This document shows, piece after piece, positions 1 to 33,643 of a stretch of 33,643 bases of DNA. The notes under the pieces were generated by a model. It had not been told where the DNA came from. It saw nothing but the letters and a program-made list of their open reading frames with translations, and did no database searches. Source of the DNA: a virus; the IMG/VR virus record IMGVR_UViG_3300036885_000082, positions 1 through 33,643 of that record. The stretch is one strand, 5' to 3'. Each line of letters opens with the position of its first letter. Within the stretch, counting starts at the first letter, position 1. The position numbers and the translations under genes are program-made.

Positions 1-392
1 GTCCCACTCATAATGAAGTAAGTATAATTTCCATACGAACTAACATCAAAGACAGACGAATTAGCATCAGCTTGATTCCAATCATACGCCTCAACACCGA
101 AAGTTAATTTACCAACTGTACAATCATTGATCGTCCCTGTCAATTTGGAAGCATTCAAAGTAGAAGATGCAGTTAGATAACTTCCTTTAGGTTGGTACTT
201 AGTAGTATCATTTCCCGCATTGAATAATGAATCTGTAATTTTCTTAGTTACGCCATTCTGAAAAATAGGAATTAGGTCTGCGCTATTGATCACCGTTGCC
301 GGTGGAAACTGATCTATTCTTTTGTCCTGCGCTAACGTTGGAAATGTTAACACCGATAAAAGTAACGTAAAAATTATGTGTCTGAGTTTCAC
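1..392 (-). CDS. Tail-fibre-like protein with signal peptide (3' end outside window)
   Basis: The reading frame is open from a GTG at 392 to the left edge, so only about 130 N-terminal residues are visible. An AGGAG sits 5 nt before the GTG. Residues 1-21 look like a Sec signal peptide: KLRH, then a run of I/L/F/T, then 'TLAQ'. Next comes 'RIDQFPPATVINSADLIPIF' followed by 'QNGVTKKIT', a pattern typical of phage appendage N-termini (ADLIPxxQxGVTKKxT). It is the last visible gene of the tail module and follows the minor tail protein by 28 nt. A signal peptide on a tail fibre is odd; the protein may instead be surface-displayed. I infer a receptor-binding or fibre role, with moderate certainty. 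Confidence 0.6.
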   Translation of the reverse strand, partial: MKLRHIIFTLLLSVLTFPTLAQDKRIDQFPPATVINSADLIPIFQNGVTKKITDSLFNAGNDTTKYQPKGSYLTASSTLNASKLTGTINDCTVGKLTFGVEAYDWNQADANSSVFDVSSYGNYTYFIMSG

Positions 393-420
393 TTTATCTC
401 CTAATTATTTATTAAAAATT

Positions 421-927
421 TTATAATATAACATGCCAGCCATTCTCGTCAACAACATGCCCGCCACCCTCAAGCGTCCATGTAGCGGGGTCAGCGAGAC
501 ACGCTGCAAGATCGACATACGTAGCACTTTGCAATTTGATAATTACCATGTCATAATCAATAATATCGTTTAAGTAATAAGGCGTAATGTCTGTAACGTG
601 AAAAAACACACTCGCTCCACTTCCGTCTTTCAAAATTGCTCCGTCTGCGCAAGCCTTAAAATAGACGTCCGCATGATTGAGGGCGTATATTTGGATAAAT
701 TTATCTCTCGGAGTTATACCGTCAATCTCCACGCAATATTTGTGGAGATTAACTACAATCTCAAATTCTGCATAATCTCCGTAAGTTTTCCAATTTCTCT
801 TTCTCGTAAATAGTGAGGTCGATAGCACTTCGTCCGGTACTGAAAACGTCGGCGTTAGAACTGCATGATCTAAAACTACCGTATTACCGCCGTTGATTAG
901 CGCAGGGCTGCCCATTCCAAAAAACAT
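421..927 (-). CDS. Putative minor tail/baseplate protein
   Basis: A 168-residue protein with an excellent AGGAGG four nt before the ATG. It is rich in beta-strand-forming residues and has no signal peptide or membrane segment. I do not recognise the family from sequence alone. It lies 9 nt after the tail hub gene and before the fibre-like gene, so it is probably a distal tail or baseplate component. The C-terminus ('GGGHVVDENGWHVIL') resembles the short glycine-tryptophan ends of phage adaptor proteins, but this is weak evidence. Confidence 0.5.
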   Translation of the reverse strand: MFFGMGSPALINGGNTVVLDHAVLTPTFSVPDEVLSTSLFTRKRNWKTYGDYAEFEIVVNLHKYCVEIDGITPRDKFIQIYALNHADVYFKACADGAILKDGSGASVFFHVTDITPYYLNDIIDYDMVIIKLQSATYVDLAACLADPATWTLEGGGHVVDENGWHVIL

Positions 928-936
928 TATTCCTCC

Positions 937-2157
937 TTAAACATTTTGCGTTATTAACATAAATTCGCCATTAAGGTCATACTGTAACGAGAGCACTTGA
1001 AAGTAGTGTCCTATACTTATCGCGCCTGTAATAGTCTGGAGAGTATAGTCTGATAATATCCGAACGACACAAAGGCGACCGTGTGTCGCATAATCAACCA
1101 TATCGAACCAAATACAATCATCACCTATCATATACACGTGAATGTAGTCCGAAGGGGACGGAGAGGTGCGAAATAAAAATCTTAAATTATTATACCAATC
1201 GAGAGAGAGTAAATCATTTGATGCTGCCGACTCGACATAATCCCTCTGAATACTCGGGTCGATTTTAGCGGCGAAAGTGTACGTATAATAATCTGATCTG
1301 TTAGCAGCCTTGAAACCAACACTCACACCGTCCCCCTGAGCTGGCTGTCCCGCAGTCTGATAGCCGAAAATCTGACTTTTATATAAATAATTGCAGTCGA
1401 CCGTTATCAGGGGAAGCCAATCATTTCTTATAAGTCTATAGCCGTCTGGATTATCGGGGTCGTCTATTATTGTTAATTTGAAAATTGGCAACGTCATTCT
1501 TACAAAGTCCCATAGGTACGGTCTTAAGACATTCACCGCTTTATCATTTACGCTTCCCGCTCCATGAAATATGGTGTCCTGATTCAACGCCCAGACCATT
1601 TGCATATCAAGGCACACCTGAGCAAGTTCAATCTGTGTCGAGCCTGTCATTGGAAGTCCGCTCGTTAGGTCAATATTAAAAATAACCGCTTTCCATACGT
1701 CAGGCATAATACTAAGAGGAAAACCGCACGCCTGAAACATACATTGCAGTAAATACAAATATGTTACATTCTCGTGTCCTGTGTTATCTGTGGAGTAATT
1801 AAATGCCATATTTGAGGCGTCTAACTGAGCTTGCAGCACGCTCGAACATATTTTTTTCACTGTTAGCTTTTGGTAAGCATAACTAAGAGACACTGTCCAG
1901 AACGAAGTCTCTATATCCCTATTCGCTTTTGTTATAACGTATTTTTTTAGAACTACCGAGTCCAGAAATAACCTAACGTCTGCGCCGACTGTTAAAGCGT
2001 ACGGGATTTTATCAAATATGCTTAAATCAAAAGTCGAAATAACAGGCTCTCCCCTGTCCGTATGCTCCTGAATTGGAAATACGCTATTCGTTATATCGAC
2101 ATAATCGCTTATGTCCTGCCATGCAGAGCCGACATATAATTTTAAGCTATACGACAT
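937..2157 (-). CDS. Tail hub / distal tail protein (Tal-like)
   Basis: A 406-residue protein that begins 11 nt inside the end of the tape measure gene. The N-terminus (SLKLYVGSAWQDISDYVDI) followed by alternating strands and a 'VRLFLDSVVLKKYVITK' segment resembles the beta-rich entry domain of siphophage hub proteins, which link the tail tube to the tip. The position directly after the tape measure supports this role. No peptidase or lysozyme motif is visible. The specific family is inferred mainly from synteny. Confidence 0.6.
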   Translation of the reverse strand: MSYSLKLYVGSAWQDISDYVDITNSVFPIQEHTDRGEPVISTFDLSIFDKIPYALTVGADVRLFLDSVVLKKYVITKANRDIETSFWTVSLSYAYQKLTVKKICSSVLQAQLDASNMAFNYSTDNTGHENVTYLYLLQCMFQACGFPLSIMPDVWKAVIFNIDLTSGLPMTGSTQIELAQVCLDMQMVWALNQDTIFHGAGSVNDKAVNVLRPYLWDFVRMTLPIFKLTIIDDPDNPDGYRLIRNDWLPLITVDCNYLYKSQIFGYQTAGQPAQGDGVSVGFKAANRSDYYTYTFAAKIDPSIQRDYVESAASNDLLSLDWYNNLRFLFRTSPSPSDYIHVYMIGDDCIWFDMVDYATHGRLCVVRILSDYTLQTITGAISIGHYFQVLSLQYDLNGEFMLITQNV

Positions 2158-4546
2158 TCCTAACCCCTGCGTTATTTAATCGTAGCTGACTTTTATTAAC
2201 AGTCTCCCTTGTGAACGTCAAACCGTCTATGTTAGCATGCACGTTTACAATCGGACTCATGTTTTTATTTATTAAATTTCGATTAAGTGCAAGTATGGCG
2301 TTCACAATATCCATGTTATTATTTGAGCTCTGCCCTGCGGGTGTAACTTGTACGTGTTCCCCGCTTTCTACTAAGATCGGGTAAGAGTCATTAGGAAAAC
2401 CTGGCGGTACTGTAAAATCGCCTCCCTGCGCTAATTTCGGAGCTATACTAAAACCGCGTGCTAAAGTCATTGCCATAGAAAATCCAGCCATTCCCGCAGT
2501 ATCCGCACCTCCAAAACTCATTATACTTGCTAACATAGCTGGCTCTGCATATGCAGCCGCCAAAAGCCCTCCCGTTGTCACGCCCGCAATAACAGCCGTC
2601 GTCTGTGCTCCCTCTGACACTGCTTCTTGAATAAAAATACTTTCAATGTATTTCTCTACAATATTTCCAAGTGCTGTCACTATGGAGTCGATAATACTTG
2701 CGCCAGCATCTTTGAAAATGCTTTTAAGACCTTCGCCTAAATTCTTTGTCCCATTCATCATTTGAGTTATTGTACTTTTCCAATTACTCACAAGTGATTT
2801 TGTAAGATTCGTAGTCGAGTCATACATAAAGGAATTATTCTTTTTCCATGCTACGACTAACTTATCCTGTTGCGCTTTTTGATAATCGCTTACATTTGAT
2901 TTGTCCTCTTTCTCTCCAAACTGTTTCTGCTGAGTGATGTCGATTAAGGGTTTATTAGTACCAAGCTCTTTATTCTTTGCTTTAATTTTTTCGTTTTCTT
3001 CTTCCAAAGATTTCAATTTTGCTGCGAGAAGTTTCGCTAAATATGTTTTATATTCCTCAAGTGAGAGAGTATGGTCTCTGATCTGAGTGTCAACTCTTTC
3101 TTTCTCAAGTGATGTTATTTGAGCGTCGTACGACTTTTCAAATTCTATTTTTTTAGCGAGTAATTCTTCCTCCGCTTTTTTCTCATCGTCGACTCTGCCC
3201 TGATTAGCTTCCTTGAGAGCGGTTTCTAAAGCGACTCCTAAAAGTTTTTTCTTATCGTTAATAATTTGCTGCTGAGCCACACTGAGCCCGCCAACCTTTT
3301 CTTCATTCTCAAGTTTAAGCATACCGATATTATACTCGTCACTTGCTTCTTTCTCGTCTTTATCATATTTGTTTTTTATATCGTCTCTGTAAAGTTTTCC
3401 GTATGCTTCCATGAGCTGATATTGTACGTCAAGTTGATCTTTAGCCTGAGCCTCCGCTTCTTTCTTTAAGTCGGCTGCGGCTTTCTGATCTGCTTTTGTG
3501 GGGTCTCCCATGTTAAGAGGTTTCACTTTAACATTCATTTCAAGTTTTTGATTAGCCTTGAATAAACTTGCTATCGAGTCGTATGAGTCCACTGCGTCAT
3601 TTTTCATTGCAGTTAAACCACTCCCCCATATTTGAACTGCATGCTTAAAATCTCCCATAGCAAAAGCGACAAAAGAAGCTCCGAAAGTTCCCATGATGTC
3701 ACCAGTCTCTAAAATGGCAATTTTAATAAGTAAGAAAGCTCCGGCTATAATTTTCGCTGCAATTCCGAGCCCTTGCATCATGGCAGTAGTGTTATTTCCC
3801 TTGTCGATTGCTCCACTAAAGCTGCCTGTTACTGCTTCGATAGCCGGTACAAGCTCCGCTCCCATTCCCTTTTGAAGCTCCTCGACCTTATGGCTGAGAA
3901 TTTCCATACGTCCGGCGTACGTGTTAGCACTTGCCTGAGCCACTCCCCCGAAGTGATTAGATATGCCTTCGGTTATCATCTTAAGACGTTCCTCAGAGCC
4001 GCTCACTCCCTGTACGTCAATACCCATACGTCTTAAAGCGTTTGCCTGAGAACCGAAAGACCGTGTTATCATTGTCCCTGCGGCTTCAAAGCTCATTCCC
4101 CTTGCGGTTGCTAAGTCCATTGCAGCCTGAGTAAGCTGTTTAATTGTATCTGCGTTTCTTGTGTACATGCCCATAAATGACATGCCCTCAAGCAAATCAT
4201 TTTTCTTAAATCTTGTAGTTTTATCTAACGAGTCTGCGTATTTATCAAGCTCCTTTGAAGCTGCGCCAACAGCGAAATTTAATTTAGTGAGAGCGGTCTC
4301 AGACTTTCCGTATAGGTCAACACCTTCCTTGAGAAAATCAAAAATCTTTGCAGCTGCGAAAAATCCCGCTAACATGCCGGTGACTTTAGTTATACCCGCA
4401 CCGATTTTATCGGAGAATACGCTCCCTATTTCCTCTGCCTTTGTGGCTGTCGTACTCTTAAGATCGTTAAGGCTCTGTTCCATTTTATCGACCTTAGCGC
4501 TGATCTCGACATAGGTCTCGCCTAAACTATTTCCACTATCACTCAA
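2147..4546 (-). CDS. Tail tape measure protein
   Basis: A 799-residue protein starting at TTG, with AAGGAGG five nt upstream. The N-terminal ~240 residues look like the TP901-type tape measure domain (for example 'MSFEAAGTMITRSFGSQANALRRMGI'-like helical sequence around residues 150-176). Hydrophobic segments follow at about 260-300, a long highly charged coiled coil (rich in K, E and Q) at about 350-560, and another Gly/Ala-rich hydrophobic stretch at about 640-700. The tape measure fixes tail length. At the usual ~1.5 angstrom per residue this predicts a tail near 120 nm, which fits a siphovirus. It is preceded by the G/GT chaperone genes, the classical order. Confidence 0.92.
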   Translation of the reverse strand: MSDSGNSLGETYVEISAKVDKMEQSLNDLKSTTATKAEEIGSVFSDKIGAGITKVTGMLAGFFAAAKIFDFLKEGVDLYGKSETALTKLNFAVGAASKELDKYADSLDKTTRFKKNDLLEGMSFMGMYTRNADTIKQLTQAAMDLATARGMSFEAAGTMITRSFGSQANALRRMGIDVQGVSGSEERLKMITEGISNHFGGVAQASANTYAGRMEILSHKVEELQKGMGAELVPAIEAVTGSFSGAIDKGNNTTAMMQGLGIAAKIIAGAFLLIKIAILETGDIMGTFGASFVAFAMGDFKHAVQIWGSGLTAMKNDAVDSYDSIASLFKANQKLEMNVKVKPLNMGDPTKADQKAAADLKKEAEAQAKDQLDVQYQLMEAYGKLYRDDIKNKYDKDEKEASDEYNIGMLKLENEEKVGGLSVAQQQIINDKKKLLGVALETALKEANQGRVDDEKKAEEELLAKKIEFEKSYDAQITSLEKERVDTQIRDHTLSLEEYKTYLAKLLAAKLKSLEEENEKIKAKNKELGTNKPLIDITQQKQFGEKEDKSNVSDYQKAQQDKLVVAWKKNNSFMYDSTTNLTKSLVSNWKSTITQMMNGTKNLGEGLKSIFKDAGASIIDSIVTALGNIVEKYIESIFIQEAVSEGAQTTAVIAGVTTGGLLAAAYAEPAMLASIMSFGGADTAGMAGFSMAMTLARGFSIAPKLAQGGDFTVPPGFPNDSYPILVESGEHVQVTPAGQSSNNNMDIVNAILALNRNLINKNMSPIVNVHANIDGLTFTRETVNKSQLRLNNAGVRNVV

Positions 4547-4787
4547 GAGTGCCTCCTTCGTTTATGAATTTCTGATAGTCCATTTCTGCCGATTGTTTTC
4601 TATCCGTGTATGTTTCAAGATCAATTTTTCCGCTATGCACGTAACTCATTAAAGCAATAGCCCTGTCAAGTAATTCTCTGTATTCAGTTATTAAACGCTT
4701 CTCTGTTTTTTCGTAAGATATATTACAGTAGTGAGCTATTAAGGTGTTTGAGGTGACTCGACTAATTCGTTTGCTATCTCCGCTACT
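4539..4787 (-). CDS. GT-type tail chaperone extension (read by -1 frameshift)
   Basis: This is an open 82-codon frame in the -1 phase relative to the upstream chaperone gene. It runs from the A10 run to a TGA that overlaps the tape measure start. It has no convincing own start: no SD precedes its internal ATGs. If a ribosome slips back one base on the A-run (4787-4796), it continues with AGT AGC GGA ... and makes a chaperone of about 186 residues. The product contains 'HYCNISYEKTEKRLITEY' and 'DRAIALMSYVHSGKIDLETY', a typical small helical tail-chaperone domain that would contact the tape measure. This matches the lambda G/GT arrangement. The frame is directly visible; its use is inferred. 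Confidence 0.8.
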   Translation of the reverse strand, partial: SSGDSKRISRVTSNTLIAHYCNISYEKTEKRLITEYRELLDRAIALMSYVHSGKIDLETYTDRKQSAEMDYQKFINEGGTLE

Positions 4788-5101
4788 TTTTTTTTTACGT
4801 CCACGCCCTCAAGTAATAAAGCCTCTGCGTACAGATCAAAAATTTGAGACTGAGAAAATATTTTAAGCAAATAATTTGGTTTAAGCAGTTTTCTCATTTC
4901 CCATTTTTTAATAAATCCATGCCACTTGATACAGTCATAATTATACCTGAGCGACTGACTGATAGTAGTAGCGCATACAATTAAATTACTTGCTGGCTTA
5001 TCTGCGTTCTTTTTAGCAAATTCCGCAAGTGATAAAACGTCCTCTGCTGATCGCTCAGAGAGGACGCCAAAGCCTTCGATAAATTTCGTGGCTCTAATCA
5101 T
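4739..5101 (-). CDS. Tail assembly chaperone (G-like)
   Basis: A 120-residue, mostly helical protein between the major tail protein and the tape measure gene, the position of lambda gpG. The ATG follows the previous stop after 3 nt with no clear SD, so coupling is likely. Codons 99-102 (the V-KKK segment) contain ten consecutive A bases, an ideal slippery run. Without slipping, the protein ends 'VESPQTP'. With a -1 slip it is extended by 82 residues. Known role of the family: it coats the tape measure during tail-tube assembly. Family identity comes from size, position and the frameshift rather than from motifs. Confidence 0.75.
   Translation of the reverse strand: MIRATKFIEGFGVLSERSAEDVLSLAEFAKKNADKPASNLIVCATTISQSLRYNYDCIKWHGFIKKWEMRKLLKPNYLLKIFSQSQIFDLYAEALLLEGVDVKKKVAEIANELVESPQTP
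4787..4796 (-). promoter_or_regulatory. Slippery A10 run for -1 frameshifting
   Basis: Ten A residues in the coding strand (ten T on the plus strand) fall in the zero frame as GTA AAA AAA AAA GTA, containing overlapping A AAA AAA heptamers. The -1 frame is open from here for 82 codons, whereas the zero frame stops at 4739. I did not identify a downstream pseudoknot or an upstream SD stimulator with certainty. Confidence 0.75.
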
Positions 5102-5104
5102 ATA

Positions 5105-5491
5105 TTAGGTATGTACTTCCGTTAAAGTTCCTGTTCCGGTGAAGTTTCTGCTGACCTGTACGGCGTTGCCGCCAACGGTGTCAACGTCAAAGCCTTCCTC
5201 AGTTATAATAACGTTACCGGAGTAAGTCGAGCCTGTGTCGGCTACACCTGAGAACGCTACTATTGAGTTTATAGCAGGAGGTGTTACGCCAACTCTCATA
5301 AACCCTGTGAATGAACCAGTCCAGCCGATATTTTTAGCGGGCTTAAATTCCTCGAAGCCAGCCGAGCCGTTATCGCTTACGTTTATCGGTGAAGCTGATT
5401 TTTTCAAGCTCCACTTTGTTATTTTAACTGCTGTCGGCGTGCTGCCGAAAGATATAGTCCCTAAAATCCCTGTGATTACGTCGCCTGTCAT
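5105..5491 (-). CDS. Major tail (tube) protein
   Basis: A 128-residue Gly/Ser/Thr/Val-rich beta protein that starts at ATG with AGGAG five nt upstream. It contains 'WSLKKSASPINVSDNGSAG', 'GWTGSFTGFM' and 'FTGTGTLTEV', which fit the tail-tube beta-sandwich of siphoviruses. It sits between the tail terminator and the tail chaperones, the standard slot for the tube protein. Its leader carries the T8-AATCA element also found before the capsid gene, as expected of a highly expressed virion gene. The length is on the short side for the family. Confidence 0.75.
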   Translation of the reverse strand: MTGDVITGILGTISFGSTPTAVKITKWSLKKSASPINVSDNGSAGFEEFKPAKNIGWTGSFTGFMRVGVTPPAINSIVAFSGVADTGSTYSGNVIITEEGFDVDTVGGNAVQVSRNFTGTGTLTEVHT

Positions 5492-5521
5492 TATGTCTCC
5501 TACTTAAGTGATTAAAAAAAA

Positions 5522-5992
5522 TTACTGTTCATCAAAAATTTGTAAGTTAATCCGGTATTGAAGTACCGAAGTCCAAACCTTATCCACACGTGGAACGAAA
5601 CGAGTAAAATCTCTTTTGGATTTCGTTACGTATGCAATAGTTGTAGTTACGGTATGCCCGACTGTCCCGCTTATCTGAGTAAAACTCATTAAAGACTGAA
5701 TTGCGTTAAAAGTTTTTTCTGCTGCTGCCGCTAAATTTCCGACCGCCTCCGAACTTTCCGACTCGTCATATAAATTTATCTGCATTAAAACCGTTTCAAA
5801 TTTATCTGCTGAATCCTTTTTATTATCGGGAAAGGTTAATTGGAATACTCCGTAAGTTTTCTCCAAATTATCGTCTGGTTTCTCTGCATAGAAAAAATTA
5901 TCTCCGAGCAAGTTTTTCAAAAAGCCTGCGTCCGTGTTAGCACTATAAACAGCCATAATTTGAGCTTTAGTTTTATTATACATGTTATTCAT
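5522..5992 (-). CDS. Tail terminator / tail completion protein
   Basis: A 156-residue protein whose ATG overlaps the preceding stop (TAATG). It has an N-terminal helix, a central beta region ('TYGVFQLTFPDNKKDSADKF', 'VLMQINLYDESESS') and a helix 'AAAAEKTFNAIQSL'. This layout resembles the tail-terminator/minor-capsid completion family (DUF3168-like). Position between the gp10-like and major tail genes agrees. It probably caps the tail tube and joins it to the head. The call rests on fold impression and synteny. Confidence 0.6.
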   Translation of the reverse strand: MNNMYNKTKAQIMAVYSANTDAGFLKNLLGDNFFYAEKPDDNLEKTYGVFQLTFPDNKKDSADKFETVLMQINLYDESESSEAVGNLAAAAEKTFNAIQSLMSFTQISGTVGHTVTTTIAYVTKSKRDFTRFVPRVDKVWTSVLQYRINLQIFDEQ

Positions 5993-6423
5993 TAAGAAGA
6001 AGCCTCCAAGTTTAATAGCTGTTTTATTCTGTCAAGATTTTCCTCAACCGCTCCTCTTAAAAACATTGCATTTGGAGCGTTACCCCCGATACCAAGCTCC
6101 ACGTAAGGAGCGTACTCTACGTTAGAGCCGATACGTACCGATAATTCAGGAGCGTTATTTTGAAGTCCGTCTCCTGATGAAGCTGCTGGCTGACCTTCGG
6201 GTCTCACCCCCGAACGTTCATTTTCAGTTGCGTAAGTGATCGAGCCTCTTAGCCGTCCTCCCACTCTGCCGCTTCCCTGTGGATATGAACCCACGACACA
6301 ACGGCTAACAGCCTCGCCTTGTACGAATACACCGACAAGGATAAGTTTATCTCTTAAATTTTCTTTTACCTTAACCATGAACTCAGGTATTCTCCAAGTG
6401 CTTGTTACTTTTACTTCACTCAT
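5992..6423 (-). CDS. HK97 gp10-like tail-head joining protein
   Basis: A 143-residue protein. The start overlaps the previous stop as ATGA. It has the family layout: an N-terminal helix, 'VGSYPQGSGRVGGRLRGSI' (gp10 proteins show '[ST]G.LR.SI' here), a middle 'RIGSNVEYAPYVELGIGG' (typical 'VG...YA.Y.E.GT') and a C-terminal helix after 'FLRGAVEEN'. The role is tail completion at the head-tail interface. Its position immediately after the lysis cassette shows the lysis genes are inserted between the connector and the tail genes. Confidence 0.8.
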   Translation of the reverse strand: MSEVKVTSTWRIPEFMVKVKENLRDKLILVGVFVQGEAVSRCVVGSYPQGSGRVGGRLRGSITYATENERSGVRPEGQPAASSGDGLQNNAPELSVRIGSNVEYAPYVELGIGGNAPNAMFLRGAVEENLDRIKQLLNLEASS

Positions 6424-6734
6424 TTCGGTATTATCTCATTAACTCTGCAAAAATCTTTCATAGCATCGAGTTTCTTACCGTTCTCTTTTGTGTCTGCCTG
6501 TACGGTTAAGGTGTGCTCCTGTACAATTTCAAGTATTGTACTGATCTTAACCAATAAGAGATTATTACTCTCTCTGGCTGCGTCGAGTTCTTTAATTTTG
6601 TCCTCATGGGCTTTCAGTCTGATATTAACATCTTTCTTAAAAGCCCATTGAAGCCCAACCTGAATACCAACCCAACCAATAGCGGTAATTATGCCGATTA
6701 GTAACTGAATAGCGGTCAGATTGATTGCTACCAT
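6420..6734 (-). CDS. Membrane-anchored coiled-coil protein, probable lysis accessory
   Basis: A 104-residue protein with one N-terminal transmembrane helix (residues ~8-30, 'IQLLIGIITAIGWVGIQVGL') and a charged helical tail (~32-95) that would form a coiled coil. The start overlaps the holin stop as TAATG. The layout resembles haemolysin XhlA-type or i-spanin-like proteins found beside holins. It is the last gene of the lysis block before gp10. Exact function unknown; a role in holin triggering or spanning the envelope is inferred. Confidence 0.55.
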   Translation of the reverse strand: MVAINLTAIQLLIGIITAIGWVGIQVGLQWAFKKDVNIRLKAHEDKIKELDAARESNNLLLVKISTILEIVQEHTLTVQADTKENGKKLDAMKDFCRVNEIIPK

Positions 6735-7306
6735 TACTTACTCAAACCTGTGGGTGGAGTCGTAGATACAGGAGTCGCTTTAGCGTTAGCCGCAAATATT
6801 CCAACTAGGGAAGTACCGCCTCCCGCAGTTAGTATCCATGTCAAAAGAGTCTGCACCCATGAAGGGAGCACAACACCGAATAGACTTATTACGCAAAAGC
6901 CCAAGGCAGGGATTAAAGCTAACAGAGCTCCGACAAGTGTTTTAGATTTGAAGTAACCCTCGAAATTATCGAACTGAGTTCTCCAATCGGTAAGACCTAA
7001 CAATCCTGTAAGGGTTGTTACGATACCGATAGCGGAACCCTCAAAAGTAGTGTGAGGAAAGAATAATGCGAATACGAAAGCTGCAACCAAAGCTATTAAA
7101 TAGCCAATAGGCTTTAATAAATTTGTCATTTGAACCTCTTTTTTTATTATTGAATTGATAGAATTATTTTTTACAATTTCATACTTACTATTTAACTCAG
7201 AATGAGCAAGTGAGTCGGCTTTTACGTAATCGGGTAACTCGTGTCCGACATTGCTATCTTGCTCATTGAGTTCAAAAAAACTTTTATTTTTATTAGTTAA
7301 ATCCAT
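6734..7306 (-). CDS. Holin-like membrane protein
   Basis: As annotated from the ATG at 7306 it has 190 residues: a hydrophilic ~59-residue N-terminus, then three or four hydrophobic helices (about residues 62-85, 92-106, 124-148 and 150-170), then a short Pro/Thr-rich tail. A second start at 7129 ('MTNLLKPIG') has a clear GAGG five nt upstream, while 7306 has no SD and only follows the small membrane ORF by 6 nt. The short form (131 residues) is the typical holin size, and a dual start could give holin and regulator. Neighbours (transglycosylase, tiny TM peptide, TM/coiled-coil protein) support a lysis role. Confidence 0.65.
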   Translation of the reverse strand: MDLTNKNKSFFELNEQDSNVGHELPDYVKADSLAHSELNSKYEIVKNNSINSIIKKEVQMTNLLKPIGYLIALVAAFVFALFFPHTTFEGSAIGIVTTLTGLLGLTDWRTQFDNFEGYFKSKTLVGALLALIPALGFCVISLFGVVLPSWVQTLLTWILTAGGGTSLVGIFAANAKATPVSTTPPTGLSK

Positions 7307-7312
7307 TTAAGA

Positions 7313-7402
7313 TTATTTTGTCTTTTTGTCTTTTGGAGGAAACAGCAAAAACGCTATGTAACTTCCCAATCCTACTACAAAGATTATTATTCCTGTTATC
7401 AT
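7313..7402 (-). CDS. 29-residue single-pass membrane peptide in lysis cassette
   Basis: A short gene whose ATG overlaps the stop of the lytic transglycosylase (GTATGA, a classic coupled ATGA junction). The product begins 'MITGIIIFVVGLGSYIAFLL', ends 'FPPKDKKTK', and is one hydrophobic helix with a positive tail. It would insert with the tail in the cytoplasm. It fills the gap between transglycosylase and holin-like genes exactly, which suggests that it is real. It could be an antiholin, pinholin-like or accessory lysis peptide; the sequence alone does not decide. Confidence 0.65.
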   Translation of the reverse strand: MITGIIIFVVGLGSYIAFLLFPPKDKKTK

Positions 7403-7809
7403 ACGGACCCCTTTTTATATTCATCATAATATTTTTCAATATTCAAAACGTAGTGATGTGTTTCCTCCGGTAAATACAAGAGAGCAAAAACTTTTAATTT
7501 CAATACGTTTCCCATTCCCCAATTATAAGCAGCGAGAACTTTCTCAGTATCTCCCTTAAATTCTCTCATCAGAGCACTCATATAGGCTGCCTGCGCTCTG
7601 ATATTTGAGTCAGGGTTAAATATATCACCCTTTCCGACCTGAGCCCATGTAGCGGGCATAAATTGAGCTAATCCTTTCGCTCCGCACTTCGATACTGCCA
7701 GAGGATTAAAAGCACTTTCCTGTTTGACCTGAGCCTTTAACAACAAGGGATCAATACTGCGGAGTATTCCATATTTAATAAATAACGAGTCGTATAAATT
7801 TTCGTTCAT
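7399..7809 (-). CDS. Lytic transglycosylase (SLT family endolysin)
   Basis: A 136-residue goose-lysozyme/SLT-fold enzyme that cleaves peptidoglycan glycan strands. Visible motifs are the catalytic glutamate E31 in 'QESAFNP', 'GAKGLAQFMPATW' at 43-55, 'AAYNWGMGN' at 93-101 and 'LPEETHHYV' at 113-121, all standard for the family. There is no signal peptide or cell-wall-binding domain, so export would depend on the holin. The ATG overlaps the connector stop as TAATG. Location beside holin-like genes argues for lysis rather than for a virion entry enzyme, though the latter is possible. Confidence 0.9.
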   Translation of the reverse strand: MNENLYDSLFIKYGILRSIDPLLLKAQVKQESAFNPLAVSKCGAKGLAQFMPATWAQVGKGDIFNPDSNIRAQAAYMSALMREFKGDTEKVLAAYNWGMGNVLKLKVFALLYLPEETHHYVLNIEKYYDEYKKGSV

Positions 7810-8123
7810 TATTCGAGAATCCTTACGTCTGCCTGAGTATAATCAGGACGGTTTAAGACGCCGGTTATTTCATAAATCTTTCCGTTCACGGTTGCTCTCC
7901 AAGTATTATCGACTGTGACTAATTCTGAATAAATTCTTTCAGTACAGATAGCCTTAAGTTTATCGTCAACTCTGATCTCGTTAGCGTTTAGCTGCCTCTT
8001 ATAGCATTTAACTGAAAACTGATTGCCTGTGCCTCCCCATACAGCCGTAAAGCCTCCGAGTCCGTCACTCGTCTTAGTTTTCTTCTCATATAAAACGGTA
8101 TTGTCAAAAAAATCTTGTACCAT
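7809..8123 (-). CDS. Head-tail joining protein (adaptor/stopper)
   Basis: A 104-residue protein starting at an ATG that overlaps the upstream stop (TAATG at 8121-8125); a longer GTG start at 8132 is less likely. 'TSDGLGGFTAVW', 'NANEIRVDDKL' and 'TWRATVNGKIYEITGV' follow the pattern of phage head-tail joining proteins (SPP1 gp16-like; 'D..G......W', 'I..dG..Y.I..v'). It sits between the gp6-like connector and the lysis cassette. Confidence is fair. Confidence 0.7.
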   Translation of the reverse strand: MVQDFFDNTVLYEKKTKTSDGLGGFTAVWGGTGNQFSVKCYKRQLNANEIRVDDKLKAICTERIYSELVTVDNTWRATVNGKIYEITGVLNRPDYTQADVRILE

Positions 8124-8428
8124 TAAAAGCACTTCACTTTTCTATACGGTGATAGCATCTTAAGCATAGCCGGAGGAAAGTCAGCGCTCGTGCTTATGCT
8201 GTGATCTCCCAAAGACTCGCTGCTTGTACCGCTCATAAATTTAGTATTAAGTATATGTCCAATCATTTGAGAGAAGGGTAATAGCAAGCCCGCAGGGATA
8301 GTCTCAAACGTATCTTTGCAGTATATTCTTATGAAGTCGCTGACTGATAAAATTAAAGTATCGAGTACAACGTCTTTTGACGTATCATTTATTTGTAAAA
8401 CTTTTTTAACTGTGGCTGCGCTAAACAT
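8123..8428 (-). CDS. Head-tail connector (gp6-like adaptor)
   Basis: A 101-residue protein with AAGGAG four nt before the ATG. The all-helical N-terminus ('VKKVLQINDTSKDVVLDTLI' then 'VSDFIRIYCKD') is the classical pattern of gp6/gp15-type adaptor proteins that dock on the portal. The C-terminus 'SESLGDHSIS' and 'MLKMLSPYRKVKCF' (the family has '...lL.pYRr...') agrees. It follows the virion accessory proteins and precedes the stopper gene. Confidence 0.8.
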   Translation of the reverse strand: MFSAATVKKVLQINDTSKDVVLDTLILSVSDFIRIYCKDTFETIPAGLLLPFSQMIGHILNTKFMSGTSSESLGDHSISTSADFPPAMLKMLSPYRKVKCF

Positions 8429-9322
8429 TTAACTCCTTATCGCTATGGTATTAAAAGTGCAAAATTTTATTTCGATTGAATCCGAATACTCCGAATACTC
8501 TACCTCTCCATATATATTTGTAAACTTCCCCCTGTAATCGTAAACAGAACTCGCCGTAAGTGCGTCCGTATATGTTAACCCTGATTGAACCGCGAGTAAA
8601 ACTCCATTTTTCCTGATCTCGTAGCTGGTCGCATTGGTAACAGGGCTTAAAGTTAGCACGACGTTTTGATCTGTCTTTACTCCGGTAATTGTTCCTATAG
8701 TTCCGAGACGAGCAATAAATGGGTCTAAAGCATTATAATCAGTTAATGGATTATATAATCCCATCGCTGTTTCTGCAATTTGAGGGGTTACTTTCCCATA
8801 TCCATTTTGCGGAGTCCAACTATTGCCTAAAGCCACTCTTAATAAATATCTTGCTGTCCAAATATTCACATTCAAATAATTTGTAATGTAAGTCAGTACT
8901 CCCGCTATATATCCATTTGAAAATGAACTTAAATCGGGACTATCATTATCTATGGAGTCATGACTATAAAATTCAATATCATATCCTGTTAAATTTGATG
9001 TTATCCCCGCACCCGTTACAATTATATTTGGTAATATTCCATTTGAATTATATACATGATCGTTTGGCGTATTCGAGCCTGCTGGCATAAAAGTAACTAT
9101 ATCAGGATAACTTGCTAATGCCTCTGCAATCATACCCGACATTCCCGTATAGCTTTTAATATATAATTGACAACCTAATCCTAAAGCGGTTGCTATATTA
9201 GAAGCTCCATAGACTACACTTCCAGTCCAACCAGAACCACAATCAGCAAGTCCTTGACAAAAAGAACCATAGACATCTAAAGCGTGTTCATCATTGCCAT
9301 ATATGTAAATATTGGTTATCAT
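8429..9322 (-). CDS. Virion-associated protein with subtilase-like fold and FN3 domain
   Basis: A 297-residue protein whose start overlaps the previous stop (ATGA). Residues 1-190 have a layout like a peptidase S8 domain: 'LASYPDIVTFMPAGSNTP', 'NIIVTGAGITSN', then 'SNGYIAGVLTYI' and 'ARYLLRVALGNSW', then 'NGYGKVTPQIAE' as in subtilase C-termini. The Asp and His motifs and the GTSxAxP serine motif are absent or changed, so it is probably catalytically dead or structural. Residues ~208-290 look like a fibronectin type III domain ('PVTNATSYEIRKNGVLL'). It lies in the capsid accessory cluster, so it may decorate the head. The fold call is by eye. Confidence 0.5.
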   Translation of the reverse strand: MITNIYIYGNDEHALDVYGSFCQGLADCGSGWTGSVVYGASNIATALGLGCQLYIKSYTGMSGMIAEALASYPDIVTFMPAGSNTPNDHVYNSNGILPNIIVTGAGITSNLTGYDIEFYSHDSIDNDSPDLSSFSNGYIAGVLTYITNYLNVNIWTARYLLRVALGNSWTPQNGYGKVTPQIAETAMGLYNPLTDYNALDPFIARLGTIGTITGVKTDQNVVLTLSPVTNATSYEIRKNGVLLAVQSGLTYTDALTASSVYDYRGKFTNIYGEVEYSEYSDSIEIKFCTFNTIAIRS

Positions 9323-10176
9323 GCGGGGAAAACTTCTATAGATATTTCAAATCGAGATGGCAGGTCAACATCCGCAGGTACGCCCGGATTAGCGGAAGAT
9401 TGAAATTCGATCTCCACATAATCATTACCCGCTGGATTATGGGAGACATAAAAGGGAATCTCTCCATCCCCCATAACAATATTATTTATGCTCACAAATG
9501 TTTTTGTATTGGGAAATGCCCCAGTTAATGTTCCTCTTAAAATCCCTGCCGTACTTTTTTGCCAATCAATAGCCCCAATCGTATTTACCATAGGGGTTGC
9601 TGGGGTGGGTACTCCACTATCCATGTCTATAGTATTGACGTATCTTTTAGCAACTGGGAGACTGGCGTTTAATTCGGCAGGAGACTGACCTGTAAATACC
9701 GGAATACCTCCAATAGTTTTTTTTACGATAATATCGTTATCGTTAAAGTCCGAAGCGGTCACGGCTGCGTACCTCAGTGAATTTTCTGGCAAGCTAACAC
9801 CGTCCGACGGTGACTGTACTGTCGGTTCCAAAGTAGCAGAGCCCATAAATAAAGTTGTACCGGAATTAAGATCGTCTGGAATTTCCTCTAAAATATCGTA
9901 GTAATAATTCAGACTTGTGAGCCCTTCGGTGTCTGACTTTGTAAGATACACGTTAATAGTGAGGGTCTTAGACACGCTGTCGTAAACAACTGCGAGCTCA
10001 CTATCGCTGCCGCCCGCTACTAAATTTTTCTTCTCAATTACTCTCGGTGATGTTAGCTCGGTGTCACGCTTTACCACAAAAGTAAATTTGTGAGCGGTTA
10101 CGTCCTCGCTTCCCTCGCTAACAAAAAGTAGCGTCTGCTTGTTTAGTCTTAAAATATTTATATTCTGTTCAATCAT
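9319..10176 (-). CDS. Putative head fibre / BppU-like protein
   Basis: A 285-residue protein with AAGGA before its ATG. The N-terminal ~110 residues ('HKFTFVVKRDTELTSPRVIE', 'LTINVYLTKSDTEGL', 'NYYYDILEE') look like the BppU/fibre N-terminal beta-sandwich seen in phage baseplate and head-fibre proteins. The middle contains 'VKKTIGGIPVFTGQ', and the C-terminal ~90 residues form another beta domain with 'PFYVSHNPAGNDYVEIEF'. Lying between the capsid and connector genes, it is more likely a capsid-attached fibre than a tail protein. The exact family is uncertain. Confidence 0.5.
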   Translation of the reverse strand: MIEQNINILRLNKQTLLFVSEGSEDVTAHKFTFVVKRDTELTSPRVIEKKNLVAGGSDSELAVVYDSVSKTLTINVYLTKSDTEGLTSLNYYYDILEEIPDDLNSGTTLFMGSATLEPTVQSPSDGVSLPENSLRYAAVTASDFNDNDIIVKKTIGGIPVFTGQSPAELNASLPVAKRYVNTIDMDSGVPTPATPMVNTIGAIDWQKSTAGILRGTLTGAFPNTKTFVSINNIVMGDGEIPFYVSHNPAGNDYVEIEFQSSANPGVPADVDLPSRFEISIEVFPA

Positions 10177-10209
10177 AATTATCCTTATTTATTTGCGAAA
10201 AGGTTATCC

Positions 10210-11688
10210 CTACCGAGAGTTTATCCTAAATGATTGAAGTCCTTTTTTGCCTAATTGGATTATTACAGAACCAACAGAACCAATAGGTGGGATAGGTTGT
10301 ATATATTCAAATGCCCCCATATCCCATCCTGCACCTTGTGGTCTTAAAGTACCTTCTAAATCAGTATCAAATATTGAAATAGGAGTTCCTGCATCAATAC
10401 CAGCGGAACCAGTTTGAAGTGCATAATCAGATGCAGTAGAACCTACATCATTTACAAAAGTAGGTTTACCTATACTGCTATGAGCATCATATCCTAATGC
10501 CTGCCATTCGCTCAAAGATACGCCATGATTTGTATAAGTTACCCAATAGGCAGAATTTCCAACTGAACTATAATATTGGTTAAAGTCAATTTGCTTATAG
10601 TTAACATTATCAGCAATACTGACAAATTTCATCATTACGGGAGAGGCACTATCATTTGCCACTATATTATTTTTGAATATCAAAGTATCTATAGCACTTG
10701 CAAATTCTATGGGTTCGCCATTATGAGTATTAGAACTATTTACAAAAGTATTATTATATGCTCTTATGCTTAGATGCTTTGTGGCATCATTACGCAATGC
10801 ATAAATACCAGCATAACTCGGAGCTATATGAGTGACAAAAATATTATTATAAACTAAATATCTTTCACCAAGTGATTCTGAAATAAATAAACAACCAGCT
10901 CCATAGGTAACTGCCGAATAAAAGAAATTATTTGCAATAACTGTTTGAAGATTACTTGTTCCGCCTGTATGTATTGTTTGAATTAGATCATTATGAGGTA
11001 TGGCATTATGACTATAATTATAGAATACATTATTTGTGATTGTATGTCCGCCATTGCCCAAAGCTATATCAATATTATCTGCATCATTTGTCATATTATT
11101 AGAGGTAACTGTTATTGTGTTATGTGTAATTGTTAAACTGTCACAATAAGCCAGATACATTCCAGTAGTAGAACCATTGCTGATTACTGTACATTTATCT
11201 ACTATAATATTTGAACAATAATTCATAGATAAACATGAATACCAATTATAAACCCCCGCTGACATTCCCGAAGTAAATATTAAGCCAGTAAGTTTTATAT
11301 TATGACAATCATTCATTGAAAAAGAATAACCGCGCATAGGACTTTCAGTTTGCGTGAAATATACATTTCCATTATGTCCAGCTTCCCAACCTTTTGTAAA
11401 AACAATAGGACTACCAACAGCTGTTTTGGGAGGTATATAATTTATGCCAGAAGTACCATCAATACCAGCAGAATAAACCGTTGAATCAGTTCCGCCAGAA
11501 ACAGAAACTGTATCTCCCCCCTGTATGGAACTCCACGGTAAACCTGAAACGGTTTTTGATGCATTCGTCCAGCTTGAGCCAGAGCCATTACCAGTTGCAT
11601 TCTGATCAACATAATAAGGTGTTGCAAATCCATTAACCGTTAATGCTAAAAAGATTATTAAAAATGTTTTCATAGTTGCATATTTCAT
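10210..11688 (-). CDS. Secreted right-handed beta-helix protein (pectate-lyase fold)
   Basis: A 492-residue protein with a Sec signal peptide (residues 1-22, 'MKTFLIIFLALTVNGFA'). Next come 'YYVDQNATGNGSGSSW' and a long array of Asn-rich parallel beta-helix turns (~60-400; 'NNVFYN', 'NNFFYS', 'NNIFVT', 'NNTFVN', 'KNNIVAN'). The end contains 'SAGIDAGTPISIFDTDLEG' and 'DMGAFEY', like choice-of-anchor Q-type C-termini of exported FCB-group proteins. It ends with a ~30-residue Pro/Gly/basic tail. The ATG is 1 nt after the previous stop, with GGTAGG upstream. Such folds bind or cleave polysaccharide; no catalytic residues can be named. The signal peptide suggests surface display or capture from a host. 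Confidence 0.7.
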   Translation of the reverse strand: MKYATMKTFLIIFLALTVNGFATPYYVDQNATGNGSGSSWTNASKTVSGLPWSSIQGGDTVSVSGGTDSTVYSAGIDGTSGINYIPPKTAVGSPIVFTKGWEAGHNGNVYFTQTESPMRGYSFSMNDCHNIKLTGLIFTSGMSAGVYNWYSCLSMNYCSNIIVDKCTVISNGSTTGMYLAYCDSLTITHNTITVTSNNMTNDADNIDIALGNGGHTITNNVFYNYSHNAIPHNDLIQTIHTGGTSNLQTVIANNFFYSAVTYGAGCLFISESLGERYLVYNNIFVTHIAPSYAGIYALRNDATKHLSIRAYNNTFVNSSNTHNGEPIEFASAIDTLIFKNNIVANDSASPVMMKFVSIADNVNYKQIDFNQYYSSVGNSAYWVTYTNHGVSLSEWQALGYDAHSSIGKPTFVNDVGSTASDYALQTGSAGIDAGTPISIFDTDLEGTLRPQGAGWDMGAFEYIQPIPPIGSVGSVIIQLGKKGLQSFRINSR

Positions 11689-11689
11689 A

Positions 11690-12538
11690 TCACCTACCCC
11701 ATATCTTTAGGAATATATTTTGTGTTCCTGCATAACCAGAGGACTTCATATAGTAAATGGTTGGAAATTGAGTAGGTGATAATTCTCCCGATGTAAAGCT
11801 ACTCCATGCTGGTGCCTGTGCGCTTAAAATTCCAACAGGTACAGCAAATCCCCATTTATTGCTAAAGTAATATCCACTATCCGAATAGATACAATAAGAA
11901 TACCAATGCACTAATCCTAAAGAGGCTACACTTACGGAATGTTGAGTAAATAACGTGCAGGTATCATTTAATGCAGTATCTACAAGGCAAATATCGACAA
12001 TATTAAGGTTATCCATGTCGGATTTGATACTCGAAAGCTCTTGTAATACAAGAGCTGTTTGTGCTGTAGCTGAATCTGATCTTGTATAGTTAGCAATATT
12101 AGAATTAGGTTTTTTAGACAACTCAGTTAGAATATTTGTAAACCAATTTAATGCTGTGTCTTGCTTAATTGAAGTTGCAAAGCCTGAAATATTGCTATTT
12201 GGCTTTTTAGAAAGTTCCTGTAATGTTAATGATATTCTTGCAATTGCAGTATCTAATATTGCTGCATTTGAGGTATCGTGGTAGGCTTTATTGAGTATAT
12301 AACCAAGTAATAAATTTGACCAATGCTGTGCTGTCGAGTCGGAAGTGACCGTACCAGAGAAAGAGCCCGAAGAACCTACTGCCTGCAATTTTATCAGACT
12401 ATCCAAATCAGCCTTTATCAAGGACTGTATGTACGAGTTCGCTGTACCGTTTGCCGTTGAGATATACTGAGCCTGTGTGAGGCTTGTGAACACAATCCAT
12501 AAAACGAGTGCTGTGATTACTAAATAAATTTTTCTCAA
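11690..12538 (-). CDS. Signal-peptide protein of unknown function in capsid cluster
   Basis: A 282-residue protein that starts at TTG with AAGGAG seven nt upstream. Residues 1-24 form a clear signal peptide (RK, then 'LVITALVLWIVF', then 'TQAQ'). The body has two copies of 'ELSKKPNSNI' about 37 residues apart (~109-118 and ~146-155) in Ser/Thr/Ala-rich helical sequence, which suggests a repeated stalk. The C-terminal ~90 residues form a beta-rich domain with several cysteines ('DICLV', 'DTCTLF', 'YSYCIY'). It is coupled to the beta-helix gene (1-nt gap), so the two probably act together. I do not recognise the family. Confidence 0.6.
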   Translation of the reverse strand: MRKIYLVITALVLWIVFTSLTQAQYISTANGTANSYIQSLIKADLDSLIKLQAVGSSGSFSGTVTSDSTAQHWSNLLLGYILNKAYHDTSNAAILDTAIARISLTLQELSKKPNSNISGFATSIKQDTALNWFTNILTELSKKPNSNIANYTRSDSATAQTALVLQELSSIKSDMDNLNIVDICLVDTALNDTCTLFTQHSVSVASLGLVHWYSYCIYSDSGYYFSNKWGFAVPVGILSAQAPAWSSFTSGELSPTQFPTIYYMKSSGYAGTQNIFLKIWGR

Positions 12539-12549
12539 ATTAAATCTCC

Positions 12550-12783
12550 TTAATTATCTGACTTATTAATATCTACCGGAATTTTGCAGATTATTTCTGC
12601 GAGGTCTTTCTTCGTATAATTAGCGTATTTAGGAACGTTCAAATCTTTTGCAAGTTTTCTTAAACTCTCCATTGTCATTTGCATAAGAGCGTCAAAATCC
12701 ATATAGCCTCTACCGATTGGAGTCTCTTTGTGAGCTTCCTCCTTTGCCCTTCTGCGTCTTAAGTTAAATCCCATTAGTGACAT
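12550..12783 (-). CDS. Small protein downstream of the major capsid gene
   Basis: A 77-residue protein starting at 'MSLMGFNLRRRR', with AGGAG four nt upstream. Extension to 12858 is possible in frame but would run through a terminator hairpin, so I reject it. The N-terminus is very basic. The C-terminal half ('MESLRKLAKDLNVPKYANY' then 'TKKDLAEIICKI') looks like a Rho-N/SAP-like helix-extended-helix, which often binds nucleic acid ('L...AK.l.v..y..m.K.eLi..I'). It lies directly after the capsid gene and its terminator, where phages often have head accessory proteins. Confidence 0.65.
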   Translation of the reverse strand: MSLMGFNLRRRRAKEEAHKETPIGRGYMDFDALMQMTMESLRKLAKDLNVPKYANYTKKDLAEIICKIPVDINKSDN

Positions 12784-12796
12784 ATTACTCCTGATT

Positions 12797-12836
12797 AAAA
12801 AAAAAGGGGAGTGCGTTAACACTAACAACACTCCCC
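12797..12836 (-). terminator. Rho-independent terminator after the capsid gene
   Basis: On the minus strand, GGGGAGTG at one side and CACTCCCC at the other (12806-12813 and 12829-12836) form a perfect 8-bp stem with a 15-nt loop, followed directly by nine T. It lies 22 nt beyond the capsid stop. It would end most capsid transcripts and lower expression of downstream genes. Confidence 0.9.
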
Positions 12837-12858
12837 TCGAAAATAGAGCTAAGAACAA

Positions 12859-13836
12859 TTAGGCTAACTTGTGAATGAACTTAATTATTCTGATGTTCTT
12901 GTTATCATAAACACGAGCCCAGTTAGAAGTAGTAGCCAATTCAGCGTTAGTCGGGCTTGAGCCAGCAACCGTACCGCCGACGAACTTTATTCCACGAGGA
13001 TGCAGAACGTAATGCTGGCGATTGATTAACACATCGTCACCGGCTAAGCTATCTCTGTCGGTTTCAGTAGGAACCGGAGCTCCACCGTTACCAAGTCCGA
13101 AAGCACCCTGACCGAATATGTAAGTAGTCGCAACACCGTTGGCATAAGGACAGCCGTCGTCAACGATAACCTGACGACCAACGAAGGTTTTAATTTCGGG
13201 TCTCAAATCAGTTGCGGGCAAGGTGATGATTAAATCATCTTTCTGTAATTTTGCTTCGACTGCGGAGTGCATGCCTACTGCGGTAATTTTATATTTAGCG
13301 TCGCCGAGTACCTGTAAAGCGTCAACAAAAGTAGAAGCGGAAATAACACCGAGAGCTCCAACACCAGCCGAAATATCGGCAACGTTTCCAGACATGGAGC
13401 TAACACCCATTGCTCCCTGAAGAGCGGAGAATAAAACTGCCTGTCTTTTACGAGCCCAATATGCGGCTACAAGATCACCGATAGCTTTCATAGGGTCGTC
13501 GCCTGATATAGCTTTCGCCAGATCATTAACAGCCCAAGCCTTACCTCTCATTAAAAGAGCGGCTATATCCTGACCGGCTGAAATAACTGCGGGAGTTAGA
13601 GCGTGACCGTTAGTGTCGTCGAGAACTTCGTCGTCACCAACAAGATCATTGAAATAAGGCATGTTAATAAACTTACCGCCAGCAATCGCAAGCCTGTCAA
13701 GTTCGGGATTGTTAGTTATAATGCCAGATTGAGAAAAAGCGGATAATTCAGCAGTCCTCTGAATTACGTACGGATTAAAAACGGAAGGAACGATAATATC
13801 CGCAATTCGGGTTGCAGTACCTACATAAGTTGTCAA
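12859..13836 (-). CDS. Major capsid protein (Gp13-like, HK97 fold)
   Basis: A 325-residue protein starting at TTG (AAGGAG six nt upstream). It shows the family signature: 'ADIIVPSVFNPYVIQRTAEL' (residues ~12-31), 'FINMPYFNDLVGDDEVL' (~56-72), then 'RGKAWAVNDLAKAISGDDP' (~97-115) and 'GDLVAAYWARKRQ'. These match the Gp13-like/coat proteins that form icosahedral shells. The scaffold gene is 29 nt upstream and a strong terminator is just downstream. The leader has a T9-AATCA element shared with other virion genes. No decoration domain is seen. Confidence 0.92.
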   Translation of the reverse strand: MTTYVGTATRIADIIVPSVFNPYVIQRTAELSAFSQSGIITNNPELDRLAIAGGKFINMPYFNDLVGDDEVLDDTNGHALTPAVISAGQDIAALLMRGKAWAVNDLAKAISGDDPMKAIGDLVAAYWARKRQAVLFSALQGAMGVSSMSGNVADISAGVGALGVISASTFVDALQVLGDAKYKITAVGMHSAVEAKLQKDDLIITLPATDLRPEIKTFVGRQVIVDDGCPYANGVATTYIFGQGAFGLGNGGAPVPTETDRDSLAGDDVLINRQHYVLHPRGIKFVGGTVAGSSPTNAELATTSNWARVYDNKNIRIIKFIHKLA

Positions 13837-13865
13837 AGGTGTCTCCTTAAATGATTAAAAAAAAA

Positions 13866-14516
13866 TTATTTCTTCCCTGCGGCAGCCCTAAGCTGTTCGG
13901 CAAGTTCGGGGTTCTCTTTAATAAGTTTCCCCTGCTCGGTCATATTAAAATGTTCTTTTGAAAATGGATTTTTGCCCTTGAAATTTTTACTAAAGTCGTC
14001 GCCGTTTGGAGCGTCTCTGCCATTTTCCTTAAACTTAATCGCAACGGCTTCATTTACGGCTGTGTCAAATAACAATACAAATTTTGCTACGTTCGTGTTA
14101 ACAGCCTCCTCAGTATCGCCGATCTCTAACAAGTCCAGTAAGTCCTTGTTAATTTTCTTACCGTCGAGTACCTTGAGAGCCTTATTCTTAAGTCCCATGA
14201 TCGTGACATTTTTCTGAGAGGCTTCAAATTTCTGCTCAAGCTCTCTAAGTTTTTTATCTGCGGGCGTTTCGTCGGGGTGTAGTTTGATGTATTCAGCGTT
14301 AACCAGCGCACTCAAGTTATTTTTCTTAAAGGTTTCAATCCCTTGAGAGACTCTCTGATCGGTTAAGCTATTTGCGAGTTTCTTTCCGTCCTCCGTACCT
14401 TCCAAGAAGCCTTTAACCTTATCGCTTGTTAGCGGGCTAAGTTCTCCGAGTAAAGCAATCACTTCGGGCGTACTTGCGTGCTCTGATAAATAAGCTCTGA
14501 TCTCTGCTATTGTCAA
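13866..14516 (-). CDS. Capsid scaffolding protein (DUF4355-like)
   Basis: A 216-residue, strongly helical and charged protein. Residues ~10-80 contain 'VKGFLEGTEDGKKLANSLTD' and 'VSQGIETFKKNNLSALVNAE', characteristic of the DUF4355 scaffold family, followed by a coiled coil ('DKKLRELEQKFEASQKNV'). The C-terminus is basic and Ala-rich. The apparent start is TTG at 14516 with GAGG five nt upstream. It overlaps a 5-codon ATG minicistron (14513-14530) that has the better SD; a one-base change in the T5 run would fuse both as MTRYF-LTIAEIR. The role is to guide capsid assembly and then leave the shell. Confidence 0.85.
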   Translation of the reverse strand: MTIAEIRAYLSEHASTPEVIALLGELSPLTSDKVKGFLEGTEDGKKLANSLTDQRVSQGIETFKKNNLSALVNAEYIKLHPDETPADKKLRELEQKFEASQKNVTIMGLKNKALKVLDGKKINKDLLDLLEIGDTEEAVNTNVAKFVLLFDTAVNEAVAIKFKENGRDAPNGDDFSKNFKGKNPFSKEHFNMTEQGKLIKENPELAEQLRAAAGKK

Positions 14517-14530
14517 AAATACCTCGTCAT
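14513..14530 (-). other. 5-codon leader minicistron overlapping the scaffold start
   Basis: ATG ACG AGG TAT TTT TGA, preceded by a strong AAGGAG at 7-nt spacing. Its stop overlaps the TTG start of the scaffold (TTGA). It could be a translational-coupling leader, the true start joined by a -1 slip on the T-run, or a homopolymer sequencing error. Confidence 0.5.
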
Positions 14531-14555
14531 TAAAAATCTCCTTATAAATTTTGCC

Positions 14556-14576
14556 CTTACAGTTTTTCCCTGTAAG
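14556..14576 (-). repeat. 7-bp hairpin in scaffold leader
   Basis: CTTACAG and CTGTAAG are perfect complements around a 7-nt pyrimidine-rich (plus strand) loop. It lies about 15 nt upstream of the scaffold SD, so it could affect mRNA stability or translation. Confidence 0.5.
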
Positions 14577-14670
14577 TACATTAAAAAATCAATGGAGAAA
14601 AGTATTGAGTAAATTCCGTGATGTCTCCCTTAAAATTAGAAGGGATTATTTTGCTGACTATCTCCGACTA

Positions 14671-14693
14671 TATATATTCTGAAAGAATATATA
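14671..14693. repeat. 10-bp perfect inverted repeat, possible operator
   Basis: TATATATTCT - GAA - AGAATATATA is a perfect dyad with a 3-nt centre in the intergenic region upstream of the late head genes. Symmetry and AT-richness fit a dimeric regulator site; a DNA-binding protein is encoded just upstream (14937-15185). Confidence 0.5.
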
Positions 14694-14808
14694 CTTCTTA
14701 TCCTTCTTAGTTTTGTCCTGTCGGTGTCCTGATTTTAGAAAGGCACGTCCCGAAGTATTCTATAAGCCATTATAATATATGACGTTGAGTGTCCTGCGTA
14801 TATAATTA

Positions 14809-14828
14809 TTTAATGATCGGTCATTAAA
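14809..14828. repeat. 8-bp inverted repeat, possible operator
   Basis: TTTAATGA - TCGG - TCATTAAA is a perfect dyad placed just past the terminator of the HTH cassette. It may be a regulator-binding site. A short hairpin role is less likely because it follows a complete terminator. Confidence 0.45.
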
Positions 14829-14853
14829 AAAGCCTCTGTAACTGTCAGAGGCT
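14826..14853 (-). terminator. Rho-independent terminator of the HTH cassette
   Basis: On the minus strand AGCCTCTG - ACAGTTA - CAGAGGCT is a perfect 8-bp stem followed by TTTTT. It ends the cassette that begins at the promoter near 16740. Confidence 0.92.
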
Positions 14854-14936
14854 TCATTATGATATTAGATAAGGTTTAACGGTATTAAGTCACGTAGCGA
14901 GGCTCTATGATAGCTTTGCGGCTTAATGACTGCATA

Positions 14937-15185
14937 TTAAGTGAACCATTTTTTACTATCGTCGTCCCATATAATAAACAGCGTATTATATTTCTGTAGT
15001 CCGGTGATCTTTCCGGTTGTCACGGCTTCATAAACGGCTTGCCTTGAGCAACCTTTTAATTTTATGAAGTCACGCAACCAAACCTCGTCACCTTTTGAGT
15101 GATGTTTTTTGAACGTATCTACTTTGATGAAGTCTGGCAGTGAACCGACTGGCTTGCGCTTTTTAATTACGATTTTCTTTTTCAT
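14937..15185 (-). CDS. Small HTH (excisionase/MerR-like) DNA-binding protein
   Basis: An 82-residue, very basic protein; its ATG overlaps the previous stop (ATGA). The N-terminal 12 residues are Lys/Arg-rich. Residues ~41-70 ('LRDFIKLKGCSRQAVYEAVT', 'GKITGL') look like a winged HTH of the excisionase type, in which a recognition helix reads DNA and 'G.I...' starts the wing. It is the last gene of a self-contained cassette and lies upstream of two inverted repeats that it could bind. It may regulate late transcription; this is inferred. Confidence 0.6.
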   Translation of the reverse strand: MKKKIVIKKRKPVGSLPDFIKVDTFKKHHSKGDEVWLRDFIKLKGCSRQAVYEAVTTGKITGLQKYNTLFIIWDDDSKKWFT

Positions 15186-15448
15186 CTCATCTCCATTTTT
15201 TTAAGTGTTTCCTTGACTCCCTCGAAAGCCTGACGACCTTCCGTAATTACTTGCATAAGTTCACGCATTGACTTCTCGCTGTTAGCATGGATTACAATAG
15301 CAGTACGTTTATAAATAATTGAGAGAGGTCTCTTGTCGGATAATAAAGCCGGAACTGCGGCGACTTTTTGCTGTAAGTATTTCTCAAGTCCGGCTGGTGA
15401 TGTCTCGTTATGTCCGAACCGGACTGATAATTTAGTTAATCGCTTCAT
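15182..15448 (-). CDS. Small protein of unknown function
   Basis: An 88-residue protein with AGGAG six nt before the ATG and a TAATG overlap with its upstream neighbour. It has a basic N-terminus ('KRLTKLSVRFGHNE'), a middle strand pair ('LSIIYKRTAIVIHA') and a C-terminal amphipathic helix ('FEGVKETLKKMEMR'). I recognise no family. It is translationally coupled on both sides, so it probably works with the 98-residue protein and the HTH protein. Confidence 0.7.
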   Translation of the reverse strand: MKRLTKLSVRFGHNETSPAGLEKYLQQKVAAVPALLSDKRPLSIIYKRTAIVIHANSEKSMRELMQVITEGRQAFEGVKETLKKMEMR

Positions 15449-15744
15449 TATAAGCTCCTCATTATTTCTTGTTGTTCAATGTTAATTAAATATAAATACT
15501 GTTCGTCTCCAAAGTCAAGCGGCTCTTTCGTACAGATTGCTCCCCAATAGTTTCGCATTAAAGGATTATGAATTTTCATAATACATAACGGTATTCTCTC
15601 GTCTGTATCCGTCGCCTGTATCTGATAAAGATAACACGTTCCCCTCACACCTTGAAAGGCACTCATTTTATTTGGAGTAATGAGAGCCTCCTTACCTCTG
15701 AATAAAAAATAAAGCGTATCGGGACTTTCCATAAGTTTATACAT
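15448..15744 (-). CDS. Small protein of unknown function
   Basis: A 98-residue protein with GAGG six nt before the ATG. It is beta-rich ('DTLYFLFRGKEALIT', 'GTCYLYQIQATDTD', 'IPLCIMKIHNP', 'YLYLINIEQQE') with no membrane segment or known motif, and looks like a small single-domain protein. It is the second gene of the cassette that starts at the 16.7-kb promoter, 58 nt after the DUF7192-like gene. Confidence 0.7.
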   Translation of the reverse strand: MYKLMESPDTLYFLFRGKEALITPNKMSAFQGVRGTCYLYQIQATDTDERIPLCIMKIHNPLMRNYWGAICTKEPLDFGDEQYLYLINIEQQEIMRSL

Positions 15745-15802
15745 TGTTAACCTCTGCGAATGTTAGCATGGACTCGCTCATATTTACTCCGTTGTTTTAT
15801 GA

Positions 15803-16681
15803 TTAAATTTTTTCTTCAAAGGTCACGTATTCACTTAAAATTTTTCTCCATTCGTCCTGAGTCATGCTGTAAGATGATCTTGTTAAATAAATACCTTTCT
15901 CAGCCGGTACTTCTCTCGGATAACCATAGCCGCCGCTTGCTGTGATAGTGAGGAGCGTTCTCTCTGCTTCCGAGAAGCTCTCGAAATATCTAAGCATTAA
16001 CCTTCTAAAAAATGAAACGTGTCCGAGTACGAAAGCTAACTTGTCAAAATCAAGCATCTGATCTGGCTGCTTAATAGTGATGTATGTATATACGCCTGTA
16101 CTGCCTGAGCTACTTGAGCTACTTGAGGCCAAGCCGTCGCACAAAATAATCTCTGTCGAATAACCTGAAATTTCCAGCATTTCGACTGCCTGGACCATAT
16201 TAGCTCCACGTTTCATAAAGTCGTCCTCTGTGACGAAACACGCTGCGGCTATGTTAGCGTATATTTTAACAACTCCCCTTGAGCCTCTGCCTTCGACTTC
16301 CGTGATCTCCTCGCTTAACCAATATTCGGGCGTGCCTTCTAAAAAGGTTGCGGTGTCAAAAAATAAACCTGAGTCTGCAAATATTATTTGAGGTTTCAAG
16401 ACTTTTGCGCTTGTTGCGTGTAACCGGCTATACATTTCCTTCATTTTGGCTGCTGTCTCAGGGCAACCCTTCTGGGCTTTCTCAAACGCTTCCCCGTAAG
16501 TCAGGTGACCGAAAAACTCGACTCTGCTTGCGTCGTTTGAGTGAGCCCATTCAGGAACTTCTGCGTTATTTATATGCGTTAAGAATTCTTCGAGCGAATT
16601 AAAATACTTTTCTCTCATGTTCGCTGATCTCTTGGCTGCGGGCTCGTAGGGAGTATTAAAAGAAACGTTACCACTTGCAAT
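15803..16681 (-). CDS. DUF7192-like phage protein, apparent ATT start
   Basis: The first ATG (16618) gives 271 residues but has only a poor SD. The frame is open upstream, and ATT at 16679-16681 stands five nt after GGAG, exactly where the twin operon at 27.0 kb has ATG; this start adds 21 residues (292 in all). The protein has 'FFGHLTYGEAFEKAQKGCPE' (the S/TxxEAxxxAxxGxPE motif of DUF7192-like phage proteins), 'VKIYANIAAACFVTEDDFMK', 'RGANMVQAVEMLEISGYSTE' and a Ser run near residue 190. Function unknown. It heads a cassette with its own promoter and terminator. Confidence 0.7.
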   Translation of the reverse strand: MASGNVSFNTPYEPAAKRSANMREKYFNSLEEFLTHINNAEVPEWAHSNDASRVEFFGHLTYGEAFEKAQKGCPETAAKMKEMYSRLHATSAKVLKPQIIFADSGLFFDTATFLEGTPEYWLSEEITEVEGRGSRGVVKIYANIAAACFVTEDDFMKRGANMVQAVEMLEISGYSTEIILCDGLASSSSSSSGSTGVYTYITIKQPDQMLDFDKLAFVLGHVSFFRRLMLRYFESFSEAERTLLTITASGGYGYPREVPAEKGIYLTRSSYSMTQDEWRKILSEYVTFEEKI

Positions 16682-16723
16682 GCTGTCTCCGTTGTATAAT
16701 TTGTTATTTTTAATGTCATTGTA

Positions 16724-16752
16724 ATAATAAGTATTGCATTACATATTGTCAA
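16724..16752 (-). promoter_or_regulatory. Sigma70-type promoter P1
   Basis: On the minus strand TTGACA (16747-16752), 17-nt spacer, TATTAT (16724-16729). Upstream is a T-rich tract with three copies of TTTCATTTTA that could act as an UP element. Twenty bases before and including the -35, and a 20-base block just after the -10 (TGACATTAAAAATAACAAAT), are identical to promoter P2 at 27.05 kb. It drives the DUF7192-like cassette. Confidence 0.88.
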
Positions 16753-16806
16753 GTAAAAAATGAAATAAAATGAAATAAAATGAAATTATTTTTATAATAG
16801 GCAAGA

Positions 16807-16844
16807 CTCGCACGTAACGAGCCTTTTCAACTGTTACGTACGAG
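16807..16844 (-). terminator. Terminator-like hairpin after the metallophosphoesterase gene
   Basis: CTCGTACGTAAC and GTTACGTGCGAG (minus strand) form a 12-bp stem with one G-U pair and a 14-nt loop, 31 nt past the stop codon. The following sequence is T/A-rich but not a clean T-run, so termination may be partial or it may be an RNA-stabilising hairpin. Confidence 0.6.
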
Positions 16845-16874
16845 CGTTTTGAGTGCGGCTAAACTGCTAACATC

Positions 16875-18104
16875 TTATATAATAATTTCGAGTACAGGTT
16901 TATGCTGAATTAACTTGCTCACGCTCTTAGCGTTATATGCTTCGAGCTCCTCAGCTATCGGATAACCTTCGTATAAACTTACGTCCTGTAAATCAAAATT
17001 AAATTTGTCGATACCTGTTTTAGATACCAAATAACCATTCTGCGAGGCTTTCCCTGCGAGGTTAAGCCCCTTCTCATTATAATCATTTGAGCCAGCCAGG
17101 GACGAGCTGCGGGCGAACCAATCGGATATATAACAGGTGTGAAGGTGTCCGAATATTACAAAATGGATTATGATGTCACGCTTTGCATACTTGCCGACTA
17201 CTTGCTGGATAGTCTTTTGAGTGTTTGAGTCTCCGAGACTTTCTCCATGCAGCATTAAAATATTTTGTCCGGCAATATTAAAGTAATATTCAACAGGGTC
17301 TCCCTCGTGAAAGCTAACACCCTTTTTATTTTTGAAGCCTAATTTTAATAACTGAAATATCGTATAATCATAATTATCGGTCGCAACAGGGTCAACAAGC
17401 CCTCTCAATAATCCGATACGTGACTCGTTTCCGGTTACAGTACATACCGTTATATTCGCAGTTTTATTAAGATCAATAATAAATTTACTTAAGAGTTCGT
17501 AAGCCAGAAACGTCGCCTTGCTTCGATTAGTGCTTTGCATTAAGAGTTCGTCAAGCCTCCGGTCACTGTTCATAAGATCACCAGTGAGAGCGACTACGAT
17601 CTGCTTAACATTATTTAATCTTGCAATGCGTTTTAATTTATATGCGAATTTTTGCAAGCGTTTCGAGGCGAAAGTAAAATCATATTTATTATGCGGTAAA
17701 TTTATTAACTCGTTAAAGTGCGGGTCTGATATATGTGCTATTAGCGCAACTCCCTCCGTGTTAGCTTTATGCTTAACGGTTCGGAAGTTAATAGCATTGT
17801 CTCTGAATACTTTTATAAGCTCCTGAGTGTACTCGCCGATTGCATTTTCAACACGAGTAACCTCTCTAAAAGATTTGTCCTTTATACGATTTGCGTCACG
17901 AGATTTCTGCAAGCGTTTTGCAAGTGAAATATTTTCCTCAATGACTTCAAAGTCGGCTGTGTCCTCCGTAAATAAACGAGCACACCCCTCCGCTATATTC
18001 ATACATTTATAACGCTGCTTATTTTCCCCTGACGCTAACATCATTCTCCCTGAGAGAATAACCTTATCAGAGCCACACGAAGGACATAATGTTTTATGAG
18101 CCAC
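16875..18104 (-). CDS. Metallophosphoesterase with N-terminal zinc ribbon
   Basis: A 409-residue protein. Residues 7-41 form a zinc ribbon (C7-C10 ... C34 ... C41). The catalytic domain carries the calcineurin-like motifs: 'ISDPHFN' (D127, H129), 'LTGDLMNSDR' (D176), 'GNESR' (225-229, with Glu where GNH has His), 'MLHGES' (H286) and 'FGHLHT' (319-323). Such phage enzymes hydrolyse phosphodiesters and may trim DNA or a nucleotide; the substrate is unknown here. It is the last gene of the head-packaging operon, followed by a terminator-like hairpin. The changed GNH motif may weaken or shift activity. Confidence 0.85.
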   Translation of the reverse strand: MAHKTLCPSCGSDKVILSGRMMLASGENKQRYKCMNIAEGCARLFTEDTADFEVIEENISLAKRLQKSRDANRIKDKSFREVTRVENAIGEYTQELIKVFRDNAINFRTVKHKANTEGVALIAHISDPHFNELINLPHNKYDFTFASKRLQKFAYKLKRIARLNNVKQIVVALTGDLMNSDRRLDELLMQSTNRSKATFLAYELLSKFIIDLNKTANITVCTVTGNESRIGLLRGLVDPVATDNYDYTIFQLLKLGFKNKKGVSFHEGDPVEYYFNIAGQNILMLHGESLGDSNTQKTIQQVVGKYAKRDIIIHFVIFGHLHTCYISDWFARSSSLAGSNDYNEKGLNLAGKASQNGYLVSKTGIDKFNFDLQDVSLYEGYPIAEELEAYNAKSVSKLIQHKPVLEIII

Positions 18105-18114
18105 TTTGCCTCCC

Positions 18115-18507
18115 TTACTTACTTCTAAATCTATTAAGAAATTTTCTGAACTTTGAAATGATCGTGTCTTTAATCTTTAGCTTTGTATTTTTGAGAGCGT
18201 CCTCAGTAAGTAAACATTGAAGTATGCAGAGGTAAGTTATAGCGTCGAGTATTCTCCCCCTCAAGCCTTCGGTCAAGTCAATAGGTCTCTCAGGATTTTG
18301 ACTGATTGCATTATTCATAGAATCGATATGCTTATTAAAATAAACTCCCCACACCTGATATTTAGTTAATCCGAGCCTCGTTGCGTTGCGTTTGAAATTA
18401 GCGAGGCTGTCAACGTCGCCAGCATACGCTTTGCCCTTAGAGTACATGAGTCCGAGTGACTCCTTAAATATGCTTTTGCTTATTTCAAGCCTGTCGTTTT
18501 GAGTCAA
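18115..18507 (-). CDS. DUF1599 / MazG-like nucleotide-modification-associated protein
   Basis: A 130-residue all-helical protein starting at TTG, overlapping the lipoprotein stop (TTGA), with GGAG upstream. It contains 'KGKAYAGDVDSLANFKRNAT', 'YQVWGVYFNKHIDSMNNAI' and 'EGLRGRILDAITYLCIL', a pattern ('K..DY...eD.laNF', 'KH.d', 'RI.D...Yl.L') of the all-alpha NTP-pyrophosphatase-like families that include DUF1599 (nucleotide modification associated domain 1). It may process a modified nucleotide or house-clean the nucleotide pool. The family call is by motif recall, at moderate certainty. Confidence 0.65.
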   Translation of the reverse strand: MTQNDRLEISKSIFKESLGLMYSKGKAYAGDVDSLANFKRNATRLGLTKYQVWGVYFNKHIDSMNNAISQNPERPIDLTEGLRGRILDAITYLCILQCLLTEDALKNTKLKIKDTIISKFRKFLNRFRSK

Positions 18508-18833
18508 GGCTTACTCCAATAAATAACCTTGCCAAAGTTAACCGTATCGCTTTCAGTCCACTCTTTGCCACACCTTAAGCAATGATAAGGAGTGCATATA
18601 ATTGTCGAGCGTTCGCTATATGAAATTGTATCGTTATCTACAATCCCTGTAAAAATATTTTGATATTTGGGGTGGGTGGTTGACTCTTTTATATGTCCTC
18701 TTTCCAAGCATACAGCGTATTGGGTTAATCGCTCTTTGTCAATTTGCTGCTCGGTCTTACCCTGCCACTGAGAAGTAAAGCCGCAGCCGATAAATAATAA
18801 CGCTGTTAACATGATGAAAATATATTTTAACAA
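18504..18833 (-). CDS. Phage lipoprotein with CxxC motif
   Basis: A 109-residue protein starting at TTG with AGGAGG four to five nt upstream. The N-terminus 'LKYIFIMLTALLFIGCG' is a lipoprotein signal with lipobox LFIGC, so the mature protein would be lipid-anchored at residue ~17. The exported part has 'IICTPYHCLRCGKEW', a possible small zinc or disulfide site. It is placed oddly, between the MuF-type head protein and a nucleotide-type enzyme. Small phage lipoproteins often act in superinfection exclusion; that is an inference from class only. Confidence 0.7.
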   Translation of the reverse strand: MLKYIFIMLTALLFIGCGFTSQWQGKTEQQIDKERLTQYAVCLERGHIKESTTHPKYQNIFTGIVDNDTISYSERSTIICTPYHCLRCGKEWTESDTVNFGKVIYWSKP

Positions 18834-18851
18834 AATTCCTCCTTATAAAAA

Positions 18852-19793
18852 TTATTCGATACGGAGCGCATACCATTCATTATAGGTCATGTTTGGAATA
18901 AGCTCTTTTGAAATATTATCCTTCCTTTCTTGAGGTTCAAAGCCTTCGATCTCTTGCTGAACTACGCATCTGCAATTTATATCCTGCTCAGGTATGCCTG
19001 ACATTCCGGGCGCTTCTGTCGGTGTGCCGTCTGGAAAATAAAACATTCCGTCTGCGTCTGCGATCTGTCCGTCCATTTCAGCATGATCGTCTCTCGTCTT
19101 ATCGTCAAGTGTAGCAATCCAAACTTTTTTAATTGTCATTCCCATATTGTCGGCTGCCGTCTCCGCAGTATCCATAGCGTCTAAGCGTCCCATTTGCATG
19201 ACTCTATGCCCTTCGGTCTGAGCAATCAGCAATGATTTGTCTGCTGCTATTTTTGTTTTGCGTTCGATATTCTTTGCTATTTTATTATAGCCAGAGCCTT
19301 TTAATATGCCCTGTGTTAGCTCGCCACGTATTTGAGATAAGAGTGACTTCGAGTGTTCTGCTTGCCGTACCGTCCACTTGATATGATCTAGCGGATTAAG
19401 TAAACAGGCTTTGACATCACCCTCCCTGAGTAAACCGAAGCCGAGACGTACTCCGATCTGCGACTCCATTGCAAAGCCAGCATAATAATAGCTCTGCGAA
19501 TAAAGGTCTTTAAGTTCCTGAGTAGTCGTCTTAATTACTTCGCCGTTCGTTTGTTTTATAATATCAGCTATTTGTTTCTCCATGTTCGTAAGCCGGTTAA
19601 ACTTCTGCATATCGGAATACAAAACGTTTTGACCGTACTTAGCGAACATGTCGGCTATCTCGGACTGAATGTCCTTAAGAGCCGACTTGTACGAAGCAAT
19701 TAAATTGCGTGCATAGTTACTGACAAGCTGCTCAGAGCCTTTCTGACCTTTAGACATGAGCTCGCTCATACGCTTGTTAGAAAAGGTTGGCAT
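18852..19793 (-). CDS. Minor head protein (MuF / SPP1 gp7-like)
   Basis: A 313-residue protein whose ATG overlaps the portal stop (TAATG). The N-terminal two thirds are helical. The C-terminal part contains 'IAQTEGHRVMQMGRLDAM' and the MuF signature: 'KVWIATLDDKTRDDHAEMDG', then 'APGMSGIPEQDINCRC' with the final C-x-C. The family is packaged with or bound to the portal and helps head morphogenesis or ejection. Order portal - MuF is canonical. No toxin or ADP-ribosyltransferase fusion is present. Confidence 0.9.
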   Translation of the reverse strand: MPTFSNKRMSELMSKGQKGSEQLVSNYARNLIASYKSALKDIQSEIADMFAKYGQNVLYSDMQKFNRLTNMEKQIADIIKQTNGEVIKTTTQELKDLYSQSYYYAGFAMESQIGVRLGFGLLREGDVKACLLNPLDHIKWTVRQAEHSKSLLSQIRGELTQGILKGSGYNKIAKNIERKTKIAADKSLLIAQTEGHRVMQMGRLDAMDTAETAADNMGMTIKKVWIATLDDKTRDDHAEMDGQIADADGMFYFPDGTPTEAPGMSGIPEQDINCRCVVQQEIEGFEPQERKDNISKELIPNMTYNEWYALRIE

Positions 19794-21262
19794 TATTTAC
19801 CAGCCTTTTTATTCAGATTGTTTTGAATTTGAGCGTCTGGATTAGGGTCTGCTACATTTGCGTTCGGATCTGTCGGTAGCGGAGCTTCCCATAAATTAGC
19901 CGTGTTAGCTTTCTCGTCCTCACCCATTTGCTCAAGGGCTTTCTGCGGGTCGTCGATGAATGACAATAAACTTAACCTCGTGAGCTCTGGAATATTACCC
20001 TTAAGTTTTCCGGTTGTCTCAGCTTCGCCAGCAAGTTCAATAGGCAAGTTCCTTGTGAACTGATAGCCCATATTTTCATAATCGAACGGAATACCTTTCT
20101 TGCTCCACGTTGATTGCAGTAACTTAAACATATAACGTAAGCCACGTATATATTTACGTTCTTTGTTCATGGTATTATTCTCAAGTGATAATAGTTTCCA
20201 CTTGCGGGACTCACCGCTCTGACCTGTACCGGAGAATTTTTCGTCTGACATATCAACGGTTTTTGCTGCCTTGAGAATATCCTCGTTCAAAGTTTTCTTG
20301 TGCATTTCGGTATAGGCAACGGCTGACGATAAGTCTTTTGTGATAAATTTGCCGTCTGTATTTTCAGGGAATAATAGAAATCCGATCTCTCTGAATTTTA
20401 TCATATCTTCCTTTGTCGGCTCAACACCATAAAAGGCAAGGTACGCAAGCCTGAACTCCTCAGTCTCATTCTGTTCGTCTGATAAATTCCTATCGTAAGC
20501 GTCGATAAGACTCTCAACTTTTTCAAAGTCTCCCTGCTCTGTATTATTATTCTGGAACTTTACCATAGGCACGCCGTCGAACATGTGAGGTCTCGGATTG
20601 TCGCCCTTTACGTCGTCGTCCAGAATAAACTTACCGTTATCAGTATAAGCCTTATAAAATGTTACGTTTGTTTTATCGTACCATTCCAGTTTAATAAGTT
20701 CTCTACTTATGCCGAGTACATCCTCGATCATGGTATAGAACACAAAGCCATACTGCAAGTCCTCAAGGGTTGCGTCGTATATAAATACTGACTCCCACGG
20801 TTTTGTATTCATAACACGCTCGTTGCCGTCCTTGTCAATATATAACAGCCTTGAACCGTACCCGCATATAGACGCATATTGAGCGGTAGTAGCGTCAATG
20901 TCCTCAATGTTATTTATGATCTTGAACGACTTAAGAGTATCGACAATCTTTTGAGGGACCGCAACGGCTGCATCTTTGCTTTGATAAGCGTATGCAATCG
21001 GGTGTCCGGTAAAATATCCGACATTGTTATCGGTTATTATTCCCCTGTAATCCATCCATAATTTATTATTTACCTTCGTGTCGTCGCTGAATGTTCGCTG
21101 TAATATCGGAACCTCGCCTCGATACCTTAAAAATAACTGTTCCATTTGTACACGTCTCGAAGCTGTTAACATCATTAAGTCGGTTATTATTCGACTCATT
21201 ATGTCGGTATCATTACTCTCAGCTTGAAGCGTGATTAAATCTACTATCTGCGCACTTGTCAT
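19793..21262 (-). CDS. Portal protein (SPP1 gp6 type)
   Basis: A 489-residue protein with GGGAGG four nt before the ATG. It shows the family pattern: N-terminal 'LFLRYRGEVPILQRT' and 'VNNKLWMDYRGIITDNNVGY' then 'FTGHPIAY' (the 'n.k..n.y...iv....gY..G.pi.Y' signature), 'YDRNLSDEQNETEEFR', and a C-terminal acidic/Asn-Pro-rich tail. It forms the dodecameric vertex through which DNA enters. It follows TerL and a small gene and precedes the MuF gene. Confidence 0.9.
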   Translation of the reverse strand: MTSAQIVDLITLQAESNDTDIMSRIITDLMMLTASRRVQMEQLFLRYRGEVPILQRTFSDDTKVNNKLWMDYRGIITDNNVGYFTGHPIAYAYQSKDAAVAVPQKIVDTLKSFKIINNIEDIDATTAQYASICGYGSRLLYIDKDGNERVMNTKPWESVFIYDATLEDLQYGFVFYTMIEDVLGISRELIKLEWYDKTNVTFYKAYTDNGKFILDDDVKGDNPRPHMFDGVPMVKFQNNNTEQGDFEKVESLIDAYDRNLSDEQNETEEFRLAYLAFYGVEPTKEDMIKFREIGFLLFPENTDGKFITKDLSSAVAYTEMHKKTLNEDILKAAKTVDMSDEKFSGTGQSGESRKWKLLSLENNTMNKERKYIRGLRYMFKLLQSTWSKKGIPFDYENMGYQFTRNLPIELAGEAETTGKLKGNIPELTRLSLLSFIDDPQKALEQMGEDEKANTANLWEAPLPTDPNANVADPNPDAQIQNNLNKKAGK

Positions 21263-21281
21263 TTATCCTCCCTTGTTAATA

Positions 21282-21584
21282 TTATGATAAGAGATCAACG
21301 TCGTTCACTTCGTCTGAAATGCCAGCCTTAACAACTGCTAACTTTTCCCTTAATGAAATGAGACGTGTTTGCTCTGCTGCCGAAATAGTATTGCTTTCCA
21401 GTTCGATCTCGATTTCGGTTGTCACTCCGTCGATTGATTTTTCCTTTGCTCCAACGAATAAAGCAAGTAAAGCGGTTTCAAGTGCCGGGACATTCTCGGC
21501 TGGTATTTCAACGCCTCCCTCTCCTCCGATTCCTGCTGTACTGAGTGCTGCTGCGACGTGTTGTTTTAATGTTGTTACTGACAT
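21282..21584 (-). CDS. Small acidic protein between terminase and portal
   Basis: A 100-residue, acidic, mostly helical protein with AGGAG eight nt before the ATG. The N-terminal 'LKQHVAAALSTAGIGGEGGV' looks flexible, followed by helices 'VPALETALLALFVGAKEKSI' and 'AEQTRLISLREKLAVVKAGI'. I do not recognise it. Its leader carries the T8-AATaATCA element shared with abundant virion genes, so it may be well expressed, perhaps a small capsid or packaging accessory protein. Confidence 0.65.
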   Translation of the reverse strand: MSVTTLKQHVAAALSTAGIGGEGGVEIPAENVPALETALLALFVGAKEKSIDGVTTEIEIELESNTISAAEQTRLISLREKLAVVKAGISDEVNDVDLLS

Positions 21585-21615
21585 AGAACTATCTCCTTAT
21601 GATTATTAAAAAAAA

Positions 21616-23133
21616 TTATTGTATTGTCGTGAGTGTTTTCTTTTCGAGTGTCACCTCTGCTAACATGGTAGCCACATCCGCAGCGTCGTCATGTTTGTTA
21701 GTGCCGAATTTTACGTATGATAATAATTGCCTCATAAATAAATCGTAATCCGAACCGGCTGCGTAATCGTCCTTTGATCTGAATACGAAAAACTGCTTAA
21801 TCATTCCAGACTTCATTAAAATACGTGTCTCTTTATTTTGTGAGGTCGCCTTCCATGTAATAGTACAGGGCGTCTTACCCTTGCAAAGTTTCTGAATATT
21901 TTTAGCAAAAGATTTTCCTCCGGCGTTGCTTTCGATCTGCATTTTATTACAGCCAGTATTTATTATTTGTTGTGCAACTCGTGGCTCGGTTACTTCAATC
22001 GGATCTTGAGTGAATACTACATCAGTAACGTACACCTTCCCTTGTATCATTCTGCCAATGATTGAACCTAAGAAGTCAAGCCCTTCGTCTGCCGTGTCCG
22101 TAGTTCCGACGGTTGCGTTGCAAATAATCTCGCCAGCTTTAGGAGTACCTTCTGCATATTTTCTTAATTCATTTAACTTGAAATATTGAAGTTCGCTCTC
22201 AGGGAATAATGAACCTTTCGACTCGACTGGATTTTGCATAAATTCAGCTTCCCATATAAACGAGTCTGTAATTCTTTTGAGTTCGTGGTATTCATACGTG
22301 CTTTTTACTTCTTCACAAAACGACTGACCCTTATCGTCCAATGCAGGAACGACAACTTGAACCCAAAAGTTAGCATATAGCGAAGGGTCTAATAAAAATT
22401 GATCTAACGAAATGCACTTATCCATGTCTCCGATCTTACCGATAACGTCCTTCTTACTCCACCTTGTTGCGATCTGAATTTCAGGACAATTTTTCTCCAT
22501 ACGTGATTTATGCGTACTTGTGTACCATTGCCATTTTTTCTCAAGTACGAGTTCACTCATAGCCTCGTCAATATTCTTAATCGGGTCGTCAAGTATGCTA
22601 ACACCGTCACAGCCTTTTCCTGTTACAGCTCCTCCAACACCCGCACAAAAATAGCTTGACTGTTTTGCGGTTGTTAAAGCCCAATCTGAGACCTGAGACT
22701 TATCGCTTTTAAGTTTAATGTCAGGAAACACTTCGAGATAATCGGGGAGCTGTACAATTGTTCTCACGTCATAGCTGAATTTCATAGCTAATGAGTCACC
22801 GTACGCATTTCTCATAATAGATTTTTCCGGATGTCTCCCTAAATACCAGGCACAGTACAATGAAACGATATACGACTTTCCAGCTCTCGGAGGTAACGAT
22901 AAAGTTAGCTTTGTGATTAAACCAGACTCTACCATTTGCAGGGCGTTTGCTATTTCTTTTAAGTGAGGTTTTCCACTAGTAAAAAACTCCGAGTCCATGA
23001 ACACGCAGAACGTATAAAAATTATCCCTCGCTCTGATTGCCATGCGGCGTTTTTGGATTAAAAGCAGTTCCTCCGTTTCCTCCCCTGTAAGACCGTAAAC
23101 ACCTCGAAGTATATTAGTTGTTGTTTGAGTCAT
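21616..23133 (-). CDS. terL: Terminase large subunit
   Basis: A 505-residue packaging motor. The ATPase part has a Walker A-like 'LSLPPRAGKSYIV' (residues ~78-90) and a Walker B 'GVSILDDPI' (~177-185). The RNase H-like nuclease part has 'VGTTDTADEG' (~342-351), 'KVYVTDVVF' (~366-374) and 'HDDAADVATMLAE' near the C-terminus, giving the conserved acidic residues. It pumps DNA into the prohead through the portal and cuts concatemers. It follows terS by 9 nt. The SD is weak, so it is probably coupled. Confidence 0.95.
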   Translation of the reverse strand: MTQTTTNILRGVYGLTGEETEELLLIQKRRMAIRARDNFYTFCVFMDSEFFTSGKPHLKEIANALQMVESGLITKLTLSLPPRAGKSYIVSLYCAWYLGRHPEKSIMRNAYGDSLAMKFSYDVRTIVQLPDYLEVFPDIKLKSDKSQVSDWALTTAKQSSYFCAGVGGAVTGKGCDGVSILDDPIKNIDEAMSELVLEKKWQWYTSTHKSRMEKNCPEIQIATRWSKKDVIGKIGDMDKCISLDQFLLDPSLYANFWVQVVVPALDDKGQSFCEEVKSTYEYHELKRITDSFIWEAEFMQNPVESKGSLFPESELQYFKLNELRKYAEGTPKAGEIICNATVGTTDTADEGLDFLGSIIGRMIQGKVYVTDVVFTQDPIEVTEPRVAQQIINTGCNKMQIESNAGGKSFAKNIQKLCKGKTPCTITWKATSQNKETRILMKSGMIKQFFVFRSKDDYAAGSDYDLFMRQLLSYVKFGTNKHDDAADVATMLAEVTLEKKTLTTIQ

Positions 23134-23142
23134 AATAACCGC

Positions 23143-23685
23143 TTAGGCTGGCTCATTTGGAGTTTTAGGGCTATGTGCTTCGATAGTGAGGGACTCACTT
23201 TTGAACCTTGATCTTAATTCATGGTAACGTTTGTCAAGTTCCTCCGGCGTCATGGTACTGACTTTACTTTCGACCGAGCCGCTTATGTTAACATCTTTAA
23301 TGTCTCTCCATTCTTTCGACTTACGATTTTGCAGCCAGAACTTACCAGCTAAAACATCTGGCGGCAGTTCTTTTTTGACTTTGCGGACGCTTTTAACGGT
23401 TGGCGACTCACCTACATCTTTTGGAGCGTTGTACTCAATGGTCTCCTCTGTATAAGAATAGCCCAAAGCACGTTTTAATAACGCATTTTCGACTTGAATG
23501 TCAACCGGAGCCTTACCTTCCTTCAATGCCTCCAAAAATGCTAAATGATTGTGCTGATAATTGTAAAAAGTAGCCAGCGAAATACCTAACTTTTGAGCGA
23601 TCTGCTCGTCATTTAAGCCATTCCTTGCATAGCCTTGAGCTAATAGCGGAAAGTCCTCGTGATATTTCCCCTTGCTGCCTGCCAC
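23143..23685 (-). CDS. terS: Terminase small subunit
   Basis: A 180-residue protein starting at GTG immediately after the ParB-like gene stop. Residues ~12-50 ('LLAQGYARNGLNDEQIAQKL', 'GISLATFYNYQHNH') form an HTH typical of TerS DNA recognition. The middle contains 'ALLKRALGYSYTEETI' and the later 'GKFWLQNRKSKEWRDIKDV' motif, both common in this family ('LknR....W.d'). It binds the packaging site and regulates TerL, which lies next. Confidence 0.9.
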   Translation of the reverse strand: MAGSKGKYHEDFPLLAQGYARNGLNDEQIAQKLGISLATFYNYQHNHLAFLEALKEGKAPVDIQVENALLKRALGYSYTEETIEYNAPKDVGESPTVKSVRKVKKELPPDVLAGKFWLQNRKSKEWRDIKDVNISGSVESKVSTMTPEELDKRYHELRSRFKSESLTIEAHSPKTPNEPA

Positions 23686-24609
23686 TTATTTATAACTCTC
23701 GATTGGAACGTTTAACGCTTCCTGAATAGCGAACTCAAAACATTTTGCAGGGTTATTATATCCTAATAGCTGTTTATAACGTTCTCGAAGTTCTTTCCAC
23801 ATTTCGTTTATGTTAGCGTCAACCTTAATTGAAATTCTTTTGCTGAACTCGTCAGGGTTTTGCGGCTCAATACCGTAGTATTCCTCAACGACTTCGCACA
23901 TTTTTAATATAATGCCAGAGGTGGAGCGTACATCTTCGTTCTTGCTAACTTTTTGAACGGCTTTTTTGAACTGCTCAAAGTATTCGAGATCAGCTACATG
24001 TATGCTGGACTTCTCCTCTAATACTTTGATAACGTTGTCAAAAGTTTTCTTCTGATTTGGAAGGAATAATAAATGTATATTCTGATAGTCAAACTCAATA
24101 CCGATTTCGTCGATCTTAACTTTAGAGTCAAGTTTCAAATCTTCTTCAAATATGCCGGACTCAAGTTTTGCCTCAAGTGTGCTTATACCTTCGTAAATCT
24201 CCTTAAGTAACTGAGCGTCACTGTGACCGGATAACGCATTATGAGCTAATTGCTTTGCCTTAACCTGATCGGGTGTCAATACTTCCTCAATAACTAATAC
24301 GAATATGTACAAAACGGCTGCGGCACGTGAGGCTCTAATCCGGTGATGTCCTGATATGATCGGTAGTTCGTTGTGCTCGTTAGGCATACCGCATAAAGGC
24401 AAGCTCTCAAGGCGTTTGTCCTTCCTAATATTTTCTTGCAGTCTCTCAAAGCGTTTGATCGGCATTACTTGAGCGTTCTTATCTTGCTCTCTTAAGCAGT
24501 CGATATGTACCTTGTAAATTGCCAGACCGTTACCCATGTCGAGAACTCTCTCAATGGTTTTCTCATTAACGATTTCGGGTTTCTTAACTTTTGCCACTTG
24601 TCTCTCCAT
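23686..24609 (-). CDS. ParB-like nuclease-domain protein
   Basis: A 307-residue protein overlapping the end of the methyltransferase-like gene. The ATG at 24609 has no SD; a GTG four codons later (24597) is preceded by GGAG and may be the true start. Residues ~40-125 contain 'VMPIKRFERLQENIRKDKRL' and 'PIISGHHRIRASRAAAV', the ParB/sulfiredoxin-fold box (GHHR). The C-terminal ~170 residues are helical. Phage ParB-domain proteins are often paired with DNA-modification enzymes, as here, and may act as DNA-binding partner or CTP/ATP-dependent clamp. It is also next to terS, so a packaging role is an alternative. Confidence 0.8.
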   Translation of the reverse strand: MERQVAKVKKPEIVNEKTIERVLDMGNGLAIYKVHIDCLREQDKNAQVMPIKRFERLQENIRKDKRLESLPLCGMPNEHNELPIISGHHRIRASRAAAVLYIFVLVIEEVLTPDQVKAKQLAHNALSGHSDAQLLKEIYEGISTLEAKLESGIFEEDLKLDSKVKIDEIGIEFDYQNIHLLFLPNQKKTFDNVIKVLEEKSSIHVADLEYFEQFKKAVQKVSKNEDVRSTSGIILKMCEVVEEYYGIEPQNPDEFSKRISIKVDANINEMWKELRERYKQLLGYNNPAKCFEFAIQEALNVPIESYK

Positions 24610-26008
24610 AGGGTTTATTTGAATGTTCTGATAAATAAATGTTTATGCAGTCCGAATAAGTACGGTCATAAAAATCATGTCTGTAAACGATTTTATAAGT
24701 ATCGTTAGGTAATTTCTCACGGCTCACTATATCAAGGACTCCACTGTTTAATTTGTTTTTCCGATACTTACAAAGGCAAGTCGTTTTTAATCCAGTAAAA
24801 TTATATATCTGATTTTTTGAGCCGAGAATACGTGTTAACAGGAAATTTTTGAACTCCTTGCATGTTATCGACATCATCATCAAACGATTAACGTGCGGAT
24901 ATTTTTTTAAGTACACGCCGAAGCCAAACGTTTCAAATATATCCTCAGTTGTTAAGCGTCTCATATCAGCACAATGCAAGCCGACTGTTCTAAATACTTT
25001 ACCGTCGATTAACATGAGTAAATAAATCTCTGCTTTAGTATTTCCTAACCTGTGAGCGAATAAGTCTCGATAGTAAAGTCCGACCTCTTTAGTAGTTCTT
25101 ACGAATGTTATTTTTGAGTCCGGTCTTATTTCATCGTCCTCATTCATAATAGGAATTTTACTCGCTTTAAATTCCATATCTTTTTTAAGCACGACTGTTT
25201 TACGCTGTTTATAATCAGAGAGCCACTTAACGTTATTTATAGCGAGGGTCTCGAACTTGTTTTTAGATTTTTCAACGACGCATAATAAATTCTCCGGTGG
25301 AAGTATTTTCTCAACCTGATAGCTTGTAATAAATATCGGTGTTTCGGTTTCCTTAATAGTTCCAATCAGCGACTCGAAAAAATCCTTATGTACAAATTGC
25401 TCGATACCGGACTGGAAGCCGATTATTTCCTCTGCTTTGCTAAACATTTTCTCATATCCTCCCGAATACACCGGAGGGTTGATAATTACTATGCCACACT
25501 CCGGCTTTACCGTTTCCCATAGGTCGAGTATTCCATAATTTATTCCTTCGTAAATAGTTTTATAATGAGAGAGTAAAGAGGCAAGCTGCTTAATGTACAT
25601 AGCCCAATTTTGCATTATATCGTCGAATATAATTTGAGTGTAAAATTTGCTCTCGTCTAACTGCTGCGATTTTATGAGTAGTAATAAATGAGCGGCTCTG
25701 TCAAGATCATTGTCGTATGTTCTGGCGAGCTCTCCTCTCATGTTTTGTGAAATTGGAAGGGTGTCTAACGGTTTATTAGCGTACACGTAGCCGAGTATTG
25801 AGGAAAATAGTGATATATCAGATGAATAAATTTCAGACGGCTTGAAGCCAGCCTCAATAGCCGCTTTCACCATTCCGAATTGACCGACTGCCGGAATAGT
25901 CACCCTCGTATATCCTTTCGACTTAAGATGCTTCAAAACGTCGGCTAAATATTTACGGTGTTCGGATATAACCGAACCTAAAAATATTTTATCAAGCTGC
26001 TGTATCAT
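24584..26008 (-). CDS. Methyltransferase-like / GNAT-like (Mom-type) DNA modification protein
   Basis: I choose the ATG at 26008 (GAGG four nt upstream; 474 residues), because the in-frame extension to 26056 runs through a terminator. The N-terminal half has a SAM-pocket-like segment ('VTIPAVGQFGMVKAAIEAGF', then 'SSDISLFSSILGYV') and 'IINPPVYSGGYEKMF', a variant NPPY motif with the Tyr displaced. The C-terminal half ('VNRLMMMSITCKEFKNFLLT', 'GLKTTCLCKYRKNKLNSGV') resembles the GNAT-like domain of phage antirestriction adenine-modification proteins related to Mom. It lies before a ParB-like gene. I infer base hypermodification against restriction. Confidence 0.65.
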   Translation of the reverse strand: MIQQLDKIFLGSVISEHRKYLADVLKHLKSKGYTRVTIPAVGQFGMVKAAIEAGFKPSEIYSSDISLFSSILGYVYANKPLDTLPISQNMRGELARTYDNDLDRAAHLLLLIKSQQLDESKFYTQIIFDDIMQNWAMYIKQLASLLSHYKTIYEGINYGILDLWETVKPECGIVIINPPVYSGGYEKMFSKAEEIIGFQSGIEQFVHKDFFESLIGTIKETETPIFITSYQVEKILPPENLLCVVEKSKNKFETLAINNVKWLSDYKQRKTVVLKKDMEFKASKIPIMNEDDEIRPDSKITFVRTTKEVGLYYRDLFAHRLGNTKAEIYLLMLIDGKVFRTVGLHCADMRRLTTEDIFETFGFGVYLKKYPHVNRLMMMSITCKEFKNFLLTRILGSKNQIYNFTGLKTTCLCKYRKNKLNSGVLDIVSREKLPNDTYKIVYRHDFYDRTYSDCINIYLSEHSNKPYGETSGKS

Positions 26009-26018
26009 TTTACCTCTT

Positions 26019-26050
26019 AAAAAAAAAGGTGAGCGTGTTAGCACGTCACC
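26019..26050 (-). terminator. Rho-independent terminator after the tRNA-like element
   Basis: On the minus strand GGTGA-CGTG - CTAA - CACG-C-TCACC forms a 9-bp stem with one bulged base, followed by nine T. It separates the tRNA-like element from the methyltransferase gene. The loop contains the TGCTAACA octamer that recurs in this genome. Confidence 0.88.
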
Positions 26051-26071
26051 CGACAAGTTTATTAAATTTTG

Positions 26072-26143
26072 CTGCGTGTTAAGGAATCAAACCTCAATTT
26101 CCTGAGCGAGAACCTAGGCGTCCGAGTATTAGACGAACACGCA
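26072..26143 (-). tRNA. Degenerate tRNA-like element (Glu/Arg-type)
   Basis: On the minus strand TGCGTGT (26137-26143) pairs perfectly with ACACGCA (26073-26079) as a 7-bp acceptor stem. A TC linker, D-stem GTCT/GGAC, and T-arm TGAGG-TTTGATT-CCTTA are at the exact tRNA spacing. The anticodon arm (CCTAGG.TTCTCG.CTCAGG) pairs with one A-C mismatch, so the anticodon is unclear: UCU or CUC. The D-loop lacks the GG pair and the T-loop has T where C56 is invariant, so the elbow contact is lost. CCA is not encoded. It may be a decayed tRNA, an unusual functional tRNA or a tRNA mimic. Confidence 0.6.
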
Positions 26144-26198
26144 AGATAAAACCATGAAAAACATTAAATTAAAAGTATAGAGGTAAGACGGTACTGTC

Positions 26199-26218
26199 TC
26201 CCTTCTTTTGGTAAGGGA
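26199..26218 (-). repeat. Short hairpin between terminator and tRNA-like element
   Basis: TCCCTT and AAGGGA form a 6-bp stem with an 8-nt loop. It follows the terminator at 26222-26257 and may be a back-up terminator or an RNA-processing hairpin. Nothing else is recognised in 26144-26221. Confidence 0.35.
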
Positions 26219-26221
26219 AAT

Positions 26222-26257
26222 AAAAAACCCGCTCTCTGGACTCCAACCATTAGCGGG
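26222..26257 (-). terminator. Rho-independent terminator of the DUF488 operon
   Basis: On the minus strand CCCGCT ... AGCGGG bracket an 18-nt region (which has its own TGGA/TCCA pairing) and are followed by TTTTTT. It lies 25 nt after the DUF488-like stop. Confidence 0.85.
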
Positions 26258-26282
26258 CTCTTACTTGTTACGGAGTGAGAAT

Positions 26283-26744
26283 TTAATCGAATAGGCTGAG
26301 GGGCTCTTTAATTCCGGCTGGCGCTTCAAATCTTGAGAACGGTTTACATACTCCTAAGTTGTCAGGATAACCGAACTCCTCAATTTTAATATTCAGTACG
26401 TCCATTAAGAATTTTGCTAAATAGTGACGGTGACATGAGTCGGAGGGCTTTTCAAAACAGACAAGGGCGAAGTCTTTTCCTCCGCTTAAGATTTCCCATC
26501 GTTGAACGAGGTCTTTAGCTCTGTATTGCTTGAGTATGTCGTCATATTCAGCATAAAAATAAAGCTGTCCCTCCCTGTCCCAATTATGAGCTTTTCCGGC
26601 TGCTAACATTGAGTCGGTCGGAGCGAGTCGTTTATCCATGTCTCCATTATACCACTTTGGAGGAAAGCGAGAGATTCCGATTGGAACGATACCAGCATTC
26701 CTCAGCTTCGTAAGATTTGCGAAATAAGATGTGTAGATTTTCAT
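26283..26744 (-). CDS. DUF488 family protein
   Basis: A 153-residue protein with GGAG five nt before the ATG. The start 'MKIYTSYFANLTKLR' and later 'PIGISRFPPKWYNG', and especially 'FALVCFEKPSDSCHRHYLAK' (C-x-E ... CHR), are the DUF488 signature. The function of the family is unknown; a Cys/His pocket suggests an enzyme, and homologues occur in phages near nucleic-acid modification genes. It is the second and last gene of the short operon driven by promoter P2. Confidence 0.8.
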   Translation of the reverse strand: MKIYTSYFANLTKLRNAGIVPIGISRFPPKWYNGDMDKRLAPTDSMLAAGKAHNWDREGQLYFYAEYDDILKQYRAKDLVQRWEILSGGKDFALVCFEKPSDSCHRHYLAKFLMDVLNIKIEEFGYPDNLGVCKPFSRFEAPAGIKEPLSLFD

Positions 26745-26767
26745 TTGTTCTCCGTTGTTATTATAAT

Positions 26768-27010
26768 TTAATTTAATCCGCTTCCCTCACAAACACCGCA
26801 TCCGACTGTTAAGTCCTTAAATGGATGTGAGGTTGTGCCTGAGCCCTCGCAGTTATTACAGAACTTTCTTTTCTGTTTAATAAGTTCGGATATTTCGAGC
26901 ATTATATCAGCTCGATCTTCTTCGTTGTTTTCTGTTTTTTCTGATAGCAGAGTAAGGATGTCGATTTGTTCGTCGATCTCCTCAAGTGCGGTAAGTTTAA
27001 TTAAGGTCAT
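26768..27010 (-). CDS. Small DnaJ-type zinc-finger protein
   Basis: An 80-residue protein. The ATG at 27010 has GGAG five nt upstream; a GTG two codons earlier would overlap the SD. Residues ~8-50 form an acidic helix or coiled coil ('LEEIDEQIDILTLLSEK'). The C-terminal third has two CxxCxGxG repeats ('CNNCEGSG' and 'CGVCEGSG'), the DnaJ zinc-binding motif, which would hold one zinc ion. Such small proteins may act as partner-binding adaptors. It is the first gene after promoter P2. Confidence 0.75.
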   Translation of the reverse strand: MTLIKLTALEEIDEQIDILTLLSEKTENNEEDRADIMLEISELIKQKRKFCNNCEGSGTTSHPFKDLTVGCGVCEGSGLN

Positions 27011-27051
27011 GTTCACTCCGTTATGTATTTGTTATTTTTAATGTCAAATGA

Positions 27052-27080
27052 AATATAATCTGTACTTGTCAGAATGTCAA
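27052..27080 (-). promoter_or_regulatory. Sigma70-type promoter P2
   Basis: On the minus strand TTGACA (27075-27080), 17-nt spacer, TATATT (27052-27057). The 20 bases ending in the -35 and the 20 bases after position -2 (TGACATTAAAAATAACAAAT, 27032-27051 approx.) match promoter P1 exactly, with the same 5-nt gap after the -10. The shared initially transcribed block may bind a regulator. It drives the zinc-finger/DUF488 operon. Confidence 0.9.
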
Positions 27081-27099
27081 GTAAAAAATGAAATAAATT

Positions 27100-27137
27100 A
27101 AAAATAAATAAGCCGTCTCGATACCTCCGAGACGGCT
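27100..27137 (-). terminator. Terminator of the replication operon
   Basis: AGCCGTCTCG and CGAGACGGCT (27128-27137 and 27111-27120) form a perfect 10-bp stem with a 7-nt loop, followed on the minus strand by TATTTATTTTTAATTT. It lies 11 nt past the stop at 27149 and separates the early operon from promoter P2. Confidence 0.85.
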
Positions 27138-27148
27138 CAATATGAATA

Positions 27149-27352
27149 TTATTGTTTAAGCGTCAGCATATCCTCAGTGACGCAAACGAGCTGTAAAGGT
27201 ATTCCAAGTTTTGTTTTGACCTCCGTGTCAAGCCTGATCTGTACCGGATAAGGTTGTTTAGCGAGAAACGCAGTGACCGTAGCTGATCTCTCCCATAGCT
27301 CTTTTGCTATTCCCTTGTGTCTTTTCGTGATTACCCTGTTGCCTATATTCAT
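27149..27352 (-). CDS. Small basic protein of unknown function
   Basis: A 67-residue basic protein; the ATG overlaps the upstream stop (ATGA). 'GNRVITKRHKGIAKELWERS' followed by 'ATVTAFLAKQ' and 'PVQIRLDTEVKTKLGI' resembles a small SH3/KOW-like barrel ('G..V.........A.V.....p..v'). No firm family. It is the last gene of the right-hand operon, just before the terminator. Confidence 0.65.
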   Translation of the reverse strand: MNIGNRVITKRHKGIAKELWERSATVTAFLAKQPYPVQIRLDTEVKTKLGIPLQLVCVTEDMLTLKQ

Positions 27353-27594
27353 GTTTTTGGTAACTCCTTTTTATGTTTTAGTCCGTAAACTATCGTTTCA
27401 ATATGTTTGAAACTAACGAAATATTTTTCTGCGAGTAAATTCTTTGCTCGCTCACTTGGTATTTTATCCTCTTTTACGAGCTTGTCAAATTCTCTCCTGA
27501 TCTTATAATCACGTTTTGCGAGGTCGTCAATAAATTTATGCTTTGAAAGAACTTCAAGCATATCATCTGCGAACTCAAGTAATTTTTCCGGCAT
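27349..27594 (-). CDS. Small helical protein of unknown function
   Basis: An 81-residue protein with AGGAGG four nt before its ATG. It is highly charged and helical. 'KIPSERAKNLLAEKYFVSFK' followed by 'HIETIVYGLKHKK' looks like a small HTH ('A..lLae.y.vs...i..i..g'), similar to Mor/sigma-like DNA-binding ends. It may be a DNA-binding regulator. It overlaps the HNH/NinG-like gene by 20 nt. Confidence 0.65.
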   Translation of the reverse strand: MPEKLLEFADDMLEVLSKHKFIDDLAKRDYKIRREFDKLVKEDKIPSERAKNLLAEKYFVSFKHIETIVYGLKHKKELPKT

Positions 27595-28093
27595 TGTTCC
27601 TCCTGATATTGTTAAGTGTTTCGGTTAATCGTATTTTCGTTTCCATTAGATTAACGTCAATCTTTGCACTCCTCAGCAATATGAGTCTCTGCCAGTTTTC
27701 GCTTCCTATATGGTTTATAATTTTATCTGAATACTCTTTTGAAATTACAGGGTCATTCGAGTGAACTCCGTTCGTATGCTCCTTAAATGATGTTAGCACA
27801 ATACCATTCGGTAAGTGATAACGTAAAAAATAATTCGGCTTGTGTACGATATGGTGAGAGCTTAAGCCGATCAGAGCTCCTGACTTGCTTGATATTTCTG
27901 CTGGTGTGCCGCTGAGTTCGGATTTCCAGCCAGCTTTTTCTTTTATACATAAAGCCCAAAGCTCGTCACACTCTTTTTTGAGTTTTTTGCTATTAACTTT
28001 CGGCACTTTAATACGTTTCGTTTTTATACGTTCCGATTTTCTCGGTATGTGAGGAAATAAGTTTTTCTTAATTTTCGTACTGCGTGCTAACAT
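27575..28093 (-). CDS. HNH/NinG-like nuclease-fold protein
   Basis: A 172-residue protein with GGGAG seven nt before its ATG. The first ~45 residues are very basic. The core has 'KECDELWALCIKEKAGWKSE', then 'IGLSSHHIVHKPNYFLRYHL', 'PNGIVLTSFKEH' and 'TNGVHSNDPVISKEYSD', the order seen in NinG/HNH proteins of phages ('..HHI..R....lR.dl.Ng..lC..cH...hs'). The HHI pair and Asn are kept, but the zinc-binding CxxC pairs are missing, so it may be a zinc-less HNH fold. Probable role: recombination junction or DNA nicking in replication. Moderate certainty. Confidence 0.65.
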   Translation of the reverse strand: MLARSTKIKKNLFPHIPRKSERIKTKRIKVPKVNSKKLKKECDELWALCIKEKAGWKSELSGTPAEISSKSGALIGLSSHHIVHKPNYFLRYHLPNGIVLTSFKEHTNGVHSNDPVISKEYSDKIINHIGSENWQRLILLRSAKIDVNLMETKIRLTETLNNIRRNNAGKIT

Positions 28094-28290
28094 GTACGCA
28101 CTCCCACTAAATCTTCTGCGTAGGTATTCACAAACGGATACATTATATCAAGCAATCTCTCTGCCTCTCGCTCCTCCGGTGTCCTGTGTTTGTGAGGTAC
28201 GAGCTTCTTGCTTCTGCTTGGTCTCGGAGTCTGAGGTACTCTGATAATTTCCGGTTCATCAACTATATTTCCGTCAATATCAAACTTCAT
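28087..28290 (-). CDS. Small basic protein of unknown function
   Basis: A 67-residue protein. I use the ATG at 28290, which follows a strong AAGGAGG, rather than the in-frame ATG at 28344 that lies inside the upstream gene. It has 'PQTPRPSRSKKLVPHKHRTP' and a helical C-terminus 'EEREAERLLDIMYPFVNTYA'. No known domain. The coding end overlaps the next gene's start. Function unknown. Confidence 0.65.
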   Translation of the reverse strand: MKFDIDGNIVDEPEIIRVPQTPRPSRSKKLVPHKHRTPEEREAERLLDIMYPFVNTYAEDLVGVRTC

Positions 28291-28462
28291 TTTTTCTGTC
28301 CTCCTTAATTTGTCGAGCCATATATTTATTTCTAATACCGTCATTTGTACTTAGTCTTACTGCGAGGCTTGAGGCATTGCGGGCTGTGAGCGGTTTTGTT
28401 TTTACGACCTTCTTCGTTTCAGTATTAAAGACTTCGTACGGAATTTGCGTTATTTCACTCAT
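28280..28462 (-). CDS. 60-residue basic protein of unknown function
   Basis: Its ATG overlaps the previous stop (ATGA), so translation is coupled. 'YEVFNTETKKVVKTKPLTAR' then 'NASSLAVRLSTNDGIRNKYM' resembles short phage proteins that carry a 'VyN..T.k.v....tl..A...v.....n' pattern, but no function is known. It is one of a run of small genes between SSB and the NinG-like gene. Confidence 0.6.
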   Translation of the reverse strand: MSEITQIPYEVFNTETKKVVKTKPLTARNASSLAVRLSTNDGIRNKYMARQIKEDRKNEV

Positions 28463-28854
28463 ACGATCTCCGACTTTTCAAGGTGTCTTTCGATAACGTC
28501 AACGAGTAATAAGTCATTTGACGTTAATTCGTCGGCATGCCTCTTGAATGTTTTATAGGCTGCGGTTAATATGCTTATCGGATTATTACAGTCAACCTCA
28601 AGCAATTCCCCTGCTGAATGTGTTAGCATTTTATCTTTTTGCTGATCTATCCAGACAAAAGCCTCACGTATTTTAATATTCATATAGAACAAGGCTGTCT
28701 TAGCTTTCTTCCTCCACTTCATATAATCGGAGGTACTCAGTTTAACTCCGTCCTGATCGTTCCGGCATGGGTCGCCAAGTTGCATCTCTATTTTCAAAAC
28801 AGCGACGGTCATTTCTTCGATTTTTATTCGGGCTTCTTCTATTGATTTGAACAT
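28459..28854 (-). CDS. Helical phage protein of unknown function
   Basis: A 131-residue protein with AGGAGG nine nt before its ATG. Helices 'IEEARIKIEEMTVAVLKIEM', then 'YMKWRKKAKTALFYMNIKIR' and a C-terminal helical segment. The 'LGDPCRNDQDGVKLSTSDYM' motif recurs in small early proteins of phages ('IqaqL...nr...dG..ms..ey..Wr..a..A'). It follows ssb by 33 nt. The leader, ACTATAACAAACAGGA, resembles that of ssb, so the two may be regulated alike. Confidence 0.65.
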   Translation of the reverse strand: MFKSIEEARIKIEEMTVAVLKIEMQLGDPCRNDQDGVKLSTSDYMKWRKKAKTALFYMNIKIREAFVWIDQQKDKMLTHSAGELLEVDCNNPISILTAAYKTFKRHADELTSNDLLLVDVIERHLEKSEIV

Positions 28855-28887
28855 AAATTTTTACCTCCTGTTTGTTATAGTTTAATA

Positions 28888-29310
28888 TTAAAAAGGTAGA
28901 TCGTCTAACGTATTACCATTGTTCTCGGGGTCAGGGTCGCTGTGACCAGCTGTACCGCTACCCTCGTTAGTCGTTTCGCTGCATGGTATTATAAGGTCTG
29001 CAATCACGTCAACGTTATAACGCTCGACTCCATTCTTGTCGGTATATTTACTTTTGGAGATACGACCCTCGATATAAAACTTTTTCCCCTTGAGTAAATT
29101 TTTAGTAATGAAGTCACTGAGCTTAAAGGCTACAATATTATGCCAAGTTGTTTCATTGGTATAATTTCCGTCCTGTCCCTTTATGCCCTGAACGGTTGCA
29201 AGTCCGAAAGTAGTTACCGACGTTCCGTTAGTAGTAACCCTCGTCTCTGCGTCCTTGCCTAAGTTCCCCATAAGTTGAACCTTGTTTATCGAAAATGCTG
29301 TGCGTGCCAT
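28888..29310 (-). CDS. ssb: Single-stranded DNA-binding protein
   Basis: A 140-residue OB-fold protein with AAGGA before its ATG. The N-terminus 'INKVQLMGNLGKDAETR', the middle 'ETTWHNIVAFKLSDFITKNL', 'LKGKKFYIEGRISKSKYTDK' and 'DVIADLIIP' are the SSB core. A flexible Gly/Asn-rich linker leads to the acidic tip DDLPF, the usual protein-interaction tail. It coats ssDNA during phage replication and recombination with the annealing protein upstream. Confidence 0.95.
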   Translation of the reverse strand: MARTAFSINKVQLMGNLGKDAETRVTTNGTSVTTFGLATVQGIKGQDGNYTNETTWHNIVAFKLSDFITKNLLKGKKFYIEGRISKSKYTDKNGVERYNVDVIADLIIPCSETTNEGSGTAGHSDPDPENNGNTLDDLPF

Positions 29311-29344
29311 AGTGCTTTATCCTTTTTGTTATAGTGATTAAATA

Positions 29345-29953
29345 TTAAACTGTCTTTCGGGCTGCCCTGAGTTTGTTTTTAATTTCTGCTTTTTGATCGT
29401 CAAGAAACATGAGCCGATCACGTTGTATCGCAAATTTGACCTCTTTTGCTGCCGATAATTCGATAAGTTTTTTCTCCTCCGGTGTTAGCTCAAATTTTTT
29501 ATCTCTTAAGGCTGCTAACATTCTCCCTTGTCTGATTAAATTATCGACCCTCTGATTAACTTTTAATTCGATTTCAAATAATCCGTAAACTGCGGTGTCC
29601 TTTGCTATCCAGTCATTCCAGTCAATCCGATTGAATACCGTTGCTCTTGTCACTGCATCAAGTCGGATTAAAAAAACTTTCTTAGTCCAATAATTGAGTA
29701 GCATTTGCTCGTACCATGCTTTAATAGTCTGAATGGAAATATCAATCATTTTTGTAGTTCCCATTTTCAAACAGTGACCATGTACAAAAATAAATTCAAG
29801 TTCAGAACTTTTATATAACTCAAGAAGATCACCCTTAACGAAATCCGGTGTTTTCTCCACCTTCGGAATAGAGAGAATTAATCTGCTCTCTATATTCGTC
29901 CTCTGTAATACTTCCTTTAGGCTGCTTTTTACTAAATTGCTTATTTGTTCCAT
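29345..29953 (-). CDS. Unknown protein in replication operon
   Basis: A 202-residue protein. The ATG at 29953 has a fair GAGAG seven nt upstream but lies 119 nt inside the end of the replication-organiser-like gene, an unusually long overlap in another frame. Later in-frame starts lack an SD. Segments such as 'LEFIFVHGHCLKMGTTKMID' and 'FNRIDWNDWIAKDTAVYGLF', and a charged C-terminal helix region, give no family match that I recognise. Its place between the initiator-like gene and ssb suggests a replication role. Confidence 0.6.
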   Translation of the reverse strand: MEQISNLVKSSLKEVLQRTNIESRLILSIPKVEKTPDFVKGDLLELYKSSELEFIFVHGHCLKMGTTKMIDISIQTIKAWYEQMLLNYWTKKVFLIRLDAVTRATVFNRIDWNDWIAKDTAVYGLFEIELKVNQRVDNLIRQGRMLAALRDKKFELTPEEKKLIELSAAKEVKFAIQRDRLMFLDDQKAEIKNKLRAARKTV

Positions 29954-30632
29954 TGTTATTCTCTCTATTTAACCAGTTTTGTAATGTTAAATTCGCACTA
30001 ATATATTTTTTTAATAAATCTTTGAAGTTGTGCATTGAAAGAAGCACCTTTTGAACTATTTCTATGGAGTTACCCATCAGAACTTTTTCGCATTGTTCAA
30101 AAGTGAGTGGTTCTTTTAGTCTATCCACATTCGGTGCATTTTTAGAAATCCATTCCTGCAATGGATGTTCCCCCCCAATACCCCCATTCTTAATAAGGAC
30201 TTTATCTATATCCTTTTCTTTATCTTTATCTTGTACCCTATTTCGTTTCTTAATTACCCTAAAATTACCCTTATTTTCATCGTTTATTAAAATGTTGAAA
30301 TTTTCATCTATAAGTCCATAACCTTTAAGAATTTCGATAATCGGTCTATGAGGATAACACTCATAATTCAATTTATTATATTGAAATGTTATGAATTTAG
30401 AAATGAACCATTTATCATTTATAGGGAAAATTCTACTATCCAAAATCTTCAATGCTTCTTCTTTGGGATATTCAAAACCAGTATAAAATGTTGCGAGTTC
30501 TAAATCTACCTCCCATAGTCCGGCATTGTCACACCGATCAAGAATATAAACCCATAGTAATTTATATGCAGGATTAAGTTTCCTGAACCAAGCATCTTCC
30601 CATTTGCGGGACTCAGTGAATCTTTTTGGCAT
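29835..30632 (-). CDS. Phage replication organiser-like protein
   Basis: A 265-residue protein. The N-terminal domain has 'WEDAWFRKLNPAYKLLWVYI', then 'LDRCDNAGLWEVDLELATFY', the winged-helix signature of phage replication initiator/DnaD-like proteins ('W...L....K.LW.Yl.d.cd.aGi..vd'). The linker is basic and Asp/Lys-rich. The C-terminal part ('FEQCEKVLMGNSIEIVQKVL', then 'NFKDLLKKYISANLTLQNWL') resembles the domain that contacts helicase loader or DNA. It probably opens or marks the phage origin. It overlaps the HNH gene by 20 nt. Confidence 0.7.
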   Translation of the reverse strand: MPKRFTESRKWEDAWFRKLNPAYKLLWVYILDRCDNAGLWEVDLELATFYTGFEYPKEEALKILDSRIFPINDKWFISKFITFQYNKLNYECYPHRPIIEILKGYGLIDENFNILINDENKGNFRVIKKRNRVQDKDKEKDIDKVLIKNGGIGGEHPLQEWISKNAPNVDRLKEPLTFEQCEKVLMGNSIEIVQKVLLSMHNFKDLLKKYISANLTLQNWLNRENNNGTNKQFSKKQPKGSITEDEYREQINSLYSEGGENTGFR

Positions 30633-31089
30633 TTTTTGCTCTCATTTTTTTCTTATTATAGTTCCAAAATTCTTTGTCCATATATTGCATTACCTTATTG
30701 CTTTTAAGCCCAAAGTTTATAATGGAAGCCATCACTTCGGAGGGATAAGATATTTTCAAACCACAAAACCCTTCCATAATTCTGATAATATCGTCTGAAA
30801 AGAATTGTGTTTTTAATACGTCATTTAACTTTTGTAAAAAATTATTCATCTGTTCGGTTTCTCCTTCATGGCATCTTTCGCAAAGAGTGACTAATAATTC
30901 ATTTGAATATTCCCACGGTTCAGTATTCGATATGTATCTTCGATGATGGATGTGCAAGGTGCTGCTGGTGTCCAGACAAATTTGGCACATAAATTCATCT
31001 CTTTGCAGAACCTCTAATCTCTTCTTTTGCCAACGAGGGTCTTTAAACTTTTCATAATATTTTGTTTGTGCGGGTGTGTATTTAGCCAT
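30613..31089 (-). CDS. HNH endonuclease
   Basis: I use the ATG at 31089 (GGGAG seven nt upstream, TAATG overlap), giving 158 residues; an upstream in-frame ATG at 31119 is less likely. Residues 15-75 contain 'FKDPRWQKKRLEVLQRDEFM', C35xxC38, 'LHIHHRRYI' (H48/H49), 'NTEPWEYSNELLVTLCERCH' (N63; C70, C73, H74), a complete HNH motif with zinc cysteines. It may be a nicking or homing-type nuclease, or act in recombination. The rest is helical and without known motif. Confidence 0.9.
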   Translation of the reverse strand: MAKYTPAQTKYYEKFKDPRWQKKRLEVLQRDEFMCQICLDTSSTLHIHHRRYISNTEPWEYSNELLVTLCERCHEGETEQMNNFLQKLNDVLKTQFFSDDIIRIMEGFCGLKISYPSEVMASIINFGLKSNKVMQYMDKEFWNYNKKKMRAKNAKKIH

Positions 31090-31478
31090 TACAATACTCC
31101 CTGAGCCGTCACATTCCAATAAGCAGTTTTTTTATGAGTAACAGGGTCGATAGCTTCCTTGTTAAGTTTTATTCTCCCCATGCTCATTAAGCGTCCTCTG
31201 CGGTCTGGAATTAAGTGACGGGGTATTTTTGTATATTCGCTAATCATTCGATCGTTAGCGACTCCCATTATGCTTAAGGCTTGAATTACGATCATAATTT
31301 GTGACTTCCTCGTGTTAGCAGGGAACTCGTCATTTGACTGAGCCGATAGGTGACAAAATTTAGGTCTGCTAACCTGATCTGGCGTTGCTATTGTGAGCGG
31401 GTCGAATAACGGTGTTCCGGCAGTCTCTCCACGTTGCTCTATGAGCTCTGCGAGTTCTGGATTATATTTTATATTCAC
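31089..31478 (-). CDS. Winged-helix-like early protein
   Basis: A 129-residue protein that starts at GTG with GGAGG four nt upstream. The core 'TRKSQIMIVIQALSIMGVAN' and 'DRMISEYTKIPRHLIPDRRG' then 'RLMSMGRIKLNKEAIDPVTH' looks like a winged helix: helices, then an R-R-G-R-L turn and a wing, ending in 'KKTAYWNVTAQGVL'. It may bind DNA in regulation or replication. It follows a compact hairpin (31498-31516). Family uncertain. Confidence 0.6.
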   Translation of the reverse strand: MNIKYNPELAELIEQRGETAGTPLFDPLTIATPDQVSRPKFCHLSAQSNDEFPANTRKSQIMIVIQALSIMGVANDRMISEYTKIPRHLIPDRRGRLMSMGRIKLNKEAIDPVTHKKTAYWNVTAQGVL

Positions 31479-31497
31479 ATTGCCTCCTTATAAATAC

Positions 31498-31516
31498 GGC
31501 GACTCTCAGAGTCGCC
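31498..31516 (-). repeat. 9-bp intercistronic hairpin
   Basis: GGCGACTCT - C - AGAGTCGCC is a near-perfect palindrome between two early genes. Downstream of it on the minus strand there is GTATTTATAAGGAGG, which lacks a T-run, so it is more likely an attenuator or RNA-processing site than a terminator. Confidence 0.6.
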
Positions 31517-31518
31517 AC

Positions 31519-31971
31519 TTAATTAAAAATTAATTTTTTATTAAAATTTTCCTGTACCGTACCACCGTTCAATACTTCCTGTACCGTACCACCGTTCAAT
31601 ACTCCGACGACTCGGCATTGCTTCATTAAAGAAATTTGACAACCCGAAACAATGTACGCTCCGTCAATCAGTATTTTTCTATCCTCAATAATAATTATGC
31701 CTTTGAGAATGGATTTTAATTTTCTGATTACTTTGGCTTCCAATTCTTCGTCAAACCATTTCGGCGTGGAAGATTCATCTACTTCTAATTTGTAACACTC
31801 GATCTTAGCAAGATCGTTATGATCTTCGGGGGAAAACTCTACCCTTATAAAATGATTCATACCATTATCCTTTAACTGATACAGTTCGATCAAGTCCTCG
31901 TGTGCATCTGTTAGCGGATTACAGAAAAGTTCCCCCTGTCTCGTTACTATTGCTGATAAGAAATTACACAT
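31519..31971 (-). CDS. Early phage protein with C-terminal 9-residue repeats
   Basis: A 150-residue protein with AGGAG eight nt before its ATG. The N-terminus 'MCNFLSAIVTRQGELFCNPL' and 'TDAHEDLIELYQL' with later 'FIRVEFSPEDHNDLAKIECY' and 'VDESSTPKWFDEELEAKVIR' matches a recurrent phage family ('MC.F.SAIv.r.Gdl......tDsHEdLi', 'FvRVEf.P', 'VDE...P.Wf'). Its members end in short tandem repeats, here VLNGGTVQE twice, as in a small beta-solenoid. Function of the family is unknown. The N-terminal part is reminiscent of pentapeptide-like caps. Confidence 0.7.
   Translation of the reverse strand: MCNFLSAIVTRQGELFCNPLTDAHEDLIELYQLKDNGMNHFIRVEFSPEDHNDLAKIECYKLEVDESSTPKWFDEELEAKVIRKLKSILKGIIIIEDRKILIDGAYIVSGCQISLMKQCRVVGVLNGGTVQEVLNGGTVQENFNKKLIFN
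31551..31604 (-). repeat. 27-bp tandem repeat (two copies) in coding sequence
   Basis: Two adjacent copies (31551-31577 and 31578-31604) that differ only at the last base. They encode the 9-residue unit VLNGGTVQE. Near identity at DNA level indicates a recent duplication. Confidence 0.9.
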
Positions 31972-31988
31972 TAGCCAAACTCCTTTAA

Positions 31989-33134
31989 TTATTTAATTAT
32001 GTTTTTTATTTTAGGAACATGCTTATCTAAGCCGATTGCCTTTAATCGTTTCATGTAAAAATCATAATACCAGTGTCTCTTAATGTCGTCTTTGACGTCT
32101 GATATTAAAGCCTCGCATGAATTATGATCTCTCTCAAACGTTTCCGTTTTCAGAGCCTCAATAACCATTCTCAAAACGTCTGGCTTAGGTTTTTCTTCGG
32201 TAGGCTTAACGGGTTCTTTTTTTGTCGAGTCTTTTGTCGCTGGCTTTTTTCCCTCTGGCGCCGTTATCATTTTATTCTGCAGTTCTTTTTTCTTATCAGA
32301 GAATAAGGCTGTAAAACGCTTATACTGTTCGGGGTCTGTATGCACGATTTCATTATATAATATTCTCATATCATTAAGAGAGGTCATGGAAGCTATTTTT
32401 TTCTCAAGGGCTTCATCGTTCATTCCTTTTTGAGCTGTCTGAGGTTCTGGAGCTGGTTTTTTATCAGGTGACTTAATTCCGGTCTTATCCTTAAGGCTTT
32501 GAAGTGTTATAGCAGGTTTATTCGGGCTGTCAGCGGCGACGCTTGTCTCATCATAAAAAGGCATTGAATCAATATGCCTCCATTGGAACTCACCTTTTTT
32601 CTCACGTCCCTGCTTGTCTCTCCAAACTTTAACACCAAATTTCATAACCCAATTTTGAGACCAGCGAGGCTGCCAGCATTCCTTACCAATTCCTAAGTCT
32701 TTACAGTTTCTAACGAGTGAGTCTGACTTCGCTCCCTCATAACAAGTAGCCGGTGACATTTTAGAGTTATTATCATGGAACTGCATCTCACCGATTGCTC
32801 TGCTTATGAAGTGACCACGTATGTATAAACTACCGTCGAACATGTAAGTATTATTATTCTCAGTGACTCGGTTCTCTATTAAAGCCCATTGACCTATCCC
32901 GACTGATCTGTTAAGTCTCTCACGTACAAAAATATGAGGCATGTATATTAAGCCGTCAGGTCTGATGTTAACTTCGTCCTCTGAAACAGGAGCTAATAAG
33001 ATCGTTGTCTCCTCTGATGTTAACACGAGCGTACTTGCGTTCTGATACTGCTCGATCATCATTCGAGCCAAAGGCAGTTCGACTATTTCGCCGCTTTTTT
33101 TAATGATCGCTACTTCGCTGTTTTCAGTTTCCAT
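31989..33134 (-). CDS. Mgm101/Rad52-type ssDNA-annealing protein
   Basis: A 381-residue protein whose ATG overlaps the upstream stop (TAATG). Residues ~46-187 match the Mgm101 core: 'LLAPVSEDEVNIRPDGLIYM' (yeast Mgm101 has MAPV.EDDVEIKPDG..YLP), 'RLNRSVGIGQWALIE', 'MSPATCYEGAKSDSLVRNCK' and 'DLGIGKECWQPRW' (Mgm101: [24 protein letters not shown]). These mediate single-strand annealing. A Pro/Lys-rich linker (~200-330) and a short helical C-terminal domain follow. It probably serves as the phage recombinase with SSB. No exonuclease partner is seen in the window. Confidence 0.85.
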   Translation of the reverse strand: METENSEVAIIKKSGEIVELPLARMMIEQYQNASTLVLTSEETTILLAPVSEDEVNIRPDGLIYMPHIFVRERLNRSVGIGQWALIENRVTENNNTYMFDGSLYIRGHFISRAIGEMQFHDNNSKMSPATCYEGAKSDSLVRNCKDLGIGKECWQPRWSQNWVMKFGVKVWRDKQGREKKGEFQWRHIDSMPFYDETSVAADSPNKPAITLQSLKDKTGIKSPDKKPAPEPQTAQKGMNDEALEKKIASMTSLNDMRILYNEIVHTDPEQYKRFTALFSDKKKELQNKMITAPEGKKPATKDSTKKEPVKPTEEKPKPDVLRMVIEALKTETFERDHNSCEALISDVKDDIKRHWYYDFYMKRLKAIGLDKHVPKIKNIIK

Positions 33135-33643
33135 TATTCACCGTCCTTTATGTCTGATTTTGTTAAGCGGTCTATTGCGTCTATATATTCCCCATATTCT
33201 GCGATCTGCTTATCTGAATAATTTTCTTTCTTTCCAATAGTTTTGAATGACTTGAGCCATTTATCAATGGGGTAATTATGGCAGCCAATAGATAGGGTTC
33301 TCTTGCCTGTATAGGTGAGGGGATGTTGACTGCCGACTATATAAATACATTTGATTAGTTTTATGTCGTAACCGATTAAAGCTCCGTAACCGATTGAAGC
33401 TTCGCGACCGATTGAAGCTCCGTCACCGATTGAAGCTTCGCGACCGATTAAAGCTCCGTCACCGATTGAAGCTCTGTCACCGATTGAAGCTCTGTCACCG
33501 ATTGAAGCTCCGTCACCGATTGAAGCTCCGTCACCGATTGAAGCTCCGCGACCGATTGAAGCTCTGTCACCGATTAAAGCTCTGTCACCGATTGAAGCTC
33601 CGTCACCGATTAAAGCTTCGCGACCGATTGAAGCTCTGTCACC
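33134..33643 (-). CDS. Hexapeptide-repeat (left-handed beta-helix) protein, N-terminus outside window
   Basis: The frame is open to the right edge; 169 C-terminal codons are visible. At least 15 hexapeptides of the form I-G-[DR]-[GRE]-A-[SL] form five or more turns of a left-handed beta-helix. A C-terminal cap follows: 'YIVGSQHPLTYTGKRTLSIG', 'CHNYPIDKWLKSFKTIG', 'KKENYSDKQIAEYGEYI'. This cap recurs in phage and Bacteroidota hexapeptide proteins of unknown function ('...IGc.....wl.....IGk.e.Y...qi.eY..yi'). Stop overlaps the Mgm101-like ATG. It lacks visible acyltransferase loops, so the usual sugar-acyltransferase role is doubtful. Confidence 0.8.
   Translation of the reverse strand, partial: GDRASIGREALIGDGASIGDRALIGDRASIGRGASIGDGASIGDGASIGDRASIGDRASIGDGALIGREASIGDGASIGREASIGYGALIGYDIKLIKCIYIVGSQHPLTYTGKRTLSIGCHNYPIDKWLKSFKTIGKKENYSDKQIAEYGEYIDAIDRLTKSDIKDGE
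33371..33640 (-). repeat. 18-bp tandem repeat array, 15 units visible, coding
   Basis: ACCGAT recurs every 18 nt from 33371 to 33623 (plus strand) and the array continues past the edge. Units differ at a few fixed positions (tga/taa, tcc/tct/ttc, gtc/gcg/gta), i.e. Ser/Leu, Gly/Arg/Glu and Asp/Arg/Tyr exchanges. It encodes the hexapeptide repeats, so it is not a CRISPR or an origin iteron array. Confidence 0.95.

Follow-up and report, generated by a model that had tools for sequence, protein, structure and literature searches.

The stretch of DNA analysed here (the window, 33,643 b in its whole length) is a contig of an uncultured SPP1-like siphophage, and it carries the heptamer TGTTAGC in 35 copies, about one per kb, far beyond what its codon use predicts. 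Words of such kind betray a machine that reads sequence. By analogy with the uptake signals (USS and DUS) of transformable bacteria, we tentatively propose that TGTTAGC may be a word of this type, gathered by temperate phages of a naturally competent host.

Over-representation of TGTTAGC

The initial annotation pointed to an enriched octamer, TGTTAGCA/TGCTAACA, and the enrichment is real. The whole window contains 17 exact copies (10 on the plus strand and 7 on the minus strand, 505/Mb), against 0.85 or 1.49 expected by Markov models of order 2 or 3, and the 15 copies located in coding sequences compare with 2.4 +/- 1.5 after synonymous codon shuffling (maximum of 8 in 500 shuffles). Sixteen of the positions first reported are right, and the copy placed at 15290 starts at 15280. 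The core GTTAGC/GCTAAC, previously estimated at about 47 copies, occurs 48 times (10.7 expected by an order-2 Markov model), and 45 copies are found in coding sequences, where shuffling of synonymous codons gives 16.4 +/- 3.6. Codon bias had been doubted as the cause from the beginning; since synonymous shuffles reach far fewer copies than seen, both codon bias and protein composition are ruled out. The octamer read backwards does not occur in the window.

A higher-order Markov model, suggested as a check on the octamer, does account for it: an order-6 model built from the window's own heptamers predicts 35 x 23 / 48 = 16.8 copies. Therefore, the unit that stands out is TGTTAGC, a heptamer present 31 times in coding sequences against 6.5 +/- 2.1 in synonymous shuffles (O/E 4.8). 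The sites follow the consensus R-TGTTA-G/a-C-W, with a purine favoured before the heptamer and A or T after it. They are located as follows:

1299..1306, plus, octamer TGTTAGCA
1861..1867, plus, heptamer core TGTTAGC only
2230..2237, plus, octamer
2528..2535, minus, octamer
3922..3929, plus, octamer
4368..4374, minus, heptamer core only
5935..5942, plus, octamer
6304..6310, minus, heptamer core only
6918..6924, minus, heptamer core only
9793..9799, minus, heptamer core only
10051..10057, plus, heptamer core only
10117..10123, minus, heptamer core only
13399..13405, minus, heptamer core only
14427..14433, plus, heptamer core only
15280..15287, plus, octamer
15761..15768, plus, octamer, intergenic
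16252..16258, plus, heptamer core only
16865..16872, minus, octamer, intergenic
17313..17319, minus, heptamer core only
17759..17765, plus, heptamer core only
18034..18040, minus, heptamer core only
19314..19320, plus, heptamer core only
19903..19909, plus, heptamer core only, portal gene (one site common to the relative G001)
21658..21665, minus, octamer, terminase large subunit gene, site common to G001
22596..22603, minus, octamer, terminase large subunit gene, missing at the same place in G001
23811..23817, plus, heptamer core only
26036..26043, plus, octamer, loop of a terminator-like hairpin
26601..26608, minus, octamer
27791..27798, plus, octamer
28085..28092, minus, octamer over the ATG of gene 27575-28093, site common to G001
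28621..28628, plus, octamer
29483..29489, plus, heptamer core only, gene 29345-29953 (one site common to G001)
29513..29520, minus, octamer
31313..31320, plus, octamer
31909..31915, plus, heptamer core only

The sites occur on both strands (20:15) and both within and between genes. Between 31 and 33 of the 35 lie inside genes, which is the share of coding DNA, and they do so in both orientations, though nearly all genes of the window run in one direction. Their positions are consistent with a uniform spread (KS p = 0.996). The interval from 5.95 to 15.28 kb is indeed free of octamers, as the initial annotation noticed (5.95-15.29 kb); it contains seven heptamers and is thus ruled out as a functional feature. 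Among 89 non-redundant phage contigs, the strongest dispersed word is that of the window, where TGTTAGC scores 15.6 and the best unrelated dispersed word 6.8. One-letter neighbours of TGTTAGC are not depleted (81 vs 91 and 61 vs 68), so that no mutational conversion is visible and a VSP-like conversion of such neighbours is ruled out. The hairpin at 26036 reads, on the minus strand, GGTGACG-TGCTAACA-CGCTCACC followed by a T run, and it stands directly upstream of a methylase-like gene whose homologue in G001 starts 16 codons later.

The word in related phages

A relative of the window phage, G001, with 65.6% identity in aligned coding sequences, carries the word as densely as the window does. 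The aligned coding sequences contain 13 and 17 heptamers, respectively (about 25 distinct sites), and only four sites are common to both. Consequently, it is the word that has been kept and not its position, and TGTTAGC sites turn over rapidly between relatives. The window itself has no lysogeny region; G001 encodes a tyrosine integrase and a protein with a weak match to S24-type repressors, and from these genes we consider it to be a temperate phage. In a more distant relative, L077, a one-letter dialect, GTGTTAAC, is enriched (16 copies vs 0.56), also when only dispersed copies are counted (13 vs 0.96). The two dialects thus contrast TGTTAGC with TGTTAAC.

About 85 other related phage contigs show no comparable enrichment. 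Around 75 further relatives by capsid have no excess of TGTTAGC (87 copies vs 93 expected), nor is the word enriched in more distant relatives by terminase large subunit (TerL). Another candidate, the word AGCGAGCC of the contig L152, was rejected, as it forms a local 36-bp tandem array and is not dispersed.

A proposed uptake-signal-like word

Uptake, Chi-like, methylation and protein-binding motifs had all been suggested at the outset. Of these, an uptake signal fits best, while Chi is weakened and a general link to ParB-like or methyltransferase-like proteins is unsupported. We hypothesize that a naturally transformable host would take up DNA by a sequence word, and that prophage DNA would be replaced repeatedly by transformation with fragments bearing this word, so that phages could accumulate it. 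On this reading, the short sites R-TGTTA-(G>A)-C-W of the phage genome, which number about one per kb, lack orientation and turn over fast, would serve recognition and be upheld genome-wide irrespective of the gene. We infer that the reader would be the uptake machine of the host.

Temperate phages of Pasteurellaceae do gather the USS of their hosts, with dialects and with a saturation near 750/Mb (PMC6776037). As a positive control, the Haemophilus phage HP1 contains 17 USS in 32,355 b (11:6, 525/Mb), and the word statistics of the window resemble those of HP1. Like USS and DUS, TGTTAGC exceeds what composition and codon use explain, and it is dispersed in both orientations in genic and intergenic DNA. 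The likeness to the Pasteurellaceae USS (AAGTGCGGT, and the Apl dialect) in temperate phages (PMC6776037) extends to density (505 vs 525 per Mb), dialects and a temperate phage; however, the window word differs in sequence, and no AT-rich flank tracts are seen beside it. DUS of Neisseriaceae, as described in an excerpt of PMC3630211, are likewise short dispersed words with dialects between relatives, whereas their sequence is unrelated and the window word has so far been found in phages only.

Besides Pasteurellaceae and Neisseriaceae, a third bacterial lineage could transform naturally in a sequence-specific manner, and its uptake signal could be the word seen here through temperate phages, with the dialects TGTTAGC and TGTTAAC marking related hosts, although we regard this more specific proposal as doubtful. 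No family other than these two is known to have an established uptake word, and TGTTAGC matches the word of neither. TGTTAGC(A) is unlike the Hin USS AAGTGCGGT, as counted in HP1, and presumably differs from the Apl-USS and DUS dialects too. Should the word be read by an uptake system of the host, self-recognising transformation would have arisen independently once more, and phages could be used as probes for uptake systems in uncultured bacteria.

A TerL search gave one 60% match among 391 genomes of the class Ignavibacteria, the only match in Ignavibacteria; with this single match, and with genes of the window that use Shine-Dalgarno sites, the host phylum is uncertain. The genomes surveyed for the word were those around this sole TerL-bearing genome, and the phage host is possibly elsewhere: TGTTAGCA is far below phage density in all 294 genomes of the class, and so is RTGTTAGCW in all 396 genomes of the phylum. 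Each reading predicts the word content of the host genome itself, and one host assignment would discriminate between them.

Other possible readers

In a Chi-like role, the word would be read by RecBCD or AddAB of the host, and phage DNA bearing it would escape degradation and recombine. Its length of seven to eight letters and its asymmetry suit Chi, which is an over-represented word of octamer length in lambdoid phages and reaches an O/E of 2.4-4.8 in phages without RecBCD inhibitors (PMC3784561), compared with 4.8 for our heptamer. However, Chi is active in one orientation, whereas TGTTAGC is evenly spread and stands 23:39 on the coding strand of the window and G001 pooled (p = 0.056). As the word is unoriented, the Chi reading is weakened, and we consider it unlikely. 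Moreover, the sites do not cluster between origin and packaging site, the window phage encodes an Mgm101-type recombinase of its own (a viral scan with an Mgm101 alignment matched G001 only), and AGATCAG, in the same phages, is a better Chi candidate.

Rather unlikely, in our opinion, is a phage protein as the reader (such as the ParB-like protein, the DAM-like/GNAT protein, or the small HTH protein encoded at 14937-15185), which would bind or modify the dispersed sites in the course of genome condensation, marking or packaging. The octamer is near-palindromic (TGYTARCA), the ParB-like proteins of the window and G001 are conserved at 73% and their DAM-like/GNAT proteins at 77%, and the HTH protein and DUF7192 are found in each of the three word-rich phages but in no other tabulated contig; the L077 contig lacks the early region. 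The ParB-like/DAM-like/GNAT module seemed a general cause when four of the five phages with the strongest words had it, and 40 further module contigs overturned this. All 40 of these non-redundant ParB-like contigs have a methylase-like gene, and they show no word excess over 44 controls (median maximum word score 4.4 vs 4.3, p = 0.22). The two isolated module phages have 62 kb, and their word scores drop when they are cut into 20.7 kb pieces. The C-terminus of the ParB-like protein looked like a ribbon-helix-helix by eye only, with no support from families or the PDB, and its AlphaFold model (pLDDT 35) is unusable for assessing a DNA-binding site. A Chi-like or phage-encoded reader would offer direct access to recombination or genome marking for a lineage of which no member is cultured.

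It is quite improbable that TGTTAGC, with no part in uptake or recombination, is a host-wide signature that mutation, repair or methylation in the host has enriched and that its phages mirror. Phages commonly reflect the word use of their host, and both the window and G001 are enriched in other words (CTCAAG, AGATCA); on the other hand, the heptamer far exceeds the window's other dispersed words, and its one-letter neighbours lack the depletion that a conversion process would leave. HIP1 of cyanobacteria is also a short genome-wide word on both strands, in genic and intergenic DNA, but it is palindromic and host-wide, whereas the window word is known from phages and from no host.

Sites of repression or transcription control, similar to the stoperators of cluster A mycobacteriophages, are extremely unlikely: both are short asymmetric sites dispersed in several dozen copies over a phage genome, and one copy (26036) lies in the terminator-like hairpin, but stoperators, according to an excerpt of PMC6550527, bind repressor and are related to transcription, whereas the window sites, mostly non-homologous to those of G001, fall in genes as the coding share predicts and are related neither to promoters or gene boundaries nor to the direction of transcription.

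Besides TGTTAGC, CTCAAG and AGATCA are enriched in the window and G001. AGATCAG, a second word common to these phages, behaves very differently, being strictly oriented (31:1); forces of another kind thus raise word counts in these phages as well, and this speaks against the uptake reading.

A dispersed word across the phage genome
The 17 exact copies of TGTTAGCA/TGCTAACA in the initial annotation were recovered, one of them at 15280 instead of 15290, against 0.85 and 1.49 expected under order-2 and order-3 Markov models, and the octamer is thus over-represented. When synonymous codons were exchanged genome-wide, keeping every protein and the codon counts (500 trials), coding sequences held 2.4 +/- 1.5 octamers (maximum 8), versus 15 seen; as had been proposed, codon bias is not the cause. 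A higher-order Markov model had been named as a possible refuter. At the highest order the octamer is indeed predicted from its own heptamers (35 x 23 / 48 = 16.8), but the heptamer itself stays exceptional, and therefore the exceptional unit is TGTTAGC. It occurs 35 times, with 31 copies in coding sequences versus 6.5 +/- 2.1 under codon shuffling. R is favoured before it and A, then T, after it, while TGTTAAC is a tolerated variant (19 seen, 5.4 expected); the consensus is R-TGTTA-(G>A)-C-W.

The 35 heptamers are uniformly distributed along the window (KS p = 0.996). In agreement with the earlier description of the octamer, they lie on both strands (20:15) and in several codon phases, with 2-3 between genes, and the octamer at 26036 falls in the loop of a terminator-like hairpin. 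Another, at 28085, overlaps a start codon. The stretch from 5.95 to 15.28 kb lacks octamers, as reported, but it is not a special gap: since seven heptamers are present there, the absence is a chance effect of flanks. Among 89 non-redundant phage contigs, scored by their most exceptional dispersed 7- and 8-mers, the window ranks first, its relative G001 third and the more distant relative L077 sixth; ranks 2 and 4 are 62-kb genomes, with greater statistical power. The word is real, unusual, evolutionarily maintained and genome-wide.

Turnover of the word among relatives
G001 (28,999 bases) encodes a terminase 82% identical to that of the window, shared genes being 65.6% identical at the DNA level; its 16 octamers and 27 heptamers show the flank preference seen in the window. 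In codon-aligned shared genes only 4 sites coincide among 13 heptamers in the window and 17 in G001, so the word persists but its positions move. G001 is temperate, as judged from a tyrosine integrase and a weak match to S24 peptidase, a type found in repressors. Its genome also encodes a large N6-methylase with a fused type I specificity domain (L033:14946-17297), which cannot explain the shared word because it was not found in the window.

L077, whose head protein is 60% identical to that of the window, has in common with it DUF7192, small HTH protein, scaffold, tail and tape-measure genes. It is enriched in GTTAAC, chiefly GTGTTAAC (16 seen, 0.56 expected), which differs from the window's word by a single letter and shares its flanks; against codon shuffling the excess is less marked (20 seen versus 5.7 +/- 2.9, maximum 16). 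We judge it to be a dialect of the window's word; the probability that two words differ by at most one letter through coincidence is roughly estimated at <1 in 100. Some 75 further capsid relatives had no heptamer excess (87 seen, 93 expected), and terminase relatives at <=58% identity held virtually no copies.

Possible origin of the word
Temperate phages of Pasteurellaceae carry uptake signal sequences in this pattern (PMC6776037): like them, the word is unoriented, dispersed, at ~500-1000 per Mb and independent of gene function, and it turns over fast and has dialects one letter apart, within a group of temperate phages. Haemophilus phage HP1, our positive control, has 17 AAGTGCGGT in 32,355 bases (11:6, 525 per Mb), and the window 17 octamers in 33,643 (10:7, 505 per Mb); top dispersed-word scores are 8.9 (7-mer) and 15.2 (8-mer) in HP1, and 15.6 and 12.2 in the window. 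Because of this match in pattern and counts, we favour by analogy, with low to moderate confidence, an uptake-like word from a putative competent host. The kind of word is already known; its sequence is new, and its reader would be too.

The main rival is a Chi-type site, as found in phages (PMC3784561). Chi is orientation-dependent, whereas TGTTAGC is unoriented, and AGATCAG is a better Chi candidate in the window and G001. It lies on the coding strand 31:1 (18:1 window, 13:0 G001), the kind of orientation expected of Chi sites, occupies every codon phase and exceeds codon shuffling in coding sequences (16 versus 2.5 expected in the window, 9 versus 2.7 in G001); in aligned genes the two genomes have no AGATCAG site in common. 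Examples in the window are:
32903-32909, minus strand, AGATCAG
31374-31380, minus strand, AGATCAG
27497-27503, minus strand, AGATCAG
12076-12082, minus strand, AGATCAG
1293-1299, minus strand, AGATCAG

Possibly, too, TGTTAGC is read by a phage-encoded protein or is a host signature word. Neither 294 class genomes (Ignavibacteria; TGTTAGCA counted) nor 396 phylum genomes (RTGTTAGCW counted) had enrichment comparable to the phages. Class and phylum are those of the sole bacterial genome in which a terminase relative was detected (58-60% identity); in its 3.9 Mb the octamer occurs 82 times, less often than the reversed-word control. Since a terminase match at this stringency occurs in just 1/391 class genomes, these negatives are weak and the host phylum is not established.

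The ParB-like and DAM-like/GNAT module
The window is a linear viral record with nearly all genes on the minus strand and Shine-Dalgarno sites at 24/38 gene starts tested. It encodes terminase, portal, minor head, tape measure and SPP1-type major head proteins, an Mgm101-type recombinase, SSB, and ParB-like and DAM-like/GNAT proteins. In the window and G001 the DAM-like/GNAT, ParB-like and terminase genes stand in a row, as in Faecalibacterium phage FP_Brigit and Microbacterium phage ValentiniPuff; both module genes directly adjoin the terminase genes in the window and these two phages. The DAM-like/GNAT gene is present in 40/40 non-redundant phage contigs found by ParB-like alignment, and the pair is likely one DNA-modifying unit. 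It occupies 23686-26056 of the window, with further pairs in loci L126-L203. The module does not suffice to generate such words, the strongest words of these 40 contigs being no stronger than those of 44 controls (median 4.4 versus 4.3, p = 0.22).

Other repeats and GATC content
At 33367-33643 the window has a tandem array, ~15 copies of the 18-bp unit CGTCACCGATTGAAGCTC, that runs off the contig end, and a 27-bp repeat has two exact copies inside one small gene (31549-31603). The module-carrying phage contig L152 has ~31 copies of AGCGAGCC at 1857-4239, mostly 36 bp apart, with conserved spacer ends AAGAAACCCA. In L036 and L038 (Faecalibacterium phage FP_Brigit) GATC is strongly depleted (121 versus 329) and CGAGATC enriched (23 versus 2.9), and GATC seems to be tolerated mainly within CGAGATC. 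L021, L023 and L028 (7.2, 8.0 and 4.3 kb) have zero GATC versus 14, 18 and 7 expected, a sign of restriction avoidance.

Follow-up and report, generated by a model that had tools for sequence, protein, structure and literature searches.

The unit described here lies in a 33.6-kb IMG/VR virus record, the whole of which is referred to below as the window; at its ends the genome is incomplete by a few kb. On the minus strand, positions 16753-14827 hold a bounded unit made up of a sigma70-type promoter, four tightly spaced ORFs and an intrinsic terminator. The ORFs are, in order, 271, 98, 88 and 82 aa long, with a 58-nt gap after the first and junctions of 1-nt and 4-nt overlap thereafter, the last three thus overlapping. 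The first (15803-16618) encodes a DUF7192 protein (Pfam DUF7192, E 4e-33) that is predicted to be a compact vWA domain with a degenerate MIDAS (NIAAA). It is followed by an LPD28-domain protein (15448-15744; Pfam PF18843, E 8.5e-8, over the cut-off), an 88-aa protein with no match in the family search (15182-15448) and an excisionase/HTH_17-like helix-turn-helix protein (14937-15185) with orthologues in both of the related phages discussed below. Folding identified the terminator, AAGCCTCTG-ACAGTTA-CAGAGGCTT-TTTT (14863-14827; -17.3 kcal/mol, z = -5.0), which no shuffled sequence equalled and which is directly followed by its T-run. A further minus-strand hairpin 5' of the promoter (16805-16845, z -3.1, weak U-tract) is the probable end of the phosphoesterase transcript. 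All elements of the four-gene unit that an earlier note had described, the dedicated promoter and terminator included, are present. Its placement between the scaffold and head-packaging genes needs partial revision: the scaffold gene (13866-14516) does adjoin the unit, but the other side is occupied by portal, MuF and phosphoesterase genes, the last of these (16875-18104) being the immediate neighbor. Defence-system profiles gave no matches to the four proteins, and a search of the window for RNA families and tRNAs found neither.

The promoter, TTGACA-17-TATTAT at 16752-16724 (-35 box 16752-16747, -10 box 16729-16724), matches the consensus at 11 of 12 positions and is the best site in the region. 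It belongs to a 52-bp promoter-leader module on the minus strand (16702-16753), which starts with CTTGACA and bears GACATTAAAAATAACA in the leader after the -10 box. Downstream of it is the ribosome-binding site ACAACGGAG (16687-16695, minus strand), which is common to most copies of the module and stands 5-6 nt 5' of both an ATT in the DUF7192 frame and the TTG of a 21-codon leader ORF that ends as an ATGA overlapping the DUF7192 ATG. The DUF7192 frame is open 5' of this ATG (16619-16738), with a good ribosome-binding site before the in-frame ATT; among the relatives, one starts the gene further upstream (L004) and the other at the equivalent of the ATG (L015). The true start is hence uncertain, with the ATG at 16618 being provisional and the frame open to about 16738.

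The stretch 16699-16781 recurs at 27027-27109 with 76% identity over 83 nt, and BLASTN aligns the two copies over 97 nt at 80% identity (E 2e-12). Repeat comparison together with a weight matrix places the second copy of the module at 27030-27081, also on the minus strand. The first gene under it encodes an 82-aa zinc-finger-like protein with CxxC pairs (26768-27016, minus strand), for which an orthologue is found in L026, and the second a DUF488 protein (26283-26744, minus strand; Pfam DUF488-N3a, E 2.6e-9), 52-55% identical to its orthologue in the L004 contig. A terminator hairpin (GAGCCCGC...GCGGGTTTTTT, 26222-26262, minus strand, z -2.4) closes this operon. The DUF488 protein also weakly matches the candidate phage-defence profiles PDC-M19A and PDC-M45C. 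A 34-nt element containing a CCCTT...AAGGG hairpin follows the terminator of each module-driven unit on its 3' side, at 14598-14631 and 26171-26204 (76% identical), so that the two units may have a common downstream element as well as an upstream one.

The search of IMG/VR found as relatives only two fragments from an almost identical phage (L002, 99.98%; L003, 100%), the contig L004, whose DUF7192 and TerL are respectively 57% and 83% identical to those of the window, and the more distant L015, with a DUF7192 that is 40% identical. L004 has six copies of the module, positioned over a 92-aa gene, an AAA+ gene, DUF7192, DUF6876, the zinc-finger gene and DUF488, with the AAA+ and DUF7192 genes each having a copy of their own. 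The geometry, CTTG..-N-GACA, is the same at the two sites in the window and the six in L004: CTTGACA starts seven of the eight copies, while CTTG and its distance to GACA are common to all eight. A weight matrix built from L004 alone recovered exactly two sites in the window, scoring 28.8 and 23.1 bits, against 2.4 bits for the next-best site and a maximum of 7.4 for shuffled sequence; a module scan of the entire IMG/VR collection showed no occurrence outside the present lineage. The earlier note had linked the unit to the zinc-finger/DUF488 pair through a shared promoter, and the BLASTN match, along with the repetition of the module at both loci in L004, bears this out. The strict two-locus system that it envisaged, however, gives way to a multi-unit regulon in view of the six copies in L004.

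Within a phage the copies show a likeness of 0.69 (window pair) or 0.63-0.81 (five L004 copies), whereas orthologous pairs between phages reach 0.56-0.67, mostly below the within-phage values. This is what would be expected of sites that coevolve with a common regulator or are homogenized by recombination. A palindrome, CTTGACA-N3-TGTCAAG, spans the -35 box at a fixed distance of 29 nt from the GACA motif of the leader. Given that it is perfect in one copy alone, with four to seven of the seven pairs retained across the copies, its role as an operator is a suggestion rather than a result. A role for the module as a lysogeny operator was considered and rejected, as the early region beside the L004 repressor does not contain it.

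Comparison of the related phages also shows which parts of the unit are conserved. The window and L004 are collinear, and between MuF and the scaffold they have just two genes in common, DUF7192 and that for the helix-turn-helix protein (each 57% identical). Between these two the window encodes the LPD28 and 88-aa proteins, L004 a 101-aa protein and DUF6876, and L015 a DUF4942 protein. The stable four-gene cassette implied by the earlier note, and with it the idea of a single conserved block, is thus not borne out, the middle genes having been swapped in both relatives while the outer two persist. The fixed site therefore varies in content between relatives, in terms of both the presence or absence of the AAA+ gene and the exchange of the middle genes. 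In L004 the DUF7192-to-HTH stretch is flanked by a repeat, CATATCAATTCACACC (L011:13973-14006 and L011:16131-16164), which is a possible exchange boundary. The window phosphoesterase/exonuclease (phrog_284), which has an N-terminal zinc ribbon, fills an accessory slot that L004 devotes to the 92-aa and AAA+ units. L004 further encodes a large N-6 DNA methylase (L011:956-3307; type I-like, by eye) in the interval that separates the DUF488 unit from the ParB-like/terminase region, where the window has nothing. At the right end of the window (33331-33643, minus strand), 18-nt tandem repeats correspond to a hexapeptide-repeat protein (SIGDGA-type), whose ORF is cut by the contig end and lies upstream of a recombination-type gene (31989-33134).

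Inspection of translations by eye revealed genes for a tyrosine integrase and an S24-type repressor in L004, the corresponding end being absent from the window; this suggests that the lineage is probably temperate. A search of a genome contig collection for prophages with DUF7192 and TerL profiles found none, one of the DUF7192 alignments (A1) being too diverse for a contig scan. The earlier note had offered either a moron or an immediate-early takeover unit. The first of these gains from the independent promoter and terminator, the variable slot, and the integrase and repressor of L004, which are as expected of a moron. With L004 being probably temperate, a moron-type regulon fits better than an immediate-early takeover unit.

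The same note had assigned no known function to any of the four proteins, and this holds for the 88-aa protein, which matches nothing. The 98-aa protein, on the other hand, belongs to a named family, scoring 32.2 bits against the LPD28 Pfam model with a cut-off of 27. Searches for its relatives returned none in plasmids, and phages yielded a single weak match (E 0.2). In polyvalent proteins LPD28 occurs linked to a metallopeptidase domain, and LPDs outside such proteins often adjoin phage structural or secretion genes (PMC5512222), though no function follows for the 98-aa protein from the linkage by itself. The assignment of the last protein as a helix-turn-helix protein rests on homology to its relatives (L004, 57% over 60 aa; L015, 45% over 47 aa), the matches to HTH_17/excisionase families being weak and to the orthologues alone. 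Since it is the sole conserved gene besides DUF7192, its product is the likeliest candidate for a local regulator of the module.

DUF7192 itself, for which the searched literature has no paper naming the family, matches the family profile (Pfam PF23822; phrog_1909 in PHROGs) with 115.3 Pfam bits (cut-off 27) over positions 15-242 of the 281-position profile. Several comparisons bear on its fold. Profile-profile alignment by hhalign against the vWA domain of phage CobT gave a P of 8.2e-5 and a score of 38.5, with a probability of 61% that is not above 90%; 20 column shuffles scored at most 18.4 and an AAA control 13.1. In this alignment the MIDAS loops are in register, GMDASGSS being placed over YANIAAAC. 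The metal-binding MIDAS residues are absent from the window protein, which has NIAAA in place of an intact DxSxS, a pattern that some homologues alone approach (DVTSSGG in phiM5 and NATVSGG in Tunturi_4, near DxSxSG). An AF2 model of the protein reached a pTM of 0.76 with a 40-residue low-confidence gap. When it was searched against the PDB, vWA chains (Ku and NorD among them) dominated, albeit weakly, with low TM-scores and no E below 0.08, and in the viral fold search the best matches after DUF7192 itself were phage CobT/vWA proteins. A second model, for a Rhizobium-type homologue, was poor (pLDDT 53), a sequence-only PDB search with the DUF7192 profile gave nothing relevant, and no CobT_C match was obtained, DUF7192 being the sole Pfam match of the window protein. 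Judged from profiles and predicted models, DUF7192 very probably adopts the form of a compact vWA domain in which the MIDAS is largely degenerate.

The genomic neighborhood of the family points to a partner. In L004 an AAA_5 gene (L004:6504-7685; phrog_249 'porphyrin biosynthesis', E 2e-45; near CobS) lies directly upstream of DUF7192 (L004:7917-8789), and in L015 the C-terminus of an AAA+ protein occupies the same position at the contig end. The same arrangement is seen in Kayvirus (Staphylococcus), Mycobacterium, Rhizobium, Sinorhizobium, Tunturiibacter, Listeria, Gordonia, crAss-like and two uncultured phages, and in an Enterococcus phage the AAA_5 gene is nearby in reversed order, with DUF7192 first. 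A CobS/MoxR-type AAA+ is thus the habitual neighbor of DUF7192 in about ten phage groups; 236 Staphylococcus records were matched by both searches, the Mycobacterium counts being 86 and 82-83. Mycobacteriophages also have second DUF7192 copies without an adjoining AAA+, and in the complete genome of phage Kingsolomon a DUF7192 gene is present while the AAA+ query matches nothing. In Sinorhizobium phage phiM5 a small ORF within the AAA+ gene (L037:1349-1546) is annotated as found in the particle proteome. AAA+ proteins of the MoxR/CobS kind pair with vWA proteins (PMC7159879; PMC8651126), and some known vWA partners likewise are without MIDAS aspartates (PMC7159879). DUF7192 hence appears to serve a phage CobS/MoxR-type AAA+ ATPase as its vWA partner. 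No AAA_5 gene is detectable in the 33.6-kb window, which makes the DUF7192 copy here look like an orphan. Judging by L004, the right end that the window lacks would comprise about 4 kb with nuclease, repressor and integrase genes; as the absent genome ends could hold an AAA+ gene, its loss from this phage is likely but not proven.

Taken together, these observations lead us to favor, with moderate confidence, the interpretation that a probably temperate siphovirus here carries a moron-type accessory operon, encoding a vWA-fold adaptor whose AAA+ gene was lost from the locus or else lies in the few absent kb. From the lineage-specific sigma70 promoter-leader module, which recurs at the accessory units of these phages, host RNA polymerase would transcribe the operon without depending on the late structural genes, including, we infer, in the prophage. 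In the relatives, DUF7192 may dock on the CobS/MoxR-type AAA+ ring encoded by its neighbor and present a substrate, which the two would remodel or disassemble as a target protein complex using ATP, by analogy with RavA-ViaA, NorQ-NorD and similar pairs. The present protein, having no ring of its own, might borrow one or act by binding alone, and the LPD28 and 88-aa genes would represent exchangeable cargo between DUF7192 and the helix-turn-helix gene. A more elaborate version, which we consider rather doubtful, is an accessory regulon whose separately driven units, as many as six or more, all stand under a single co-evolving promoter-operator module. In that regulon an orphan MIDAS-less vWA protein, detached from its phage AAA+ ring, would work by capturing a host MoxR/CobS-type ATPase or its substrate.

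Alternatively, the unit might be a lytic early operon for host takeover, whose strong host promoters act on entry and whose DUF7192, LPD28 and HTH products disable host functions. The promoters are indeed strong and near consensus, the Kayvirus DUF7192/AAA+ pair lies among non-structural genes, and LPD domains have been discussed as early counter-defence proteins (PMC5512222); most Kayvirus transcription units are also already on at 5 min, a property that is not gene-specific (PMC7698491). Nevertheless, the closest relative, L004, is probably temperate, its early promoter region by the repressor lacks the module, and the arrangement of the unit amid late genes is that of a moron, which leaves takeover a possible but clearly secondary explanation. 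The position of the unit, which both in the window and in L015 immediately precedes the genes for scaffold and major capsid protein, and the service of AAA+/vWA pairs elsewhere in complex assembly (PMC7159879), could instead hint at an assembly chaperone or virion-associated component that aids head morphogenesis with the AAA+ ring. This is improbable given that the pair is far from the head genes in Mycobacterium and Gordonia phages (genome ends) and crAss-like phages (replication region), is on the strand opposite the structural block in the Rhizobium phage, and that the window unit has its own promoter and terminator; Kingsolomon, with its DUF7192 unaccompanied by an AAA+ query match, points the same way.

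Finally, the annotation of the phage AAA+ as 'porphyrin biosynthesis' (phrog_249), its PDB match to CobS (E 1.7e-4) and the proposal that cobST of tailed viruses hijacks host CobN (PMC8651126) raise the idea of a CobS/CobT-like cobaltochelatase accessory pair that increases host B12 synthesis, with DUF7192 being a shrunken CobT. We regard this as very improbable: DUF7192 has neither a CobT_C Pfam match nor an intact MIDAS, the AAA+ scores 22 bits where the CobS equivalog demands 559, and the window has no CobS.

In favoring a moron-type operon with a vWA adaptor, we note that more than 320 records of sequenced phages contain DUF7192 relatives, including those of therapy-studied Kayviruses, and assigning them as vWA partners of AAA+ proteins provides a testable function hypothesis for all of them. 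Some Kayvirus records label DUF7192 as 'AAA family ATPase' (L020:3938-4783 in Staphylococcus phage JYL02, and also CUB-M and CUB-B), apparently a misannotation transferred from the neighbor. In this lineage the module offers a simple tag by which accessory units can be recognized from sequence, and its common use suggests that morons may be organized into regulons instead of acting as isolated genes. While the moron unit and the AAA+/vWA partnership are of known kinds, what we infer to be new is the placement of DUF7192 as a vWA partner.

Among known systems, the MoxR-type AAA+/vWA chaperone pairs (RavA-ViaA, NorQ-NorD, CoxD-CoxE and the conflict ternary systems; PMC7159879) resemble the present one in that an AAA_5 gene adjoins a vWA-like gene in most relatives. 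Unlike them, DUF7192 is small, sequence-divergent and phage-borne, a third effector gene is not conserved, and the window copy is without the AAA+. The phage CobS/CobT pairs (Gordonia GMA7 gp72/gp71 and the archaeal tailed-virus cobST; PMC8651126) have the same layout, a vWA profile likeness and MIDAS loops in register, but the CobT-like partner is about 600 aa long with an intact DxSGS, as against about 280 aa and a degenerate loop in DUF7192. The inverted-repeat elements repeated upstream of unrelated genes in the extended start-associated sequences of Cluster K mycobacteriophages (PMC3203893) are comparable in organization; here, in contrast, the repeat is a sigma70 promoter plus leader that marks accessory units, and the sequences are unrelated. 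With prophage morons (PMC7067206, which cites Juhala et al. 2000 and Cumby et al. 2012), the unit has in common its own promoter and terminator, a variable slot among late genes, and presence/absence with exchange of cargo between relatives. It differs from these morons in that several units stand under one module, forming a regulon, and in that lysogen expression is here presumed.
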